Assembly (NCBI RefSeq): GCF_014349155.1
Contig: NZ_JACSIT010000078.1
Span: 1 to 64,000, forward strand
Length of the DNA stretch: 64,000 nt
DNA from: Neolewinella lacunae
GTDB lineage: Bacteria; Bacteroidota; Bacteroidia; Chitinophagales; Saprospiraceae
Direction: 5' to 3'
The notes under the pieces were generated by a model. The model searched no databases. It saw only the letters and a program-made list of their open reading frames with translations, and was not told where the DNA came from. How positions within the stretch are numbered: the stretch's first letter is position 1; each line of letters opens with the position of its first letter. Below, piece by piece: positions 1-64,000 of this stretch. The position numbers and the translations under genes are program-made.

Positions 1-1
1 T

Positions 2-568
2 AGCGAAAGGGTAAGCTTACGTGGAATTTGTCGTTCCATGGAAGTGAGCATGACTTGGCTGATGAACTTTGCGGCTTCAATCTGGGAGCAAACGCCGGAC
101 AATTTGGGAGTAGATTACGAGCTCCTAGAGAATCTGAGTGATGAAGAGCTACAATCCGTTGAAATTCAATTAGATGAGATGTGGTCTTTCGTCGGCTGCA
201 AGAAAAACAAGCGTTGGATTTGGGTAGTCTATTGCCCAGCGATCAAGCAGGTTTTGGCCTTTCATGTTGGAGGTCGAGGCAAAGCGGACGCCGAAAAAAT
301 GCTAGATAAGCTCCCGCAACGGTTAAGAGATCACTGCCAGTTTGCTACCGATTACTGGGAGGCATACTACCAGACGATACCAAGTGACCAGCATCATCCG
401 AGTAAGGCGCTTACTTTTTTCATTGAAGGTTATTTTACGGGCGTCAGAGCAAGGGTAAGTAGATTGGTTCGGCGCAGTGTCGCTTTCTCGAAGAAGCTAG
501 AGAACCATGTGGCGGCCATTGGCTACTTCCTCTGGCAGCGAAACTTGATGGCTCACCATTACTATTGA
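2..568 (+). CDS. IS1-family transposase (InsB-like part), 5' end outside window
   Basis: DDE transposase that moves an IS1-family insertion sequence. The frame is open to the window edge; the first ATG inside is at 38, but the residues before it (SERVSLRGICRSM) fit the InsA/InsB junction region of IS1 transposases, so the gene starts upstream. Seen: 'DEMWSFVG', then 'WIWVVYC', an Asp in 'ATDYWEAYY' and a basic C-terminal block ('RVSRLVRRSVAFSKKLENH') that matches the conserved IS1 InsB tail. The stop is followed by only about 20 bp before an RHS fragment on the other strand, so the right end of the element probably lies near 575-600. No terminal repeat could be verified because the left end is missing. 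Confidence 0.85.
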   Translation, partial: SERVSLRGICRSMEVSMTWLMNFAASIWEQTPDNLGVDYELLENLSDEELQSVEIQLDEMWSFVGCKKNKRWIWVVYCPAIKQVLAFHVGGRGKADAEKMLDKLPQRLRDHCQFATDYWEAYYQTIPSDQHHPSKALTFFIEGYFTGVRARVSRLVRRSVAFSKKLENHVAAIGYFLWQRNLMAHHYY

Positions 569-593
569 TACACCGCAATATTTTTTAATGTTT

Positions 594-785
594 TTAAAAC
601 CCAAATAGATTCTTCAAATACATATATTCTTCGGGAGCAGTATTAGGAATAAACAAGCCTTCTGCTCTTAAAATTACATCCCCGAAGGCTTTTCCGGCGA
701 TGGGGGAAGCGTCGGTTACGCTGGCGAGGCGAGTTCCGGTGGTCCCAAGCGCATTCATTCCAGCGATGTGGGTAGTTGCGGTCAT
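594..785 (-). pseudogene. Truncated RHS-cassette leader fragment
   Basis: A 63-codon open frame whose first ~35 residues (MTATTHIAGM... then 'SVTDASPIAGKAFG') match the first residues of the two RHS genes further right, including the DNA upstream of the ATG (to about 828). After 'GKAFG' the similarity stops and the frame runs through unrelated sequence to a stop next to the IS1 end. I read it as a 5' stump of a third RHS cassette cut by a rearrangement or insertion. It is unlikely to be functional. Confidence 0.6.
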
Positions 786-1160
786 GCGGCTAAGATAATG
801 GTTTTTGCGGGGCGGATGGAGGGCTTGGTTTTGGCGCAGTCCAAACCAGCGAATCCGCAGAACTGAACCTCCCTAGAAAAGGCCAGACCACTTGGCTGGT
901 AGTTCTTCCAACTTCAAATCTTAACAAAACAGGCCAGACGGCTGGTTGCCGCTGCTATCTTGTCTGAATTAGGATTTATTGGATTTGAAGATTGGCTAGA
1001 TGTGCTGGGGAAGCAATGCATTTGGCCTTCGGTGAAGGGGCTGGGATTGGTCGATAGCTATGGTTACGGTTTGATGGCACTGAACAAGAAATATAGTCTA
1101 GCTACCCGCTTTTGCCCATGTCTGATGGTTAAACGATACTTGTCACGAAACTTACATATC

Positions 1161-1319
1161 TAAGAGCTTGTCTAAAATTTTTAAGAACTGATAATCAATG
1201 ACTTACGGTTCTGGCTAGACAAAAAATTGCGCGCATAGTGAATTACGTAAGCCATTTTTTGTGACGCTAGGTTCGTAAGTGCTTGGTTATCAAGAAGTAA
1301 AAATTTGGACAAGCTCTAA
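1161..1319. mobile_element. 153-bp MITE-like element with TAA target duplication
   Basis: Begins GAGCTTGTC at 1164 and ends GACAAGCTC at 1316. The two ends are imperfect inverted repeats over about 35-40 bp (AGAGCTTGTCTAAAATTTTTA against AGAGCTTGTCCAAATTTTTA on the other strand, then a weaker arm). A direct TAA flanks both sides (1161-1163 and 1317-1319). There is no coding frame inside. End sequence and 3-bp TNA-type duplication resemble non-autonomous derivatives of IS5-type elements; that family link is inference. Confidence 0.7.
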
Positions 1320-1330
1320 ATGAAGGAGAA

Positions 1331-1684
1331 TTATAATTTTGGACAGCTTCCCGGGAGACCGGGCTGTATCAATTTATTAGTAAAGGGGTCAAATTCAAAT
1401 TTATAGTATAGCTCTTTCCCCATAAGTGGAGGGTAATGAATGTAGTGATGATACGAAGAGTCGCTTCTGCTGAGTTCAATTTTTACCGTCGGCTTAACGT
1501 AATTACCTGTCACTTCGTAAAAATCGATTAGCCTCATACCGGTATAGAAATCAGGGCACTTTTTATAAATTTTTTTTAGCTCTATTTCAAAAGCTATACG
1601 CCTATAAACTTCCACCCCGTAGGGAGCTAAAAGAATCAAAACCGTCAAAAAATAAAACCACAAAGAAATTTTTTTTTGGAACAT
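1331..1684 (-). CDS. Small membrane-anchored protein, candidate RHS immunity protein
   Basis: 117 residues that I do not recognise by family. Residues about 5-25 form one hydrophobic segment (FQKKISLWFYFLTVLILLAP), so the protein is probably anchored in the inner membrane with the rest outside the cytoplasm. The ATG lies 6 bp after the stop of the RHS gene on the same strand, the usual place for the immunity gene of a polymorphic toxin. Base composition is A+T-rich like the variable toxin end of the RHS gene. The immunity role is inferred from position only. Confidence 0.6.
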   Translation of the reverse strand: MFQKKISLWFYFLTVLILLAPYGVEVYRRIAFEIELKKIYKKCPDFYTGMRLIDFYEVTGNYVKPTVKIELSRSDSSYHHYIHYPPLMGKELYYKFEFDPFTNKLIQPGLPGSCPKL

Positions 1685-1690
1685 ACTAGC

Positions 1691-3202
1691 TTATTTTCCG
1701 CGTGGAAACCCAACGGGTAGTGGAGAAAAATTTGGTACTTGCCTTTTGTATTGCCCTGCCAATTCACTGTATCTAGGAGCAAATATTGGTATATAGCCGC
1801 GCACTGTAGGTACCCCTTTACCTGAATTGCCGCCATTTCCATTGTCTCCATAACCGTCATATCCAGCCACTTCGGTAGGAGGAACGTTGCTCCAATTTGG
1901 GGCATTATCAGGGGTAGTAGCATATAAGCCGGTAAACCAGTCTTTCAAAGCAGCAAGAAATTCCGCACCTTCTAGATGGCCAAATTTCTTGGCAAAAAGC
2001 TCGCCTTGAAGATTTGATTGGAGATCTTCGTAGCTATAGGTACTCGGGTTTCCCACCAATGCCTGATAGCCTTCCACAACTTCTCCCAAAAACGTTCCAG
2101 GGTATATAGAACTTAAACCAGAGTTAATAAAATGCGAGATATCGATCCAGCCTGCTCCTTCTGTATATATGTAAAGCCAGCTAGCACCAGTACCATCTCG
2201 TCGGTCACTATTAGTCGCAAACTTCCTCTGAAAGGTCGAAAGCTTGAAATAATCTTGCATCCCTTTAAGGCTAGTTACCCCATTCCCTTCAAGATCGGAT
2301 ATTAGATTGTCAATTGTAGTTGCTCCACTTTTGACAGGTTGCTCTTCATTCATACTATTCTGAAGATTAGCAAAGAAGTCCTGTGCAGCTTGGCCTGTCA
2401 GTGTTATTGAATATGCTCCATCAGGATCAATAACGTTGATTGGGTTATTAAGACCATAATTATATGGGGAAACAGAGTTGAAACTTGCGGCTGCTGGATC
2501 CACCTGCCCCCATCTCCCCACCGTCGGATCATACCACCTCGCCCCATAATCCATCAACCCCAACTCCTCATTCAATTCCTTCCCATTAAACTTATACCGC
2601 ACATCCTCCGCCCCAGCAGCATTCATCCAACTGTAGTTTTGCGCCAGGCCGAAGGGGTAATAATGGTTCTCCTGTAGCACCTCGTTGCTGCTCGTGTTCG
2701 TCACGTCTATTTTGTTGTCGCCGTTCAGGTCGGCGAAGGTGAGTCGGGTATTCCCCAGGTGGTCGCGAATGGCGTATTCGTACTGCCATCCGCCGCCGGA
2801 TTTTGGGGTCACGCGCCCTTCTTCGTGGTAAATCGCTTCCAGCAATCCTTTGCGGTATTCGATGCCGCCTTCGTAGTCGTGGACATAATTATCCGCTGGC
2901 AATGGCCCGGCAGCGGTGGTCCGCAGTTTAGTGCCCGTCGCGTCGTAAACCATCGTCAGCGACTTTCCGCCGCTGTAGTTGATCGTTTGCGGCAGGTTCA
3001 AATAGTTGTAAGTGATCGGGGTCGTGATGCCTTTGTAGGGATCGGTGCTCAAATTCCCGTTGGCGTCGTAGCCGAAGGTGCCCGTGCCTGGTTGGAAGCC
3101 GAAGGCTTTGCCGGCGGCGGGGGAAGCGTCGGTTACGCTGTTGAGCGGGGTTCCGGTAGAACAACGCTTGATTATTCCAGCGAAGTGGGCAGCTGCTGTC
3201 AT
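1691..3202 (-). CDS. RHS repeat-associated core protein with variable C-terminus (cassette 1)
   Basis: 503 residues. Seen: YD-type repeat pieces ('FGYDANGNL', 'YNYLNLPQTI'), then the RHS-associated core ('IRDHLGNTRLTF', 'YYPFGLAQ', 'YKFNGKE', 'ELGLMDYGARWYDPTVGRW', 'PYNYGLNNPINVIDPDG') up to about residue 260. An unrelated ~240-residue tail follows, containing 'GWIDISHF' and 'YEDLQSNLQGELFAKKFG'. In this family the part after the DPxG border is the variable toxin; I cannot assign an activity to this tail. The protein is far shorter than full RHS shells (over 1,000 residues) and has no signal peptide, so it may be an orphan or donor cassette. The frame stays open upstream of the chosen ATG. 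The first ~200 codons are nearly identical in DNA to cassette 2. Confidence 0.75.
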   Translation of the reverse strand: MTAAAHFAGIIKRCSTGTPLNSVTDASPAAGKAFGFQPGTGTFGYDANGNLSTDPYKGITTPITYNYLNLPQTINYSGGKSLTMVYDATGTKLRTTAAGPLPADNYVHDYEGGIEYRKGLLEAIYHEEGRVTPKSGGGWQYEYAIRDHLGNTRLTFADLNGDNKIDVTNTSSNEVLQENHYYPFGLAQNYSWMNAAGAEDVRYKFNGKELNEELGLMDYGARWYDPTVGRWGQVDPAAASFNSVSPYNYGLNNPINVIDPDGAYSITLTGQAAQDFFANLQNSMNEEQPVKSGATTIDNLISDLEGNGVTSLKGMQDYFKLSTFQRKFATNSDRRDGTGASWLYIYTEGAGWIDISHFINSGLSSIYPGTFLGEVVEGYQALVGNPSTYSYEDLQSNLQGELFAKKFGHLEGAEFLAALKDWFTGLYATTPDNAPNWSNVPPTEVAGYDGYGDNGNGGNSGKGVPTVRGYIPIFAPRYSELAGQYKRQVPNFSPLPVGFPRGK

Positions 3203-3256
3203 GCGGCTAAGATAACAGTTATTGCCGGGCGGGAGGAGGGCTTTTTGCGTGGCGGC
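2581..3256. repeat. 676-bp direct repeat, copy A (RHS core)
   Basis: Colinear without gaps with 4822-5497 (constant offset 2241 bp) and nearly identical by eye. Homology starts inside the codons for 'YKFNG' and ends about 55 bp upstream of the ATG. The sharp left border coincides with the point where the two proteins diverge, as expected for cassettes that exchange ends by recombination. Confidence 0.9.
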
Positions 3257-3408
3257 GGGGGTTAGTCCTTCAAAATTCGCCAGATATCGGCAGGGGTATT
3301 ACACATGGCGCCTTCGCATTGGTTCCTGCGAAGTTCCGGCGGGCGCTGAAAGCTGGCAAGATGGGGTTGGCCGGACGGTTACCCAAGACGAATACCGCGT
3401 GTAACTAC

Positions 3409-3975
3409 TCATTGGGGCAAGGGGGGGCAGGGTGGCAATGCTATTTTAAATGACCCAGAAGAAATCATCTCCGCTAAAGAAACTGGCCATATTATTGTCT
3501 CACAGATACCAGTTTCTACCCGTGTGAGTCCCGATTCTTTTAAAAAAAACTCAACCGTTGCATGTGGGTAGTCATTCATTGCCCCAGGGTACAAATCATC
3601 CTTTTTTTCTTGTGCTAATCTTAATGAGGACTCCCATATTGTATTATAATCTTCAAAATCCACGGCTCTGCAATTTTCGGTAAAATCCTTCTTCAAGGGG
3701 CCACCACTAATTTCCTTTTGACAAACCAGAAAATGAGTTGAAAACTTTGATATGGTAAATATATTACCATTAAGACCTAGTGGTCTACTTATAGATAGTC
3801 GAATCTTGTCCACTGGGCTGTTTTCAAGCATGTCTTCACCATTTAATGACCAGCCATAAATTTCTCTCGCTCGTGCGAGCTCGGCCTCTGATGGTTCTTC
3901 ATCTTTTGATTCATTACTCGGGCACCCTAACGATATTAGAGTAATAATGAAGTAAAAAATATATTGTTTTCTCAT
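3409..3975 (-). CDS. Predicted lipoprotein, candidate immunity protein for RHS cassette 2
   Basis: I choose the ATG at 3975, which gives MRKQYIFYFIITLISLGC, a clean lipoprotein signal peptide (lipobox LISLGC); an upstream ATG at 4002 would overlap the RHS gene. The mature part is about 170 residues, acidic and of no family I recognise. The gene starts 4 bp after the stop of RHS cassette 2, so it probably shares its transcript. Known: many toxins acting in the envelope have lipoprotein immunity partners. Inferred: this one neutralises the cassette-2 toxin end. Confidence 0.65.
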   Translation of the reverse strand: MRKQYIFYFIITLISLGCPSNESKDEEPSEAELARAREIYGWSLNGEDMLENSPVDKIRLSISRPLGLNGNIFTISKFSTHFLVCQKEISGGPLKKDFTENCRAVDFEDYNTIWESSLRLAQEKKDDLYPGAMNDYPHATVEFFLKESGLTRVETGICETIIWPVSLAEMISSGSFKIALPPCPPLPQ

Positions 3976-3979
3976 TTTG

Positions 3980-5539
3980 TTATCTAGGTATTCTATGGCC
4001 AAGCCAGTTTATAACTTGCCCAACTCCGTTAGGTATTTCGGTTGCTAAAGTTTTTGGATTCATTCTAGTACTTGAGTAAATACTGTAACCATGTACAGAA
4101 CCTATCAACAACGGCTGACTACGATCAAAACCCTTACTGTGTAAAGTTTTATCATAGTCTACACCATATCCTCCTAAAAGCGATGACGGTTGATGGATTC
4201 TGTATACATTATCTCTAGAAATACTAAGGTTATCTGCTCCTTTCATTGGATGCACGTGGCCAGTCATAACGATTCCTGGGAAACTCTGTTTCAAAGAATA
4301 CGCAGCTGGCATATCAAAACTATTTGCTGACCGATTTCTGTCGCCTATGTCAACTGCTTGGAGTTGTTTCGACCCTTCGCCAAGCACCAATGCAAATGCC
4401 CTTTCTTTATTTTCAGATTCTGCTGTATTTACGACTTCGCCCATCTGTCTTCTTGTTTGAGTACCAATAAAATAAGATGATGATGCTCGATATAAACTTC
4501 CCATACTATTCGCATCATCTGCGTCAATTCCAATTGCACTTGCTAAATAAGCTACAAAATCGGAAGTGCCATCTTCTATAAAATGATCTTCATTTACGTG
4601 GGAATCATTTATCACATTGACTAAAACACCTTGAGTGTCGTATACTCGAGTTGTATCTCCCAAAGGATCAACATTAGTGATTGGATTATTTAACATTGAA
4701 TTATATGGCGAAGCCCATGTGAATGCCTCAGCCTTTGGATCCACCTGCATCCACCGCCCCAAAGCCCCATCATAACTCCGAAACGGAGCCATCTCCCAGC
4801 CCAATTCCTCCACCCGCTCAATCCCATTAAACTTATACCGCACATCCTCCGCCCCAGCAGCATTCATCCAGCTGTAGTGCTGCGCTAAGCCGAAGGGGTA
4901 ATAATGGTTCTCCTGCAGCACCTCGTTAGTGCTGGTATTCGTCACGTCTATTTTGCTGTCGCCGTTCAGGTCGGCGAAAGTCAGTCGGGTATTTCCCAGG
5001 TGGTCACGGATCGAGTACTCATACTGCCATCCGCCGCCGGATTTTGGGGTCACGCGCCCTTCTTCGTGGTAAATCGCTTCCAGCAATCCTTTACGGTACT
5101 CGATGCCACCTGCGTAGTCGTGGATATAATTATCCGCTGGCAATGGCCCGGCAGCGGTGGTCCGCAGTTTAGTGCCCGTCGCGTCATAAACCATTGTCAG
5201 CGACTTTCCTCCGCCGTAGTTGATGGTTTGCGGCAGGTTCAAATAGTTGTAAGTGATCGGGGTTGTGATGCCTTTGTAGGGATCGGTGCGCAAATTCCCG
5301 TTGGCGTCGTAGCCAAAGGTGCCCGTGCCTGGTTGGAAGCCGAAGGCTTTGCCGGCGGCGGGGGAAGCGTCGGTTACGCTGTTGAGCGGGGTTCCGGTGG
5401 TCCCGCGCCGATTCATTCCAGCGTAGTGAGCAGCTGCTGTCATGCGGCTAAGATAACAGTTATTGCCGGGCGAGAGGAGGGCTTTTTGCGTGGCGGCATA
5501 CCCTGTTCTTTGAACATTCGCCTGACGTTGCCGAGACAT
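3980..5539 (-). CDS. RHS core protein with JAB/MPN-like C-terminal toxin domain (cassette 2)
   Basis: 519 residues from the ATG at 5539; a second ATG at 5443 matches the start used for cassette 1. RHS core as in cassette 1 up to 'NPITNVDPLGD'. The tail of about 220 residues contains 'ERAFALVLGEG' and then 'GHVHPMKGADNLSISRD', which fits the JAMM metallo-isopeptidase pattern (Glu ... HxHP ... Ser ... Asp), although the Ser-Asp spacing is one residue unusual. Known: JAB-like domains are a recurrent toxin class at the ends of RHS proteins. Inferred: a zinc peptidase toxin. No signal peptide or long YD shell is present, so this may be a short orphan cassette. Confidence 0.72.
   Translation of the reverse strand: MSRQRQANVQRTGYAATQKALLSPGNNCYLSRMTAAAHYAGMNRRGTTGTPLNSVTDASPAAGKAFGFQPGTGTFGYDANGNLRTDPYKGITTPITYNYLNLPQTINYGGGKSLTMVYDATGTKLRTTAAGPLPADNYIHDYAGGIEYRKGLLEAIYHEEGRVTPKSGGGWQYEYSIRDHLGNTRLTFADLNGDSKIDVTNTSTNEVLQENHYYPFGLAQHYSWMNAAGAEDVRYKFNGIERVEELGWEMAPFRSYDGALGRWMQVDPKAEAFTWASPYNSMLNNPITNVDPLGDTTRVYDTQGVLVNVINDSHVNEDHFIEDGTSDFVAYLASAIGIDADDANSMGSLYRASSSYFIGTQTRRQMGEVVNTAESENKERAFALVLGEGSKQLQAVDIGDRNRSANSFDMPAAYSLKQSFPGIVMTGHVHPMKGADNLSISRDNVYRIHQPSSLLGGYGVDYDKTLHSKGFDRSQPLLIGSVHGYSIYSSTRMNPKTLATEIPNGVGQVINWLGHRIPR
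4822..5497. repeat. 676-bp direct repeat, copy B (RHS core)
   Basis: Partner of 2581-3256. The copies lie in direct orientation 2241 bp apart, so recombination between them would delete or amplify one toxin/immunity pair (the segment between them carries cassette 2's toxin end and its lipoprotein gene). Confidence 0.9.
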
Positions 5540-5631
5540 TCCGCGTAGCGTCTTTGTATTGTTTCCTGCAAGGTCCCTGCGGCTAATCAGTAAGGCAAAT
5601 CAGCTCCAAGCCCCTCGCTGCCAACGCTTTG

Positions 5632-5982
5632 CTACACCTTCTTCACAAATTCAGATTTAAGCGCCATCGCTCCGTAGCCCTCGATTTTGCAATCGATGTT
5701 GTGGTCGCCGTCCGTCAGGCGGATGTTTTTCACCTTGGTGCCCACCTTGATGGGTTTAGGGTGGCCTTTTACGGGAAGGTTTTTGATCACCAGCACCGTA
5801 TCGCCGTTTTGCAGCACGTTGTCGTAGGCGTCTTTGACAACCAAGCCGGTCGGCACGTCCGCTGCTTCTTCTTGCGGGGCCGACCACACCAGGTCACATT
5901 CCGGGCAGGCGAACGTGTCGTTTTCCAGGGCGTAGGCGTAGGGGGAGCCGCAACCGGGGCAAGTTTTCAAGGTATCTGGCAT
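5632..5982 (-). CDS. yjdM: YjdM/PhnA-family zinc-ribbon protein
   Basis: 116 residues. Residues 8-35 carry a zinc ribbon with two Cys pairs (CPGCGSPY ... CPEC), followed by the small beta-barrel domain typical of the family ('VVKDAYDNVLQNGDTVLVIKNLP' region and 'LTDGDHNIDCKIEGYGAMALKSEFVKKV' region, quoted here as landmarks only in part). Length is normal (about 110). Formerly called PhnA, it lies in some phosphonate gene clusters but is not a phosphonoacetate hydrolase; its exact role is unsettled. It stands alone here, with its own -7 box upstream. Confidence 0.9.
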   Translation of the reverse strand: MPDTLKTCPGCGSPYAYALENDTFACPECDLVWSAPQEEAADVPTGLVVKDAYDNVLQNGDTVLVIKNLPVKGHPKPIKVGTKVKNIRLTDGDHNIDCKIEGYGAMALKSEFVKKV

Positions 5983-6030
5983 AGGAACGGATTTTTAAGC
6001 GCATCGGCAACCAACGCAGTTGCCGAAGGA

Positions 6031-6038
6031 CAAAGGTA
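6031..6038 (-). promoter_or_regulatory. Predicted -7 box TACCTTTG for yjdM
   Basis: Matches the Bacteroidota consensus TAnnTTTG, about 49 bp before the ATG. I see no clear TTG -33 element. The leader between them can fold a 7-bp hairpin (CGGCAAC/GTTGCCG, 6005-6025). Confidence 0.45.
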
Positions 6039-6076
6039 GGGGAAGGAGCCTTAGGGTCCTTGCTTTTGTATTTTTT

Positions 6077-6094
6077 GGGCGCGGCCGCAGGTGC
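6077..6094 (-). repeat. 18-bp dispersed repeat, exact copy
   Basis: GCACCTGCGGCCGCGCCC read on the minus strand. Intergenic, 95 bp upstream of yjdM and just before its -7 box. First copy from the left; none lies in the RHS/IS island. Confidence 0.9.
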
Positions 6095-6131
6095 GAGGTA
6101 CGCCACGCTGAAAGCAAGGGAAGCCCTAATC

Positions 6132-6190
6132 TTATTCCAACATCACCTTACCCATTAGGGTCCTTCCGCCGTCGCGCACCACATTAGGGG
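6132..6190 (-). pseudogene. Relic of a T9SS C-terminal sorting domain
   Basis: Conceptual translation ends VVRDGGRTLMGKVMLE followed by TAA. This lines up with the end of the T9SS cargo protein encoded at 10095-10958 (VRDAGRVMMGKVVLE). No start or body of the gene remains in the roughly 310-bp gap, so this is the 3' stump of a deleted paralogue. The rest of the gap (5983-6291) holds one 18-bp repeat and nothing else I recognise. Confidence 0.55.
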
Positions 6191-6291
6191 GATAACTACA
6201 GTCCTTCCGTATGCTCCCCTTCGAACCCAGTCAGGCTAATCTCAATGCCGAAAATATGATACCAAATCCTCATTCCTGTATTTCACCTCCG

Positions 6292-8049
6292 TCATTCTAT
6301 GATCACCAAGTTGTCCGTTGTCTCGAAATAAGCGTAAAATTGTTGGCTGCCACTGGGGAAAGCTCCGAATTGTAAATGGTGAGGCAGGCTACGCAGAAAG
6401 GTAAAATCAGTAGCGTTAAAAATAGACGTGGAACCAGCCGCCAATTGGCCGTCGTCAGAGATGGCAAGGAGGTAGTCATTGAAAGAACCCGCTAAGCTGT
6501 TGAGGGACGATGTTAGTCGTTTCTGTCTTCCGTGAAAAAGGCATGCACCGTCCGCAGAAATAAGGATACGGTAATAAAAGGCGTGGAAGAGATTCGTAAT
6601 GCTGGTCTCCATGGTAAGTAGTCCATCCGCTGCAAAGTAGCGCTGTAGTGTGCCGCCAAAAGGCTCATCGCTCCCTACGTAAAGCAAGCCACTGGCCGCG
6701 TGATAGGTAGCCGTGGGATATCGACCAATGGGTATTTCACTCAATAACTCACCAGAAGTTCCACTGTATAACCGCAGCATACCTGGAAAATCATCAGTAA
6801 AATATACCAGATTGCCCATACCGACCTCCACCAGACCTGAAGAATGATTATGTGAATCGTCAGAAGGCAATTCAATCTCAATAGTACGCAGAGCCATCTG
6901 ACGCTCTAGGTCAAATACTTCTACTACTTGTTGTCCTTCGATAAGCACATAAAGCCGGTCAGCCGAAGTATTCAGATGGAAGGACACCGGTTTGCCATTA
7001 AGGGGCAGGCTATGCGTTACCGCTCCTGCATCCACATCGATAAAAAGTAAGCGCTCATTCTGCTGATCAAGCGCATATAGAAAAGAACGCGTAGGGTCGG
7101 CTATAAGGCCCCCTAGCTTACCGCCAACATTAACTGTGGGATACTGAAATTCTGCAACCAAATCATCTGACACCAAGTTTCGGGATTCTAGTTGTTTTGT
7201 AATCCGGTATTTCGCCTCCCTACCAACTATAGCCTCAGTATCGGTAAAAGTACGCTCCGAAAAAGGCAAGAAAGCAATGTCCATCTCCTCTCCCGTATCC
7301 TCATAAATACGGGTAACTACGTAACGAATGAATTGGGTGCTGTCCCTGCTTTCCCATTCGATTACTGTGCCTGTCAAGCTCGCTTGAGCAAGTATCAGTA
7401 CCGGGGTATCGGGCACAGGCACTACATCGACTAAGCCCCTGTCACTATCAGAGAGATCCGTATCATCTGTAATTTTGAAGGTAAGCTCGTGCCTGCCCAG
7501 CGAAGTAAGTGCAAATCTTAAATCACTGGCAAAAAAACCTGTCGGCCCTTGAAAAACTACCCCATCAAGACTACTGGTGATTGTTAGACTCCAAGGTATG
7601 CCCATCGGCTGGTCCTCATCTCTGATTAAAAACCCTACTGTTATTGAGTCTCCCAGCAAAAATATAGAAGCAAAGTTCTCATTAAATGAATTAATTTCCA
7701 GATCGGGCGGGTTATTCCCCTCTCTAAATTTGATCTCTCCGCGAAATACTGGGTGATCGTTTATGGTGAACGCTACAGACATTGTTCCAAAGACAGTATC
7801 TTTAGCAACAAATAAATAATCTCCAGTCGGGATATCGCGAAATCGAACAATCCCGTTTGCATCGGTAACCTGAGCCCCTACACCTTCCACAGCAGGAGTA
7901 ATGGTAACAACAACACCCGTAAGCGGACCATTGGGATTGGTCACCGTTATCTCTGCTGAACCAGTAAGTATCATCTCTACTTTTTCGCAAGTGGAGCCTA
8001 ACAATATCACCAGCAGCACTGGCAAGCCATAATAAAGAGATATTTTCAT
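6292..8049 (-). CDS. Lipoprotein with carboxypeptidase-regulatory-like and beta-propeller domains
   Basis: 585 residues from the ATG at 8049, chosen because it gives a lipoprotein signal (MKISLYYGLPVLLVILLGSTC) and sits 11 bp after the upstream gene; a longer frame to 8223 would overlap that gene. Order: lipobox Cys about residue 20; a transthyretin-like domain ('AEITVTNPNGPLTGVVVTIT'); an Ig/PKD-like and fibronectin-type stretch; from about residue 300 a WD/YVTN-type propeller ('SFLYALDQQNERLLFIDVDA', 'LYVGSDEPFGG'). Likely a surface or periplasmic binding/scaffold lipoprotein of unknown ligand. It is a paralogue of the gene immediately upstream and probably co-transcribed with it. Confidence 0.75.
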   Translation of the reverse strand: MKISLYYGLPVLLVILLGSTCEKVEMILTGSAEITVTNPNGPLTGVVVTITPAVEGVGAQVTDANGIVRFRDIPTGDYLFVAKDTVFGTMSVAFTINDHPVFRGEIKFREGNNPPDLEINSFNENFASIFLLGDSITVGFLIRDEDQPMGIPWSLTITSSLDGVVFQGPTGFFASDLRFALTSLGRHELTFKITDDTDLSDSDRGLVDVVPVPDTPVLILAQASLTGTVIEWESRDSTQFIRYVVTRIYEDTGEEMDIAFLPFSERTFTDTEAIVGREAKYRITKQLESRNLVSDDLVAEFQYPTVNVGGKLGGLIADPTRSFLYALDQQNERLLFIDVDAGAVTHSLPLNGKPVSFHLNTSADRLYVLIEGQQVVEVFDLERQMALRTIEIELPSDDSHNHSSGLVEVGMGNLVYFTDDFPGMLRLYSGTSGELLSEIPIGRYPTATYHAASGLLYVGSDEPFGGTLQRYFAADGLLTMETSITNLFHAFYYRILISADGACLFHGRQKRLTSSLNSLAGSFNDYLLAISDDGQLAAGSTSIFNATDFTFLRSLPHHLQFGAFPSGSQQFYAYFETTDNLVIIE

Positions 8050-8059
8050 AGCAGAACGA

Positions 8060-9796
8060 TTAAAAAGGGCTAACCAGGATAAGGTTGGAAAACATTTCGT
8101 GCGAAAAGAGGCGATTGTTGGCTGCATCGTATGCAGTAAAGTCCACACCGATACGAGAAGGCCCAAGAGGGATAAAGTTTTCCATATCCCAAATCCATTC
8201 GGCTCCGAGTGCCCGACTACCATCGCGGTTAGTTGCGTGAAGTTGTTCGCTGGCTCGCCCTAACAACGTCAAATCCGTAGCTCGGTATTTAGCCGTATGG
8301 TACATCACTACCCTTCCATCGGTACTTAGCGAAAGCCGTTTACTGCCAAAGTCTTCGGCAATTTGCCTGGCGGTAATTTGCCACTGCTGGTTGGGGCTAA
8401 TGACAAAACGTACCAATTCGCTAGCTGAACTATTAGTTTGGTACGTAAAAAGCGCGTTGCGCTCCAAATTGGCATGTAGGCCAAAGTAGTTGACTTGAGT
8501 AACATCCAATAAAAGGCCATCCGAAGCCCTTAATAGAAAGAGATCAGAGACAACAAAAGGCGCTGCACCCACGGCCAGATAACCGCCAGCCAAGTACTCA
8601 ATTCGCCCGCCACTAGTAATTGCCTGCGGCAAGGGTAAATAATGGCTAATTTGCCGATTGATAAGATCGACTACCGCAATCTGGTTACTTCCCTCGGCAA
8701 CTGCATAAAGCGTATCTCCCGTCAAATCAAGACTGAGGTCTTGCGGGTTAGCCCCAACGAATAAGGCACTTTCTACCGCCAGGGAATTTGTGTTGATAAA
8801 AAGTAATTGATTGCTGGTTTGGTCCAATGCATATAGGTAGGGCCGTCGTGCATCAGCGGTGAGGGCTACAACTGTGTTTTGAAGGGTGATCGCTGGCAAA
8901 TCCACTCTCCCGGAGACTAATTCACTTATTTCACTGGCATGAGAGGGGAAATTGACAACCAAAAAATAACGCATCTCTTTATTAAAAGGAAAGTCACTGT
9001 CTATGTACGTGTTAGCAGACCGTTCAGAAGAAGAAAAAAGCAAATCTTCTAGGGTCTCCCCCTCTCGGTACCTCCAGAGCTGGTATTCGAAGTCACCCGG
9101 CCGCTCCCACTCTTCCCAAGTGATCTTCAGGTCAGTGCCGATTTGCTCAACCGAAACAATGGTAGGAAACTGGAGCATCGGTACTACCTGAATAGTCACA
9201 CTATCCGTAGCAACACGACCCTCAGTATCTGTTACCTCAAACCGGATCAAATGCTCGCCTACGGTAAGATCATCTCGCAGAAAAGTAGAAGTACCATCAG
9301 GCTCTGCCCGTTCTGTTGAAAGCTCCCCGTCTAAGCTACTTGTCCAGCGTACCGACAAGGCGGAAGCCTCATCCCGATCATCTTGGACATTACCGAAGAA
9401 GTATACATCTTCACCATTGCGAAATATCGCGTTATCGATATTAGTAGGATGCACCAATTCGATTTCCGGAGGGCGGTTTACCCTCCCCTCCAGAAAAAAA
9501 TAAAAATCGGATGTCTCCTCATCTTTGACGGAAACCAAACCCGTTGCCATGCCAAATTCAGGGTGGCTGGCTTCGACGAGGTAATCGAGAGGGCTAATAT
9601 CGACGAATTCAACCATTCCAGTGGTATCCGTTAGCATCGATTGCCCACCAGGGTCCAGCGAAATCATTACACCTTCTACCCGTCCGTCTGGATTGGTAAC
9701 CGTCACCCGCAAGGTCCCCGCCTCTTCCTTCTGGCAACCTAAAACACTAAGTAGTAGGAAACAGCCATAAACCATCGGGGTCAACAGTCGAATCAT
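8060..9796 (-). CDS. Lipoprotein with carboxypeptidase-regulatory-like and beta-propeller domains (paralogue)
   Basis: 578 residues with lipoprotein signal MIRLLTPMVYGCFLLLSVLGC. Same architecture as the next gene: transthyretin-like domain ('LRVTVTNPDGRVEGVMISLD'), PKD/Ig-like segment ('GEHLIRFEVTDTEGRVATDS'), fibronectin-like segment, then propeller blades ('RPYLYALDQTSNQLLFINTN', 'DTLYAVAEGSNQIAVVDLI'). The two genes are 11 bp apart and clearly arose by tandem duplication, but they have diverged well beyond simple copies. I know no substrate. The upstream region 9797-9959 holds no gene I can support. Confidence 0.75.
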   Translation of the reverse strand: MIRLLTPMVYGCFLLLSVLGCQKEEAGTLRVTVTNPDGRVEGVMISLDPGGQSMLTDTTGMVEFVDISPLDYLVEASHPEFGMATGLVSVKDEETSDFYFFLEGRVNRPPEIELVHPTNIDNAIFRNGEDVYFFGNVQDDRDEASALSVRWTSSLDGELSTERAEPDGTSTFLRDDLTVGEHLIRFEVTDTEGRVATDSVTIQVVPMLQFPTIVSVEQIGTDLKITWEEWERPGDFEYQLWRYREGETLEDLLFSSSERSANTYIDSDFPFNKEMRYFLVVNFPSHASEISELVSGRVDLPAITLQNTVVALTADARRPYLYALDQTSNQLLFINTNSLAVESALFVGANPQDLSLDLTGDTLYAVAEGSNQIAVVDLINRQISHYLPLPQAITSGGRIEYLAGGYLAVGAAPFVVSDLFLLRASDGLLLDVTQVNYFGLHANLERNALFTYQTNSSASELVRFVISPNQQWQITARQIAEDFGSKRLSLSTDGRVVMYHTAKYRATDLTLLGRASEQLHATNRDGSRALGAEWIWDMENFIPLGPSRIGVDFTAYDAANNRLFSHEMFSNLILVSPF

Positions 9797-9959
9797 AAGG
9801 CACTGACTTTAGAAAGGTGAAAATGGGTCTAACGTGGCGGTTGACTCTAAGTATAGTTGATCCTCCTGAGTCAAAACGAAAACCATCATTCACCTGTATA
9901 GTTTGACTATTAAATGTTAATCTTTTATCCTACTACGCCTCCATCAAACAGGGCATTCA

Positions 9960-10094
9960 CCCCGCTAAAACCAGTATGCTCAAACGTGCCCGTGCCTGCC
10001 TTAAACCCAAAGGCCTTTCCTGCGGCGGGTACTGCGTCGCTTATGCTGTTTAACTTGTTCGTCCCGGCTTGGACGCTGTAAGTCAAATTACCAA
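9960..10094 (-). pseudogene. Relic of an RHS-cassette leader
   Basis: Minus-strand translation reads ...TNKLNSISDAVPAAGKAFGF, then KAGTGTF, matching the segment 'TPLNSVTDASPAAGKAFGF' + 'QPGTGTF' of both RHS genes. Similarity is lost on both sides. It directly abuts the stop of the T9SS cargo gene at 10095. It is a fourth trace of RHS cassettes in the first 10 kb and more diverged than the others. Confidence 0.6.
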
Positions 10095-10958
10095 TCAGCC
10101 CCCTCCCTCCAAAACCACCTTCCCCATCATTACCCGACCAGCATCCCGCACGGAAATGAGGTACATTCCTCTAGGAAGTTGGGCTAAAGACAAAGTAGAT
10201 CCTGAATTGGCGTAGCTGGCCACTAAATTACCCAGTACGGAATAAATTTCAACCGTCGGGGCAGTAAAATCAACGGGCAAATCCAATCGAACCACGTCAG
10301 TGGCCGGATTAGGGTAAACCTTCAACTGCTCGGCCACCCGAGACACCGAGGCGAGGTTGCTGATGTAACTGGCCTCCACCTTATCCAGTAGAAAAACGGA
10401 ATAAGCCATCATCTCCGGCACTAAGGCAAATACGTAGCCAAAAGCCTCAAACTCTACCCTAAACTCCGGATACCGCTCCCGCCACTCCGGCAAGATGGTA
10501 ATGCTGCGCTGCTGAAATTCTTGGTCGGTAGTCCGAATAGTATCCGAAAAAAGCACCTCGTCTTCGATCCCCGCCCGGATTTCCACCAGGCAGTAGCCCA
10601 ACCCCGCCAGACTATCGCAGCGGGAGCGGTAATCAATTCGGTCCAAATCCCGCGTGGCAATCGTCTGCGCTATCCATCCCTCAATACTCGCATCATAAGC
10701 CCGCTGCTTGCTTTCTATTTTGGCGTAGTATTGCTCGCCTTCAATCAGTCTTTCTACCGAGACGTTATTAAAGCCGAAGAAGTCATTGTGGTTGGAAGTC
10801 TCCCACATCACGAGACCAAGGTAGGGTTGAGCCGTATCGATCAGCACCCAATCCCGAAACTCGGGATTCGCGAACTGCGCATTGCCCGTAGCCGGAAACA
10901 AACAACTCAAAGCAAAAAGGGCAAAGAAAGTGAAGGCGCAAATAGGTCGCTTTAACAT
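10095..10958 (-). CDS. Secreted T9SS cargo protein of unknown function
   Basis: 287 residues. Signal peptide at residues 1-27 (ends 'FPATGNAQ'). The central ~170 residues have no family I recognise; the opening 'NPEFRDWVLIDTAQPYLGL' and the early Asn/Trp-rich segment could be a small binding domain. From about residue 208 a typical T9SS type A sorting domain is visible: 'LKVYPNPATDVVRLDL', 'VEIYSVLGNLVASY', 'LPRGMYLISVRDAGRV'. It would be exported through the T9SS and attached to or released from the surface. A stump of a paralogous tail lies at 6132-6190. Confidence 0.75.
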   Translation of the reverse strand: MLKRPICAFTFFALFALSCLFPATGNAQFANPEFRDWVLIDTAQPYLGLVMWETSNHNDFFGFNNVSVERLIEGEQYYAKIESKQRAYDASIEGWIAQTIATRDLDRIDYRSRCDSLAGLGYCLVEIRAGIEDEVLFSDTIRTTDQEFQQRSITILPEWRERYPEFRVEFEAFGYVFALVPEMMAYSVFLLDKVEASYISNLASVSRVAEQLKVYPNPATDVVRLDLPVDFTAPTVEIYSVLGNLVASYANSGSTLSLAQLPRGMYLISVRDAGRVMMGKVVLEGGG

Positions 10959-11175
10959 GAGCAGGGTGTTTTCTTAAAGTAAATATAGGGCGTACCTCCC
11001 TATTCTGGGCTATTCCGTGAATTTGGCAAGCCAAGCGACAATTTATGGCGTTAAAACACGCAGCATGGGCTCGCACCTCCTGGTTGTTCTCTTCGAAAGC
11101 GCCAAAACCCGCTCCGACAATTTACCTCCCTAATGCAAAACCTTCCACCCAGACCCAAAGATCCGCCCAGCGCAG

Positions 11176-11199
11176 CGAGGGGATTCCTCCCCTCGTTTT
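11176..11199 (+). terminator. Terminator-like hairpin with U-tract on the plus strand
   Basis: CGAGGGG (11176-11182) pairs with CCCCTCG (11189-11195) and is followed by TTTT. It fits a plus-strand terminator, yet both neighbouring genes are on the minus strand. It may only be a transcript-end hairpin for mutS without a good U-tract. The rest of the gap 10959-11233 shows nothing I recognise. Confidence 0.4.
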
Positions 11200-11233
11200 C
11201 GTTACATCAGGACTGCGCAAAGACGATCACCCC

Positions 11234-13921
11234 CTACCCCTCCAACATCCTCCGCAATTCATTCAGCTTCATCATACACTCAATCGGCGTCATATTGTTG
11301 AGGTTCAATTCCTCCAGCGCCGCTTTGATGCGGCCCGCCGTAGGGTCCACCGTTTCGAAAATGGACAGCTGGGGTGCGGGCTGGGAAAATTGCCGGGCCG
11401 CAACGGGTTTCGCCTGAGGGCCCGCCTGGCCTTGCTCCTTATCCCGCAACTCCGCACCTGCGGCCGCGCGCCCATCGGCATCAATGTGCTGTGATTCCAA
11501 CTGCGCCAGAATATCCGTGGCCCGGGTAATGATCTCCGGCGGCATACCCGCCATACGCGCTACGTGGATGCCGAAACTGTGCTGACTGCCGCCGGGAACG
11601 AGCCGCCGCAAAAAGATGATCCGGTTGCCGTGCTCCTTGATGGCTATCGAATAATTGCGGATGCGCGGATGGCGGTCCGCCAACTCATTGAGTTCGTGGT
11701 AGTGGGTGGCAAACAACGTCTTGGGCCGCGCCTGCCCGTTGCTGTGCAGGTATTCCGCAATGGCCCAGGCGATGCTGATGCCATCAAACGTACTCGTGCC
11801 GCGGCCAATTTCGTCGAGCAAGACCAGGCTGCGGTCGGTCACGTTGTTCATGATCGAGGCCGTCTCGTTCATCTCCACCATGAAGGTCGATTCGCCGCTG
11901 CTGATGTTGTCGCTGGCCCCCACGCGGGTGAACACCCGGTCAATGAGCCCCAGCCGCGCCCGCTCCGCCGGCACAAAACTCCCCATCTGCGCCATCAGGC
12001 ATATCAGGGCCGTCTGCCGCAGCAGCGCCGATTTACCCGCCATGTTCGGACCGGTAATCATGATGATTTGCTGGTCTTCGGGGTCCAGGTGCACGTCGTT
12101 GGGCACGTACTGCTCCCCTACCGCCAGCTGCCGTTCAATGACCGGGTGGCGGCCCTGGATGATTTCAATGTCCTTGGAATCGTCCAGCTCCGGCATCACG
12201 TAGCGGTTGCGGTTGGCGATCTTGGCGAAGGAAAGCAGACAGTCCAGCTTGCCGATCAAGGCCGCGTTCTGCTGCACCGGCGAAATGTAGTCTTGCAACC
12301 ACACGATGAGGTCTTCGTAAAGCGCTTCCTCGCGCTGGAGGATTTTGTCTTCGGCGTTGAGGATTTTGTCCTCCAGGATTTTGAGTTCCTCGGTGATGTA
12401 GCGCTCGCCGTTGGTGAGGGTTTGCTTGCGCGTCCAGTCGGCCGGAGCCTGGTCTTTGTATTTGTTGGTCACCTCCAGGTAGTAGCCAAAGACGTTATTG
12501 AAGCCAATCTTGAGGCTGCTGATGCCCGTCCGCTCGGCTTCGCGGCGCTGGATATCGGCCAGACGGCCCTTGCCGTTGCGGGTGATGTCGCGCAGGTCGT
12601 CCAACTCAGCGTCGAAGCCATCGGCGATGACGCCCCCCTTGTTGAGGTTGACGGCCGGCGATTCCTGCAGGCGGCGGTCAATTTCCGCCCCCACGGCCGG
12701 CAAGTCATCCAGGCGCTCCGCCATGTCGGCCAGCACGGGGTTAGCCGACTCGGCCAGCAGCCGCCGGATGGGGCCCAGCGCGCTGAGGGCAGCGCGGAGC
12801 GACCTTACTTCCCGGGGATTGACCTTGCCCAGCGGGACTTTGGAAATCAGGCGCTCCAGATCGCCAATGACGCGGAGCCTTTCGTCGAGGTCCTGCAACA
12901 GCGCCGGCCGCTCCACCAGGGCCCGCACCACCGTATGCCGGGCGCGGATGGCTTCAGCGTCGAGCAAGGGCAACACCACCCATTTGCGCAGCAGACGGCC
13001 ACCCATGGGGGTGACGGTGTGGTCCAGCACCTCCACCAGCGGCACGCCGTTGTCGTGCGGACTGTACAGCAGCTCCAGGTTGCGGATCGTGAAGCGGTCG
13101 AGCCAGACGTAACGGTCGTTGGCCAGGCGATTGATGCGCGTGATGTGCTGGAGGTTGCGGTTTTCCGTAGTTTCCAGGTAGTGCAGTATGGCTCCGGCGG
13201 CAATCTGTCCCAGCAGCAATTTTTCAATGCCAAAGCCCTTCAGGCTGATGGCCTGGAATTGCCGCAGGAGCTTTTCCTGCGTGTAATCTTCGGTAAAAAT
13301 CCACTCGTCACGCGGGGTGAGGTAAAAGCGGTCGCCGAAGCGCTCGAGAAAGTCTTTTTTGCGGTCTTTGCTCAGCAGCACTTCCTTGGGCTGGAAGCTT
13401 TGCAGGAGCTTATCGGTGTAGTCCGCCGGGCCTTCGGCTACCAGAAATTCCCCCGTACTGATGTCCAGCAGACTCAGGCCATACTGGTCGCGCTTGCCGC
13501 CCGCGTAAGTGACGCAGGCCAGGAAGTTGTTCGTCTTGTGCTCCAGCAGTTTATCGTCCACCGCCAGGCCCGGCGTGACGATTTCGGTGACGCCCCGGCG
13601 GACGATCTTTTTCTCCTTCGAGGGTTTCTCCAGCTGTTCACAGATGGCCACGCGGTAGCCCGCCTTCACCAGCCGGGGCAGGTAGGTGTCCAGACTGTGG
13701 TAGGGGAAACCCGCCAGCTCTACGTCGCTGCCGCCGTTGTTGCGGCTCGTCTGGATAATCCCCAGGGTCTGGGCCGTCTTGATGGCGTCTTCGCCGAAGG
13801 TCTCGTAGAAATCCCCCACGCGGAAAAGCAGCAGGCTATCCGGGTGCTTGGCCTTCACCTGCTGGTACTGTTTCATCAGCGGCGTTACCTTGCCGTCGCC
13901 CTTGTCCTTGGATTTTGCCAT
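11234..13921 (-). CDS. mutS: DNA mismatch repair protein MutS
   Basis: 895 residues from the ATG at 13921 (MAKSKDKGDGKVTPLMKQYQ); longer frames upstream are not conserved. MutS recognises mismatches and recruits MutL. Seen: mismatch-binding domain with the diagnostic 'RVGDFYETF' near residue 40, connector and lever domains, clamp, and the ATPase domain with Walker A 'ITGPNMAGKSALLRQT', 'SSGESTFMVEM' and Walker B 'SLVLLDEIGRGTSTFDG'. Length is normal for the family. The C-terminal linker (about residues 817-823, 'GRAAAGA') is encoded by a near-exact copy of the dispersed 18-bp repeat. A TATCTTCG box lies 5 bp before the ATG. Confidence 0.97.
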   Translation of the reverse strand: MAKSKDKGDGKVTPLMKQYQQVKAKHPDSLLLFRVGDFYETFGEDAIKTAQTLGIIQTSRNNGGSDVELAGFPYHSLDTYLPRLVKAGYRVAICEQLEKPSKEKKIVRRGVTEIVTPGLAVDDKLLEHKTNNFLACVTYAGGKRDQYGLSLLDISTGEFLVAEGPADYTDKLLQSFQPKEVLLSKDRKKDFLERFGDRFYLTPRDEWIFTEDYTQEKLLRQFQAISLKGFGIEKLLLGQIAAGAILHYLETTENRNLQHITRINRLANDRYVWLDRFTIRNLELLYSPHDNGVPLVEVLDHTVTPMGGRLLRKWVVLPLLDAEAIRARHTVVRALVERPALLQDLDERLRVIGDLERLISKVPLGKVNPREVRSLRAALSALGPIRRLLAESANPVLADMAERLDDLPAVGAEIDRRLQESPAVNLNKGGVIADGFDAELDDLRDITRNGKGRLADIQRREAERTGISSLKIGFNNVFGYYLEVTNKYKDQAPADWTRKQTLTNGERYITEELKILEDKILNAEDKILQREEALYEDLIVWLQDYISPVQQNAALIGKLDCLLSFAKIANRNRYVMPELDDSKDIEIIQGRHPVIERQLAVGEQYVPNDVHLDPEDQQIIMITGPNMAGKSALLRQTALICLMAQMGSFVPAERARLGLIDRVFTRVGASDNISSGESTFMVEMNETASIMNNVTDRSLVLLDEIGRGTSTFDGISIAWAIAEYLHSNGQARPKTLFATHYHELNELADRHPRIRNYSIAIKEHGNRIIFLRRLVPGGSQHSFGIHVARMAGMPPEIITRATDILAQLESQHIDADGRAAAGAELRDKEQGQAGPQAKPVAARQFSQPAPQLSIFETVDPTAGRIKAALEELNLNNMTPIECMMKLNELRRMLEG
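11454..11471 (+). repeat. 18-bp dispersed repeat, 17/18 copy inside mutS
   Basis: GCACCTGCGGCCGCGCGC on the plus strand. It encodes alanine-rich linker residues of MutS between the ATPase domain and the extreme C-terminus, a stretch expected to tolerate change. Confidence 0.85.
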
Positions 13922-13926
13922 GTGCG

Positions 13927-13934
13927 CGAAGATA
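13927..13934 (-). promoter_or_regulatory. Predicted -7 box TATCTTCG for mutS
   Basis: One mismatch to TAnnTTTG, only 5 bp from the ATG, implying a leaderless or nearly leaderless mRNA if used. Confidence 0.35.
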
Positions 13935-14022
13935 GGCGGTACGCCGCAATGCAGCCACGGCCCATCCCGAAATGTTTGCCCCAGCCACCCAGCGCCAGTT
14001 TTGCGGTGCCGTATTTCCTGCC

Positions 14023-14040
14023 GGGCGCGGCCGCAGGTGC
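14023..14040 (-). repeat. 18-bp dispersed repeat, exact copy
   Basis: Lies in the 188-bp gap between mutS and the RloB gene. It is inverted relative to the exact copy at 16190-16207, so the two bracket the RloB/ATPase pair. Confidence 0.9.
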
Positions 14041-14109
14041 CAGGGGAAGTCTTGAAGAGCAATGCCCGTCCGCCTCCCGCCAACCCAACCCAGGACGAGT
14101 CACTTTTAC

Positions 14110-14781
14110 TTACTCATACCTCTCCTTCTTCTCCCGGGTAATCAGATTATGCACCAAACGGTAAACGGTGGTAATGGAAGGCTGATCTTTATATGGATAG
14201 TCCTGGTATTCATCATGTAGGCTTTTGGCACGGTTTATGGCCTCTTCACGGCTGGCGCTAGGGTCTTCTTCCAATCGGTTGGCGATATCCAGTGCGGAAG
14301 CCGCTTCTTTGCCAAATTGCTCGTAATCCGTTTCCCAGCGTTGGGACAGATCAGCATACAGTTGTTGACGGGCAATTCGAGTGGTTACGTTTTCGTAGTG
14401 GAGGCGAAACCAAATCTCGAAAGAATCAATGGAATAGGCCACTTTGACACCATGCTTTTTGGCGTACTGAATCGCGTCAGCGAATTCGGCGTACTGCTCA
14501 TCACCACGGGCGGGGTTATAGTCAAGATCGAAAACTACCCAGACCTCAGTGTAACTTTTCCCTTCGGAATTAGCAATGGCTTTTTCCACCAACTGTCGGG
14601 TAGAAAGTTTGTAGTGCTTGTAATCAACCTTCAGCACGCCTGGAACACTAAAGGATTCGAAGTAAAACTTCTCGGTATTCTCTCCTTCTCCCACCAAGTA
14701 AAACACCTCCGGGCTGTTTCTTTGCGGCGGGTTGAGTCGGGTCGCTCGGGATTTTCCGGAAGGTTTTCTACTCCGCGCCAT
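14110..14781 (-). CDS. rloB: RloB-family protein (TOPRIM-like nuclease candidate)
   Basis: 223 residues. Seen: an N-terminal basic tail, then 'YLVGEGENTEKFYFES' (acidic residues 32-37) and 'EVWVVFDLDYNP' (DxD at 85/87), the layout of a TOPRIM-type metal site, and 'SIDSFEIWFRLHYE', a conserved RloB block. The start overlaps the stop of the ATPase gene by one base (TAATG), so the two are translationally coupled. Known: RloB-like proteins pair with AAA ATPases in abortive-infection systems such as AbiL, and the ATPase/TOPRIM pairing recalls PARIS. Inferred: effector of a phage-defence pair. Base composition is more A+T-rich than mutS and murF. Confidence 0.8.
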   Translation of the reverse strand: MARSRKPSGKSRATRLNPPQRNSPEVFYLVGEGENTEKFYFESFSVPGVLKVDYKHYKLSTRQLVEKAIANSEGKSYTEVWVVFDLDYNPARGDEQYAEFADAIQYAKKHGVKVAYSIDSFEIWFRLHYENVTTRIARQQLYADLSQRWETDYEQFGKEAASALDIANRLEEDPSASREEAINRAKSLHDEYQDYPYKDQPSITTVYRLVHNLITREKKERYE

Positions 14782-16049
14782 TATTCCGAAACAATTAAAC
14801 GCTCAATGTTTGGCACCGCTTCATAAAGCCCGCTCAGGTAATCCTTCTCGTGGCTGGCATCATTGCGTACGTACTTAATGTCCGAAAGGCTGAAAATTTC
14901 AGACGCGCCCTCTTCATTTCTCTGTACAAAGGCTACCTGATCCCTCCTCAAGAGATTAGAAGAAAGCAGGTTGGTATCATGCGTGGCAACAATCAACTGG
15001 GCGTGATTAGGATTACTGTCCGGCTCAATGAACATTTCAATAATTGCGCGCGATAGTGTAGTGTGTAAACGCGCTTCAAACTCATCAATCACCAATACCT
15101 CTCCTTTAAGTATTGCGGAGATGATAAACGGCGCCAGTAAAACCAACCGTTGGGTTCCGGCGGATTCCATTTCTTTCACGGGCCAACCATAGAATTCTTT
15201 CTGCTTACTTTTTTTGTTAAAATAAGCGTGCGCAAAAATGATTTTACTTTCTCCCAGTTCTCCAATATCTGCCTTAGCTTCCTTCAGCAGTTCCTGATCA
15301 TCTTCATGTTCAGGATGAATAATGGAATCTACCTTAATTCCGATTTGGCGAAGAAATTTAAGGGTTAATTTTCTTGCTTGCGGGTCTTTGAGAGCATCCT
15401 GGGCCAGATCGCGAATGTGTTCATCGATCACCCCACCAACGACGGTAATTTTACTTATGCCAGCCATAACAGAGGTCAGCACATTGCTTTTACGTATAAC
15501 GCCTAAGCTAAGAAACAAATCATCCTTGTCCAAGGCATCTATTTTAGGATTCAAGCTTTGGTTGATTTTCTCGCCTTCCGGAAAAACTTCGTCATTGAAA
15601 ATCACGTCATTTCCTTCTCGCTCAAAATACATATTCTCTTCAGCGCCGGAACGGGCGAATAGCCACTCGGAATGAAATTTTTCTTGATCGACTTCGAAAC
15701 CGTAGCGGTAAACAACCTCTTCGTGATCAAATTCCAATTCGAAGAAAGTTGGTTTATCCTGTGATTCACCATCCAATAGAAAGGGAACTACTTTTTTAAG
15801 AATTTTTTTCTCGGAAATTGATTTTTTGCATATCGTCACAAAAGTGGCGAGACCCATTAGCAAGTTGCTTTTGCCACTACCGTTTGCCCCGTAGGCTACT
15901 TTCACTTTTAGTCCGGAGATTCCCCCAACGATCGGTACTACACTATCGTTTTGAAAAGAGTACCTCGGCTTCTTGTTTGTAGCGGCGAGGTTAAAAGTCT
16001 GCACCTCCCGGAAAGACCTGAAATTACCGATGCTGAAGCTGATGATCAT
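14781..16049 (-). CDS. AAA15-family ATPase partner of RloB (RloA/AbiLi-like)
   Basis: 422 residues from the ATG at 16049 (MIISFSIGNFRSFREVQTF), the standard opening of AAA15/AAA21 proteins. Walker A 'GANGSGKS' at residues 54-61; an ABC-type signature region 'ESAGTQRLVLLAPFI'; Walker B 'VLVIDEFEARLH'; a switch His in 'LIVATHDTNLL'. It is an SMC/ABC-like ATPase, expected to sense infection and control the RloB effector. It is the first gene of a two-gene operon. The only upstream features are a gap of about 140 bp and an 18-bp repeat. It could also be a general OLD-like ATPase, but the coupled RloB partner argues for the defence role. Confidence 0.85.
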   Translation of the reverse strand: MIISFSIGNFRSFREVQTFNLAATNKKPRYSFQNDSVVPIVGGISGLKVKVAYGANGSGKSNLLMGLATFVTICKKSISEKKILKKVVPFLLDGESQDKPTFFELEFDHEEVVYRYGFEVDQEKFHSEWLFARSGAEENMYFEREGNDVIFNDEVFPEGEKINQSLNPKIDALDKDDLFLSLGVIRKSNVLTSVMAGISKITVVGGVIDEHIRDLAQDALKDPQARKLTLKFLRQIGIKVDSIIHPEHEDDQELLKEAKADIGELGESKIIFAHAYFNKKSKQKEFYGWPVKEMESAGTQRLVLLAPFIISAILKGEVLVIDEFEARLHTTLSRAIIEMFIEPDSNPNHAQLIVATHDTNLLSSNLLRRDQVAFVQRNEEGASEIFSLSDIKYVRNDASHEKDYLSGLYEAVPNIERLIVSE

Positions 16050-16189
16050 TGTTGTGAAATTTTCACAAATGTAACAAGCCAAAGCCAGAAGTAGTTGCTG
16101 CGGATCCCTCCAATCACTGCTTCTCCCCCACTTCCAACCAAACCAACCAGGAAAAACTTCCTCCCCCCAGCTCCTTTTATTCCACCTCC

Positions 16190-16207
16190 GCACCTGCGGC
16201 CGCGCCC
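16190..16207 (+). repeat. 18-bp dispersed repeat, exact copy
   Basis: Exact GCACCTGCGGCCGCGCCC, immediately followed (16205-16270) by a low-complexity run built from CCCCTTTAATCC/CCCTTTACTCC-type units. A similar A/G-rich run (other strand sense) follows the copy at 63045. Confidence 0.9.
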
Positions 16208-16264
16208 CTTTCCCCCTTTAATCCCTTGCCCCTTTACTCCCTTCCCCCTTTAATCCTTTACTCC

Positions 16265-16816
16265 TTACCCTCCCATCATGCAGCTATAAACAAAAGCCGG
16301 CGGCAAATTTGCCAGGGTGTAACTCACCGAAACCCGGTGGAAGTAGTCTTTCAACAGGCTATAATCCTGGAGGGCGTACTGGTACTGCCGGAATTGCCCG
16401 GTAGCGCCCAGGACGATGCGCGTTTGGCGGAGAATCTCTTCTTTCACCTCCTGGGGGATCATTGAAAGCGGCAGGCTGGAAATGACGAAGTCAACGCTGC
16501 CGGGCGCGAAGTACTCCGTCAGCCGCTCCGCCCCGACGGCCAACACTTCGAGCCGGTCATCACCAATGTTGGCCAGCTCCGCTACGAAGGATGGGTTAAT
16601 TTCAAACGCAGTCACTTTACTGCCGGGGTGAATCCGTTCCAGTATGGCGTGAGTGATGCTGCCGTCTCCCGGTCCTAACTCAACAATGTTAACCGGTCGG
16701 TCAGCCGGGAGTGCCGCCACCAGCCGCTTCGCCAGCGCTGGCGACGAACTGGCAATTGCCCCGGTAGTGCGGATGTTCTTCACCGCCTCTTTAAAAAAGG
16801 ACCACTTCTTGCCCAT
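16265..16816 (-). CDS. Class I SAM-dependent methyltransferase (phospholipid N-methyltransferase-like)
   Basis: 183 residues from the ATG at 16816 (MGKKWSFFKEAVKN). SAM-binding motif I 'IVELGPGDGSIT', acidic motif 'VTAFEINPSF', and 'DFVISSLPLSMIP' as the motif IV region. The opening 'KNIRTTGAIASSSPALAKRL' resembles PmtA/rRNA-dimethylase-like enzymes of about 190 residues. Likely substrate a phospholipid head group, but this is not certain from sequence. It stands alone, with the 84-bp repeat block directly upstream. Confidence 0.75.
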   Translation of the reverse strand: MGKKWSFFKEAVKNIRTTGAIASSSPALAKRLVAALPADRPVNIVELGPGDGSITHAILERIHPGSKVTAFEINPSFVAELANIGDDRLEVLAVGAERLTEYFAPGSVDFVISSLPLSMIPQEVKEEILRQTRIVLGATGQFRQYQYALQDYSLLKDYFHRVSVSYTLANLPPAFVYSCMMGG

Positions 16817-16858
16817 GCGATAAGTCAAATTAAAGGACCAAGGTAGTCTTTTTTCAAC

Positions 16859-17115
16859 AGGTATTGTCGGGGCTTTAGCCCAACTATCCCACCTTCTCGA
16901 CCAAAGGTCGCCCAAGGTATTGTCGCGGCTTCAGCCCGACCACCCCACCTTTCGGGCGTCGGCCCGACTACCCCTTCCTCCCGATCAAAGGTCGCCCAAG
17001 GTATTGTCGCGGCTTCAGCCCGACCACCCCACCTTTCGGGCGTCAGCCCGACTACCCCTTCCTCCCGACCAAAGGTCGCCCAAGGTATTGTCGCGGCTTC
17101 AGCCCGACCACCCCA
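16859..17115. repeat. Tandem repeat, 84-bp period, about three copies
   Basis: Units start at 16914, 16998 and 17082 (exact 84-bp spacing; the third is truncated), with a degenerate partial copy from 16859. Each unit holds two dyads of the type GGCTTCAGCC/CGGGCGTCGGCCCG that can fold as small hairpins. It is located between the methyltransferase and the 95-residue gene and encodes nothing I can support. Confidence 0.9.
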
Positions 17116-17132
17116 AGACCGCAGACCCCAGG

Positions 17133-17420
17133 TTAATCCAAAAAATACTCCAACAAAGCCTCCAACTCCTGCCCAATGGTCTGGTCCGGGCGGCTCCGGC
17201 CAGCCCTGGCGTACCAGTAATCCGCGTTCGGCTTATCCCCTTCCATGCGGTGCAGTAGTGCGTGTATCCAGGCCGCGTCGCGCCCTGGCGTAGCGTCAAT
17301 GAGGTCGTGGGCCTCCTGCCAGTGCCGCTTACTGATCAACCAGAGGGCGATGATTTCTGGCCCACAGTCTACCGGGGGGGCATCCCCCTCAAGCGATTGC
17401 TGAAATTCGTTGCGTAGCAA
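17133..17420 (-). CDS. Conserved hypothetical protein, 95 residues
   Basis: No named family. The frame begins at a TTG (17420); an in-frame stop 18 bp further upstream leaves no ATG, so TTG is the best start. The protein is alpha-helical with tetratricopeptide-like character ('EIIALWLISKRHWQEAHDLI', 'MEGDKPNADYWYARAGR'). Small proteins with the 'EGD..NADYWY.RAGR' block recur in Bacteroidota. It lies just upstream of the tandem repeats on the same strand as murF, but with a 66-bp gap. Confidence 0.65.
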   Translation of the reverse strand: MLRNEFQQSLEGDAPPVDCGPEIIALWLISKRHWQEAHDLIDATPGRDAAWIHALLHRMEGDKPNADYWYARAGRSRPDQTIGQELEALLEYFLD

Positions 17421-17486
17421 GGGAAATGGGGAGTTTTATCGAAAGGAAAATGTTCGTTTCAAAAAGTGAAGGTAGCGCGGGTTCCG

Positions 17487-18821
17487 CTACGGTAGGCTAT
17501 CCTCGGCCAGTAATTGCTCCAGGCGGTTCCCCCGGCTTCCTTTTACGAACACTGTTTTGCCAGACCAATCCTGCGCCCAAAACCACTTGGCCAGTTCCGT
17601 GCTGTTGGCAAACCACGGGCGCTCAAATTCTCTGGCGGCTTCCCGCGTTCCTTCCCCCACCAAAATCACCGTTTGTGCCGCCTGGCCGGCCCGCAGTGCA
17701 ATGCGTCGGTGGGCAGCCGCCGCCGCCTCCCCCAACTCCAGCATTTCGCCGAGAATGGCCACGGCGGCCTCCGGACGGTAATCGGCCGCAAAACCCGCTA
17801 AGGCCGCTTCCATGCTGCTGGGGTTGGCGTTGTAAGCGTCCCAGTAAAAGTTCACATTCCGGTGTTGCAAAGCCTGGCTGCGGTGGTTGGCCGAACGGTA
17901 GGCCTCCAGCGCCGCAACAATCTCCCGCCCCGGTACCTTGAAGTATTTCCCCACCGCAATGGCCGTCTTCACATTCTGCAAATTGTGCTGCCCGCTCAGG
18001 TGGACCCGGCAGCGCAGCAACGCTCCGCCCCCGCTCAAAAAACCTACCTCAATTTCCGGATGGAGGGCAAAGACCTGGATTTCCATCTCCGGCACCTCCG
18101 CCGTTGGCGCCTCGCTGACCTGGTAGCCAATGATCCGCGTACATGCGGCGGCCATTTGGCTCAGGTGAGATTCATCCCGGTTTACGAAGGCCACTCCGTT
18201 GGTAGCGGCCAGGTAATCGTACAGTTCTCCCTTGCCCGCAATTACGCCAGCCTTGCCGCCAAAGCCCTCCAGGTGGGCCTCCCCCACGTTGGTCACCAAA
18301 CCGTGCGTGGGAAGGCCCAGGGTACACAACTCGGCAATATCTCCCCGCCGGTTGGCCCCCATCTCCAGAATGGTCATCTCCGTATCCTCCGGCGTGGCCA
18401 GTACCGTCAGAGGCAACCCAAGGTGGTTATTGTAATTGCCCGGCGTAGCGTGGACGCGGTACTGCCGCGACATCACCGCCCGCACCAGTTCCTTAGTGGT
18501 GGTCTTCCCGTTGCTGCCCGTGATGGCCAAGACGGGCATCCGGTGCCTTCGCCGGTGTTCAATGGCCAGCTGCTGCAACGCCACCAGGCTATCTTCCACC
18601 AGCAAGTAGCGCTTGTCCTGCGTCACCACGGCCGCAGGGTCATCCACTACCGCGTAGGCCGCCCCTGCCGCCAGGGCCTGGGCTGCGTAGTCGCTCCCCT
18701 TCACCTGCGTCCCCGTCAGGCCCACAAACAAATCACCCGGCCCCACCTGCCGGCTGTCAATCCGCACCCGGGGGTGGGCCTGGTAAATGGCGTAAAGCGC
18801 AGCGTCGCTAGTGTAAGTCAT
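17487..18821 (-). CDS. murF: UDP-N-acetylmuramoyl-tripeptide--D-alanyl-D-alanine ligase
   Basis: 444 residues from the ATG at 18821. MurF adds D-Ala-D-Ala to UDP-MurNAc-tripeptide, the last cytoplasmic step of the peptidoglycan precursor. Seen: N-terminal domain with 'IDSRQVGPGDLFVGLTG', the ATP loop 'ITGSNGKTTTKELV', 'TPGNYNNHLGLP', 'ILEMGANRRGDI' and the C-terminal domain with 'YWDAYNANPSSMEAAL' (the MurF-specific DxYNANP block). Length is normal. A TATATTTG box ends 4 bp before the ATG. Confidence 0.96.
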   Translation of the reverse strand: MTYTSDAALYAIYQAHPRVRIDSRQVGPGDLFVGLTGTQVKGSDYAAQALAAGAAYAVVDDPAAVVTQDKRYLLVEDSLVALQQLAIEHRRRHRMPVLAITGSNGKTTTKELVRAVMSRQYRVHATPGNYNNHLGLPLTVLATPEDTEMTILEMGANRRGDIAELCTLGLPTHGLVTNVGEAHLEGFGGKAGVIAGKGELYDYLAATNGVAFVNRDESHLSQMAAACTRIIGYQVSEAPTAEVPEMEIQVFALHPEIEVGFLSGGGALLRCRVHLSGQHNLQNVKTAIAVGKYFKVPGREIVAALEAYRSANHRSQALQHRNVNFYWDAYNANPSSMEAALAGFAADYRPEAAVAILGEMLELGEAAAAAHRRIALRAGQAAQTVILVGEGTREAAREFERPWFANSTELAKWFWAQDWSGKTVFVKGSRGNRLEQLLAEDSLP

Positions 18822-18825
18822 GGGG

Positions 18826-18833
18826 CAAATATA
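18826..18833 (-). promoter_or_regulatory. Predicted -7 box TATATTTG for murF
   Basis: Perfect TAnnTTTG followed by CCCC and then the ATG, the same layout as at the histidine kinase gene. It implies transcription starting at or next to the start codon. Confidence 0.4.
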
Positions 18834-18835
18834 GG

Positions 18836-18866
18836 AAGTCCCCGTTGGCAGTGCCAACGGGGACTT
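18836..18866 (-). terminator. Hairpin after gldJ
   Basis: Perfect 14-bp inverted repeat AAGTCCCCGTTGGC/GCCAACGGGGACTT with a 3-base loop, 38 bp past the gldJ stop and directly before the murF -7 box. There is only a weak U-tract downstream, so termination is likely but not certain. Confidence 0.6.
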
Positions 18867-18903
18867 TCAGTCATCTTACCCGCCGGTTGCGGGGCAGCAA
18901 AGC

Positions 18904-20415
18904 TTAGCGGCGGGTACGGCGGCTCTTCTTAGGATCCGCACCGAAGCGGTTGCCACTGCGGCCCGTTCCGGATACGGAGGAGTCTCCACCCACGGAAATC
19001 ATCGCACAACGGAAGCCAACCGTACGGCTGGATTTGTCTTCGTCCATGAAGCGGCGGGTACCGGGGCTCAGCCAGTAGGCACGGTCGGCCCAGCTGCCGC
19101 CCTTGTACACGCGGGCTTTGTCACTGATCAGCGTGTGTTCGTTGGTGGCGTATTCTGCTTCACTCTGGTCGTCACCGTCCAGGTAATTGAATACCCGGCC
19201 TTTCTTATAGTTGTCGCGCTCGGCGGCATCAGCGTCGTCCACGTATTCGTACTGGAGGCGACCGAGGCTGTCTTTGGGCAGCGGACGTCCATCAACGGGG
19301 TCACGCTTCAGTTGGCGGAAATCGTTACCGCGGAAGGAGTTAAGGTCGTGGTTTTCAAAGTCGTTAAGCGTCTGGGAAGTCAGCGGACGGTAAAGGTCTT
19401 CCACCCATTCGTTGACGTTACCGGCCATGTTGTAGAGGCCGAAATCGTTCGGGAAGTTTTCCGTGACGGCGGTCGTTACGGAAGAACCGTCGTTGGGCTT
19501 GCCGGCAATACCCATGTAGTCACCACCCCGGCGCTTGAAGTTGGCGTACATCTGTCCCTGGTAGCGGTCGTGGCGCTGGTAACGCATGCTGTTGCCAGAC
19601 CAGGGGTAAATGCGGCGGTCGGTGTAGTTTTCGTCTTTTTCGTTGGCTTGCAGACCGGGCAGTGCCAAAGCAGCGTATTCCCATTCTGCTTCCGTGGGGA
19701 GGCGGAACTCCGGCTGGAGCATACCGTCTTCCTTACGTACCTGGCGGTCACCGCCCGTACGCAAGTCTTTAACTCCTTTGCGCACGTCTCCGGTGTACTG
19801 GCCAGCGAAGTAAGAGTCGGTAACGAATACCTGGTCGTCCTTCGGAGCGGGGTTGGGGTTGAGGATGCCTTTGTCAATCAGGATGGCCTCGTTTACCCGG
19901 TCGGTCCGCCAACGGGCGTACTCGCGGGCCTGCCGCCAGCTGACGCCCACCACGGGGTGGTCTTTGGTAGCGGGGTGACGCAGGTAGTTTTCTACGTAAG
20001 GCTCATTGTAGGAAAGTTCGTCCCGCCATACGAGGGTATCGGGCAGGGCCCCCAGGTACACCTCGGGGTAAGACTCACCGTAGGCCAGGTTGGTCCAATC
20101 CAGGTACAACAGGTAGTCAGCATTGCTGATCTCGGTCCGGTCCATGAAAAAGGTAGAGACCGTTACACGGCGGGGAATGTTGTCCCAGTCGTAAGGAACG
20201 TCCTCTTCGGTGAAACCCATCACAAAGTTTCCGCCGGGGATGAGCACCATGTTGGGGGGCGTTTCCTGACCAGCGTAGTCTTGCTTAGTTTCGAAACCTC
20301 CCCACTTGGTGTCGTTCATTTTCCAATTGGTGGTCGCCGAGCGGTCGTTCCGCCCGCAGGAGGAAAGGATAACCGCCAGGCCGAGGAAGGGAAGTGCTTT
20401 GAGCAAATATTTCAT
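18904..20415 (-). CDS. gldJ: Gliding-motility/T9SS lipoprotein GldJ
   Basis: 503 residues from the ATG at 20415, giving lipoprotein signal MKYLLKALPFLGLAVILSSC. Formylglycine-generating-enzyme (SUMF1)-like fold: 'MVLIPGGNFVMGFTEEDVPY', 'PVVGVSWRQAREYARW', 'RLPTEAEWEYAAL', 'NVNEWVEDLYRP', 'RVYKGGSWADRAYWLSPGT', 'VGFRCAM'. The long insert and the 'NDTKWGGFE' opening fit GldJ rather than GldK. Known: GldJ stabilises GldK and is needed for T9SS and gliding. It fits the many T9SS cargo genes in this window. A TATCTTTG box lies at 20455-20462. Confidence 0.88.
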   Translation of the reverse strand: MKYLLKALPFLGLAVILSSCGRNDRSATTNWKMNDTKWGGFETKQDYAGQETPPNMVLIPGGNFVMGFTEEDVPYDWDNIPRRVTVSTFFMDRTEISNADYLLYLDWTNLAYGESYPEVYLGALPDTLVWRDELSYNEPYVENYLRHPATKDHPVVGVSWRQAREYARWRTDRVNEAILIDKGILNPNPAPKDDQVFVTDSYFAGQYTGDVRKGVKDLRTGGDRQVRKEDGMLQPEFRLPTEAEWEYAALALPGLQANEKDENYTDRRIYPWSGNSMRYQRHDRYQGQMYANFKRRGGDYMGIAGKPNDGSSVTTAVTENFPNDFGLYNMAGNVNEWVEDLYRPLTSQTLNDFENHDLNSFRGNDFRQLKRDPVDGRPLPKDSLGRLQYEYVDDADAAERDNYKKGRVFNYLDGDDQSEAEYATNEHTLISDKARVYKGGSWADRAYWLSPGTRRFMDEDKSSRTVGFRCAMISVGGDSSVSGTGRSGNRFGADPKKSRRTRR

Positions 20416-20454
20416 AAAGCTGAGGTAAACCGGATTGTTGCCAAAATGAGGGCG

Positions 20455-20462
20455 CAAAGATA
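20455..20462 (-). promoter_or_regulatory. Predicted -7 box TATCTTTG for gldJ
   Basis: Perfect TAnnTTTG, 39 bp before the ATG; no clear -33 element. Confidence 0.45.
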
Positions 20463-20599
20463 CAACGCAGTAATATTCTGCGCAGGGATGACGGCGCCTG
20501 TGGGAGTTAAACCGTCAAGGCCTCCCCTCTATTGTGTTGGGATTCTTAATTTTTTCAAGCCGGAGCCGCTTTCGGCCGGGCTGCCACTGTGGCGCCGGA

Positions 20600-21202
20600 T
20601 CAGTTTCCGGCGGACTTCCGGCGGTTGATCTCGTCTTGCAGTTCGCGCCGCAATTTTTGCTCTACCTCGAGGCGCTGTTTCTTGCTTTTGTCTAGCTCAT
20701 CGCTCAGTTTTACGTTGTGGCTGCGGGCTTCCTGACTGCTGGCCACGGCCAGGCGCATCCGCGCCAGCGCAAACAGGGCCACTACCAGAAGCAGGATAAT
20801 GGCCGTCCACATGATGACACTGTACGTTGCCTTAGGTACCCCCACCCCAAGTAGGTTCATGTTGTCCTGTTCATCGGCCAGGATGCGGATCTTTTCTTCC
20901 CGCTCGGTGATGTTGTTGGATTGTTCCAGAATCAGGCGCTCGTTGTCCGCAATCTCCTGTTTCAGCGCAGCAATCGTATCGGTGTAGCCGGAGAGCGAGT
21001 CCTGCACGTTGTTGATAAAGGCAGCCAGGTAGGCCTCCCGGATGACCCGGAAATCCTGGTAACGGTTGGAACCCTTCACCATATTCTGAAACTGAATCGT
21101 CAGAGAGGAAGAATCGGCACGGGCGGGGTTACCCACTTGAGCAAAAGCCAAGGGGGAGCAGCAAAACAGCAAAAAGCAGGAGAAAATAAGGGATCGCAAC
21201 AT
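20600..21202 (-). CDS. Predicted single-pass membrane protein with two coiled coils
   Basis: 200 residues, no named family. Signal peptide 1-22 (ends 'SPLAFAQ'), a coiled-coil stretch in the periplasm ('SGYTDTIAALKQEIADNERL', residues about 70-115), one membrane segment ('YSVIMWTAIILLLVVALFAL') and a charged cytoplasmic coiled coil to the end. It lies 184 bp upstream of gldJ on the same strand. It could be an envelope scaffold; I assign no function. Its own box TATACTTG lies about 20 bp before the ATG. Confidence 0.7.
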   Translation of the reverse strand: MLRSLIFSCFLLFCCSPLAFAQVGNPARADSSSLTIQFQNMVKGSNRYQDFRVIREAYLAAFINNVQDSLSGYTDTIAALKQEIADNERLILEQSNNITEREEKIRILADEQDNMNLLGVGVPKATYSVIMWTAIILLLVVALFALARMRLAVASSQEARSHNVKLSDELDKSKKQRLEVEQKLRRELQDEINRRKSAGN

Positions 21203-21415
21203 CAGTCGTTGAGGTTTTGGGGCAAGTATACGGCGGTAAAGATAGCCCTACCCGACACGGAAGCACAGAATTTTAACGTTATCCTTCCCACCTTTGGCTA
21301 TTCCCACAGCCGACGCGGCACTTGTTGCGGAAGCCGTGCCGCAGAAGTGGGCCCTAGCGCGTATTTTCGCTCGTCGCCACCGCCGCCGTCCGTTTTGTCT
21401 TCCCAATCCCGCGCT

Positions 21416-23995
21416 ATGAAGTATTACCAACTCCTCCTTGCTTCCTTCCTTCTGGGAGCCTGGCTTTTGATCGGCAGCTACCCCGGGCTTGGGGGCTTAC
21501 CCGTGCCGGCACTGGGGGAATTTTTCAACCCTGCCACCGGTTTCTGGCGCAATACGCAGCCCGCCCTTTCCCTCCGCCGTGGGCAACGCAGCATCGCCAG
21601 CGCACACCCGCTGGCCGCTGGCGACATCTTCTTTGACGACCGCGGCGTCCCCCACATTTTCGCCCCAACCCTGGAGAACGCCTGCTTCCTCCAAGGCTAC
21701 AGCCACGCCGCCGACCGCCTCTGGCAGATGGATATTTCCACCCGTGCAACCGAAGGCACCCTGAGCGAGGTCCTCGGCCAGCGCACCCTGGAGCGCGACC
21801 GCGACCAAGTCCGCCGTGGTTTCCGCTCCGCCGCCCAGCGGGAAATTGATACCATGCGCGTCCATTTCCCCGACGATTACCGCTACCTGGAAGCCTACGC
21901 CGCAGGTATCAATGCCTGGATCGATCAACTCCAACCCAGGGATTACCCCGTAGAGTACAAACTTCTCGGCCACCAGCCGCTGCACTGGAGCCCCTACCGT
22001 ACCGCCCTGCTGATGAAGGGCATGTCCCAATCCCTGAGCGGCTACAACGTCGATGCCAAAACCGTAAAAACCCGCGAGCGCCTGGGGGCGGAACGCTACG
22101 CAGAGCTGTTCCCCGAGCGCTTCCCCGGCGCCAGCCCGATCGTCCCCGACGCCAGCGGAGCGAGACCCTCGGCCGTTCCCACACTGCCCGTGCTGCCCAT
22201 TCCTGAGGTTGGCGATGCCAGCGCCCCCGGCCCCACACTTCCGCAGCGGGACTTTGCTGGCCAGCCTTCCCCCGCACCTGCGGCCGCGCCCACTACTACC
22301 AGCCGCTCCGCCTACCACGCAGGCTCCCCCCAACTGAATACGCTGACCGACCCACACGCGGTGCCCGAGGCCCTGCCCTACACCCTTCTCCCCCCTCACC
22401 CAAGCAACGGCTCCAACAACTGGGCGGTGAGCAGCGAGCATTCCAACACGGGCTACCCCCTGCTGGCCAGCGACCCCCACCTTAACCTTACCCTGCCCAG
22501 CATCTGGTGTGAAGTCCAGATTCACCTGCCCGGCGTAAACGCCCGCGGCGTCGGCCTCCCCGGTGCCCCCGGCATCATGATTGGCTTCAACGACCACGTC
22601 GCCTACGGCGAAACCAACGTTGGCCACGACGTGACCGACTGGTTCAAGATCACCTGGACGGACTCTTCCCGCACCCACTATCTGCTGGACGGGGCACCGA
22701 CTCCCGCCACGCTCGTCCGCGATACGCTGCGGGTGAAGGGGCAGGCCGCTGAGGTCATCGTCACCCCCTACACCATTTTCGGGCCGGTGCCTTATACGGA
22801 AGGCCCCTACGCCGACCACGCCATGCGCTACCTGGCCCAGGACGCGCCCGGGGCGGGGCAGCGCCCCCACACCATCGTGGGAACCTTTCTGGGCCTGATG
22901 CGGGCCACCAACTACGGCGACTACGAGCAGGCGCTGCGGGGTTACGTAGACCCCGCCCAGAATTTCCTCTTCGCCGCCAAGGATGGTGACATTGCCATCC
23001 GCCCCAATGGCTTTTTCCCTCTGCGCGGAACGGGCAACGGCACCACCCCCGCTGCCGGAGACACCCGGGCCAACAACTGGCGGGGCTATATCCCCTTCGA
23101 GGAGCGCCCCGTACACCGCAACCCCACCCGCGGCTTCGTCTCTTCGGCCAATCAGGTGACTACCGGCCCCTACTACCCTTACCCCTACACGGGAAATTTT
23201 GATGAATACCGTGGCCGTTACATCAACCGAAGACTCAGCGACGAGCCCATCTTCAACCAGCGCACGATGAAGGAACTGCAACTGAGCAGCTACTCCCTGC
23301 TGGCCGAAGAACTTACCCCCATCCTCATCGCCCGCATCAACCGCAAATCCCTCACCCCCGAAGGCCAGGCCCTGCTGCGCGTCATCTCCGAATGGGACTA
23401 CCACTACGAAGGCAATAGCCGCGCCCCTACGCTGTTCGAGGCCTGGCGTACCAAAGTATACGACCTGACTTTCGACGAGATCCCCCAGGATTCCGGCTAC
23501 GTCACCCCCGAACTCTGGAAATGGAATGCTTTGCTTCGTACCCAGCCCGATCATCCCATCTTCGACGTTCAGGCCAGCGACAATTTCGTCGAAACCGGCG
23601 CAACCCTCACCCAGCGGGCCTTCGATGAAATTCTGGAATCCCTGGGCGGCGAACTGCCCGCCACCTGGGCTGAAACCCGCGCTTCCTACGTACGTCACCT
23701 CGGGGCCATTCCCGGCTTCGGTTCCGGCCTCATCACCACCGGCGGCGGCCGCCACAGCCCCCGCGCCCTCAACGGCGGCAACGGTGCCAGCTGGCGAATG
23801 GTCGTGGAGCTCGGCCCCCGCCCCCGCGCCTGGGGAGCCCTGCCAGGAGGAGCCTCCGGCGACCCCGCCAGCATCTACTACGACTTCGAACTAGACAACT
23901 GGGAACACGGTCGCTACCACGAACTCGTACGCTGGGAAGACGTCACCGACGCCAAAAACAAAGCAAACGGACACTGGGCGTTCGGGGGGGATTAG
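21416..23995 (+). CDS. Penicillin-acylase-family Ntn hydrolase
   Basis: 859 residues from the ATG at 21416, which gives an N-terminal hydrophobic signal/anchor (YYQLLLASFLLGAWLLIG). These enzymes are exported, cut themselves and use the new N-terminal Ser to hydrolyse amide side chains (beta-lactams, acyl-homoserine lactones, others). Seen: alpha chain from about residue 75 ('FFDDRGVPHIFA', 'LWQMDIS'), the autocleavage site 'NGSNNWAV' with Ser333 as nucleophile, then 'LLASDPHLNLTLPSIWCEVQ' and 'GVGLPGAPGIMIGFN'. The spacer before Ser333 contains an exact 18-bp repeat (residues 287-292). The substrate cannot be told from sequence. Confidence 0.9.
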   Translation: MKYYQLLLASFLLGAWLLIGSYPGLGGLPVPALGEFFNPATGFWRNTQPALSLRRGQRSIASAHPLAAGDIFFDDRGVPHIFAPTLENACFLQGYSHAADRLWQMDISTRATEGTLSEVLGQRTLERDRDQVRRGFRSAAQREIDTMRVHFPDDYRYLEAYAAGINAWIDQLQPRDYPVEYKLLGHQPLHWSPYRTALLMKGMSQSLSGYNVDAKTVKTRERLGAERYAELFPERFPGASPIVPDASGARPSAVPTLPVLPIPEVGDASAPGPTLPQRDFAGQPSPAPAAAPTTTSRSAYHAGSPQLNTLTDPHAVPEALPYTLLPPHPSNGSNNWAVSSEHSNTGYPLLASDPHLNLTLPSIWCEVQIHLPGVNARGVGLPGAPGIMIGFNDHVAYGETNVGHDVTDWFKITWTDSSRTHYLLDGAPTPATLVRDTLRVKGQAAEVIVTPYTIFGPVPYTEGPYADHAMRYLAQDAPGAGQRPHTIVGTFLGLMRATNYGDYEQALRGYVDPAQNFLFAAKDGDIAIRPNGFFPLRGTGNGTTPAAGDTRANNWRGYIPFEERPVHRNPTRGFVSSANQVTTGPYYPYPYTGNFDEYRGRYINRRLSDEPIFNQRTMKELQLSSYSLLAEELTPILIARINRKSLTPEGQALLRVISEWDYHYEGNSRAPTLFEAWRTKVYDLTFDEIPQDSGYVTPELWKWNALLRTQPDHPIFDVQASDNFVETGATLTQRAFDEILESLGGELPATWAETRASYVRHLGAIPGFGSGLITTGGGRHSPRALNGGNGASWRMVVELGPRPRAWGALPGGASGDPASIYYDFELDNWEHGRYHELVRWEDVTDAKNKANGHWAFGGD
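22274..22291 (+). repeat. 18-bp dispersed repeat, exact copy inside the acylase gene
   Basis: Encodes APAAAP in the removable spacer peptide about 41 residues before the nucleophile Ser333. Same reading phase (x-APAAAP-x) as the copy inside coaX. Confidence 0.9.
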
Positions 23996-24027
23996 CGCAG
24001 GATATTCATAGCAAAAATCCAAAACCA

Positions 24028-24459
24028 ATGAATTGGCTCACAAAAATTATCGTCTACCTGAAGTGGAAGAAAGTTGATGTAGCCACTATCAATCGTTGGA
24101 TCGAGGAAGGAAACGTGGAATTGCTATCCTTCACTTTAGACCACGGATTTTATAAGGAAAGAATCGGAGCCATCCGGGCGCTTACTAAGCTGAGGGCTAA
24201 AGCGTTACTCCCCAAACTCCTGACGGTCGCTAAGAAGGACATTGAAGTCGTGGCCAAAGAAGCCATAGAAGCGATCAAAATAATTGATAGCTCATCCGCC
24301 TTTCAGGATCAACTCAACGCCCTAGAAAAATACTGGGCCATAAGAAACAGTCCGTCCTCTAGCGACCCATCAAAACGGAAAGTGGAATGGCTGAACAAGA
24401 AAGAGAAGATGAAAATGTTGGAACGGGTGCGCGAACAGCTGAAAACAAGGATGCGGTAG
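24028..24459 (+). CDS. Hypothetical protein, HEAT-like, 143 residues
   Basis: No named family. Residues about 30-90 read as two to three alpha-helical repeats ('RIGAIRALTKLRAKALLPKL', 'KKDIEVVAKEAIEAIKIID') of HEAT/armadillo type; the C-terminus is highly basic. No signal peptide, so cytoplasmic. It starts 32 bp after the acylase stop on the same strand but is more A+T-rich than that gene. Function unknown. Confidence 0.65.
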   Translation: MNWLTKIIVYLKWKKVDVATINRWIEEGNVELLSFTLDHGFYKERIGAIRALTKLRAKALLPKLLTVAKKDIEVVAKEAIEAIKIIDSSSAFQDQLNALEKYWAIRNSPSSSDPSKRKVEWLNKKEKMKMLERVREQLKTRMR

Positions 24460-24525
24460 CTAGAACCTTCTCCCAAAGCGTTGGCAAATAGGTCTTGCCG
24501 GCCCAACTTTCTCTCAACCTTTCCG

Positions 24526-25635
24526 CTACAGGAACGGGATCTTCACCACCGTCGCCTCAGCAAATTTGCGGCCCAGGTCAATCTGAATGCGCGTTCCGGG
24601 CTGGTGAAAGCCACTTTTGACGTAGCCCAGGCCGATGGGCAGATCGAGGGTCGGGGAATGGGTTCCGCTGGTCACTTCACCAATCACGTTACCGTCTTCG
24701 TCCGTCAGCGGGTGGCCTTGCCGGGGCGCCCGCCGTCCATCGACTGTGAAGCCGACCAGTCGCCGCGCTAAGCCCGCTTCCTTTTGGGCCAGCAGGTGGT
24801 CGCGGCCGAGAAAGTCGCCCGCCGCCAGTTTAGTAATCCAACCCAGCCCGGCCTCCAGCGGCGTCGTTTCGTCGTTGATGTCGTTGCCGTACAGGCAAAA
24901 TCCCTTTTCCAGGCGCAGTGTATCGCGGGCTCCCAGCCCACAGGGCAAAATTCCGGCGTCCTGACCGGCGGCCATGATCGCATTCCACACCGCCTCAGCG
25001 TCTTTGGCGTCAAAATACAGCTCAAAGCCCCCCGCTCCCGTGTAGCCCGTAGCGGAAAGAATGACGTTATCGAGCCCCGCAAAATCCCCCCGCACGAAGT
25101 GGTAGTACGGAATATCGGCCAGCTTTTGCGTGGTTAGTTTTTGCAGCACGTCCGTTGCCTTAGGTCCCTGCACGGCCAAAAGTGCGGTGGTGGACGAGAT
25201 GTCGATCATTTCCGCCCCGAAGCGGTTGTGGGCGCTTATCCAATCCCAGTCTTTACGGATGTTTCCCGCGTTCACCACCAGCAGGTAGGATGGGTGGCCA
25301 TCGCCCGCGCCCATGGCCGGGTTGGCGGGCAGGCGGTACACGAGGAGGTCATCGACGATCCCGCCGGCCGGCCGGGGCAGGCAGCTGTACTGGGCTTGTC
25401 CCTCCGCCAGGCGGTCCACGTCGTTGCTCGTCACGTACTGCACCAGGTCGCGCGCGCCAGGCCCCCGGACGATGAATTCGCCCATGTGCGACACGTCAAA
25501 CATGCCCACGCCATTGCGCACCGCCGCGTGCTCCTCCTTCAGGCCAGAGTAGGTCAGCGGCATTTCAAAGCCGGCAAAATCAACGAGTTTGGCACCCAGG
25601 GCGCGGTGGGTTTCGGTCAGGGGGGTAGTCTGCAT
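24526..25635 (-). CDS. gcvT: Glycine cleavage system T protein (aminomethyltransferase)
   Basis: 369 residues. It transfers the aminomethyl carbon from lipoyl-H protein to tetrahydrofolate, releasing ammonia. Seen: 'MQTTPLTETHRALGAKLVDF', 'GFEMPLTYSGLKEEH', 'FDVSHMGEF' (the invariant block), 'ATGYTGAGGFELYFD', 'LGARDTLRLEKGFCLYGNDI', and the C-terminal barrel 'EVTSGTHSPTLDLPIGLGYV'. Length is typical (about 365). It stands alone; P and H protein genes are not in the window. A diverged 18-bp repeat lies 27 bp before the ATG. Confidence 0.96.
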   Translation of the reverse strand: MQTTPLTETHRALGAKLVDFAGFEMPLTYSGLKEEHAAVRNGVGMFDVSHMGEFIVRGPGARDLVQYVTSNDVDRLAEGQAQYSCLPRPAGGIVDDLLVYRLPANPAMGAGDGHPSYLLVVNAGNIRKDWDWISAHNRFGAEMIDISSTTALLAVQGPKATDVLQKLTTQKLADIPYYHFVRGDFAGLDNVILSATGYTGAGGFELYFDAKDAEAVWNAIMAAGQDAGILPCGLGARDTLRLEKGFCLYGNDINDETTPLEAGLGWITKLAAGDFLGRDHLLAQKEAGLARRLVGFTVDGRRAPRQGHPLTDEDGNVIGEVTSGTHSPTLDLPIGLGYVKSGFHQPGTRIQIDLGRKFAEATVVKIPFL

Positions 25636-25661
25636 GGTATATTTTTGGGCGGTTTTTGCTT

Positions 25662-25679
25662 GGGCGCTTACGCAGGTGC
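25662..25679 (-). repeat. 18-bp dispersed repeat, diverged copy
   Basis: Plus strand GGGCGCTTACGCAGGTGC: both arms kept, three changes in the centre. Upstream of gcvT. Confidence 0.6.
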
Positions 25680-25744
25680 AAAGAAAAGACTTTAAGCGCG
25701 AAGTTGGTCAGAAGGGACGCTCCTCCGGCCACCCACTTAGGTCC

Positions 25745-26740
25745 TTACTTGGTGGGGAGGTAGATCCGGAAGCGGGTGCCCTTAGGCAAATTGTCCAGCA
25801 ACTCCAGTTGTCCGCCGTGCTTAGTCACCAGTTCCTTAACGATGAAGAGACCGAGGCCCGTCCCCTTCGTCGTGCGGGTATCTTCGTTGCCCACCCGGTA
25901 AAACTTGGTAAACACCCGCTTTTTTTCCCGGTCGGGGATGCCCATGCCGTTGTCGGCTACCTCCCATACCAGTTCCTTGCTGCCGCCGCGTTGGAGAGAG
26001 GTATGGATTACGGGCTCAGGCTGACTGTACTTGGCCGCATTTTCGAGCAGATTGACCGCTACGCTGGTGAGACCCAGGCGATCCCCCACCACCAGCCCGA
26101 CGTCCGGCTCAATGTCCACGTGGATGTTCGCATTCTTGTACTTCATCGCTACCTGGTCTACGGCGTCCTGGATGAGTCCGCCCAGATCAATGTCTTCAGC
26201 GTTGATCTGGTAGTAAACGTTCTCCAGTTTGGCACTTAAGAGTAGGTCATTGACGAGGGCGGTTAGCCGGTCGGTCTCCGCCAGCGCATTGGTGCTCAGC
26301 TTTTGCTGGATTTCCGGCTGGAGCTCCCGCCGCTTCTGGAAGGTTTCCAAAATCAGGCGTATGCCCGAGAGCGGAGATTTGAGTTCGTGCGTGATGCTCA
26401 ACAGGAAGTTCCGTTGCTGTTCGGCAGCACTGATCTCTTTGTTCAAGTTGCGGTAAAGCAAAAACAAGCCCCCGGCCAAGCTGAACACCAGCAACAGGGC
26501 TTCCCCCATGATCATGAGTTGCTGCCGCTTAAAGTCTGCGGTGAGCTGGGCGTACTGCTCCGTCTCCCGGAAGTCCGCCGGCGCGTTGATTTGCCGTTGG
26601 ACCGCCAACCGGTAGGCCAGTTCATTGACCTGCGCCACGTGGGCTTCCTTCGTTTTACGCAACAGCAGTACCGACCACCAGGCGAAGGCCAGCAGCATGT
26701 AGGCAATGATGGCGTAACTGATCAGGGGCAGACGGCGCAT
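25745..26740 (-). CDS. Two-component sensor histidine kinase
   Basis: 331 residues. Two membrane segments (about 7-26 and 75-95) flank a short periplasmic sensor of about 50 residues. Then HisKA with 'LLSITHELKSPLSGI' (phospho-accepting His) and HATPase with N box 'VNLLENAAKYS', 'DNGMGIPDREKKRVF' and 'GTGLGLFIVKELV'. There is no response-regulator gene next to it, so its partner is elsewhere (an orphan kinase). A TACCTTTG box ends 4 bp before the ATG. Confidence 0.92.
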   Translation of the reverse strand: MRRLPLISYAIIAYMLLAFAWWSVLLLRKTKEAHVAQVNELAYRLAVQRQINAPADFRETEQYAQLTADFKRQQLMIMGEALLLVFSLAGGLFLLYRNLNKEISAAEQQRNFLLSITHELKSPLSGIRLILETFQKRRELQPEIQQKLSTNALAETDRLTALVNDLLLSAKLENVYYQINAEDIDLGGLIQDAVDQVAMKYKNANIHVDIEPDVGLVVGDRLGLTSVAVNLLENAAKYSQPEPVIHTSLQRGGSKELVWEVADNGMGIPDREKKRVFTKFYRVGNEDTRTTKGTGLGLFIVKELVTKHGGQLELLDNLPKGTRFRIYLPTK

Positions 26741-26744
26741 GGGG

Positions 26745-26752
26745 CAAAGGTA
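26745..26752 (-). promoter_or_regulatory. Predicted -7 box TACCTTTG for the histidine kinase
   Basis: Perfect TAnnTTTG-CCCC-ATG layout, as at murF; suggests a leaderless mRNA. Confidence 0.4.
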
Positions 26753-26893
26753 CGTTTAGGCCCCACCTGAGACGGCTGGGGAACTTTTCTGCACTTCCGT
26801 TTTCCAGCCCGGGCCCCCCCTTCGTGAGGAGGGTTTACCTACACCGGATGACGAGGCACACGGAACTACCAACCGCACGCTGCGTTGGTACGC

Positions 26894-27913
26894 TTACTCG
26901 AAGAAGGAGTCGTACTGGTTCTTGCTGCCCGTCTGCCGGGCCCGTTCGGGCACGGGAGCATCCAGGTCCAGCACATCCGAGTCATTCTCGGCTTGCAGGA
27001 GCAGCTGAGATTTCTCTTCGCCCAACAGCAAGCTGGTGGATTCTTTCTCCCACTGCTCAAGCATCTGCATGCCTTCTTCTTCGAAGACGCCGTTTTGCAG
27101 GTCTACGGAGTCCATAAAGTTGGCCGACATTTCCATGAAGCGCTCCATTTCTCCCACCTTGCTCGCCACGTCCTCCGTGATGTTCTCCATGGCCATATCG
27201 AACATAGCGCGCTGGTCTGGATCTCCGTTGATGACGGACATGGCCGACTTCATCGCGCCGTGGCTGGCGTGGATGGCTTTACGCTCCTGCTCTTTGACCT
27301 TGACCTGATCGTCAATGTCTTCGGCCAGGATCTGGCTGTTCTCGTACATTTTGGTAAGCACCCGGTAGAGGACTTCCATTTTCTTGTACAAGGTCTCCAG
27401 GCGGATGTTACTGTCCTTCAAGCGGCCGGCACGGCGGCTCTTCAGAATCATTACGTTGCGCTTGTCGGTCTCCTTGGCTTTGCCCGCCAGCTGGAGGTTG
27501 CTCTTGATCTCCCGTTCGTTGTTCACGATCAGTTCTTTGAGCTTATGCATCTGGGCCCGCAGTTGAGAAATCTGCTTGTTCATCTTGCGGAGGTTGTTGT
27601 GCAACTCCTCCACGTAGGTCTTCAGAATCCCAATGGGGTCAATCTGAACAAACATCCCAGTGATGCTGCGCATCACGCTTTTATACATATAAAAGATGAG
27701 GTTGCGCATCTTGGGATCCAGCACCATGTACACCAGAACACCCAGCACGGCAATCACCCCCGCCATGTAGAGCGTATTGGCCAGGATGGTTCCCCAGGGC
27801 AACGCGGCGGCCAGGAAGCCAACCGCTCCCAGGATGGCCACGAGAAAGAGGAGGCCGGTGATGCCTTCCGGTCTTTGCCAGAAGGACTTTTGTTTCATTT
27901 GTGGTGCTTCCAT
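26894..27913 (-). CDS. Membrane protein with long cytoplasmic coiled coil
   Basis: 339 residues, no named family. Two membrane segments near the N-terminus ('GITGLLFLVAILGAVGFLAA' and 'LYMAGVIAVLGVLVYMVL'), then a helical, charged region with coiled coils ('LHNNLRKMNKQISQLRAQMH', 'KLKELIVNNEREIKSNLQLA'), ending in an acidic tail. It is not PspA by any motif I can see, though the coiled-coil part is PspA-like in style. It lies 123 bp downstream of another coiled-coil gene on the same strand; they probably act together at the inner membrane. Confidence 0.7.
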   Translation of the reverse strand: MEAPQMKQKSFWQRPEGITGLLFLVAILGAVGFLAAALPWGTILANTLYMAGVIAVLGVLVYMVLDPKMRNLIFYMYKSVMRSITGMFVQIDPIGILKTYVEELHNNLRKMNKQISQLRAQMHKLKELIVNNEREIKSNLQLAGKAKETDKRNVMILKSRRAGRLKDSNIRLETLYKKMEVLYRVLTKMYENSQILAEDIDDQVKVKEQERKAIHASHGAMKSAMSVINGDPDQRAMFDMAMENITEDVASKVGEMERFMEMSANFMDSVDLQNGVFEEEGMQMLEQWEKESTSLLLGEEKSQLLLQAENDSDVLDLDAPVPERARQTGSKNQYDSFFE

Positions 27914-28036
27914 AATTTTTTTCGCTTGCAGTATTTACATGGCGGCGGTCAAAGATAATCAACGCGCCGTTCCCTTTCAAAATGTCTGGCGGGTCCAGAA
28001 GTTTTTCGCCCTCGACCAGTGCGAGGAAAACTTCGA

Positions 28037-28726
28037 CTATTTGAGGTATTCCTGCATCTTTTCGATGTCTTTTTTAATTCCTCCGGCAATCAGCGTGTAG
28101 GTGTACTCAAAGTCGGCCTTGGTTTTGGCCAGCTTATCTGCGTTGGCCAGGATGGCGTCTTGCAACTCCTTCTGCTCAGCTTCCACTTTCTGAATTTGCT
28201 CCTGCAAAGCTTTGATCTGGGCCTGGTGCTGCTGGATGGTGGCTCCCAACGATTTGAGGCGAGTCTCCTTGTCCTGGATCTGTTGCGATTCCTGTCCCTT
28301 CAGTGCCTGACCAAACTTGGCTTCTTCTTTGCCCAGAGCACCCAAATAATGCTGGGCGGAAGCGACCAGATCCTGCGAAGTCACCCCCATACTTTGGGCT
28401 GCGGCGTACGCGGTACGGTAGAGTACATCATCGTTGAAGTTCATCTTCTTCAGGTTCTGTAGCGATTTTTTGTACTCCAGGTAATCGAAGCCGGGCAGGT
28501 TCACGCCCTCCATGGCCTCCATCAAGACTTGCACAAACCGATCGTTTACCGCTCCGGCAGTGGTGCCTTCCCCCTGCTTTCCCTGCTCCACGCGGATGGC
28601 TTCCGCGTTTTTCTTTACCCCCGCAGGCAACTTGGGGGAAGGACCTGGTTTGGCGAGATCGGGGGCGGCAGGCTGGTTAGCACCTTCTTCCTCGATGATG
28701 AAGTAAGATTTAAGATTCTTCCACAT
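28037..28726 (-). CDS. Soluble coiled-coil protein, partner of the preceding membrane protein
   Basis: 229 residues with no signal peptide. It begins with 'MWKNLKSYFIIEEEG', followed by a Pro/Ala linker; a helical domain at residues about 55-130 ('NDRFVQVLMEAMEGVNLPGF', 'KMNFNDDVLYRTAYAAAQSM'); then a long coiled coil ('ATIQQHQAQIKALQEQIQKV') to the end. I recognise no family. It is first in a likely two-gene unit with 26894-27913. The pairing of a membrane coiled coil with a soluble one suggests a complex at the inner membrane. Confidence 0.7.
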   Translation of the reverse strand: MWKNLKSYFIIEEEGANQPAAPDLAKPGPSPKLPAGVKKNAEAIRVEQGKQGEGTTAGAVNDRFVQVLMEAMEGVNLPGFDYLEYKKSLQNLKKMNFNDDVLYRTAYAAAQSMGVTSQDLVASAQHYLGALGKEEAKFGQALKGQESQQIQDKETRLKSLGATIQQHQAQIKALQEQIQKVEAEQKELQDAILANADKLAKTKADFEYTYTLIAGGIKKDIEKMQEYLK

Positions 28727-28924
28727 AGTTTATCGCGGCATTACTCCGGCGGGCCAAATTAATAAAGTTTAAGTCAGATCAGACGTTTTTCCCCGCAGTC
28801 CAGGTCAGATTAGCGCGCACGAGGGGAGAAAATTAAATTCTCCTTCCGAACGGGGCGGGCAGCAAAGCGCTGGGTTCAGCCCTGGCACGTGTCAGTACGC
28901 AAGCTACAACAATTTGGCGGCCCA

Positions 28925-28968
28925 CAAAAAACGAAAGCGGCCCCGCCGGATTTCTCCGACGGGGCCGC
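28925..28968 (-). terminator. Rho-independent terminator of the 1793-residue surface protein gene
   Basis: GCGGCCCCG/CGGGGCCGC stem (28938-28946 with 28960-28968), followed on the minus strand by TTTCGTTTTTTG. It lies 42 bp past the stop. The rest of the gap 28727-29009 shows nothing else. Confidence 0.9.
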
Positions 28969-29009
28969 CTTGCATTACCCCGGAGGGTAGACTGAAGGAT
29001 CAGCTATGC

Positions 29010-32000
29010 TTAGCGCACAACAACCATCTTCTTGGTAGCGGAGAAGTTCTCAGCCGTCAGCGTGTAGCTGAGTACACCGCTAGCGGCACCCAGTTCGTTC
29101 ACGTTGAGGGTGATGACGTTGCGGCCAGCAGCACCTTCCAGTTCGCGTACCATAACCGTGCGGCCCTGTACATCCTGAACGCTCAGGGTGACTTTGCCAG
29201 CAGCAGCCAGGGTGTAACCGATGGTGGTTACTTCGGCGACGGGGTTAGGAGCGTTCTGCTCGAGGCTGTTTACCAGCTCAGCAGCAGCAACACCAGAGAA
29301 GTTCAGCGTCAGGGCACCACCGGCACCGTTCAGGCTTACACCTTCACGAACCGTCATGGCATCCGTCAGGCTTACCAGGTTGCTGAGCGTGCCAGCTTCG
29401 GTAGCCAGTACTTCCAGAGAAAGGACAGCGTCACCACGGAGGGCTACAGCGATCATACCGTCACCAGCGCGGTTCAGGTTGATGGCACCTTCGCCTTCGT
29501 AGCTGGCAGCAACCAGTTCCAGACCAGCGGCCAGTTCGATCGTACCCTGGAAGCCAGCGAGATCAGCACCGCTGATTACGATGGTGTGGGTCTGACCAGC
29601 TTCCAACTTAGCGTCAGCAGCGTTGATGGCAGCAGTAGAACGGCCGTCACCTACTACATCACCGTATGCGAAGGCTACGAAGTCAGCGTCGAGGATGTTG
29701 CCAGCCAGGTCGTTAACGTTGTATACACCGGGGAAGGTAGAAGCGTAAGGGTTGCTTACGTTGACATCAGCGGGTACGAAGCCCCAGCTTTCGCCGGTAG
29801 CGAAGTTGGCGTCGAGGCCCAGGATTACGCGCTGGATAGCAACGAGGTCAAGTACGTTCAGGCTGCGGTTCTGGTCAGCGTCAGCAGCGAGGTAGTCGTA
29901 GGGAGAGTCGAAGTCCTCAGAACCCAGGATCACTTTCGCGATCTTGACGATGTCAGAGGTCTTAACTTCCTGTACGTTTACACCTACGCGGTAGTCAGGC
30001 TGTACGGTGTAGTCACCACCTGCAGCGAGGTTGGTGAAGCTGAACTGGCCAGCAGCGTTGGTGAGAACCGTCTGGTCCATGTCGTTAGAACCAGTGATGG
30101 TTACTTCAACATTTTCCATGGCACGGTTGGTACGGGTAGCGATGGCACCGGTCAGGTTAGGACCGCCGTCACCACAAACACCTTCCTGGAAGGCCTGAAC
30201 CTGTACGATTACGGAACAGTAGTCAGCACTGCCGTTGTCAGCAATAGCGTAGACGCGGACGGGTACGTCCTGGTTTACTACGTCGCAGTCCAGGTCGATG
30301 CCCAGGCGGCCAGCTACGGGAGCGAAACCAGCAACACCAGCTTCTTCTTCCGTGTAGATGCTGTACTTGTCGATCAGGTTACCGAAGCAATCGAATACAT
30401 CGCTGGCGATGAAGTCCGTAGCCCAGATGGCAGCCATACCACCGCCTTGGCCGTTAGGCATCAGCGTTACGGTCAGCGTTTGGATACAGATGGGGGTAGG
30501 AGCTTTGTCGGGAGTTACACAGAACTCGAGGATCTCCACGTCGAAGTTGCCACAACCGTCAGCCGCACGGATGCGGATAGCGTGCTCGCCTACGGGTACG
30601 TTCGTAGCGCGGATAGAGTAGCTACCGTCGCCGTTGTTGGTCAGCGTGATGCCTACACCAAGTGCAGCAGCGTTGTCAGGACGGAAACCTTGGGCTACGT
30701 CGTAGTTAGCGTCCAGTTGCAGCGTGATGGCTACATCAGAGCACTCGTCTACTGCCGTGAAGGTCAGCGTCAGGTCAGCCGTGCAAGTTACGCTCGTACC
30801 ACCGAAGCATTCTTCGGGCTCGTCCGCCTCGATGACCGGAGCCACCTCGTCGTAGATTTTTACGAACTGGATGTAGCGGAAAGCACCGCGGCTGTCGTCA
30901 GTAGCGTAAACGTCGGTGTCGTTGTTGTCAGCACCGTTGTCGTCATCGGTACCGTCGTTGTCGTTGCCGTCGTCAAGCGTACGGTCGAACTGAGGAGCGG
31001 TTGGGTTGTAAACGCGGTCGGTGAAGCGGCTCAGGAACGCGAAGTCGTCGTTCAGGGTCGTCGTTACACGGGGGATCACGTTCAGGTAGAGCAGTTGCGT
31101 CTCGGGGTTGCGGATGCCGTCGCCGTCCCGTGGGATCAGGTAGGGCTGGCCCAGCGTGTTGTACTCACACCAGTTAACAACGTCGTAAGTGATGCGCAGC
31201 TTGAAGCACTCTTCACCGGCGGCAATGGTGCGCAGCGTGTCGATGTGGCTGGTGATCGTGATCAGGTCACAGGCCAGTTCTTCGGCTACGATACCGTCGT
31301 AGTCAGGAACAGTGGCACAGATGCCCTCTTCGTCCGTTGGGAAGGTGATCCGGTAGTCGTGGATACCGTAAACGGTGATCCGCTGCTGGCAAACCTGTAC
31401 GTTGGTCAGGCCCTGGCCGTCGGTGGCACGGAAGGTACGCGTGAAGCTACCTACGCCACAGCTGTTGACGCTGCCAGTGATCGTTTCCGTGATTTCAACT
31501 TCACAGTTGTCAACACCAGCGGCAGCACCGAACACGGCGTTGCGCTCTTCGATGGTCGTTTCGGTGATGTCAGCAGGCAGTGATGCATTGTACTCGATGC
31601 AGCTCAGGGTTACGGGGCTGGGGGGAATACATACGGGTGCGTTCTTGTCCTCAACCAGTACGTCCAACCAGCAGAAGTTTACGTTACCGGCGGCGTCCTC
31701 TACGCGAAGACCTACGCGTACCGTGCCGAGGTCAGCACAGGTCAGGATCAGTTCCTGGTCGTATACTTCGAGGGCGATGTTGGCAGCGTTAACGCGGGCG
31801 ATAGACAGGGTTACACCGGAGCAGTCGTCGTAAGAACCGTTGTCGATGTTAGCAGGGGTCAGTACGGCGAAGCCAGTAGAAAGGCCGGTCGTAGAAGAAG
31901 AACCGGAAGAGATACCGATGTTCAGGCCGTCTTCGCAGATCGCAACGGGAGCGGTGCGGTCTTCAACGGTGAAGATGTAGTCAGAGAAACCGGTGTTGCC

Positions 32001-34391
32001 ACACTGGTCAGTGTAGGTGTAGCGCAGCAGGTGCGTACCTACGGGGATGGCGCTGGTGATTTCGGGGGTAGCGTTGTTGGGGTTAACCACGAAAGAGCCG
32101 ATCGGCGTAGCGTTCAGGTTGGCACCGGGGTAGATGTTGGCCGTGATCGTTACGTTAGTGCCAGAGCAGTTGTCTACCGCGCGGACACCAGCGGCGTCGA
32201 GGCGGATGAAAGCTGCACATACGTTGCCAGCGTTGGTAGAGTATACCAGGTCTTCGTCAGCGATGCCGTCGAAGTTACGGTCCTGCGTTGGGCCAGTGAA
32301 TACTGGAGCAGTCGTGTCACCCACTTTCACCACCTGGGTGAAGGTACGAACTACGCTAGGCTCACACCAGTCGATGACGGTGTAGGTACGTACGAACTTG
32401 TAAGTGAAGGGGCAAGTAACGATGGGGTCACCGTCAGCGTAAGTAACACCAATGTTGCAGATGGCTTCGCCAGAGCGGAGACCGAAGATGCGGCCGTCGA
32501 TGTTCAGTACGGGGAAGTCACCACGGAAAGTGGGGGTCATTACCCGGGGAGCGGGGTAGTTGGCACGGGTTGGGTTGGCAGTACCACACTGCTCGTAGTA
32601 TACTACGTCTTCGATGGCAGAACCGTCCAGGTTATCCAGGGTAGGACGACGGAAGATGATCTGGTAAGAAGAAGTGGTAGGAGCGTTGCCTTCACCAGCG
32701 GCGGGCTGGCAAGAAGCGCTGCGGATTTCCGTAGCCGTGAAGGTACGGGTCAGGACTACGTCCTCACACAGGGGATCCTGAGCATCGTAGGTAAGTACGT
32801 CGTTAACACAAACGCGGAGTTCCTGAGAACAAGCGTCGGTGAACAGGGGAACGAGGGGGGTAAGACCACCAGCCAGCAGGCGGGCCCGCAGCTGGGGAGC
32901 CATCGTAGATACACCGTTTACCACAACGGTAGCACCGTTGCTGGCAAAAACACGGTAACACTTGCTTACGGAAGTAGGCAGCGTGGTCAGGGTGTTGTTG
33001 TCGATGTCAACGCAAAGCAGGTTGACGTCTTCGATTTCCTGAGCAACGGCGGGAGAAGTCTTATCCTCGGCGTTAACGGTACCCCAAGTGGTAACGAAGT
33101 TGCCAACGCGGTAGCCATCCAGCTGAGCGGGGAAGAATACGAAGTCGGTGATAGAGATTTCTGAGTCTGGGTCGCTGTTAGCGGGGGTAGACTGCTCGTC
33201 ATCACCATCCAGCAGGATGGTCAGTACGTTACCTGGGGCAACGGGGAGCTCGGTGAAACGGGCAGAGAAAGGCGTAGCACCGTTGGGGTCACCGTTGACG
33301 GGGTCAGAGAAAGAAGGCTCGAAGATCAGGGTACCTTCAAAGTCAACGATGATGACGTCGAGGAAAGCACCAGCTTCTTCGCGCTGTCCTTCAATCATGA
33401 AGCTAACGAAACCATCTTCGGGGAAAGTGATTTCCACCAGTGCGTCGTCAACGGGAGTGAAGGCAACGGGGTTGTCAACGGCAACGTTAGAAATGATGCT
33501 GATCTCTTCGGTAGAAGTAGTAAGTTGAACTTCCTCACCGACCTCAATGCTGACGTTGGGACCGCCGATGGCGAAATCTTCCGTAAAGCCGAAGGTAGGA
33601 GCCTCAAAAGTGCTGTTGTTAACGGTTACGCGGTACTGGAAGGTACCACACTCATCAACGATAGGACCGTTAGAGGGGTCGCTGTCCATTACTACAACGT
33701 CAAAAGCGCTGGATGGAACGGAGAAACCGTTGTCATCAGCGTCAAAGTCACCAGTCAGTACCATTTCGGGGATTACCAGACCACCGCACTCGTCGTTCAG
33801 CGTCAGGTTGATCGTCCGGATACCGGCCAGGTTTACTTCTTCCGTAGGAACGAATACAGCAGAGTTGAATGGCGTGAACACCAGTGAGCTGGAGAGCATC
33901 GTGCCAGAGTCACCGCCAGCGGTGTCGTAGATGCGCATACGCCAGGTACCGTTGATGTTGGAACCACCGAAAGCAGCGTTGAGGTAGCCACTTTCCGCGC
34001 GGAAAGAGGTGTTGGCGAAAGGACCAACTGCACCTTCAATGCTGTTAGCAGCGCCGTCAGTGAAAACGATGTTACGGAGGTTATCCGTAGAACCGCCTTC
34101 GCCCCGCATGATTTGCAGGGTCTTGCCATCAGGAGAGGTGAGGTCAATGTACAAATCGCTTACCCAGGTGTGGTTAAGGTCGATGTTCAGAGACTGGAGC
34201 GTACGGGATTGGCCGATAACACCGGAAGCGGTAACGTTAAAGGTAATAACCGTAGGGGTGAAAGGAGCGCCACCGGTTCCCGTCGGGGGGATGGCTGAAC
34301 CTGCGCCGGAACCAGCGAAGGTTTGGGCTGCCAGCGCAAAACTGCCAAGGCAGCAGATCGCCAACATAAGCAATTGTCTTGCTTGCTTCAT
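29010..34391 (-). CDS. Giant T9SS-exported surface protein with P-domain and dockerin-like module
   Basis: 1793 residues. Signal peptide 1-22 (MKQARQLLMLAICCLGSFALA). Residues about 30-170 are a proprotein-convertase P-domain ('LNHTWVSDLYIDLTSPDGKT', 'INGTWRMRIYDTAGGDSGT'). The long middle is built of Ig/HYR-like segments with repeated 'D.CG....' and 'VEDK.APVC' landmarks ('DQCGNTGFSDYIFTVEDRTA'). Near residue 1470 there is a carboxypeptidase-regulatory-like domain, then a dockerin-like pair of helices ('VQEVKTSDIVKIAKVILG', 'ADADQNRSLNVLDLVAIQRV'). The end is a T9SS sorting domain ('NAPNPVAEVTTIGYTLAAAG'). Likely an adhesin or matrix protein exported by T9SS. No enzyme domain seen. Confidence 0.85.
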   Translation of the reverse strand: MKQARQLLMLAICCLGSFALAAQTFAGSGAGSAIPPTGTGGAPFTPTVITFNVTASGVIGQSRTLQSLNIDLNHTWVSDLYIDLTSPDGKTLQIMRGEGGSTDNLRNIVFTDGAANSIEGAVGPFANTSFRAESGYLNAAFGGSNINGTWRMRIYDTAGGDSGTMLSSSLVFTPFNSAVFVPTEEVNLAGIRTINLTLNDECGGLVIPEMVLTGDFDADDNGFSVPSSAFDVVVMDSDPSNGPIVDECGTFQYRVTVNNSTFEAPTFGFTEDFAIGGPNVSIEVGEEVQLTTSTEEISIISNVAVDNPVAFTPVDDALVEITFPEDGFVSFMIEGQREEAGAFLDVIIVDFEGTLIFEPSFSDPVNGDPNGATPFSARFTELPVAPGNVLTILLDGDDEQSTPANSDPDSEISITDFVFFPAQLDGYRVGNFVTTWGTVNAEDKTSPAVAQEIEDVNLLCVDIDNNTLTTLPTSVSKCYRVFASNGATVVVNGVSTMAPQLRARLLAGGLTPLVPLFTDACSQELRVCVNDVLTYDAQDPLCEDVVLTRTFTATEIRSASCQPAAGEGNAPTTSSYQIIFRRPTLDNLDGSAIEDVVYYEQCGTANPTRANYPAPRVMTPTFRGDFPVLNIDGRIFGLRSGEAICNIGVTYADGDPIVTCPFTYKFVRTYTVIDWCEPSVVRTFTQVVKVGDTTAPVFTGPTQDRNFDGIADEDLVYSTNAGNVCAAFIRLDAAGVRAVDNCSGTNVTITANIYPGANLNATPIGSFVVNPNNATPEITSAIPVGTHLLRYTYTDQCGNTGFSDYIFTVEDRTAPVAICEDGLNIGISSGSSSTTGLSTGFAVLTPANIDNGSYDDCSGVTLSIARVNAANIALEVYDQELILTCADLGTVRVGLRVEDAAGNVNFCWLDVLVEDKNAPVCIPPSPVTLSCIEYNASLPADITETTIEERNAVFGAAAGVDNCEVEITETITGSVNSCGVGSFTRTFRATDGQGLTNVQVCQQRITVYGIHDYRITFPTDEEGICATVPDYDGIVAEELACDLITITSHIDTLRTIAAGEECFKLRITYDVVNWCEYNTLGQPYLIPRDGDGIRNPETQLLYLNVIPRVTTTLNDDFAFLSRFTDRVYNPTAPQFDRTLDDGNDNDGTDDDNGADNNDTDVYATDDSRGAFRYIQFVKIYDEVAPVIEADEPEECFGGTSVTCTADLTLTFTAVDECSDVAITLQLDANYDVAQGFRPDNAAALGVGITLTNNGDGSYSIRATNVPVGEHAIRIRAADGCGNFDVEILEFCVTPDKAPTPICIQTLTVTLMPNGQGGGMAAIWATDFIASDVFDCFGNLIDKYSIYTEEEAGVAGFAPVAGRLGIDLDCDVVNQDVPVRVYAIADNGSADYCSVIVQVQAFQEGVCGDGGPNLTGAIATRTNRAMENVEVTITGSNDMDQTVLTNAAGQFSFTNLAAGGDYTVQPDYRVGVNVQEVKTSDIVKIAKVILGSEDFDSPYDYLAADADQNRSLNVLDLVAIQRVILGLDANFATGESWGFVPADVNVSNPYASTFPGVYNVNDLAGNILDADFVAFAYGDVVGDGRSTAAINAADAKLEAGQTHTIVISGADLAGFQGTIELAAGLELVAASYEGEGAINLNRAGDGMIAVALRGDAVLSLEVLATEAGTLSNLVSLTDAMTVREGVSLNGAGGALTLNFSGVAAAELVNSLEQNAPNPVAEVTTIGYTLAAAGKVTLSVQDVQGRTVMVRELEGAAGRNVITLNVNELGAASGVLSYTLTAENFSATKKMVVVR

Positions 34392-34607
34392 AAGATTACG
34401 ATTTAAAAGATGAAAATGAAGGTCGCCTTAAGAGGCATAATTATGGTTATTCGTCTTCTACCACCGGATACCGGGGTAGATGTAGGTCTCTTTTACCGCG
34501 TAAAGCTACTAAGAGATTCTATTTGAGCAAAGCTCCGGGTCAACTTTATGAAAATTTCCTCTCCGGAAGGGCGATTTTAACACTCCTGGCTCCTTGTTGG
34601 TCGCCCA

Positions 34608-34625
34608 GCACCTGCGGCCGCGCCC
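34608..34625 (+). repeat. 18-bp dispersed repeat, exact copy
   Basis: In the 329-bp gap between the giant surface protein gene and the TPR gene, 217 bp upstream of the former's ATG. Apart from the terminator at 34655-34696 the gap holds nothing else I recognise. Confidence 0.9.
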
Positions 34626-34654
34626 GTTTATTAGAGACGGCACACCGGGTTACT

Positions 34655-34696
34655 AAAAAGACGGGAGGCCCGCCCTTACTAGTGGACGAGCCTCCC
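34655..34696 (-). terminator. Terminator of the coaX/barrel/TPR transcript
   Basis: GGGAGGC/GCCTCCC stem (34663-34669 with 34690-34696) with TCTTTTTAG after it on the minus strand, 25 bp past the TPR gene stop. Confidence 0.75.
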
Positions 34697-34720
34697 GAGC
34701 CGCTGCTTGGCGCGGTAAAA

Positions 34721-36112
34721 TTAGAAGCGGAGCACGACGGTTTCCCCGATGCCGCAACCTACTTCGATGCGGTCGCCTTCGTTGTGTCCCCGGCTGAAGG
34801 ACTCACTACGGATGGGCATGGAACCGCTGTAGTTGCTGATGCGCTTGTTGGCGTCGTCAGCCACTTCGGCGTCGATGCTTTTGGCCTGGCGGTACTTATC
34901 GATGGCAGCCAGTACGGCGAGGCGCTGCTGGTAAGAGTCTCCACAGCTGCTGCCCAGGCGGGCGTAGATGTCGCCGATCAGCATATAAGGCTTGCCCCAG
35001 TTGGGGTTGAGGGATGCGGCCTTGTTAGCGTTCTGGCGCGCCACGCCGTACTGCCGGAGTTTGCCAGACTGGATGGAGGCCATCTGGTAGTAGTACTGCG
35101 ATTTTTTCTCGTTGTCTTCGGCCGAGTCGATGGCTTCCTGGTAGCGGCGTACGGCACCGTCGAAGTCTTCTTCTTCCACCAACAGACTCGCGTCGTAGGC
35201 AGGGTTCAGGCGACGTCGCTCGGCCTCGTATTCGGCGGCTTTGACGGCGTACACCGCGTCGTACTGGGCCTGAACTTTCACCACGGCTTCGTCGGTCTCG
35301 GGGCAGCCCTGGGCCTTGAGTTTGGCCACAATGAATTTCAGCACCTCGAGGTCTTCCTTGTTTTCCTCAAACTTGGGCATGAGGGTTTCTTTGAAGTAGG
35401 CACAGTCAAAGATCTGGTCTTCGTACTCCAGTACGCTGGCCTCCAGGTTGGCACGCGCATCCTTATAGTATTGTGCGTACGTGCCGTTCTTCTCGATGTT
35501 GTGATCGGCAATAGCGATTCCTTTCTCGTAAAGGTCGCGCACGCGGGCATTGTCGATTTGTTCCGTCTTAAAGTAGTAGTTCAGCAACTGACCCAGTGGG
35601 GGCAGTACGATGTACTCCGTAGCGTTTCCGCCGGCGGCCATGGCCTGCTCCAGCGTCTTGAGCGCGTCCATGCTGTAACCGGTCAGGTAGAACTGGTCGT
35701 AGCCCTTGCGGCCCAACAGGTAAGCTTTGGCATCGGGGTAGCACTTCAGCTCTTCGTCGTAGAAGGCGAGGAGCTTGGCGTAGTGCTCGGCCTTTACCGC
35801 TTCATCGGTGGCTTTGGCGGCCAGGGCGCGGTAAAACATCCGTCCGTCGCGGTAGTGGAAAGGGCGCTGCCCGTCGGCCGCCGGAGCGATGTCGTAGGCG
35901 ATCTTCCAGTTTTTAAACGCGGTCTCGAACTCTTCGGCGGGCATTTCCGTGAAGTCCGTATAGTTCTTAACAAAGTTGCGGTACGCCACGTGGGCATTCT
36001 CGGCTTCTTCCTTCTTCGGGGAATTTACCCAGTTGTCGCACTGGGCAGGAAGCGTTGCTGCGGCGACGCAAAAGACCAGCACCAGGGCAATGGAGCGAAT
36101 GATGGTTTGCAT
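34721..36112 (-). CDS. Secreted TPR-repeat protein
   Basis: 463 residues. Signal peptide 1-23 (ends 'AATLPAQ'). The rest is alpha-helical with tetratricopeptide-type units ('AVRRYQEAIDSAEDNEKKSQ', 'YGVARQNANKAASLNPNWGK', 'YMLIGDIYARLGSSC'); many Tyr/Ala helices precede them. The C-terminal ~30 residues ('GDRIEVGCGIGETVVLRF') look like a beta end. It begins 6 bp after the outer-membrane barrel gene, so the two are surely one transcript. Likely a periplasmic partner of that barrel; function unknown. Confidence 0.8.
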   Translation of the reverse strand: MQTIIRSIALVLVFCVAAATLPAQCDNWVNSPKKEEAENAHVAYRNFVKNYTDFTEMPAEEFETAFKNWKIAYDIAPAADGQRPFHYRDGRMFYRALAAKATDEAVKAEHYAKLLAFYDEELKCYPDAKAYLLGRKGYDQFYLTGYSMDALKTLEQAMAAGGNATEYIVLPPLGQLLNYYFKTEQIDNARVRDLYEKGIAIADHNIEKNGTYAQYYKDARANLEASVLEYEDQIFDCAYFKETLMPKFEENKEDLEVLKFIVAKLKAQGCPETDEAVVKVQAQYDAVYAVKAAEYEAERRRLNPAYDASLLVEEEDFDGAVRRYQEAIDSAEDNEKKSQYYYQMASIQSGKLRQYGVARQNANKAASLNPNWGKPYMLIGDIYARLGSSCGDSYQQRLAVLAAIDKYRQAKSIDAEVADDANKRISNYSGSMPIRSESFSRGHNEGDRIEVGCGIGETVVLRF

Positions 36113-36118
36113 GTTGGT

Positions 36119-37498
36119 TTAATTGAGTTTACGTTTGAAGAACCACGAGTTGTCGTTGAGGGAAAAACCCGCGGTGAATTGAACATAGTTTTCGTCAAGG
36201 ATATCCGGAACCCCAAACTTACCAATTTCTACGGCAAGATCAAGGAAAGAAACCTGTTGGCGGGGTAAACGGAGCGGAAACCCGGCTCCCAGCGTCACGG
36301 CATTGCGCCGTGCCTGTACCCCATCTACCAGCCGTCCATCCCCTTCCAGGCGCAGTCCGGCCCGGTAACGGACCCTTTTCCAGGCCTGGTTGTAGGATCC
36401 CGCGTCGGGGATGTATTGCAGGCCAAAAGCAAAGCGGTTGGCGTCGGCCAACACATCCGGCTGGGCGTCATTGCGGTAATTGCCAAAAAGACGGCGGCCG
36501 TATTCCACCCCAACGAAGAGGCGGTTGATGTCCTCAAAGGCAATACCCGCTGAATAGGAGGCGGGCAAACTGAGGGTGCCGCGCTGCCCCGCTTCCGAGC
36601 GCAGGGTATCGGAGACAAAGAGTTGACCATTGGGGCTGAAACGGCGGAACAGAAAGCTGGACTCCGTGCGGATGTCGCGACCAATCTGACCGTTGAGCCC
36701 GAAGATGACCCGCTTGCCGGTGGGTATTTTTTCCCCTTCCTCGTTGGGTTTGGTGAAGTTGTGAACGTACTGCAATCCGTAGCCTACGTTGAAGCCATTA
36801 ATGGAGTACTCTTCCAGAAATTCCGTCGCCAGGGACTCCGTAATATCGTCAAAAGACACGATGCGGCTGTTCGTGATTTTTCCGAAGTTGTAATTCGCAT
36901 TTAATCCCAGCGAAAGGGCGCGGTAGCGGAAAGCCGTAGACCAGGTAAAGCGGTAGGCCCCACCATTACCCTTCAAAATGTTGGAGGTAGCACCAAAGTC
37001 GGGGTCCGTATCCCCCACCAGCAGGTCGTAGCCTACCTGCGTGGTTGGGGCCAGGGAAAAGGCCATCCCGGCGTTCCAGGTGTTCTGGATCCGGTCGAGG
37101 CTGAGGTTGATGGGGTTGCGCAAGGGGAAGCCGAGGGCGAGGTAATTGAGGTTGCCCTGCCAGGTATTGGCCGTAGTGGTGCGGTCGCTCAAAGCAGCAT
37201 TACGGGCGTAAATGCCCACCTCAAAACTGGTCGTTTGCAAACTGGCGAGGCTGGCGGGGTTCTGGATGTTCAGGTGCCAGGGGTTTTGGTAGGTGGTTTC
37301 CAGCGCACCCATGCCGGCTGCGGCGGCGTGGATTTGATCGAGGGGATTGCCGAGGCCAAAGCGGCTCAGTGGACTGTTCAACTTCGGCTGAATGTCAACG
37401 AAGTCTGAGGCCAGGTTTTGGGCCTTCAGGGCAGCTCCCACTCCGAGTAGCAGCAGGAACAACGCGAGCAGACTTGGTTTACAATTCGTTTTCAACAT
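36119..37498 (-). CDS. Outer-membrane beta-barrel protein
   Basis: 459 residues from the ATG at 37498. Signal peptide MLKTNCKPSLLALFLLLLGV up to 'LKAQ'. The mature part starts 'NSPLSRFGLGNPLDQIHAAA', a hallmark of FadL/OmpP1-like barrels that open with an 'SRFGLG' block in Bacteroidota, followed by alternating amphipathic strands ('RALSLGLNANYNFGKI', 'VRYRAGLRLEGDGRLV') and ends 'FSLNDNSWFFKRKLN', an aromatic last strand. Overlaps the end of coaX by 20 bp, so it is coupled to it. Probable transport or assembly role; substrate unknown. Confidence 0.8.
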   Translation of the reverse strand: MLKTNCKPSLLALFLLLLGVGAALKAQNLASDFVDIQPKLNSPLSRFGLGNPLDQIHAAAAGMGALETTYQNPWHLNIQNPASLASLQTTSFEVGIYARNAALSDRTTTANTWQGNLNYLALGFPLRNPINLSLDRIQNTWNAGMAFSLAPTTQVGYDLLVGDTDPDFGATSNILKGNGGAYRFTWSTAFRYRALSLGLNANYNFGKITNSRIVSFDDITESLATEFLEEYSINGFNVGYGLQYVHNFTKPNEEGEKIPTGKRVIFGLNGQIGRDIRTESSFLFRRFSPNGQLFVSDTLRSEAGQRGTLSLPASYSAGIAFEDINRLFVGVEYGRRLFGNYRNDAQPDVLADANRFAFGLQYIPDAGSYNQAWKRVRYRAGLRLEGDGRLVDGVQARRNAVTLGAGFPLRLPRQQVSFLDLAVEIGKFGVPDILDENYVQFTAGFSLNDNSWFFKRKLN

Positions 37499-38243
37499 AA
37501 TAAGACAGTATTTGATGGAGGCCGAACAAGACCAGGTTGGGGTGAAGGGAACAGGGAATGGATAATTGGCCGGCCAGCCATTCGGCGTCGCCTCCGGTGA
37601 GCAGGAGTTCGAGCCCGGGGAAGTCTTCCACCAGGCGGTGAAACATTCCTTCCGTCTCGTACACCAGTCCCATTTGCCCACCGTGCTGCAGTGCTTCTAC
37701 CGTACTGCGCCCTACGGCATCCGGGAGTTCCGGAGCGGATTCCACCAGGGGCAGGCGCGCCGTGAACTCGTGCATTGCCCGCAGGCGCATGCGCAGGCCC
37801 GGGCCGATGTTACCGCCCAGGTGGACGCCGGCGGCAGTGACCAGATCATAAGTCACGCAGGTGCCCGCGTCGACAATCAGTTTGGGCGCGGCCGCAGGTG
37901 CGGTGGAAGGTGAAAGAGCCAGGCTTCCCGCCACCACCGCAATACGATCCTGGCCCAGTGTTGAGCGCGTAGCGTATTCCGTTGCGAAGGGCAGAGGCAG
38001 CGCCGGACTGAGTGCCAAAACGAGACAATCGTCTTTTTCCCATTTATCTATCCACTGGGATGGAGGCACGTTTGCCACCGTGGAATAGATGATTTTTTTC
38101 ACCCCATGGTTGGTTACCATCCGGTCGGCCACCTCCCACTCAGTGTGGGTAAAGCGTTGGACCGGCCCGATCATGGCCTCGCCCCGGAACACGGCCGCTT
38201 TCGCTCCGGAATTTCCGATGTCAATGGCGAGGTGGCTGAACAT
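37479..38243 (-). CDS. coaX: Type III pantothenate kinase
   Basis: 254 residues from the ATG at 38243; an ATG at 38258 is also possible. It phosphorylates pantothenate in the first step of coenzyme A synthesis, using an ASKHA fold. Seen: phosphate-1 loop 'LAIDIGNSGAKAAVF', 'GQDRIAVVAG' (conserved G.DR), 'LIVDAGTCVTYDLV' (phosphate-2) and 'GGNIGPGLRMRLRAMHEFTA'. The loop just before LIVDAGT carries the residues APAAAP encoded by an exact 18-bp repeat (about residues 115-120). It is followed by the barrel and TPR genes and preceded by purH. Confidence 0.94.
   Translation of the reverse strand: MFSHLAIDIGNSGAKAAVFRGEAMIGPVQRFTHTEWEVADRMVTNHGVKKIIYSTVANVPPSQWIDKWEKDDCLVLALSPALPLPFATEYATRSTLGQDRIAVVAGSLALSPSTAPAAAPKLIVDAGTCVTYDLVTAAGVHLGGNIGPGLRMRLRAMHEFTARLPLVESAPELPDAVGRSTVEALQHGGQMGLVYETEGMFHRLVEDFPGLELLLTGGDAEWLAGQLSIPCSLHPNLVLFGLHQILSYYVENEL
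37884..37901 (-). repeat. 18-bp dispersed repeat, exact copy inside coaX
   Basis: Encodes APAAAP directly before the 'LIVDAGTC' strand of CoaX, in the same phase as in the acylase gene. Confidence 0.9.
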
Positions 38244-38326
38244 GGTCTTGGTAGCCATCAATTAGAGTCGCAGGTAAGACGCTAAGCCGGGGGCCAGCGG
38301 TTCTTAAGCACGCGTTAAAATTTGGA

Positions 38327-39853
38327 TTAATGTTTAAAATGCCGAACGCCCGTGGTGACCATGGCCATCCCGCGGGCATTACATGCGGCGATGGAGTCTT
38401 CGTCCCGAATGGAGCCTCCTGGCTGTACAACTGCCGTTACGCCCGCCTCGTGGGCCAGCTCAATACAGTCGCTGAATGGGAAAAAGGCATCGGAAGCCAT
38501 CACGGAGCCCGCCGTGGCGAACCCAAAGGCTTTGGCCTTTACAATGGCCTGCTTGAGGGCGTCCACCCGGCTGGTTTGCCCGCAGCCCATGGCAATCATC
38601 TGGTTGTCTTTGACCAGTGCGATGGTGTTCGACTTGAGGTGCTTGGCACACTTGTTGGCAAAGACCAGGTCGGCCACCTCTTCGGCCGTCGGGCTGCGCT
38701 CCGTAACGGTGGTGAAGTCCGCAGGCGTTTCCGTACTGAAGTCCGTATCCTGGGCCACGTAACCATTTAATAAGGTCTTCACGCTCCTGCTCTGCTGGGT
38801 GAGGTGGTGGTACTGCAACAATACCCTACCCTTCTTTTTGCTGAGCAGTTCCAGTGCCGAATCGGTAAAATCGGGTGCCAGGAGTACTTCGTAAAAGAGT
38901 TTATCAATTTCCTGGGCCGTGCTGAGCTCTACCTGGCGATTGGTAATCAAAATTCCTCCGAAGGCAGAGACGGTATCGGCAGCAAGCGCAGCTTTCCACG
39001 CTTCCAACTGCGTGGGCCGTACCGCTACACCACAGGCATTGGTGTGCTTAAGGATGACAAAGGCGGGTTTGCCGTCCTTAAACTCTCCCATAATGCCCAC
39101 CGCTGCGTCAATGTCTACCAGGTTATTGTAGCTCAGCTCTTTGCCATTCAGTTTGGTGAACATACCCTCGAGCCGACCGTAGAAAGAGGCTTTCTGGTGA
39201 GGGTTTTCCCCGTAGCGCAGTTCCGTAGCCCGGGTTTCGCTGAGTTTGAGTGCGTCCATGCCCCCGTCTTCGTTAAAGTAGCTGAAAATCGCCGTGTCGT
39301 AGTGGCTGCTGACGGCAAAGGCGCGCCTTGCCAGATCCCGTCGGTCCTCCAGGGTGGTAACCCCGTCGTTGGTGTCAAGGATTTTCTGGAGCGTGGCGTA
39401 GTCGTCGCGGCTGGGGACGATGACGACGTCGCGGTAGTTTTTCGCGGCGGCGCGGATCAGGGCAATCCCTCCGATGTCGATTTTTTCAATGATCAGTTCC
39501 TCTTCCTCCGTATTGGCCACCGTCTCTTCAAAGGGGTAGAGATCCACGATAACGAGGTCGATTTCGGGAATCTCGTACTGGTTGAGCTGGCCGAGGTGGT
39601 CGGGCTCCCGGCGGGCCAGGATGCCGCCGTGGACTTTGGGGTGCAGCGTTTTTACACGACCGTCCAGAATAGAAGGGTAACCCGTAAGTTCTTCGACGGG
39701 GATCACCTCAATGCCCCGCTCGCGGATGAAGGTTTCGGTGCCTCCCGTACTGTAAAGGGTTGCCCCCAAACGGTGTAGCGCGTCAATGATGGGTCCTAGG
39801 CCATCCTTGTGGTACACGGACACTATTGCCGATTTGATTTTCCTCTCGGTCAT
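38327..39853 (-). CDS. purH: Bifunctional AICAR formyltransferase/IMP cyclohydrolase
   Basis: 508 residues from the ATG at 39853 (MTERKIKSAIVSVYHKDGLG). It catalyses the last two steps of IMP synthesis. Seen: MGS-like cyclohydrolase domain 1-195 ('LYSTGGTETFIRERGIEV', 'GRVKTLHPKVHGGILARR', 'NLYPF'-equivalent 'DLYPFEETV') and the transformylase domain with 'LRYGENPHQKASFY', 'KHTNACGVA' (catalytic Lys-His), 'VSAFGGILITN' and 'ASDAFFPFSDCIELA'. Length is normal. A TATCTTTG box lies 24 bp before the ATG. Confidence 0.97.
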   Translation of the reverse strand: MTERKIKSAIVSVYHKDGLGPIIDALHRLGATLYSTGGTETFIRERGIEVIPVEELTGYPSILDGRVKTLHPKVHGGILARREPDHLGQLNQYEIPEIDLVIVDLYPFEETVANTEEEELIIEKIDIGGIALIRAAAKNYRDVVIVPSRDDYATLQKILDTNDGVTTLEDRRDLARRAFAVSSHYDTAIFSYFNEDGGMDALKLSETRATELRYGENPHQKASFYGRLEGMFTKLNGKELSYNNLVDIDAAVGIMGEFKDGKPAFVILKHTNACGVAVRPTQLEAWKAALAADTVSAFGGILITNRQVELSTAQEIDKLFYEVLLAPDFTDSALELLSKKKGRVLLQYHHLTQQSRSVKTLLNGYVAQDTDFSTETPADFTTVTERSPTAEEVADLVFANKCAKHLKSNTIALVKDNQMIAMGCGQTSRVDALKQAIVKAKAFGFATAGSVMASDAFFPFSDCIELAHEAGVTAVVQPGGSIRDEDSIAACNARGMAMVTTGVRHFKH

Positions 39854-39876
39854 GCTTGCCTGGGGTTTTGCGGGCA

Positions 39877-39884
39877 CAAAGATA
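39877..39884 (-). promoter_or_regulatory. Predicted -7 box TATCTTTG for purH
   Basis: Perfect TAnnTTTG, 23 bp before the ATG; no clear -33 element. Confidence 0.45.
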
Positions 39885-39936
39885 GACATTGACACTTTCC
39901 CGGCGGTAGTTGATTGTTGGGAAGCATTGCTCACGC

Positions 39937-40845
39937 TCAGGCAACGCCCAGCACCCAACCTTCGTGGTCGAGTACCGACTGTCTTTCGTTTTCGCAAAGG
40001 TCAGTGGGTCCCGCCAGCCAGTGCGCCAGGGTTTGGGCGGCTTGCTGCCCCCGCAACCAGGCCAGGTAAGTAAGCACCTGCTCCCGGTCGGCAATCTCAT
40101 CCCTGCGGGGGCGGGGCAACAAACTGGGGTAAATCTCCGCGTGTAAAACTAAGCCTCCCCGCTCCGGAAGGTGGCGGGTAAAAGCCGTAGTAAACGGCCA
40201 CACCTGGCTCACCGCCCGCAGGTCCGCATCAGTAAAAGCCAGGTCCAGAAGCCGGCGAATACCCAGCAAACTTTGCCCTCCTACACTACCGGCGTAGGCC
40301 AGCTTCCAGGGCGCTTGCATGCCCGGGCTGCGCCGTTCTACGCGCCGACGTTCAGGCAGGGCAATGCCGCCGGAAACCTGAACGGGGTACTCGAAATCTT
40401 TTTTCATTTTCAGAAAAGCACTGGCGCTGGCGGCGGGAGTTCCCCAGAATGGACCCGCCGCGGCCCCAATCCGGCGGTTGAGTGCGGCCCCCACGGCAAA
40501 GCGGTTGTTTTGGTTGTCAGGCCCATCCTCTACCCTGGCGGCAATCTCCCGCCACACGGCCAACCACGCCGGCGTGTCAACGAGGCCGAGGGCGGAGGCC
40601 AGACCTTCGGGGTACCCAAAGGCAAAATCCCAACCCACCAGTATTCTTTGGCCTTCCCCAACGAGTACCCGCAGACGGCCCGCCAAATAATCCGTCGTAG
40701 CGGCCCGGGTTGGGAAGTAGTGTAGCTGGACAGCCCCCGTTGCGGCCCCTTCGGCGAGCCATATGGCGTTGGCCGTTGGCCGGGCCGGACTGGGCACCGC
40801 TCGTGCACTCCAATCAATAACCACAAAATAATCGAAGGGAGCCAA
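39937..40845 (-). CDS. Conserved hypothetical protein, RNase H-fold-like (DUF429-like?)
   Basis: 302 residues starting at TTG 40845; there is no ATG in the opening segment. Seen: 'FDYFVVIDWSARAVPSP' and 'QRILVGWDFAFGYPEGLA', two strands each carrying an Asp, which resembles the DUF429/RNase H-like layout; later 'ALNRRIGAAAGPFWGTP' and 'VLHAEIYPSLLPRPRRDEIA'. I cannot name a function. It begins 21 bp after the ABC-F stop, so it is likely the second gene of that transcript. Could be a nuclease-like or a cofactor-related enzyme; low certainty. Confidence 0.65.
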   Translation of the reverse strand: MAPFDYFVVIDWSARAVPSPARPTANAIWLAEGAATGAVQLHYFPTRAATTDYLAGRLRVLVGEGQRILVGWDFAFGYPEGLASALGLVDTPAWLAVWREIAARVEDGPDNQNNRFAVGAALNRRIGAAAGPFWGTPAASASAFLKMKKDFEYPVQVSGGIALPERRRVERRSPGMQAPWKLAYAGSVGGQSLLGIRRLLDLAFTDADLRAVSQVWPFTTAFTRHLPERGGLVLHAEIYPSLLPRPRRDEIADREQVLTYLAWLRGQQAAQTLAHWLAGPTDLCENERQSVLDHEGWVLGVA

Positions 40846-40866
40846 GCAAGATTTTATTGTACCGCT

Positions 40867-42498
40867 TTAAACCGCTGCTCCGTACAGGGCCAGTTTACGG
40901 GCCTCAATGTCTTTTGAGGTCAGGTAATCATCGTAGTTCAACAGGCTATCAATCATTCCTCCGGGCGCAATCTCGATGATGCGGTTGGTGGAGGTTTCCA
41001 CGAGTTTGTGGTCGTGACTGCTCAGAATGAAGTTGCCTTTGAATTCTACCAAAGCGTTGTTCAGTGCGGTAATGGCCTCCAGATCCAGGTGGTTGGTGGG
41101 CTCATCCAGCAACAGAAAATTGGGGGAGTTGAGCATCATTTTACTCAACATACAACGCACTTTTTCGCCACCGGAAAGCACGCTGGAATCTTTGTGCACT
41201 TCCTCCCCGGTGAAGAGCATCCGCCCCAGGAAGCCCCGGATAAACTGCTCGTCTTTGTTGATGGAATACTGCCGCAGCCATTCCACCAGGTCAAGACCGT
41301 TGCTCTTTTGGAAGTACTCCGCGTTTTCGTTGGGCAGGTGCTGGGTAGTGATGGTTTGGCCCCACTCAATGGTGCCCGAGTCAGCGGGCAGCAAGCCGGC
41401 GAGGATTTCGTAAAATGCGGTCAGGGCCGTCGCTTCCTGGGCCAGCAGCGCAATCTTTTCCCCACCGTTGACGGTAAAGGAAATGTTGCTGAAGAGCAGA
41501 GTGCCATCGGGCGATTTTTTGCTCAGGTTGCTTACCTTCAGAATCTGGTCTCCGGGTTCCCGCTCGGGCTGGAAGGCAATGAAGGGGTACTTGCGGGAGC
41601 TGGGCTTGATCTCTTCGATGTTGAGCTTTTCCAGGGCTTTCTTGCGGCTGGTAGCCTGTTTGGACTTGGAGGCGTTGGCGGAAAAGCGCTGGATGAATTC
41701 CATCATCTCTGCCCGCTTTTGCTCCATTTTCTTGTTTTTGTTGGCCTGTTGGATGAGGGCCAACTGGCTGGACTCGTACCAGAAACTGTAGTTGCCGGTA
41801 TAGATGTGGGCCTGCTGCCGGTCAATATCCACGATGTGGGTACAGACCATGTCCAGGAAGTAGCGGTCGTGGCTGACGATGATGATGGTATTGGGGAAGT
41901 CGGCCAAAAAGTCGGCTAACCAGTGAACGGTGGGCGCATCCAGGTCGTTGGTCGGCTCATCCAGCAGCAGAATATCGGGGTTACCGAAGAGGGCCTGGGC
42001 CAGCAAGACTTTCACCTTTTCCGGCCCGCTCAATTCAGCCATGGCCTTGTAGTGCAGGTCCTCCTGGATGCCCATGTTAGAGAGCAATTCGGCGGCGTCG
42101 GAGTCGGCCGTCCAGCCGCCCATTTCGCCGTACTGGTTTTCCAGGTCGGCGGCGCGCATACCGTCGGCATCCGTCGCATCGGGGTTGGAGTAGATGGCGT
42201 TCTTTTCCTGCTCGATGGCGTAGAGCCGCTCGTAGCCCATCTTCACCGTGTCCAGTACGGTATGCTCCTCAAAGCCAAAGTGGTTTTGGCTCAACACCGC
42301 CATCCGGTTGCCGGGCTCCAGGCTGACGCTGCCCCGGGTAGGGTCCAGATCGCCGGAAATGACTTTGAGGAAAGTGGATTTGCCGGCACCGTTGGCACCA
42401 ATGATGCCGTAGCAATTTCCGTGGGTAAAGCGCAGATTGACCTCATTGAAGAGGATCCGCTTACCAAACTGTACCGTTAAATCATTTACCGTCAACAT
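40867..42498 (-). CDS. ABC-F family ATPase (YbiT-like)
   Basis: 543 residues, two ABC domains and no membrane segments, hence a ribosome-associated ABC-F protein. NBD1: Walker A 'GIIGANGAGKSTFLKV', signature 'ELSGPEKVKVLLAQAL' (SGPEK instead of SGGE), Walker B 'ILLLDEPTNDLD'. Linker about 250-315 basic ('NASKSKQATSRKKALEKL'). NBD2: signature 'VLSGGEKVRCMLSKMM' and Walker B 'FLLLDEPTNHLDLEA' intact, but the Walker A position reads 'IALLAQEATALTAFYEI' with no GK[ST]. My recollection is that relatives in Bacteroidota also have a weak NBD2 P-loop. A TAATTTTG box lies at 42522-42529. Confidence 0.9.
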   Translation of the reverse strand: MLTVNDLTVQFGKRILFNEVNLRFTHGNCYGIIGANGAGKSTFLKVISGDLDPTRGSVSLEPGNRMAVLSQNHFGFEEHTVLDTVKMGYERLYAIEQEKNAIYSNPDATDADGMRAADLENQYGEMGGWTADSDAAELLSNMGIQEDLHYKAMAELSGPEKVKVLLAQALFGNPDILLLDEPTNDLDAPTVHWLADFLADFPNTIIIVSHDRYFLDMVCTHIVDIDRQQAHIYTGNYSFWYESSQLALIQQANKNKKMEQKRAEMMEFIQRFSANASKSKQATSRKKALEKLNIEEIKPSSRKYPFIAFQPEREPGDQILKVSNLSKKSPDGTLLFSNISFTVNGGEKIALLAQEATALTAFYEILAGLLPADSGTIEWGQTITTQHLPNENAEYFQKSNGLDLVEWLRQYSINKDEQFIRGFLGRMLFTGEEVHKDSSVLSGGEKVRCMLSKMMLNSPNFLLLDEPTNHLDLEAITALNNALVEFKGNFILSSHDHKLVETSTNRIIEIAPGGMIDSLLNYDDYLTSKDIEARKLALYGAAV

Positions 42499-42521
42499 GC
42501 TGCGAGGGGGTTAAGAGCGCG

Positions 42522-42529
42522 CAAAATTA
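42522..42529 (-). promoter_or_regulatory. Predicted -7 box TAATTTTG for the ABC-F gene
   Basis: Perfect TAnnTTTG, 23 bp before the ATG. Confidence 0.4.
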
Positions 42530-42578
42530 GGCATTTTTTCCCTAACCCGCTGCAGCCGGGGCGGCCAAAGCAGCAATA

Positions 42579-42596
42579 AGGCGCGGCCGCAGGTGC
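42579..42596 (-). repeat. 18-bp dispersed repeat, 17/18 copy
   Basis: Forms an inverted pair with 42706-42722, enclosing a 143-bp gene-free segment (42580-42722) that contains a C/G-tract dyad CCCCCC-GAT-GGGGGG near 42606-42621. Confidence 0.85.
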
Positions 42597-42705
42597 TCCC
42601 CCCCGCCCCCCCGATGGGGGGAGTCAGGACAAGGAGCGAGGGACGGGAAGCCGGGAGACGGACGCGATCATCCTCCCAGGCTTCCCTTGCTTCTTCCCCA
42701 ACCTT

Positions 42706-42723
42706 GCACCTGCGACCGCGCCA
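42706..42723 (+). repeat. 18-bp dispersed repeat, 16/18 copy (central G to A)
   Basis: GCACCTGCGACCGCGCC. Directly abuts the U-tract of the terminator for the SprB-repeat gene. Confidence 0.8.
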
Positions 42724-42765
42724 AAAAAATGTCGCCCCGCCAGAAGAAAATCCGACGGGGCGACA
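42723..42765 (-). terminator. Terminator of the SprB-repeat protein gene
   Basis: TGTCGCCCCG/CGGGGCGACA (42730-42739 with 42756-42765), then TTTTTTT on the minus strand, 29 bp past the stop. Confidence 0.92.
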
Positions 42766-42793
42766 CCCTAAAAGGTCCTGCGCATCAGGCCGG

Positions 42794-45700
42794 TTACTCG
42801 AGAATAACCCGGTGCGTCTCCGTACGATCACCTACCGTGAGGCGGAGGAAGTACACGCCCGCCGCCTGGGCGGAGGTGTTGAGGTTGATCACGCCGGTAC
42901 CCGGTGCGAGGAATTGCCGCGGGCCCACCGCATTGCCCCGCACGTCGTAAAGTTGGACGCTGGGGGCGAGCTCGGCGGTGGCTTCAGCGCTCATTTCGAC
43001 GTGGAGGTTGTTGTTCGTGGCCGGGTTAGGGAACACCCGACCGAGCGCGGTGGTCGCGCCTCCCAATTGCAGTTCCACTACGTTGGAGAGCATATCGCCG
43101 TGCACATCGTCCAGCATCCGGACCCGGTAGAAGGTGCGGCCCGCCAGCGGACTTACGTCGTCGTAACGGAACATGGCCATATCTCCACTGGTCACAAAAG
43201 CTGGTGCCGTCACATCCGCAATGGCGCGGAAAGTCTGGCCATCGGTGGAGCGTTCGAGCGCGAAGGTGTAGTCCGTGCCATCCGCAGGGACCATCCATTC
43301 CACGCTTACTTCCCGCGCCTGGAGGTTGTTGACCGAGCCGGATGCCGTCAGGTTTCCGCCGCAGCGCGTAGGATTGTTGAGCACGGAGACGTGGAAGACC
43401 TGGGTACTCGTACAACCATTGGCCGTTACGCTCAGGGTGGCGGAGAACGAACCGAAAGTTGACCAGGTAGTGGTGACGATCGGGGAGTTGCTCGTTTGGA
43501 CGGAAGAGTTGCCGGTAAAGGTCCAGCTGATCTGGGCGCCCGCTCCGGGGTTGGAAGCCTGGAAAGTCGCACTTTCGCCTACGCAAACGGAGCTGGGACC
43601 ACTAACCTGGGCTACCGCATCGTCGCCTACCTCAATGGTCAGCACGTTGCCTTCAATGAAGGGGCAGTTATTGCGACGTACACAGCGCACGAAGTAGGTG
43701 GTTTGATAAATTGGTCCTGGCGCGTAATTGGGAGTGTTCGAGTTGGGAACGGTTTGCCAGTAGGCAATGTCCTGCCCGGCACTCACGGTATTGAACATCC
43801 ACAGGTACTCAATTTCGCCGATGCCGCCGGAGGCTGGGACGATTTCCACCAACGGCTGGGGGACATTGCCCGGGCCGCAGAGTTCCTGGCTGGCGGCGAT
43901 GGTGCCGGGGTTGGAAACATTCTGGATACAGGGGCTGACGAAACCAGCGTCGATGGTGAAGTTCATCTCATCTGGCCCAACGGTGTAGAAGGGCGTCATG
44001 AGCGTCGTCGGGTTCATGTCACTATCCAGGGCATCGTTGCCGGCGTTTGGAGTGGTTGGGGAAAAATCAGCCGGTTGCTCGAAGGTGATCTTGTAGGTGC
44101 CGGGAGGAACGGAGAACATGTACATGCCCGCACCGTCGGTGGTGGTCATATCCATATAGGTTCCATCCTGGCTGGTTACGGTTACCTTCACACCGGAGAT
44201 ACCTGGTTCGCCGGGGTCCTGGACGCCGTTGGTGTTGTTGTCTTGCCAGACGAAGTCACCCAGCTTGGCATTACAGTCGTCAAAGATGACAATTTGGGTT
44301 TCCAGGATGGGAATACACTCTTCTGGGTCGTCGGGGGTAAATTCGGCGGTGAGGATGTTCGTACCCAGCGGCAGGTCGGCGGGGTTAATCTCCGTTACTT
44401 CCATGCCGTTGACGGTAAACACCACGGTGCCCGGCAGGGGCTGGCCATTGAGCAAGCCGAAGCCATCCAGCACTACAGGTTCGTCGAAGCGGCATAGCTC
44501 TTCCGGTGGCGCTTCCACGTAGCGGACGATGGGGTAGAAACACTGGTTGGCGATGGTGAGCTCGTAAACGCCGTTGGTGATGACGGAGAAATAGTTGAAA
44601 CTATCAACCAGGCGGAAGGAGATGCCGTAAACCGCCTTGGTGGAATCTCCTTCTACGAAGCGGAGGAAATCCAGCGTGGTACCAATGGGAACGGGAATCG
44701 GAGCAAGCGGCGGTTCGGGGCTATCGAGGGTAAACATATTGGCCCGTTCGATGATGGTCCAGGTTTGCCCGACGTTGGCCGTCACTTCGATGGCCTCGGA
44801 GAATTGCCCGTCGATATCGTTGGTATTGTTGTTCAGGCAGTTACAAGGGTCAGCGATGACTCCGCCGGGCTCGGCGAAGAAGCCGGCGTCTACCGTCATG
44901 TTGAATTCGCCGGGAGCCAGGGTGTAGTTCTGGGTCATGCCGCCCATCGCCGGGTCGCCGTCGCTGTCGGTGGCGTCATTGCCCGTGTTGGCCAGGGTTC
45001 GGATGCCACCCGGCGGTTCGGGGAAAAGCACGGAGTAGGTGCCGGGGTTAAGCCCCATGAAGGCATAAAAGCCGCTGCTGTCCGTCCGCGTGGAATCAAT
45101 GATGATGCCCGCCGCATTTTTAAGGTAAACGGGGTAGTCGAAGATGCCCGGTTCATTGGGGTCTTGTTGGCCGTTCACGTTGAAGTCTTCCCAAACGAAA
45201 TCGCCGAGGCCGGAGAGGGCGCGAAGCGTTGCGGAACAGGTTGTGGTACAGCCATTAGCATCGGTTACCGTGGCGGTGTACACCCCGGCGGCGAGGCCGG
45301 AGATGGTCTGGGTAGTCGCGCCATTGCTCCAGGCATAAGTGTACGGGATGGTGCCGCCGCTGGGGTCCACCCGCAGGCTGCCGTTGTTGCCTTCGGTGGC
45401 CTCCTGGAGGATAGTCACTGCACATTCCAACGCGGGCAGTTCGGTCAGGGTGATGCCAGAAGTCACGTCCTGGCAGCCATTGGCGTCAGTGACGGTCACG
45501 GAGTAACTACCCGCAGCGAGGCCGCTGACCATTGCGGTGGTCGCCCCGTTGCTCCAGAGATAAGTGTAGGGTGGCGTACCTCCGGTGACTAAAACGGTGA
45601 TTGTTCCGGTGGGGGTGCCTCCACAGGTAATGGTGGGGGCAGTTACGGAAACGCCAATATCGGTGGGTTCCGTCACCGTGAAGGAGGCCACAGCATCACA

Positions 45701-48433
45701 CGCGTTGCCGTCACTGACGGTAAGGGTGTAGTTGCCAGCCGCCAGTCCGGTCAGGTCCTGGGTCGTTGCGCCAGTACTCCACACGTAAGCGTAAGTTCCG
45801 GAACCACCGGCCACCGTAACGTCAATCGCACCGGTGTTGCCGCCGGCACAGCGCACGGGGGAGACGGTTCCGGTAATGGCAATACCCGGGTTGGAGGTCA
45901 CGGTGAACGACTGGGTCAGAAGACAAGCATTGGCATCGGTAATGGTCACAGTGTAGGTACCGTCCGTAAGGCCCGTCACATCCTGGGTCGTTGCCCCGGT
46001 GCTCCAGAGGTAGGTGTAGGGAGAGGTACCGCCAGTGACGGTGAGGTCAATCGATCCGGTAGCATCACCGGGGCAGGCCACGGAGGTGACTTGCCCGGTA
46101 GCCGCAAGCGGGGTGGGTTCCTGAACACTGACGCTCAGAGAGGCCCGGCAGCCGTTGGCATCGGTTACGGCAACGGTGTAAACGCCCGTGGTCAGGCCCG
46201 TTAAATCTTCGCCGGTGGCGCCGTTGCTCCATAGGTATGTGTAAGGTGCGGTCCCTCCGGTGACGCTGAGGTTGATGCCTCCATCGCTGCCCCCTGCGCA
46301 ATTTACGTTATCGGGGGTGGCGGTCAGGGCCAGGGCATTTGGCGATCGCACGACGAAACTGCGCGTAGCCTCACACTCATTGGCGTCGGTTACGGTTACG
46401 GTGTACGTTCCCGCCGCAAGGTTCATCAGGTCTTCAGTGGTAGCACCGTTGCTCCACGCGAATGATAGCGGAGCGGTTCCACCAGCTGCGGTGATGTCGA
46501 TGCTGCCCGTATTGTCTCCGAAGCAACGTGTGCTGTCGGCAAGACCAACGAGGGACAGGGCGGGGGGTTGGGTGACAGTGTAGGTTGCCACCAGCTGGCA
46601 GCCCCGCGCGTCGGTAACGGTAACGGTGTAGCTGCCCGCTACCAGGCCCTGGATGTTGCGGGTGGTGGCACCGTTTGTCCAGGCGTAGGTGTAGGCAGGG
46701 GTGCCTCCGGTAACGGTCAGGCTAATGGCTCCGGTAGCATCTCCCGCACAGGCTACGTTGGTAATTTGCGGGGTGATGGCCAGGGGAGTCGGTTGGGTAA
46801 CCACTACCGAGGTATTGGCCGTACAACCGTTGGCATCCGTAACGGTCACGCCGTAGGTTCCTGCCGTGAGGTTGCTCAGGTCTTGGGTCGTGGCGCCGTT
46901 GCTCCACAGGTAGGTATAGGCTGGGGTGCCGCCCGAAACGGAAACGTCAATGGAACCATTGTTTTCACCGGCGCAAACCACGTTGGTGGGCGTGGCGCTG
47001 ATGATCAGGCGGGAAGGTGCCGTAACCTGCACGCTGCCGCTGGCCTTACAGCCGTCTGCTTCGGTAACCGTCACGGAGTAAGTACCAACGGTAAGACCAG
47101 TAATGGTGGCAGTGGTGGCACCATTGCTCCATACGTAGGTGTAAGGCTCCGTGCCGCCGCTGGCCGTGGCCGTCGCAGTGCCATCGTTGCCGCCAAAACA
47201 AGAGACGGGCGTACTGGACAGAGAAACGGAGACGTCGACCACTTCCACAGTGGCCGTTGCTGTCCCCGTACATCCATTAACATCGGTGGCGGTTACGGTG
47301 TAGGTGCCCGCTCCCACGTTGGTAATGGTAGGAGTGGTCGCCCCGGTACTCCACTGGTAAGTGTATTGATTGACGGGACCACTCACCGGTGCTGCGCTCA
47401 ACGTGCCCCGGGTGTTCAATCCACAGAGCAGCTCGTCTCCGGTGATGGCTACCGCTACTTCGGGCGACTCCGTAACGAGGAAAGTACTGGTGCGGGTACA
47501 GCCATTGGCATCCGTCACGACGACGGAGTAAGTACCTGCGGGGAGTGGCCCAACGCCTTGGCCAGTAAATCCGCCGGGGCTCCACACGTAGGAATAAGGA
47601 GGCGTCCCTCCCATGGGGTTGATCCTCAGAAAAGCATCAGCCACGCCCGGGCAGACGCTGTTGTCCCCAAAAATATTACCGGTAATGGCTGGTGGCTCGC
47701 TGATGGATGTAGAGGCCGTGGCCGTACAGCCGCGCGCATCCGTCAGGGTAACCTGGTAGCCACCCGGAGCCAGTCCGGTAATGGTTTGGCCGGTTCGGCC
47801 ATTGGACCAGGCGTAGGTGTAAGGGGCGGTGCCTCCTACTGGGGTAGCGGTGATGGAGCCGTTGTCGGCGTCAAAACAGGTAGCGTTTACGCCTACCAAG
47901 GTCACCGTCGGTGGGTCCTCTTCGAGCGTAGTACAAGCTACGAAACCACACTGGTTGGCGTCAACTACCGTAACGCAGTAGGCCCCGGCGGGTACCAGTA
48001 CGGCGCGGGTATCTGCTCCGGTAGACCAGTTGTAGCGGTAGGGTACTACGCCTCCTTCGGGTTCGGCAGCAATCATGAAGGGCCCTTCACACTGGTTGGG
48101 AACCGAAATGGTGGCCGTCACCCGGGTGGGCTGGGTCAGGGTGATGCTGCCCGTACCCGTCATGCCGCCGGCATCGGTAACGGTAACGTTATAAGTACCT
48201 GCGTTAAGGTTGCGAATCGTTGCGGTGCTGCCGCCATTGCTCCATGCGTAGGTGTAAGGCGCAGTGCCATTGTCCACCTCGGCCGTGGCCGTGCCACTGG
48301 AAAGACCGAAGCAAGCGATGTTCTCTCCAGTAACCTCTACACTCAATTGAGCGAAGACAGCCATGGAAAGTAAGGAGAGAAAAACAGTAAGATAACCACG
48401 GGGATATCTGGTAGTGCGTAGAGATTTTGCCAT
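42794..48433 (-). CDS. Giant SprB-repeat adhesin with T9SS sorting domain
   Basis: 1879 residues from the ATG at 48433. Signal peptide to about residue 29 ('LSLLSMAVFAQ'). I count 14 consecutive SprB-type repeats of about 75 residues, with the core 'GGTxPYTYLWSNGATT' and 'AGTYxVTVTDANGC'. Then come two SdrD B-like domains ('LGDFVWEDFNVNGQQDPNEP', 'LGDFVWQDNNTNGVQDPGEP'), a PKD-like domain ('SFSATLSVTANGC') and a T9SS type A tail ('LGRVFPNPATNNNLHVEM'). Known: SprB is the mobile gliding adhesin of flavobacteria; this protein shares the repeat but is much shorter than the ~6,500-residue SprB. Likely a surface adhesin exported by T9SS. Codon repeats leave long antisense open frames that are not genes. 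Confidence 0.92.
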   Translation of the reverse strand: MAKSLRTTRYPRGYLTVFLSLLSMAVFAQLSVEVTGENIACFGLSSGTATAEVDNGTAPYTYAWSNGGSTATIRNLNAGTYNVTVTDAGGMTGTGSITLTQPTRVTATISVPNQCEGPFMIAAEPEGGVVPYRYNWSTGADTRAVLVPAGAYCVTVVDANQCGFVACTTLEEDPPTVTLVGVNATCFDADNGSITATPVGGTAPYTYAWSNGRTGQTITGLAPGGYQVTLTDARGCTATASTSISEPPAITGNIFGDNSVCPGVADAFLRINPMGGTPPYSYVWSPGGFTGQGVGPLPAGTYSVVVTDANGCTRTSTFLVTESPEVAVAITGDELLCGLNTRGTLSAAPVSGPVNQYTYQWSTGATTPTITNVGAGTYTVTATDVNGCTGTATATVEVVDVSVSLSSTPVSCFGGNDGTATATASGGTEPYTYVWSNGATTATITGLTVGTYSVTVTEADGCKASGSVQVTAPSRLIISATPTNVVCAGENNGSIDVSVSGGTPAYTYLWSNGATTQDLSNLTAGTYGVTVTDANGCTANTSVVVTQPTPLAITPQITNVACAGDATGAISLTVTGGTPAYTYAWTNGATTRNIQGLVAGSYTVTVTDARGCQLVATYTVTQPPALSLVGLADSTRCFGDNTGSIDITAAGGTAPLSFAWSNGATTEDLMNLAAGTYTVTVTDANECEATRSFVVRSPNALALTATPDNVNCAGGSDGGINLSVTGGTAPYTYLWSNGATGEDLTGLTTGVYTVAVTDANGCRASLSVSVQEPTPLAATGQVTSVACPGDATGSIDLTVTGGTSPYTYLWSTGATTQDVTGLTDGTYTVTITDANACLLTQSFTVTSNPGIAITGTVSPVRCAGGNTGAIDVTVAGGSGTYAYVWSTGATTQDLTGLAAGNYTLTVSDGNACDAVASFTVTEPTDIGVSVTAPTITCGGTPTGTITVLVTGGTPPYTYLWSNGATTAMVSGLAAGSYSVTVTDANGCQDVTSGITLTELPALECAVTILQEATEGNNGSLRVDPSGGTIPYTYAWSNGATTQTISGLAAGVYTATVTDANGCTTTCSATLRALSGLGDFVWEDFNVNGQQDPNEPGIFDYPVYLKNAAGIIIDSTRTDSSGFYAFMGLNPGTYSVLFPEPPGGIRTLANTGNDATDSDGDPAMGGMTQNYTLAPGEFNMTVDAGFFAEPGGVIADPCNCLNNNTNDIDGQFSEAIEVTANVGQTWTIIERANMFTLDSPEPPLAPIPVPIGTTLDFLRFVEGDSTKAVYGISFRLVDSFNYFSVITNGVYELTIANQCFYPIVRYVEAPPEELCRFDEPVVLDGFGLLNGQPLPGTVVFTVNGMEVTEINPADLPLGTNILTAEFTPDDPEECIPILETQIVIFDDCNAKLGDFVWQDNNTNGVQDPGEPGISGVKVTVTSQDGTYMDMTTTDGAGMYMFSVPPGTYKITFEQPADFSPTTPNAGNDALDSDMNPTTLMTPFYTVGPDEMNFTIDAGFVSPCIQNVSNPGTIAASQELCGPGNVPQPLVEIVPASGGIGEIEYLWMFNTVSAGQDIAYWQTVPNSNTPNYAPGPIYQTTYFVRCVRRNNCPFIEGNVLTIEVGDDAVAQVSGPSSVCVGESATFQASNPGAGAQISWTFTGNSSVQTSNSPIVTTTWSTFGSFSATLSVTANGCTSTQVFHVSVLNNPTRCGGNLTASGSVNNLQAREVSVEWMVPADGTDYTFALERSTDGQTFRAIADVTAPAFVTSGDMAMFRYDDVSPLAGRTFYRVRMLDDVHGDMLSNVVELQLGGATTALGRVFPNPATNNNLHVEMSAEATAELAPSVQLYDVRGNAVGPRQFLAPGTGVINLNTSAQAAGVYFLRLTVGDRTETHRVILE

Positions 48434-48709
48434 AGTGGAATTATGATTAGAATAGCTGGATTGGGATAATGACACCCCAAAGACTGGGGAGTAAACTTAA
48501 ATCGGTCTAACAGTAGTCCTGCAAGACCATACCGCGCAAGGGCCGCTACTGGCCACCACCTCGGTCAATTCGTTTTTTCGTCAATAACCTCTTAAAGCTC
48601 TTCTTTCGACGTCACTAAGACGCTCTACCACTGCAAGGTAACACATTTTACATCTTCCACACAAATCGAAAATTTACTCCTATGTTCACCTGCTTACCTA
48701 AAAAAGAAA

Positions 48710-48744
48710 GGGCCACATCTGGCTGCTTTAGCCTGATGTGACCC
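48710..48744 (-). terminator. Terminator-like hairpin in long gene-free region
   Basis: 15-bp near-perfect stem (48710-48724 with 48730-48744), followed on the minus strand by TTTCTTTTTT. No gene ends here, so it may close an unannotated short transcript or read-through from the peroxidase operon. Confidence 0.65.
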
Positions 48745-48840
48745 GTTCGACAAATCGTAATCTCATGAAAATATTGCGAAAGGTGGGGTTGAAGCCCCTA
48801 TAATCTCTGCGTTTGTGGTCAAAACGAGGGGAGAAAACTT

Positions 48841-48885
48841 AGGTAGTAAGTTGGACTTTCTTGTATCCAGGCCAACTTACTACCT
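48841..48885 (-). terminator. Second hairpin in the same gap
   Basis: Perfect 14-bp stem AGGTAGTAAGTTGG/CCAACTTACTACCT with a 17-base loop; on the minus strand TTTT follows after AAG. It lies about 310 bp past the last peroxidase gene. The rest of 48434-49192 is A+T-rich and shows no coding frame I can support. Confidence 0.55.
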
Positions 48886-49192
48886 TAGGCGAATCTCTGT
48901 GTAATTTTCCAATGACCACCGCGTTCGGCGGTCGTTGCTTTCGTTTGACAGTACAATAATCGCACCTCATCACCCCAGGCACAAAGACATATTTGCCCAA
49001 TTGTGAATCCGAAAACAAAGCAAAAACATTCAAAACCCCTGAATTACAGGCATTTGCAAAACGCAAAGTGAAAAAAAATTAGCCTTCCCCCCTGCCTTCG
49101 GCGGCCAAATAATTTGCATTTTTTTTCGATCTGCCCCCAATTTTTCTGCTTTCCGTGCGCGCAGGTTCTGAATGGTGCGAAATTTGGGACGC

Positions 49193-50317
49193 CTAAAAAG
49201 GGCTGGAAAAACGGGGATCAGTAGGCAAACTTTCGTCCGTCAAACTGCGCAGGAAGGCGAGCAGCGCCGTCTTCTGCCGCTCGCTCAGCGGAAAGCCGGT
49301 GATGTTGGGGTCCTCGTTCTCCACCCCGTGGCCTCCACTGGCGTAATGGTCCAGGACTTCTTCCAGGGTATTGAAGCGCCCGTCGTGCATGTACGGTGCC
49401 GTCAGGGCAATGTTGCGCAGGGTGGGGGTACGAAACTTCCCATTGTCGAAGCGGCTTCCGCTCACGGCACCGAAGCCGATGTCCTCAAAGTCTTCTAAGC
49501 TGCTCACGTTGTCCAGCCCGTTGTTCCGAAAGCGGTTGTCCCCAAAAGTCGGGGCGTTGTGACAATGACCACAGCCGGGGTGCAAGGCACCTACCGGCAC
49601 GTCCTCAATAAAAAACAGGCTATCCGCCCCCAACTGCTCTTCTTCCGTAAAAAACTCGGTGTTGCGGTACACCACCCGGTCGAAATGGCTGTCGGCGGCA
49701 ATGATCGTCATCTCAAACTGCGCAATGGCCTTCACGGCCAACTCCTGGGTGATCTCGCTCGTCCGGCCAATCCCAAAAGCGGCCCGGAAACGCTGGGGGT
49801 AATCCCGGCTGCGGCGGAGACGGATCAGTACGGCTTCCCAGTCCTCGTCCATTTCCAGCATGTCTTCCACGGGGTGCACGGCCTGTTCCCACAGTTTTCC
49901 ATCGCGGCCATCCCAGTTGAATCCATTGGGGTTAAAGGCCATGTTGACAATTGACATGGCGCTACGCCGCCCGGTCCGTCCACTAACCCCTACCGCCTTG
50001 GGCAATCCATCGGTGAAGGCCAGTTCCTGCTTGTGGCAATCGGCACAGGAGAAAGCGCTGTCTCGCCCCATGATCCGGTCGTAGAAAAGCCGCCGCCCCA
50101 GTTCGATGCCTTCCACCGTCAATGGGTTGGTTTCGTCCACGATGGGCCGGGGCAGGTAGCTGGGAACCTCCAGGGTGTAGGCCGTAGGATTCGCCGGCCC
50201 GGTGATGGGTGCGTCGGTTTCTTCCTCCGGGCAATTTTCGCAAATAGGAGCATCCGGCTCACAACTGGCGGCCAGAAACAGGGTAAAAAGACCACAAAGC
50301 AGCAAAAAACGGGGCAT
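49193..50317 (-). CDS. Di-haem cytochrome c peroxidase/MauG-family lipoprotein (copy A)
   Basis: 374 residues with lipoprotein signal (MPRFLLLCGLFTLFLAASC). Two c-type haem sites: 'CADCH' at residues 91-95 and 'CGHCH' near 245. Other family landmarks: 'TVEGIELGRRLFYD', 'RRSAMSIVNMAFN', 'FRTPTLRNIALTAPYMHDG'. Such enzymes reduce peroxide or, in the MauG/MbnH branch, oxidise aromatic residues of a partner protein. Last gene of a three-gene set, 9 bp after copy B, downstream of an MbnP-like gene. The partner suggests the MbnH branch. Confidence 0.92.
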   Translation of the reverse strand: MPRFLLLCGLFTLFLAASCEPDAPICENCPEEETDAPITGPANPTAYTLEVPSYLPRPIVDETNPLTVEGIELGRRLFYDRIMGRDSAFSCADCHKQELAFTDGLPKAVGVSGRTGRRSAMSIVNMAFNPNGFNWDGRDGKLWEQAVHPVEDMLEMDEDWEAVLIRLRRSRDYPQRFRAAFGIGRTSEITQELAVKAIAQFEMTIIAADSHFDRVVYRNTEFFTEEEQLGADSLFFIEDVPVGALHPGCGHCHNAPTFGDNRFRNNGLDNVSSLEDFEDIGFGAVSGSRFDNGKFRTPTLRNIALTAPYMHDGRFNTLEEVLDHYASGGHGVENEDPNITGFPLSERQKTALLAFLRSLTDESLPTDPRFSSPF

Positions 50318-50326
50318 AGCAGAGAT

Positions 50327-51394
50327 TTAACGCAGCAGCATTATTGATTGGGTAACAAACGAGCTATCCGTAAGGGTTTGCAAAAAGGCTACCAAAGCTG
50401 TCGCCTGCACGCTGTCCAGCCCCAGTGGGAAAACGTTGGCACTTTTGTTTTCCGCGTATTCCCCTCCTCCGTTGTAATGAGCCACCACTTCTTCCAGCGT
50501 AGCCATGCGGCCGTCGTGCATGTAAGGAGCCGTCAGCGCTACGTTGCGCAATCCAGGTGCCCGAAAAAGCCCCAGTTCCGCCTTGCTACCCGTAATGCCT
50601 CCCCTCCCCGGGTCCCCAAAGTCTTCCAGGTGGGCGGCGGCATCCAGGCCATTATTGAAAAAACGTTGGTTCGTAAAGTGCGGCGGGGTGTGGCAGTGGG
50701 CGCACTCCCCCGTCGGCAGGCCCGCGTAGGGTCCCTCCGGGTCATCGGCAAAGTCGAAGAAAATGGCTTCCCCCAGCGCCTCGGCGGTGCTGAAGACCGC
50801 CTCCCCCCGCTGCACCCGGTCGTATTTACTATCGGAAGAAACCAAGGTGCGCTGAAACTGCGCCAAGGCTTTGCCGACGTGGCTGGCCTCCAATTGATCG
50901 GGGGAACCAAGTCCAAATGCGCTGCGAAAACGAGGCCAGTAATCGGGGTGGCGCCGCAATTTTCCGAGCACCGTGGCCCAGTCGCCGCCCATTTCGTGCG
51001 GCTCCGCAATGGGGTGGAGCGCCTGGGCTTCCAGGCCCACCGCCCGGCCATCCCAAAAAAGGTGCTGGTGCAGGTAGCCGACGTTGGCCAGGCCCGGCGT
51101 ATTGCGCCGGCCCAGCCGGCCGCCAATACCGCGGCTCAGCGGAAGGCCGTCGCTGAAGGCCAGTTCCGGGCGGTGGCAGGTGCCGCAACTGATGGTGGAA
51201 TCAGCAGAAAGCAATGGATCGAAAAAGAGGTCGCGGCCCAGGGCCACCCCCTCCAGGGTCGCAGGGTTATCGGCGGGCACCAACATATCCGCAAAGGCCT
51301 CCAGGTGCTCCCGTTTGGCCGTCAGCGCCACCTCTCCCCCGTCGCACGCAAGGGTGCCTAGCAGGAGGAATGCGCCGGCCAGTCCGCTGATCAT
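50327..51394 (-). CDS. Di-haem cytochrome c peroxidase/MauG-family lipoprotein (copy B)
   Basis: 355 residues from the ATG at 51394 (MISGLAGAFLLLGTLAC), which avoids overlap with the upstream gene. Haem sites 'CGTCH' and 'CAHCH'; 'GVALGRDLFFDPLLSAD', 'RRNTPGLANVGYL', 'FRAPGLRNVALTAPYMHDGR'. It is a paralogue of copy A but clearly distinct in sequence. It starts 19 bp after the MbnP-like gene and ends 9 bp before copy A, so the three are one operon. Confidence 0.92.
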   Translation of the reverse strand: MISGLAGAFLLLGTLACDGGEVALTAKREHLEAFADMLVPADNPATLEGVALGRDLFFDPLLSADSTISCGTCHRPELAFSDGLPLSRGIGGRLGRRNTPGLANVGYLHQHLFWDGRAVGLEAQALHPIAEPHEMGGDWATVLGKLRRHPDYWPRFRSAFGLGSPDQLEASHVGKALAQFQRTLVSSDSKYDRVQRGEAVFSTAEALGEAIFFDFADDPEGPYAGLPTGECAHCHTPPHFTNQRFFNNGLDAAAHLEDFGDPGRGGITGSKAELGLFRAPGLRNVALTAPYMHDGRMATLEEVVAHYNGGGEYAENKSANVFPLGLDSVQATALVAFLQTLTDSSFVTQSIMLLR

Positions 51395-51413
51395 TCTCCG
51401 CAGCGCTTGCAAG

Positions 51414-52172
51414 CTAGCGGGTTTCGAGACTGAATTGGTCCGCCAGACGATTCCAAAGGTCGGTCGCAATCGCTTGGTTGCCCCCGTGGATGCGTTGTTG
51501 GTCGGGGTTAGCAATGTCGAAACTATCCGTATCATCGGCCAGGGCCTTCAGAACGTCCGCCACGATGGTAAAATCAGGATCCTGGGTACCGTCGAGGGTG
51601 AAGGTCCGGTTAAACGTCACCGTTGTGTAGAGCGCGTCACTGCCCAGGTGGTAGGTCAGGGGGGTATCGAAGGTTCCGTCGTTTTCCAAGTCGGCGTTGG
51701 CCTCGATTTTGGCAAAGACGTAGCGCGTGCTGGGCCCCCAAAACTCGTTTTCGTTCAAGACAAAATCGGCCGCAAAGTTGCTGGGGTCCTGGGCGTTCAG
51801 GTCGGGGCTTACGCCTACCCCAAAACGCAGCCCTACGTAGTCACCGATGGGAGCCTGGAAGGTCCGCGTGGTCGTCGCCGCTTCGGTGGCCGACATCCAG
51901 CGGATCAGCTCAATGTCCGAAAGCTGGACGGGGTCGCCGCCGCCAGCGGGCAGCAACTCCAGGTCAGAAACGTAGTACTGGAAGAGTTGAATTTTCAGGT
52001 CCGCTCCCGTCGGATAAGCATAATCCGCACTTTGGATGGCCAGCGGAGTCCCCCCGAATTCCGCCCGGAAGGAGATGGGGAAGTCTACTTCCTGGGTGCT
52101 CAGGACGTCGTCATCGTCGCAGCCGAGGGCAAAGAGCAAAATAAAAAGGGGGAGGTAAAGCGCGTACTTCAT
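51414..52172 (-). CDS. MbnP-family lipoprotein (copper-binding candidate)
   Basis: 252 residues with lipoprotein signal MKYALYLPLFILLFALGC. Seen: 'PISFRAEFGGTPLAIQSADY', 'LKIQLFQYYVSDLELL', 'GDYVGLRFGVGVSPDLNAQD', 'EFWGPSTRYVFAKIEANADL', 'YHLGSDALYTTVTFN', all typical of the MbnP family. Known: in methanotrophs MbnP is modified at a Trp by the di-haem enzyme MbnH, creating a copper site. Here the gene leads an operon with two di-haem peroxidases, which supports the same chemistry. The methanobactin genes themselves are absent. Confidence 0.85.
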   Translation of the reverse strand: MKYALYLPLFILLFALGCDDDDVLSTQEVDFPISFRAEFGGTPLAIQSADYAYPTGADLKIQLFQYYVSDLELLPAGGGDPVQLSDIELIRWMSATEAATTTRTFQAPIGDYVGLRFGVGVSPDLNAQDPSNFAADFVLNENEFWGPSTRYVFAKIEANADLENDGTFDTPLTYHLGSDALYTTVTFNRTFTLDGTQDPDFTIVADVLKALADDTDSFDIANPDQQRIHGGNQAIATDLWNRLADQFSLETR

Positions 52173-52186
52173 AAGGCATTTAATTT

Positions 52187-52205
52187 GGGCGCGGAGCGCA
52201 GGTGC
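52187..52205 (-). repeat. 18-bp dispersed repeat, diverged copy with one extra base
   Basis: Plus strand GGGCGCGGAGCGCAGGTGC, 15 bp before the MbnP-like ATG. The right side continues GCAGGTGCCGGGAACG, shared with the copy at 58158, so the repeat unit may be longer than 18 bp. Confidence 0.65.
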
Positions 52206-52342
52206 CGGGAACGGGACAAGAGGCAGTGGCCGTCAAGCTCGCCAGCAATTCTTGTATAAAAGTAACGCCGACCCGTAAACTAAAGATGCATAAACACCCG
52301 AGTAAGCTGGCTTCCCGACAAATTTTCCATGCCCCAGTTCCT

Positions 52343-52801
52343 CTACTGCCTTAGCCGCACCACCTGCCCCGCCGAGCCTGCTTCTACGCGAAAGGCCACC
52401 TCCTGAAATCGCGGCAAACGGAACAAACTGCGCAGCCGACCGGAAAAGCCCCAGGGTTCAGCGGGCAGGCCCAGCCAATTGGTGTCAAACTCTCCATTGT
52501 CGTTCACATCGTGGAAGAGGCCCAGAGCGTACTCTTTGCCCACCACCATTCCGCTGATGTCAATCATCGCACTCCCCGTCGTATTGACCCGCAGTGCCAC
52601 CAGCCGGGCTTTCTCCCGGTCCAGGAAATCATCGGGAGATTCATATACCCCTACCCAGATCGTACCACGGGCCGACGTCACGTTATCGACTTTCACCCGG
52701 ACGGTCCTGGTCATTGCAGCAGCCCCGGTCCACTCCGGCGGGAGGGCCTGGGCACTGCCAAACACCAAATAAACGAGGAGGAGAAGAAGGAGCCGTTGCA
52801 T
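52343..52801 (-). CDS. DUF2141-family secreted protein
   Basis: 152 residues. Signal peptide 1-19 (MQRLLLLLLVYLVFGSAQA). Mature beta-rich domain with DUF2141 landmarks: 'VDNVTSARGTIWVGVYESPD', 'GKEYALGLFHDVNDNGEFDT', 'EPWGFSGRLR'. Length is normal for the family (about 140-150). Periplasmic; function unknown. It stands between the MbnP operon and htrA on the same strand but with gaps of more than 130 bp on both sides. Confidence 0.85.
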   Translation of the reverse strand: MQRLLLLLLVYLVFGSAQALPPEWTGAAAMTRTVRVKVDNVTSARGTIWVGVYESPDDFLDREKARLVALRVNTTGSAMIDISGMVVGKEYALGLFHDVNDNGEFDTNWLGLPAEPWGFSGRLRSLFRLPRFQEVAFRVEAGSAGQVVRLRQ

Positions 52802-52960
52802 GATCAGGGAGGATTTAAGGATTACATAGAGAATACGTTCCGTGCGGGTACATCCCGCTCTACTTGGGGTGGTGCTTGTTATACGCTAAAACCAAGCGTT
52901 TAGGTTTGTGGCGCACGCTTTGAAAATGTCCGTTGCCGACTTTCCACTTGCGTGCGCTAA

Positions 52961-52999
52961 AATGCGATGGCCGCCAGCGGAGGATTCCGGGCGGCCATC
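52961..52999 (-). terminator. Terminator of htrA
   Basis: GATGGCCGCC/GGCGGCCATC (52966-52975 with 52990-52999) with a short TTTT on the minus strand, 31 bp past the htrA stop. Confidence 0.8.
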
Positions 53000-53030
53000 G
53001 GTGGTTTTAAGTCTTTATTGGCGGGGGATA

Positions 53031-54548
53031 CTACTGCTCAGCCTGCTTGACGATGCCGTAGGCAACCGTCCGCTTAGGATCGTCGGGGTAAACGCCTTCC
53101 AGGGCAACGGTGCCCGCAGCGCGGCTGATGACCCTCTCAAAGTCGGTGATGCTGCCCACCTTGCGGCCATCTACCCTGGTGATGATGAAGCCGGGCCGGA
53201 TGCGGGTTTGGTCCGCGAGAATACCGGAGCGGATTTTGGCCACAATCACACCACCAGCTAATTCCAGTTCCTTAGCGGTGGACGCTTCCAGTTCCACAAA
53301 GTCGGCACCCAGTTCGGTCACTTTTTCGGGGGCGGGCTTGGGGCGGATGGCTTCGGTTTTGCCATCGGCGTTTTTCAGGCGTGCGGTCGCATTGCGCTCT
53401 TGCCCGTCCCGCTCGAAAGTCAGGACTACGGCATCGCCCGGCCGGCGGCGGCCCAGTTGTTCGAGCAGCTCGCTGTTGCGCAAGGTGGGGACACCATCTA
53501 CCGCCAGGATGACGTCGCCTTTCTGGAGGCCAGCTTCTTCGGCGGCACTGCCGGCAGTTACTTCAGCTACGTAGACGCCGTTGTCGCGCTTCAGGCCAAT
53601 TTCTTCGGCGTAGCGGGTGTTGAGCTCCGTGATCCGTGCGCCCAGCAGGCCGCGTTGGACGATGCCGAACTCGCGCAGGTCCTGCACGACCTTACGGACG
53701 ATGGCCGAAGGGACGGCAAAGCTGTAGCCGGCAAATACGCCCGTGGGGCTGCTGATGGCGGTGTTGATGCCAACGAGGTCGCCGTTGATGTCGACCAAAG
53801 CCCCCCCGGAGTTCCCCGGGTTAACGACCGCATCCGTCTGGATAAAGGATTCAATGGCCAAATCGCCGCCCGTCCGCCGCACGATGTCAATGCTGCGTCC
53901 CTTGGCAGAGACGATGCCGGCAGTGACGGTGCTGGTGAGGCTGAAGGGGTTGCCTACGGCCACCACCCACTCCCCGATGCGGAGCTTATCGCTGTCGGCA
54001 AACTGCACGGTGGGCAGGTTTTCTGCTTTGATTTTGATGAGGGCAATGTCGGTGGTGGGGTCCGTACCGATGATTTCGGCCTCGTAGGTCCGCTGGTCGT
54101 TAAGGACGACCTCCAGGCTTTCGGCACCATCCACCACGTGATTGTTCGTTGCGATGTAACCATCGTCGCTGATGATCACGCCCGAGCCGGAGCCTTGCTG
54201 GAGGGGAGCCTCCCCGCGCTGCCGCTGTCCGGGGTTACCAAAGAGATCACGGAAACTTTCGGGGAGCTGATCGGGCTCAATACCGAAGGGCAAGCCGCTT
54301 TGTCCGCCAGGTTTGCTGGCTTTGATGTGTACCACGGCAGGAAGGGCTTTTTCAGCGGCCGTGGCGAAGCCCGTGGTAGGAACGGGAGGAGCCGTGGAAG
54401 GGTCCGCGAAATTGGCAAAATTGCTGGCCGGAGGAGCGCTTACCTGGACGTACTTAACTTGTTGGTTCAGGCCCAGAAAGTGAGCGCCACCCAAGGCGGC
54501 AAGACCACCCACTACGGCGGCCAGGACGATAAACAAAAGTTTTTTCAT
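53031..54548 (-). CDS. HtrA/DegP-type periplasmic serine protease
   Basis: 505 residues from the ATG at 54548. N-terminal signal/anchor ('LLFIVLAAVVGGLAALGG'). Trypsin-like domain with catalytic His137 ('YIATNNHVVDGAE'), Asp167 ('TTDIALIKI') and Ser247 ('NPGNSGGALV'). Two PDZ domains follow ('LLGARITELNTRYAEE' to 'VLTFERDG', and a C-terminal one with 'IRPGFIITRVDGRKVGSI'). Envelope quality control: degrades or refolds misfolded exported proteins. Single gene with its own terminator. Could be named degP/degQ; the choice is not settled by sequence. Confidence 0.94.
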   Translation of the reverse strand: MKKLLFIVLAAVVGGLAALGGAHFLGLNQQVKYVQVSAPPASNFANFADPSTAPPVPTTGFATAAEKALPAVVHIKASKPGGQSGLPFGIEPDQLPESFRDLFGNPGQRQRGEAPLQQGSGSGVIISDDGYIATNNHVVDGAESLEVVLNDQRTYEAEIIGTDPTTDIALIKIKAENLPTVQFADSDKLRIGEWVVAVGNPFSLTSTVTAGIVSAKGRSIDIVRRTGGDLAIESFIQTDAVVNPGNSGGALVDINGDLVGINTAISSPTGVFAGYSFAVPSAIVRKVVQDLREFGIVQRGLLGARITELNTRYAEEIGLKRDNGVYVAEVTAGSAAEEAGLQKGDVILAVDGVPTLRNSELLEQLGRRRPGDAVVLTFERDGQERNATARLKNADGKTEAIRPKPAPEKVTELGADFVELEASTAKELELAGGVIVAKIRSGILADQTRIRPGFIITRVDGRKVGSITDFERVISRAAGTVALEGVYPDDPKRTVAYGIVKQAEQ

Positions 54549-54631
54549 GTTTTTGCGCACTTTGTTTGGGGTTAGAAATTGCAAAGGTTACAAGGCTTAA
54601 GACCGTTGAAACAGTATTTTGGTTGGTACTA

Positions 54632-55168
54632 TTAACTTTCCTTAACACTTCTTAACGCTTGAAGGATTTTCCTGCCCCGGCTTACGAAGCCCGGGGTGGT
54701 GCCCTCGGCCAGCGTCAGTTCGATGATGCCCGCCAGCTCGTCTTTGAGCTCGGGGAACTCCGGACAGAAATTGGCGACCACCTGCATGGCAAACACCCGG
54801 ATGGCCACCGCCTCGGTGGGTGATTCCAGCAGGCGAAAGGCCAGATCCAGCAAGTTCCCCCGGTCGGGTTCGGCTACTGCCTCCAGGGGGAATTCTGAGA
54901 AATAGCGCATGACGTTGCGCTTGACGGCATCGCGGCCGGGGGTATCGGCGGCGGCCAGCAGTGCCCCGTGGTAGGGCTGCAGCCAGTAGGGTTCCACCCG
55001 GCCCAGGTCACCCACCACCATCGCGGCCCGCTGCACAATTTGGTACTCCTCGTGCAGAAATACTTCCAGCAGTTGGGGGAGTCGCCGCTGGTCTGCCAAA
55101 ACGTAATTCAGGACCAGATCGGCGTTGGAACGGGAATGTGCGACGAGCAATTGCTGACGGATGTTCAT
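54632..55168 (-). CDS. HEAT-repeat protein
   Basis: 178 residues from the ATG at 55168 (MNIRQQLLVAHSRSNADLVL). Alpha-helical with HEAT-type pairs ('RLPQLLEVFLHEEYQIVQRA', 'AVKRNVMRYFSEFPLEAVAE', 'AVAIRVFAMQVVANFCPEFP'). No signal peptide, so cytoplasmic. It lies 83 bp upstream of htrA on the same strand. Probably a protein-binding scaffold; no specific role seen. Confidence 0.75.
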   Translation of the reverse strand: MNIRQQLLVAHSRSNADLVLNYVLADQRRLPQLLEVFLHEEYQIVQRAAMVVGDLGRVEPYWLQPYHGALLAAADTPGRDAVKRNVMRYFSEFPLEAVAEPDRGNLLDLAFRLLESPTEAVAIRVFAMQVVANFCPEFPELKDELAGIIELTLAEGTTPGFVSRGRKILQALRSVKES

Positions 55169-55298
55169 ACTGACGGTGGGGCTGGGTGGTTTTCTCCATT
55201 GATTTACAAGCAAGGCACGCTTTGGGTTGAAGTCCTGGCAGCCCGCGTCCTTACCTTGCTGCTCCCCCCTTGGGGGTTGGGGGGCAAGACCTTACCTT

Positions 55299-55316
55299 GC
55301 ACCTGCGACCGCGCAA
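55299..55316 (+). repeat. 18-bp dispersed repeat, 15/18 copy
   Basis: GCACCTGCGACCGCGC with the same central G-to-A change as the copy at 42706, between the divergent HEAT and recO genes. The preceding 40 bp hold C6/G5/G6 runs like those inside the 42580-42722 segment. Confidence 0.75.
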
Positions 55317-55402
55317 CTACCTGAACTGCACCAGCGGCAAAATGCCCTGGCTTCGCTCCGGCACTGCGCGGCGTCTTACCCCTTCGCCCAGCCCTCCTCA
55401 CC

Positions 55403-56131
55403 ATGCTGATCAAAACCCGCGGCCTCATTTTTCGCGCTACCAAATACGGAGATTCCAGCCTGATCCTGGAGGTCTACACCGAGGCGCGGGGCATCCGTAA
55501 ATACATCGTCAGTGGCGTACGCAAGGCCCGCAGCACCACGCCGGCCAGCGCCGTACAACCGATGAACCTGGTGGAGCTGGTCGCTTATGAACGGGAGGGC
55601 AAAGACCTCACCAGGATCAAGGAAGTGCACCCGGGCTACGTCTACTCCCGCATCCCTTTTGATGTTTACCGCGGCACCCTTGGCCTGTTCATGCTGGAAA
55701 TGGCCCGGCTGGCAATCCGGGAAGCCGAAGAAAATCCCGCCCTGTTCGATTTTCTCTTTACGTCTTTTGTCTTTCTCGACGCCACCGAAGGCCCCATCGG
55801 CCACCTCCACCTGCACTATTTGCTGGAACTGACGGCCTACCTGGGCTTTGCCCCGGCGGGAGACTACTCGGCCAACACCCCGCTCTTTGACCTCAAAGAA
55901 GGGCAGTTCATCGCGGGTTTTCCCGGCCACCCCGAATACCTGGAGGAAAAGCGGGCGGAATTGCTCTTCCAGCTCCTGCAAACCAGCCGCGAAGGCCTGG
56001 CGGACATCCACTCCACCCGCGAAGAGCGCCTGGGGCTGCTCACCGACCTCATCCGCTACTACCACCACCACATTGAGGGGATGCGGGAAGTCAATAGCCT
56101 GAAAATTCTGCGGGCGGTTATGGGGAGATGA
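55403..56131 (+). CDS. recO: DNA repair protein RecO
   Basis: 242 residues. RecO anneals single strands and loads RecA with RecR. Seen: N-terminal OB fold ('MLIKTRGLIFRATKYGDSSL', 'VYTEARGIRKYIVSGVRKA', 'LVELVAYEREGKDLTRIKEV') and the helical C-terminal domain with 'PALFDFLFTSFVFLDATEG' and 'LELTAYLGFAP'. No zinc-binding Cys cluster, as in many Bacteroidota RecO. Length is normal. First gene of a rightward run continuing with lnt. Confidence 0.93.
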   Translation: MLIKTRGLIFRATKYGDSSLILEVYTEARGIRKYIVSGVRKARSTTPASAVQPMNLVELVAYEREGKDLTRIKEVHPGYVYSRIPFDVYRGTLGLFMLEMARLAIREAEENPALFDFLFTSFVFLDATEGPIGHLHLHYLLELTAYLGFAPAGDYSANTPLFDLKEGQFIAGFPGHPEYLEEKRAELLFQLLQTSREGLADIHSTREERLGLLTDLIRYYHHHIEGMREVNSLKILRAVMGR

Positions 56132-56220
56132 TGTTTGATGTGAGATGTTTGATGTGAGATGTTTGATGTCAGATATCGGATGTTGGAGGTCGGATGTTGG
56201 GTATCGGAGGTCAGATGTTG
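56131..56220. repeat. Degenerate 14-bp tandem repeat
   Basis: Six units of the type ATGTTTGATGTGAG starting at the last base of recO, drifting to GGATGTTGGAGGTC-type variants and ending before lnt. Noncoding. Confidence 0.85.
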
Positions 56221-56253
56221 TGCCTTGCTGCTGTGTGCATTGCGCGAAGGCCA

Positions 56254-56261
56254 TATCTTCG
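56254..56261 (+). promoter_or_regulatory. Predicted -7 box TATCTTCG for lnt
   Basis: Same box as at mutS, ending 4 bp before the ATG (box-CGCC-ATG). Confidence 0.35.
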
Positions 56262-56265
56262 CGCC

Positions 56266-58047
56266 ATGTCGCATCAGCTCCGCCGCCTGCTGGCCTTTCC
56301 CTTATTAGCCATTGCCGGGTTCATCGGCCTGAATATGTACTGGCGTTACCAGCGGGATGAGCTGTGGGGCCACGCTCCGCTGTTCCTGTATTTGTTCGTG
56401 TACGCGGCGGTCTTGCTGTTACTGACGTTGCGGCCTGACGGCAGCGTGCGGCCCAACAACTTGCTGAGTGTGCTGAGTGGGGTGCTGCTGGGCCTGGGTT
56501 TTCCGGGCTATCTGCCCTTTCCTTTTGCCTTATTGATCGCTTTTGTGCCCTTGCTGGTTTTGCACACGCGTTTGCGGGACACTGGGGCGGGCTACGGCCG
56601 GATGTTCTGGCACGGGTTCAGTGCTTTTCTGTTGTATAACGTCCTGGCGACGTACTGGGTGACGAATACTTCGCTGGCCGCCGGGCTTTTTGCCATCCTC
56701 GTCAACAGCTTGTTGATGACGCTGCCCTGGCTGGCTTTTCACTGGACGAGCCGCAAATCCCCCCGCGTAGCCTACCTGGCCCTGGGGGCCTTCTGGATTT
56801 CCTTCGAGCACCTGCATTATAATTGGTCGCTCAACTGGCCCTGGCTGACCTTAGGCAACGGTTTTGCCCAGTTCCCTGCCCTCATTCAGTGGTACGAACT
56901 TACGGGCGCCTTAGGCGGTACCGTCTGGATTCTGGGTGCCAACTACCTGGCTTTTCGCTGGTACCAGAGCACCGAGCGCAGGGGCCGACCGCTGCTGGCC
57001 CTGGGGCTGGTGGTGCTGCTGCCGATGGCTTTCTCGCTGCTGCGGTACGCAACTTACCGTCCGGCGGGGGATGCCGGGACGATCTCCGTGGCGGCCATCC
57101 AGCCCAATTTCGAACCCCACTACGAGAAGTTTGCCGACGACGACAGTGCCCAGCTGGACACCTTCCTCAACCTCAGCCGTGCGGCCCTGGCCGTGGGTCC
57201 GGTCGATTACCTCCTCTACCCCGAAACGAGTTTTGCCCGCGTCGAAGAAAACCGGCCCCTCTCCAACCCCAGCATCCGGGGCTTATTCGAGGCCCTTTCC
57301 GGCCAACCGGCCCGCTACCTGGTTACGGGATTCGATGGCTACTACATTTTTGCCGCTGGCGAGCCCGTCACCGAAGCGGTGCGTTACTTCGACCGGGCTG
57401 ACGGCAGCATTCTGGCCCTGGAGGCGCTGAACGCCACCTTACAAATTGACCTGGCCACCGGCGAATACCAAACCTACCGCAAGGGCGTCTTCGTGCCCGG
57501 GGCGGAGAGCTTCCCCTTCAAATCGGTCTTTTTCTTCCTCGAAGACTGGGTCAACTCGCTCGGCGGCACCGTGGCGGGCCGCGGCACCCAGTCCCGTCGG
57601 TTACCGCTGGTGGGCGAAAAAGCCAAGGTAGCGCCCGTCATCTGCTATGAGTCGGTCTTCGGAGACTATTTCACGGACTACATTCGCGAAGGAGCCCAGG
57701 CCATTTTCGTGATGACCAACGATGGCTGGTGGGATAAGACGGCGGGCCACCGCCAACACCTCTGGTTCAGCAGCCTGCGGGCCATTGAGACCCGCCGCGC
57801 GGTCGTCCGTTCCGCCAATACCGGCATCAGTTCGTTTACCGACCAGCGTGGGCACATCAGCAGCCAGACCCGCTACGACGAGGCCACCTTCCTGCGGGGC
57901 GAAATGGCGCTCAACAACGCCATTACCCTTTACGTACGCTTTGGCGACGTGGTAGCGCGCATCGCCCTCCTCCTGGCCGCCATGCTGCTGCTGGGCAACC
58001 TGACGCGCAGCATCAGTCCCGACGCTTTTTCCCGCAAAAAGGCATGA
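56266..58047 (+). CDS. lnt: Apolipoprotein N-acyltransferase
   Basis: 593 residues from the ATG at 56266. It adds the third acyl chain to lipoproteins at the inner membrane, fitting the many lipoproteins encoded here. Seen: about six membrane segments in residues 10-230 ('LLSVLSGVLLGLGFPGYLPF' among them) and a CN-hydrolase domain with catalytic Glu ('YLLYPETSFARVEEN'), Lys ('YRKGVFVPGAESFPFK') and Cys ('VAPVICYESVFGDY'). A final membrane segment closes the protein. Length is somewhat above the E. coli enzyme (512). Confidence 0.93.
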   Translation: MSHQLRRLLAFPLLAIAGFIGLNMYWRYQRDELWGHAPLFLYLFVYAAVLLLLTLRPDGSVRPNNLLSVLSGVLLGLGFPGYLPFPFALLIAFVPLLVLHTRLRDTGAGYGRMFWHGFSAFLLYNVLATYWVTNTSLAAGLFAILVNSLLMTLPWLAFHWTSRKSPRVAYLALGAFWISFEHLHYNWSLNWPWLTLGNGFAQFPALIQWYELTGALGGTVWILGANYLAFRWYQSTERRGRPLLALGLVVLLPMAFSLLRYATYRPAGDAGTISVAAIQPNFEPHYEKFADDDSAQLDTFLNLSRAALAVGPVDYLLYPETSFARVEENRPLSNPSIRGLFEALSGQPARYLVTGFDGYYIFAAGEPVTEAVRYFDRADGSILALEALNATLQIDLATGEYQTYRKGVFVPGAESFPFKSVFFFLEDWVNSLGGTVAGRGTQSRRLPLVGEKAKVAPVICYESVFGDYFTDYIREGAQAIFVMTNDGWWDKTAGHRQHLWFSSLRAIETRRAVVRSANTGISSFTDQRGHISSQTRYDEATFLRGEMALNNAITLYVRFGDVVARIALLLAAMLLLGNLTRSISPDAFSRKKA

Positions 58048-58111
58048 AAAAGTCCTGCGCGGTGGTTATTAAGGCAGCGGACCCCATTCGTCCGCGCCCA
58101 CCCCTCGGCTT

Positions 58112-59863
58112 ATGACGCGATTCCTGCGCTTGATTTTGCTGCACGGTATTTTCTGTTGGGCGCTGACGCAGGTGCCGGGAACGTTGGAGGCGCAAAGCCC
58201 CCTCCGCCTCCAGGTGCGGGGCACTGACCTGGAGTGGACGGACGATCCCCCCACCCTGTCCGACAGTGCGGAGGTCTTGCGCTATCTGGCCGAGTGGCAA
58301 GCGGAGCAACAAGCCATGGCCTACTGGGAAGCTTCCGTCGATAGCCTCTACCGGACGGGAGCAAGCGCTCTCCAGGCCGTCGTTCACCGCGGTCCCCGCT
58401 ACACGTGGGGCCAGCTTCGCCCCCCCACCAATCCCGAGTTTTTGGCCTGGGCGCGGCAGGCGGGGTACCGACCGCAGCGCTTCCGGCCCGGGCGGCGCTT
58501 TACGCCGGGGCAGTGGACGGCCCTGCGCGACAGCCTGGTGGTGGGTGCTGCCGACCGCGGTTACCCTTTCGCGGCGGTGGGCCTGGACAGCATCAGTTGG
58601 GAAGCACCGGGGGAACTCTCGGGTGTCATTGCCGTGCAGCCGGGTCCGCTGGTGCGCTACGGCGAAGTGCGACCACCCGCCGGCCTGCGCGTCCGCACCG
58701 CCTTTCTCGAGCGCTACCTCGGCATCCGCCCCGGGGAGGTGTACCGCGAAAGCCGCGTCCGCCGCATGGGCAATTACCTGGCTCAACTGCCTTACCTTAC
58801 CGTTAAGGGCCCGCCGACCATCACTTTCGTGGATAGCCTGGCCTTTTTCGATCTGGCCATCGAGCGCCGCGCCGCCAGCCGCTTCGATTTCGTCATCGGC
58901 GTCTTGCCCAATAGTGGTACTGACGGCCGACTGCTGCTGACGGGCGACCTCAACGGAGAGTTGTTCAATGGCTTTGGGCAGGGCGAGCGCATCGCCGTGC
59001 GTTTTGAGCAGCTCCGCCCCCAAACCCAGGAATTGGCCCTGGCATTGGAATACCCTTTCTTGTTCAACCTGCCCTTCGGCTTCGAAGGGGAGCTGGATTT
59101 TTACCGGCGGGACTCCTCCTTCCTCAACCTCAACTGGCGCCTGGCGGCCACCTACCTACGGGAGGGCAACGACCGGCTGGCGGTGTTCTGGGAAAACCGC
59201 CGGACGATCATCCCCGGCGGAGCAGCGCTTTCTTCCGGTGAATTGCCCGATACCCTGGGCGTGAGCAGGTCTTTTTTCGGTTTGCAATTGCGCCGGGTGC
59301 GGACGGACCGCCGCTTTAGTCCCCGCAATGGCTACGCGCTGGACCTCAACGCCGCCGCTGGCCTCCGCAAATTGCTGGACGTGGCGGCCAGCGACAGCTT
59401 GAACCTGGCCAGCAACCAACTCAAGTTGGAAGGGCGTTTCGATGCCTACTTCGATCCTTGGGCGGGAACGGTGCTCTACTTTGGCCTGCGGGGGGGAGGC
59501 CTCTTCGGTGACGGGGAAGTGCTGGCCAATGAGCAGTACCGGCTGGGCGGCGCGAAATTACTGCGTGGCTTTGATGAGCAATCGGTCTTCGCCAGAGACT
59601 ACCTCCTGGCTACCGCCGAGTTTCGTCTGCTGCTGGGCGGCAATGCCTACCTCTACAGTTTTGTGGATGCGGCCCGCCTGAATCCCCGCAGCCAGGCCAA
59701 GCCGGAGCTGGCCATTGACTACCCGCTCGGCTTCGGGGCGGGCGTTAATTTTGAAACCCGGGCGGGCGTCTTTGCCCTGAGCCTGGCCCTGGGACGGAGG
59801 AATGGCTTGCCGCTGGATCTGGGCGCGCCGAAGGTTCACCTGGGTTACCTCAGCGTTTTCTGA
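58112..59863 (+). CDS. Omp85/BamA-like outer-membrane protein
   Basis: 583 residues. Signal peptide to about residue 28 ('FCWALTQVPGTLEAQ'); part of it is encoded by a diverged copy of the dispersed repeat. Residues about 130-240 are POTRA-like ('GYPFAAVGLDSISWEAPGEL', 'YLGIRPGEVYRESRVRRMGN'). The C-terminal ~350 residues form a surface-antigen D15-type barrel ('LRGGGLFGDGEVLANEQYRL', 'GGAKLLRGFDEQSVFARDYL'). It is too short for BamA and ends in Phe, as outer-membrane proteins do ('LGYLSVF'). Role in outer-membrane assembly or secretion is inferred. Its end overlaps the convergent gene by 19 bp. Confidence 0.85.
   Translation: MTRFLRLILLHGIFCWALTQVPGTLEAQSPLRLQVRGTDLEWTDDPPTLSDSAEVLRYLAEWQAEQQAMAYWEASVDSLYRTGASALQAVVHRGPRYTWGQLRPPTNPEFLAWARQAGYRPQRFRPGRRFTPGQWTALRDSLVVGAADRGYPFAAVGLDSISWEAPGELSGVIAVQPGPLVRYGEVRPPAGLRVRTAFLERYLGIRPGEVYRESRVRRMGNYLAQLPYLTVKGPPTITFVDSLAFFDLAIERRAASRFDFVIGVLPNSGTDGRLLLTGDLNGELFNGFGQGERIAVRFEQLRPQTQELALALEYPFLFNLPFGFEGELDFYRRDSSFLNLNWRLAATYLREGNDRLAVFWENRRTIIPGGAALSSGELPDTLGVSRSFFGLQLRRVRTDRRFSPRNGYALDLNAAAGLRKLLDVAASDSLNLASNQLKLEGRFDAYFDPWAGTVLYFGLRGGGLFGDGEVLANEQYRLGGAKLLRGFDEQSVFARDYLLATAEFRLLLGGNAYLYSFVDAARLNPRSQAKPELAIDYPLGFGAGVNFETRAGVFALSLALGRRNGLPLDLGAPKVHLGYLSVF
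58158..58175 (-). repeat. 18-bp dispersed repeat, diverged copy in a signal peptide
   Basis: Plus strand GGGCGCTGACGCAGGTGC, encoding part of 'WALTQVP' (residues 16-21). It shares the extension CCGGGAACG with the copy at 52187. Confidence 0.6.
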
Positions 59864-60642
59864 GTGCTGGCCTTGGTGGGATCCAGGGTTTCGGTGGGCG
59901 GCCGGGAGGCGGCGCGCACGGCAGCGGCGAGGCTGGGTAGCCAACTGCTGTCCTGTTCCAGCCCGTTGCCTACTACGATGACGTCGGCCCCCGCTTCGAG
60001 GGCCTGCGCGGCGCGCTCGGGCGTCCGGATGCCACCGCCTACGATGATGGGCAGAGACACCTCGTGCCGGACGCAGGCGATCATGGTGGCGGAAATGGGG
60101 TTTTGCGCGCCACTGCCCGCATCAAGGTAGATCAGTTTCATCCCCAGTTGCTCCCCGGCTAAGGCCGTGGCGGTGGTGATTTGCGGCTTGTCGGCGGGAA
60201 TGGGCGTGGTATTGCTCATGTAGGACACCGAGGTGGGCTTGCCACCGTCGATGAGCAGGTAGGCGGTGGGGATGGCCTCCAGTTTCATCCTTTTAATGTG
60301 GGCGGCAACCTGTACGTGCTGGCCGATCAGCAAGTCGGGGTTGCGGCCAGAAAGGAGGGAGAGCAGCAAGAGCGCATCGGCCTGGGCGTCCAACTGGTAG
60401 CTGGAGCCGGGGAAGAGGACCACGGGGGCAGCATCGAGGCTGCTGCGAAGCAGTTTGAGGTAGTACTCCGACTGGGGGGCATTGACCAGGCTGCCGCCCC
60501 AGAGGAAGAGGTCGATCAGGCCTGCGTTGGCGAAGCTTGCCAACTCCCCCAGGTTATCCCGCCGGGCCTTATCCGGGTCGATGAGAACGGCCAGCAGTTT
60601 TTTGCCGCTATTGCGAGCGGCGGACAGCAGGGGGTATACCAT
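59845..60642 (-). CDS. Geranylgeranylglyceryl phosphate synthase-family protein (PcrB/GGGPS)
   Basis: 265 residues. TIM-barrel prenyltransferase that joins a polyprenyl diphosphate to glycerol-1-phosphate. Seen: 'KLLAVLIDPDKARRDNL', 'GLIDLFLWGGSLV', 'VVLFPGSSYQLDAQADALLL', 'AYLLIDGGKPTSVSYMSNT', 'KLIYLDAGSGAQNPIS', and the phosphate site 'PIIVGGGIRTPERAAQALEA' with 'DVIVVGNGLE'. Known: a bacterial branch of this family occurs in Bacteroidota. Product in this organism is not known to me. The last codons overlap the convergent Omp85-like gene. Confidence 0.93.
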   Translation of the reverse strand: MVYPLLSAARNSGKKLLAVLIDPDKARRDNLGELASFANAGLIDLFLWGGSLVNAPQSEYYLKLLRSSLDAAPVVLFPGSSYQLDAQADALLLLSLLSGRNPDLLIGQHVQVAAHIKRMKLEAIPTAYLLIDGGKPTSVSYMSNTTPIPADKPQITTATALAGEQLGMKLIYLDAGSGAQNPISATMIACVRHEVSLPIIVGGGIRTPERAAQALEAGADVIVVGNGLEQDSSWLPSLAAAVRAASRPPTETLDPTKASTQKTLR

Positions 60643-60818
60643 GTAAAATAGCGGTGGTTATGGCGTGGGGCCAAGGTACGGACAAATCGTGGGATGGTGC
60701 CTGGTACCGAACGGGCACCGTCCGCTGCCTCCCTAAAGCCCCGTGCGATACCTACGGCATTCCTGGCACAGTAGGTTTCTCCCCAAAAGGTTTCCCCATC
60801 CACATCCCCAAAAACGAG

Positions 60819-60853
60819 GAAGACCCCGCTCCGGGGGTGGAGCGGGGTCTTCG
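60819..60853 (-). terminator. Terminator of tRNA-Leu
   Basis: Perfect 14-bp stem GAAGACCCCGCTCC/GGAGCGGGGTCTTC followed on the minus strand by CTCGTTTTTGG, 7 bp past the tRNA. Confidence 0.9.
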
Positions 60854-60859
60854 GTAAAG

Positions 60860-60944
60860 TGCCCAGGACAGGAGTCGAACCTGCACGTCCGTAATGGACA
60901 CCAGCCCCTCAAGCTGGCGTGTCTACCAATTTCACCACCTGGGC
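60860..60944 (-). tRNA. tRNA-Leu (anticodon GAG)
   Basis: 85 nt class II tRNA. Acceptor GCCCAGG pairs with CCTGGGC; D-loop 'GAAATTGGTAGACAC'; anticodon arm CCAGC-TTGAGGG-GCTGG with anticodon GAG at 60908-60910; long variable arm GTCCATTACGGAC; T arm GCAGG-TTCGACT-CCTGT. Reads CUC/CUU codons. The 3' CCA is not encoded. Confidence 0.97.
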
Positions 60945-60983
60945 GTGGATGCCTGAGGCCCAACGGATGGGCTCAAGCGGACG

Positions 60984-60991
60984 CAAAAGTA
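60984..60991 (-). promoter_or_regulatory. Predicted -7 box TACTTTTG for tRNA-Leu
   Basis: Matches TAnnTTTG, 39 bp before the tRNA 5' end. Confidence 0.45.
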
Positions 60992-61188
60992 ATGCGCCCA
61001 CCCGGATCGAACAATAGTTGGGCAAAAAATAGTTCCCAAGGCACTTCATCCCGTGGACCGCACCGCCCAACAACCGACCGAAAAGTGGCACCCCCCAGAA
61101 AATCTCTTGCCTCCCCCCATAAAGTGACACGAGCTTAAACTTTTTATCGTCTCAACAATTAATGTAGATACATCAAATATCGCAAACC

Positions 61189-61902
61189 ATGCAAACCATC
61201 TTCCATCCCGCCAGCAGCCGGGGTTTTGCCGACCACGGTTGGCTCCAATCTGCCCACACGTTCAGTTTTGCCAACTACTACGACCCTGAGCGGATCCACT
61301 TCGGTGCTTTGCGGGTATTGAACGACGACAAGGTGGCCGCCGGTCGGGGCTTTGGCAAACATCCCCACGATAACATGGAGATCATTTCCATTCCGCTAGC
61401 GGGTGACCTGCGCCACGAAGACTCTTTGGGCAACACCACCATCATCCGGCAGGGCGACGTGCAGGCGATGAGCGCAGGCACCGGCGTTGCCCACAGTGAA
61501 ATGAACGCCAACACCGACCAGGCCGTCGAATTCCTCCAGATCTGGGTTTTCCCCCGCGAGCGGGACGTAACCCCCAGCTACTCTCAAATTACCCTTGACG
61601 CCACACGCCTGGAAAACCGGCTGGAGCAGATCGTCTCTCCCGATGCTGCTGGCCCCGGGGTTACGGTGCAGCAGGATGCCTGGTTCCACCTCGGCAAACT
61701 CGCGGCGGGTACGGAACACAGCTACCAGGTTAAGAAGCCGGGCAACGGCGTGTACGCTTTTCTCCTCTCCGGCGAAGCAAGCGTTGCTGGCCAAACGATG
61801 GGCAAGCGCGACGGGCTCGGCGTCTGGGAAACCGACCAAATGACCATTGAGGTGAACGCCGACGCAGAATTGCTGCTGATGGAAGTCCCCATGTCTTTCT
61901 AA
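61189..61902 (+). CDS. Pirin-family bicupin protein
   Basis: 237 residues, YhhW-like. N-terminal cupin with the metal-binding set 'GFGKHPHDNMEIISIPLAG' (His, His, Glu) and 'GTGVAHSEMNANTD' (His); C-terminal cupin with 'HSYQVKKPGNGVYAFLLSG'. Known: some pirins act as quercetin 2,3-dioxygenases or redox sensors. Cytoplasmic. It begins a rightward run with the nitroreductase gene 109 bp later, and both fit a redox-stress theme, though co-regulation is not shown. Confidence 0.93.
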   Translation: MQTIFHPASSRGFADHGWLQSAHTFSFANYYDPERIHFGALRVLNDDKVAAGRGFGKHPHDNMEIISIPLAGDLRHEDSLGNTTIIRQGDVQAMSAGTGVAHSEMNANTDQAVEFLQIWVFPRERDVTPSYSQITLDATRLENRLEQIVSPDAAGPGVTVQQDAWFHLGKLAAGTEHSYQVKKPGNGVYAFLLSGEASVAGQTMGKRDGLGVWETDQMTIEVNADAELLLMEVPMSF

Positions 61903-62011
61903 TCTAACCAAAAAAACTGAACAATAAGGCCAGGTATTTTCTTTGGTGGGCAAGTTGGCTAAAGGGCCACTTTCCGCAATGAGTGTACCAAACCTGTAAA
62001 ACAAGCTCAAA

Positions 62012-62656
62012 ATGACTACGACTTCTTCTTCCCTCTTGACCGACCTCAACTGGCGCTACGCCACCAAGAAGTTCGACACCAGCAAAAAAGTGAGTGCCGA
62101 AGACTTGGAAACCATCATGTCGGCCGTCAACCTTGCGGCCACTTCCTACGGCCTACAGCCCTTCCGCGTGATGCACGTGCAAGACCCTGCCGTGCGGGAA
62201 AAACTCAAGGCGGCTGCCTACGGACAACCGCAGATCACGGACGCCGACCACCTTTTCGTCTTCTGCCACCTGCTGGAGGTGTCGGACGAGTACGTTGACG
62301 ACTACATCGCCCGCATTGCTGCCGAGCGTAACACGGACGTAGCCAACCTCAAAGGTTTTGGGGATACGATCAAGGGTAGCCTGGGCAACAAAACTTCGCA
62401 AGAGGTGGCCGACTGGACCCGCCGCCAAGCCTACATTGCTCTGGGCCACTTATTGGTCACTGCCGCGACCCTGCGCGTGGATAGTTGCCCGATGGAAGGC
62501 TTCGATGCCGCCGCCTTTGGGGAGATCCTGGGTCTGAAAGACCAGGGCCTGGGGGCGGCCGTAGTCGCCACGGTAGGCTACCGTTCCGAAGAAGATCAGC
62601 TCCAGCACGCGGCCAAGGTTCGCCTGCCCCTCACCGAACTGTTCCACACCGTTTAA
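62012..62656 (+). CDS. Nitroreductase-family NAD(P)H-dependent oxidoreductase
   Basis: 214 residues. FMN-dependent reductase of the NfsB type: 'LTDLNWRYATKKFDTSKKVS' (FMN phosphate site around RYATKKF), 'AATSYGLQPFRVMHV', 'QAYIALGHLLVTAATLRVDS', 'CPMEGFDAAAFGEILGL' and 'AVVATVGYRSEEDQLQ'. Length matches NfsB (217). Reduces nitroaromatics or quinones in vitro; the natural substrate is unknown. Confidence 0.94.
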   Translation: MTTTSSSLLTDLNWRYATKKFDTSKKVSAEDLETIMSAVNLAATSYGLQPFRVMHVQDPAVREKLKAAAYGQPQITDADHLFVFCHLLEVSDEYVDDYIARIAAERNTDVANLKGFGDTIKGSLGNKTSQEVADWTRRQAYIALGHLLVTAATLRVDSCPMEGFDAAAFGEILGLKDQGLGAAVVATVGYRSEEDQLQHAAKVRLPLTELFHTV

Positions 62657-62723
62657 AAACTCGTGCGCGCGGCGGGGCTTGGGGCAGTTCCGCCGCAGCC
62701 CCGCCGCGCGCCACTTTTCTCCC

Positions 62724-63017
62724 ATGGTCCACATCCTCAGTATTTCCACCAACCGGGAGACCCTGCGCATCCTCGATCGCCTGGTCAACCAGAACGAAGC
62801 CTGGACGGGTTTGCCCGCGCCCGACTTCGCCAGCGCCAAGGCATTGTTGGTAGAGCACGACTTCGACCTCGCCCTGATCGGCAGTGGCATCAGCGCCTGG
62901 GAACAAGAGGCGTTGGCAGAACTGGTGGTAGAAACCGGAAAAAAGACGAAGTTGGTACCCCACTTTGGCGGGGGCAGTGGACTGCTCTACGCGGAGATTG
63001 CCCAAGCGCTGGATTGA
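62724..63017 (+). CDS. Small protein, receiver-like fold, 97 residues
   Basis: No named family. Starts MVHILSISTNRETLRILDRL; the alternating hydrophobic strands and helices ('ALLVEHDFDLALIGSGISAW', 'LVVETGKKTKLVPHFGGGSG') resemble a shortened response-regulator receiver, but with no clear phospho-Asp in an aspartate pocket. It lies 67 bp after the nitroreductase gene on the same strand. Function unknown. Confidence 0.65.
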   Translation: MVHILSISTNRETLRILDRLVNQNEAWTGLPAPDFASAKALLVEHDFDLALIGSGISAWEQEALAELVVETGKKTKLVPHFGGGSGLLYAEIAQALD

Positions 63018-63044
63018 CCTACTGTCTCCTCCGTTCTGGCCGTT

Positions 63045-63062
63045 GCACCTGCGGCCGCGCCC
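63045..63062 (+). repeat. 18-bp dispersed repeat, exact copy
   Basis: Between two convergent genes, followed by an A/G-rich run of GGAATAAGGGG-type units (63065-63112), much like the (complementary) run after the copy at 16190. Confidence 0.9.
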
Positions 63063-63117
63063 CATTAAGCAAAGGAATAGGAATAAGGGGGGAAAGGAAT
63101 AAAGGGGCGGGCTTCTA

Positions 63118-63693
63118 TTACTCTTCCAGGTCGAACAGTGAATCGCTCTCGCCCTGGTCCACATTGTCGCGCAGGCGGTCCATGGCATCCACGGCGCGGT
63201 CGTAGAAGTCGCGGAAGATGGGATAGAGGTCTTTGCCGCGCTCCCACACGGCGTTGCGAATGGCCGTAAGTGGCTTGTAGGTGATGCTGGCTTCCCGCAG
63301 TTCGGGGGAGATGATGCGGCTTTGGTCGCCAAAAAACACCAGCCCCGAGAAGATGAAGGTGAAGAAAAGGCCGGAGAGAATGCCGCCCATGATCTGGTTG
63401 ATGAAGTTGATGTTCACCGTTTCGAGGAAGCCCGTGAGGCCTTTGGCGAGCAATTTAAAGAGCACCAGCGTGAGGAAAAACACCAGGATGGCCCCGAGTA
63501 CAAAGGCTCCGCCGGTGGTGATGGCGGGGGCCCAGTTGTACAGCATATCTCCCATGATGGGCCCAAATTTCATGGCGGCGAGGATGCCGATGACGTAACT
63601 GGCCAGGGTGAGAACCGTAGCGATGATGCCTTTACTGTAGCCTACCCAAAAGCCGTAGGCTAAGAAAATGAGGCAGATGATGTCAATTACCAT
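63118..63693 (-). CDS. CvpA-family membrane protein
   Basis: 191 residues. Four membrane segments ('IDIICLIFLAYGFWVGYSKG', 'IATVLTLASYVIGILAAM', 'GAFVLGAILVFFLTLVLF', 'MGGILSGLFFTFIFSGLVFF') followed by a charged C-terminal tail. The 'GFWVGYSKGII' and 'GGILSG' blocks are typical of CvpA/colicin V production proteins, now seen as a general inner-membrane family linked to envelope stress. Single gene, convergent to the small orphan. Confidence 0.88.
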   Translation of the reverse strand: MVIDIICLIFLAYGFWVGYSKGIIATVLTLASYVIGILAAMKFGPIMGDMLYNWAPAITTGGAFVLGAILVFFLTLVLFKLLAKGLTGFLETVNINFINQIMGGILSGLFFTFIFSGLVFFGDQSRIISPELREASITYKPLTAIRNAVWERGKDLYPIFRDFYDRAVDAMDRLRDNVDQGESDSLFDLEE

Positions 63694-63897
63694 AACGTAA
63701 AATTAGTGCCTAAGCCGCCCGGAAAACGGAGCGTTAGCCATAAACAACACCCGAAAGTAAGGATAAAGATGAGGAAGGCCGGTTTTTTGGCGGTCGTTTA
63801 TACCAAGTAATCGGGATTCTCGACGAACGACGCCAACGTCGCGTGGGCCGGCAATTTTCCGTTTCTTTGCGCCATATTCATCAATACCCCCTCCCAA

Positions 63898-64000
63898 ATG
63901 ATTCGCATTCTCGCCAACGATGGCATTGCCCCCAACGGCCTGGCCGACCTGGAAGCCGCCGGTTTTGAGGTCAGCACCGAAAAAATTGCCCAGGACGCCC
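63898..64000 (+). CDS. D-3-phosphoglycerate dehydrogenase, N-terminal fragment
   Basis: Only 34 codons lie in the window: MIRILANDGIAPNGLADLEA and on. This matches the start of Bacteroidota D-2-hydroxyacid dehydrogenases of the SerA type ('ILANDGI....G...LE.AGFEV'). No catalytic residue is visible yet. The gene continues past the window edge; the identification rests on the N-terminal block alone. Confidence 0.7.
   Translation, partial: MIRILANDGIAPNGLADLEAAGFEVSTEKIAQDA

Follow-up and report, generated by a model that had tools for sequence, protein, structure and literature searches.

Seven exact copies of an 18-bp word and seven variants of it are scattered through the window, that is, the whole 64-kb stretch of DNA from the marine bacterium Neolewinella lacunae analysed here, all of them where a previous sequence-only reading had placed them. 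By word search, exact copies are found at 6077..6094 and 14023..14040 on the minus strand, and at 16190..16207, 22274..22291 and 63045..63062 on the plus strand, the one at 22274 being read in frame within a protein, in a variable linker (SPAPAAAPTTT). Another exact copy lies in gap I1 (34608..34625, plus strand, orthologous gap comparison) and the last one in frame in CoaX (37884..37901, minus strand, read as APAAAP in the CoaX comparison). Among the variants retrieved by word search, the copy at 11454..11471 (plus strand, one mismatch) lies within a long predicted minus-strand ORF, and those at 25662..25679 (minus), 55299..55316 (plus, three mismatches) and 58158..58175 (minus) have the loops TAAG, ACCG and TCAG, respectively. 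Gap I2 contains an inverted pair, with its left half at 42579..42596 (minus), where a G/C hairpin module adjoins the core, and its right half at 42706..42723 (plus, two mismatches), the latter being preceded by an example of the upstream leader (TTGCTTCTTCCCCAACCTT) at 42687..42705 on the plus strand. The remaining variant, at 52187..52205 (minus), has a 5-nt loop (GCACCTGCGCTCCGCGCCC) and was missed by an ungapped search with up to three mismatches because its centre is one base longer. This search recovered the other copies, 13 out of 14, where 0.20 would be expected by chance and 100 shuffles always gave fewer. The longer right side that the copies at 52187 and 58158 had been said to share can indeed be seen, as CGTTCCCGGCACCTGCG on the core strand. 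The copies at 6077, 11454 and 14023 fall within the GC-poorer first 16 kb of the window.

The core of the word is organised as GCACCT-[GCG-loop-CGC]-CC, a small stem-loop between a 5′ GCACCT and a 3′ CC flank, and a TTGCTC-like box is often found about 22 nt upstream. In the genome from which the window comes (5.8 Mb, hereafter G000), the loop is variable: it is GCCG in 104 of 206 copies, the remainder being spread over 34 other loops. Loop swaps are tolerated in the stem-loop, and one of the resulting forms is an 18-nt palindrome. With its 3-bp stem, the main word does not fold more stably than shuffled sequences do (z -0.01). That the arms are kept while the centre drifts, as already remarked, is central to the present analysis, the centre being the freely varying part. 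The methylation target suggested at GCGGCCGC finds no support for this reason, other species using other centres, and a NotI-type methylation core was rejected on the same ground. The sequence-only reading had overlooked the stem-loop and the upstream box, as well as two features described below, the strand law and the dialects of the different species.

At up to three mismatches, 1,424 matches to the word were counted in G000 (708 and 716 by strand), versus 70 (40 and 30) for the reversed word used as control. The count is thus far above background, and a frequency no higher than background, which had been named as a ground for dismissing the element, was not what was found. Both strands are equally used, and a loop-aware pattern gives the same picture in the DNA read (107 and 116 copies). 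These 223 sites in 814,623 bases agree with the density of about one copy per 4 kb estimated from the window; merging copies within 500 bp leaves 191 sites. Of 187 copies, 131 fall outside predicted genes, in DNA of which about 20% is non-coding; others lie in signal peptides or in linkers of proteins. The orientation of the core tends to be toward the nearer gene.

In the count over related genomes proposed earlier, 17 of the 20 relatives assigned to Neolewinella by named records exceed the control at least 3.5-fold. A search of 39 genomes from other genera gave counts at or near the control, and no comparable word was found in 60 kb of the next genus (G021). A viral scan with a degenerate form of the word returned at least 120 stretches, nearly all of the matches listed having a single hit. 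The commonest loop differs between species, being GCCG in G000, GCAG in G013, ACCG in G019, GCCC in G011 and CTCCGG in G006, and G010 has an unrelated word of its own (645 copies, none for the control). Such an excess of one word throughout the genome, with dialects by lineage, is also a property of the DNA uptake sequences of Neisseriaceae such as Neisseria (DUS) and of the uptake signal sequences of Pasteurellaceae such as Haemophilus (USS).

In the pieces compared, many sites were found again at orthologous places in divergent species, and the cores persist while the flanks diverge. A same-orientation copy occupies gap I1 in G002, G005, G013, G014 and G015 as well, and the CoaX copy sits in a linker expansion common to 10 of 20 readable genomes, an old expansion. 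In the linker containing the copy at 22274, the G019 and G013 homologues have a same-orientation copy in that stretch, and the G014 homologue one in the opposite orientation, a flip at an orthologous linker. The I1 site is oriented differently in the two clades. Pair alignments gave 87% for the word versus 61% for its flanks, and 84% versus 76% for reversed control words; the conservation test is only moderately favourable because these control words are also well conserved. Conservation above the flanks, moderate against control words, and permissive placement are again found in common with DUS and USS. A currently active miniature mobile repeat, one of the roles first offered, is not supported, since many sites occupy identical orthologous places across divergent species; at the places compared, sites are shared and presence or absence by clean insertion was not seen. 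The word may have an older REP-like origin.

The orientation of the copies follows a strand law, which in G000 rests on the DNA read, 14% of the genome. Two copies with the same orientation are hardly ever less than about 3 kb apart: pairs less than 2.5 kb apart comprise 79 in opposite and 7 in the same orientation, and beyond 5 kb the ratio is about 1:1. Gene-context geometry was rejected as the cause, since permuting orientation within gene context still leaves 41.1 ± 4.5 same-orientation pairs expected, and none of 1000 permutations reached 7. All 19 pairs less than 150 bp apart are inverted, and isolated neighbours of the ‘+-’ and ‘-+’ types exceed expectation to the same degree (51 and 49). 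The law is also observed elsewhere, with 67 opposite and 14 same-orientation pairs in 19 other genomes pooled, and 11 and 1 for the different word of G010. Spacing per strand is even in G000, with a mean of 7.0 kb and a CV of 0.48, versus 1.01 ± 0.06 for random placement (0/200), and none of 500 null draws was as even in G002. The combined spacing of both strands is not significant alone in G002, G012, G016 and G010. Even spacing along the genome, a further trait in common with DUS and USS, is thus seen in G000 and, per strand, in G002. The hazard is flat between 6 and 12 kb; repulsion alone therefore suffices, and spacing does not demonstrate a need for coverage. A transcription terminator or promoter was discarded, because in gaps between tandem genes the word lies about as often on the strand of the genes (40 copies) as on the opposite one (38).

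As a stem-loop repeat, mostly extragenic and lineage specific, the word resembles REP elements, though the 3-bp stem of its main form is weak. According to the main rival explanation, its close inverted pairs would be REPINs, and the exclusion would arise because direct pairs on one strand, a few kb apart or less, are excised or destabilised by a Y1 (HUH) nuclease or RAYT. Such excision would be blind to loop sequence, which matches the observations, and both the tolerance of loop swaps, palindrome included, and the consistent inversion of the closest pairs fit well. Y1_Tnp genes are present in 20 of 21 genomes. This explanation, which we find doubtful on balance, is strengthened by copies near Y1 genes in three genomes: among 30 Y1 loci read, that of G010 has its own word 17 and 300 bp downstream, a 170-aa Y1 gene of G011 has one copy 228 bp upstream and another 74 bp downstream, and for a Y1 gene of G020 these distances are 569 and 536 bp, respectively, the copies pointing outward in the last two cases. 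However, the Y1 gene read in G000 (L321, the other one being C73:83499) is part of another repeat array, and its locus of 3.3 kb lacks any complete copy of the word; at 16 of the 30 loci the loose pattern has no listed match within 700 bp. Moreover, many sites are old and stable, the copies are even per strand, and the 5′ GCACCT and 3′ CC flanks differ from the unpaired GTAG or CGTC tag described in the passages available from PMC3733652.

Strand-specific behaviour, equal use of the strands and a density of about one per 4 kb would also suit a Chi-like polar signal of recombination or degradation, halting a resecting nuclease that moves along one strand. Known Chi sequences are 5–8 nt long, whereas this word is far longer, bipartite and able to form a stem-loop. 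Moreover, the 66 Chi sites found in 250 kb of E. coli DNA are not regular in this way (per-strand CV 1.09), and we consider a Chi-like role improbable. A chromosome-architecture site, at which oriented protein binding would organise loops, could explain the even spacing and old positions, and its dialects could co-evolve with the binding protein. The linker flip and the clade-specific orientation at I1 suggest instead that local density and strand outweigh a fixed map, which makes this role quite improbable, even if a protein-binding site, as offered earlier, is still conceivable. Finally, the copies could be passive repeats, old insertions whose same-orientation neighbours were removed by homologous deletion, direct repeats being deletion-prone. 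Homologous deletion is disfavoured because the exclusion is as strong for dissimilar as for identical pairs (55 opposite and 7 same when 10 nt or less are shared, 13 and 0 for identical pairs). It also holds for the different word of G010, and cores persist as flanks diverge; a passive origin is very improbable indeed. HIP1 of cyanobacteria is likewise repeated very many times in genomes and has no established role; in contrast to the oriented Neolewinella word, it is a palindromic octamer and hence has no orientation.

The DNA-uptake-like word, also among the four roles first offered, fits best. We thus favour, tentatively and at somewhat less than even confidence, a genus-specific, strand-polar self-recognition word similar to DNA uptake sequences and spread by drive up to a density of roughly one per imported fragment on each strand. 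A cellular factor would read the word on one DNA strand, as a short stem-loop with conserved flanks. By analogy with the Neisseria and Haemophilus sequences, word-bearing DNA would be favoured in exchange, when the DNA of kin is taken up and recombined, and drive would let copies build up wherever they are tolerated. A second same-strand copy within one imported-fragment length (about 3–5 kb) would bring no added advantage and would decay; an opposite-strand copy would count independently, which would yield the observed spacing per strand. Common features with DUS and USS include more than 1000 copies, equally used strands, lineage dialects, permissive places including coding linkers, conservation above flanks and fairly even spacing. 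According to the passages available from these sources, Pasteurellaceae and Neisseriaceae are families with described uptake words (PMC7811141), and such words are less even than compaction sites would be (PMC1939737); DUS average 97% identity versus about 85%, sit in the permissive core genome and have a spacing that matches conversion fragments (PMC2397512). The DUS passages mention neither a stem-loop nor same-strand exclusion, which, like the lesser evenness of uptake words, speaks against this reading.

The Neolewinella word differs in being longer and bipartite, with a stem-loop, in belonging to another phylum, and in its strong same-strand exclusion, which we do not know for DUS or USS. 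Nor was a convincing pilus ATPase found. ComEC is present in 21 of 21 genomes. PF00437 (pilus/secretion ATPase family) gave only weak partial hits, in 20 of them. In 11 genomes the score barely passes the cut-off, not exceeding 25.5 bits, and the frames hit almost always measure some 570–1070 aa, though one in G000 has 301 aa. These hits look like other ATPases, and the machinery known for DUS and USS appears to be absent; judged on PF00437 hits only, type IV pilus uptake machinery was not found in the 21 genomes. To our knowledge, no uptake word is known in Bacteroidota. In Riemerella, of the same phylum, ComEC, DprA, ComF and RecA are required for natural transformation, along with four proteins whose function is not known, according to the part of PMC8459023 available.

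A literature search returned nothing on interspersed repeats of Saprospiraceae, natural transformation in Lewinella or Lewinella intergenic repeats, and matches for Neolewinella repeats were unrelated. We see in this word, with the same reserve, a previously undescribed class of genomic sign, a strand-polar stem-loop whose sequence is free to change between lineages, which would be needed or tolerated about once per 3–7 kb per strand and would probably act as a single-stranded-DNA tag during genetic exchange. Even if the uptake reading were wrong, an identity-independent same-strand exclusion common to unrelated words in sister lineages demands an explanation, and we know of no system that provides it. 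The orientation law is a quantitative, testable signature of the reach of a word along one strand, which can be searched in any genome. If true, a strand-resolved uptake word in Bacteroidota would mean that DNA self-recognition arose again on other machinery.

The 18-mer is a genome-wide feature of this bacterium. All 14 copies that the sequence-only reading had placed in the window are present, and at ≤3 mismatches the whole genome (G000; 5,815,296 bases in 154 contigs) contains 708 forward and 716 reverse matches, versus 40 and 30 for the control, which is the word read backwards. The same search took in 59 relatives. The word was at least 3.5-fold over its own control in 17 of the 20 same-genus relatives (323 to 1,754 matches) and below this value in G001, G006 and G010; 39 genomes of other genera had ≤37 matches each, at or near control. 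G010 (Lewinellaceae bacterium SD302) has its own dispersed 18-mer, TTGCTACTTTGTTAGCCA, unrelated to the main word, with 331 + 314 = 645 copies (≤2 mismatches; control 0) and folding as GCTA-CTTTGT-TAGC with RNA parameters.

The word follows an unexpected strand law: copies in the same orientation almost never lie within about 3 kb of each other. In the 814,623 bases of G000 (14%, window included) used for anatomy and spacing, isolated neighbouring copies alternate in orientation in 100 of 125 cases. Pairs in opposite versus same orientation number 19/0 at 0–150 bp, 13/1 at 150–600 bp, 21/3 at 600–1500 bp, 26/3 at 1.5–2.5 kb, 29/14 at 2.5–3.5 kb and 52/39 at 3.5–5 kb, and reach about 1:1 beyond 5 kb; in the window, the nearest same-strand copies are 4.7 kb apart. 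Per-strand spacing (201 intervals, 14% of G000) has a mean of 7.0 kb and a coefficient of variation (CV) of 0.48, compared with 1.01 ± 0.06 under random placement, 0.62 ± 0.04 in a simple repulsion simulation and 1.09 for Escherichia coli Chi (250 kb of the K-12 genome). The same-strand hazard, 0.01 per kb at distances under 1 kb, climbs to 0.30 at 6–8 kb and then stays near 0.30 up to 12 kb (0.43 at 12–15 kb, where intervals are few); a same-strand repulsion fading over about 3–6 kb is therefore enough to explain the spacing.

When orientation was shuffled within gene-context classes, 41.1 ± 4.5 same-orientation pairs were obtained below 2.5 kb, versus 7 observed (0 of 1000 shuffles). The law was first noticed post hoc in G000 and then tested in other genomes, most of which are individually too small to show it. 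Pooling 19 of them gave 67/14 opposite/same pairs below 2.5 kb, with a probability that is overstated because many of the regions are mutually orthologous; more independent replicates are provided by relatives in the G000 clade (25/6), members of the other clade (31/7) and G010 with its own word (11/1 in 110 kb sampled). Isolated neighbours were opposite in only 4 of 11 cases in G009, 6 of 12 in G019 and 1 of 3 in G003, with no lean towards the law, and even spacing of both strands combined was non-significant in each of G002, G012, G016 and G010 alone.

Aligned as a profile, the 187 copies with ≤2 mismatches in the G000 sample show a near-fixed core with three variable centre positions. The pattern GCACCTGCG-loop-CGCC occurs 206 times, with a loop of 4 nt in 187 copies, 5 nt in 10 and 6 nt in 9, most frequently GCCG (104 copies), and a GCG/CGC stem formed by fixed bases of the word. 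As single-stranded DNA, the main word folds to this stem (−2.7 kcal/mol) no more stably than shuffles do (z −0.01); folding is stronger when the loop is CTCCGG (z −1.58) and stronger too in the palindromic form (z −3.79). The palindrome CCCCGATAGCTATCGGGG replaces the loop and lengthens the stem in 24 copies of G019, 14 of G005 and 9 of G009 (≤2 mismatches; control 0). A TTGCTC-like box begins 19–24 nt upstream of the core in 72 of the 206 copies, and 43–44 nt upstream where a G/C hairpin module, CTCCCCCCTTCGGGGGGCCGGGGGGGA, intervenes exactly between leader and core, as at 42579 in the window; the GGGGGGA of this module immediately precedes the core in 32 of the 206. Matches to TTGCTC-N14-17-GCACC exceed control about 8- to 33-fold in G000, G002, G003, G005, G007, G009, G014, G015, G018 and G019, and number 0.6 to 5.6 times control in the remaining 11 genomes.

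Gene calls in the sample (568 genes, 80% coding) were made with our own hexamer script instead of a standard caller; by these calls, 131 of 187 copies are extragenic, versus 22% of random positions. Copies in tandem gaps have no preferred orientation relative to the genes (40 same, 38 opposite). Twelve of the 56 coding copies start inside the first 60 bases, and 10 of these are same-strand and in the frame giving CTC..A as a signal-peptide end; LCTCVSAQ is one end so encoded (one frame). The copy in the CoaX gene sits inside a linker expansion that occurs in 10 of 20 readable genomes, G007 being left out because it is split at this gene; the linker word is degenerate in G002 and G015.

In the CoaX neighbourhood, each of the seven genomes compared (G000, G002, G003, G005, G009, G014 and G018) bears a minus-strand copy in intergenic gap I2, and further gaps have copies common to several of them. 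Gap I1 contains a site at a single shared position in six members of the other clade (G001, G004, G006, G016, G017 and G020); every such copy follows the dialect of its own genome and runs opposite to the orientation seen in the G000 clade; no match was found in this gap in G008 and G012, and in G011 the only match lies elsewhere in the stretch. Between close pairs, all 13 core bases are kept in 31 of 42 orthologous comparisons and a recognisable motif in 34, counting reciprocals twice and including failed alignments. Mean identity is 87% for the core versus 61% for the flanks; reversed control words give 84% versus 76% and are identical in 11 of 25. In one protein linker, the site has the orientation of G000 in G019 and G013 and is reversed in G014. 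The sites are thus old, with turnover of some inside permissive spots.

Direct-repeat recombination was rejected as the cause of the strand law, since exclusion is alike in pairs sharing ≤10 contiguous bases (55/7 opposite/same) and in identical pairs (13/0). The main rival reading, in which the word belongs to a family of REP-like hairpins that has a Y1 nuclease (of the HUH type), looks rather unlikely. It gained slightly in weight from 3 of 30 Y1 loci (in G010, G011 and G020) with copies close by, two of the three flanked on both sides, whereas the one Y1 locus examined in G000 has no copies.

The two loci flanked on both sides are those of the Y1-transposase-like genes at L319 (G011) and L325 (G020), whose flanking copies point outward. 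The locus examined in G000 is L321 (G000:C123 near 378391), where a RAYT-like Y1 transposase gene of 222 aa lies amid an array of its own CCCGGCTGAGGGTGTCCCCACCCGAACTTCCCC repeat units. Further short tandem arrays, differing between species, occur at L238 (G005), L251 (G012) and L225 (G006). In G001, G006, G008, G011, G012, G016, G017 and G020, a Y1-transposase-like gene lies about 2.4–4.2 kb from an ORF of about 950–1070 aa with a weak T2SSE match, which may be UvrA-like.

Because the rule splits the strands, ignores gene direction and copy identity, and survives replacement of the word, it points to a trans-acting reader that acts over a few kb of a single strand; the combination of a stem with a free loop suggests that the word is read as single-stranded DNA. 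ComEC is present in 21 of 21 Neolewinella genomes, and the pilus ATPase family gave only weak partial matches there. Natural transformation occurs in the phylum (PMC8459023). The nearest analogues of the word are the uptake words DUS and USS of Neisseriaceae and Pasteurellaceae, which share its dialects, permissive placement and conservation above flanks, and whose spacing is tied to recombination tract length (PMC2397512; PMC1939737; PMC3630211). By this analogy, under an uptake drive, a second same-strand copy inside one imported fragment would be redundant, which could produce an exclusion of the kind observed.
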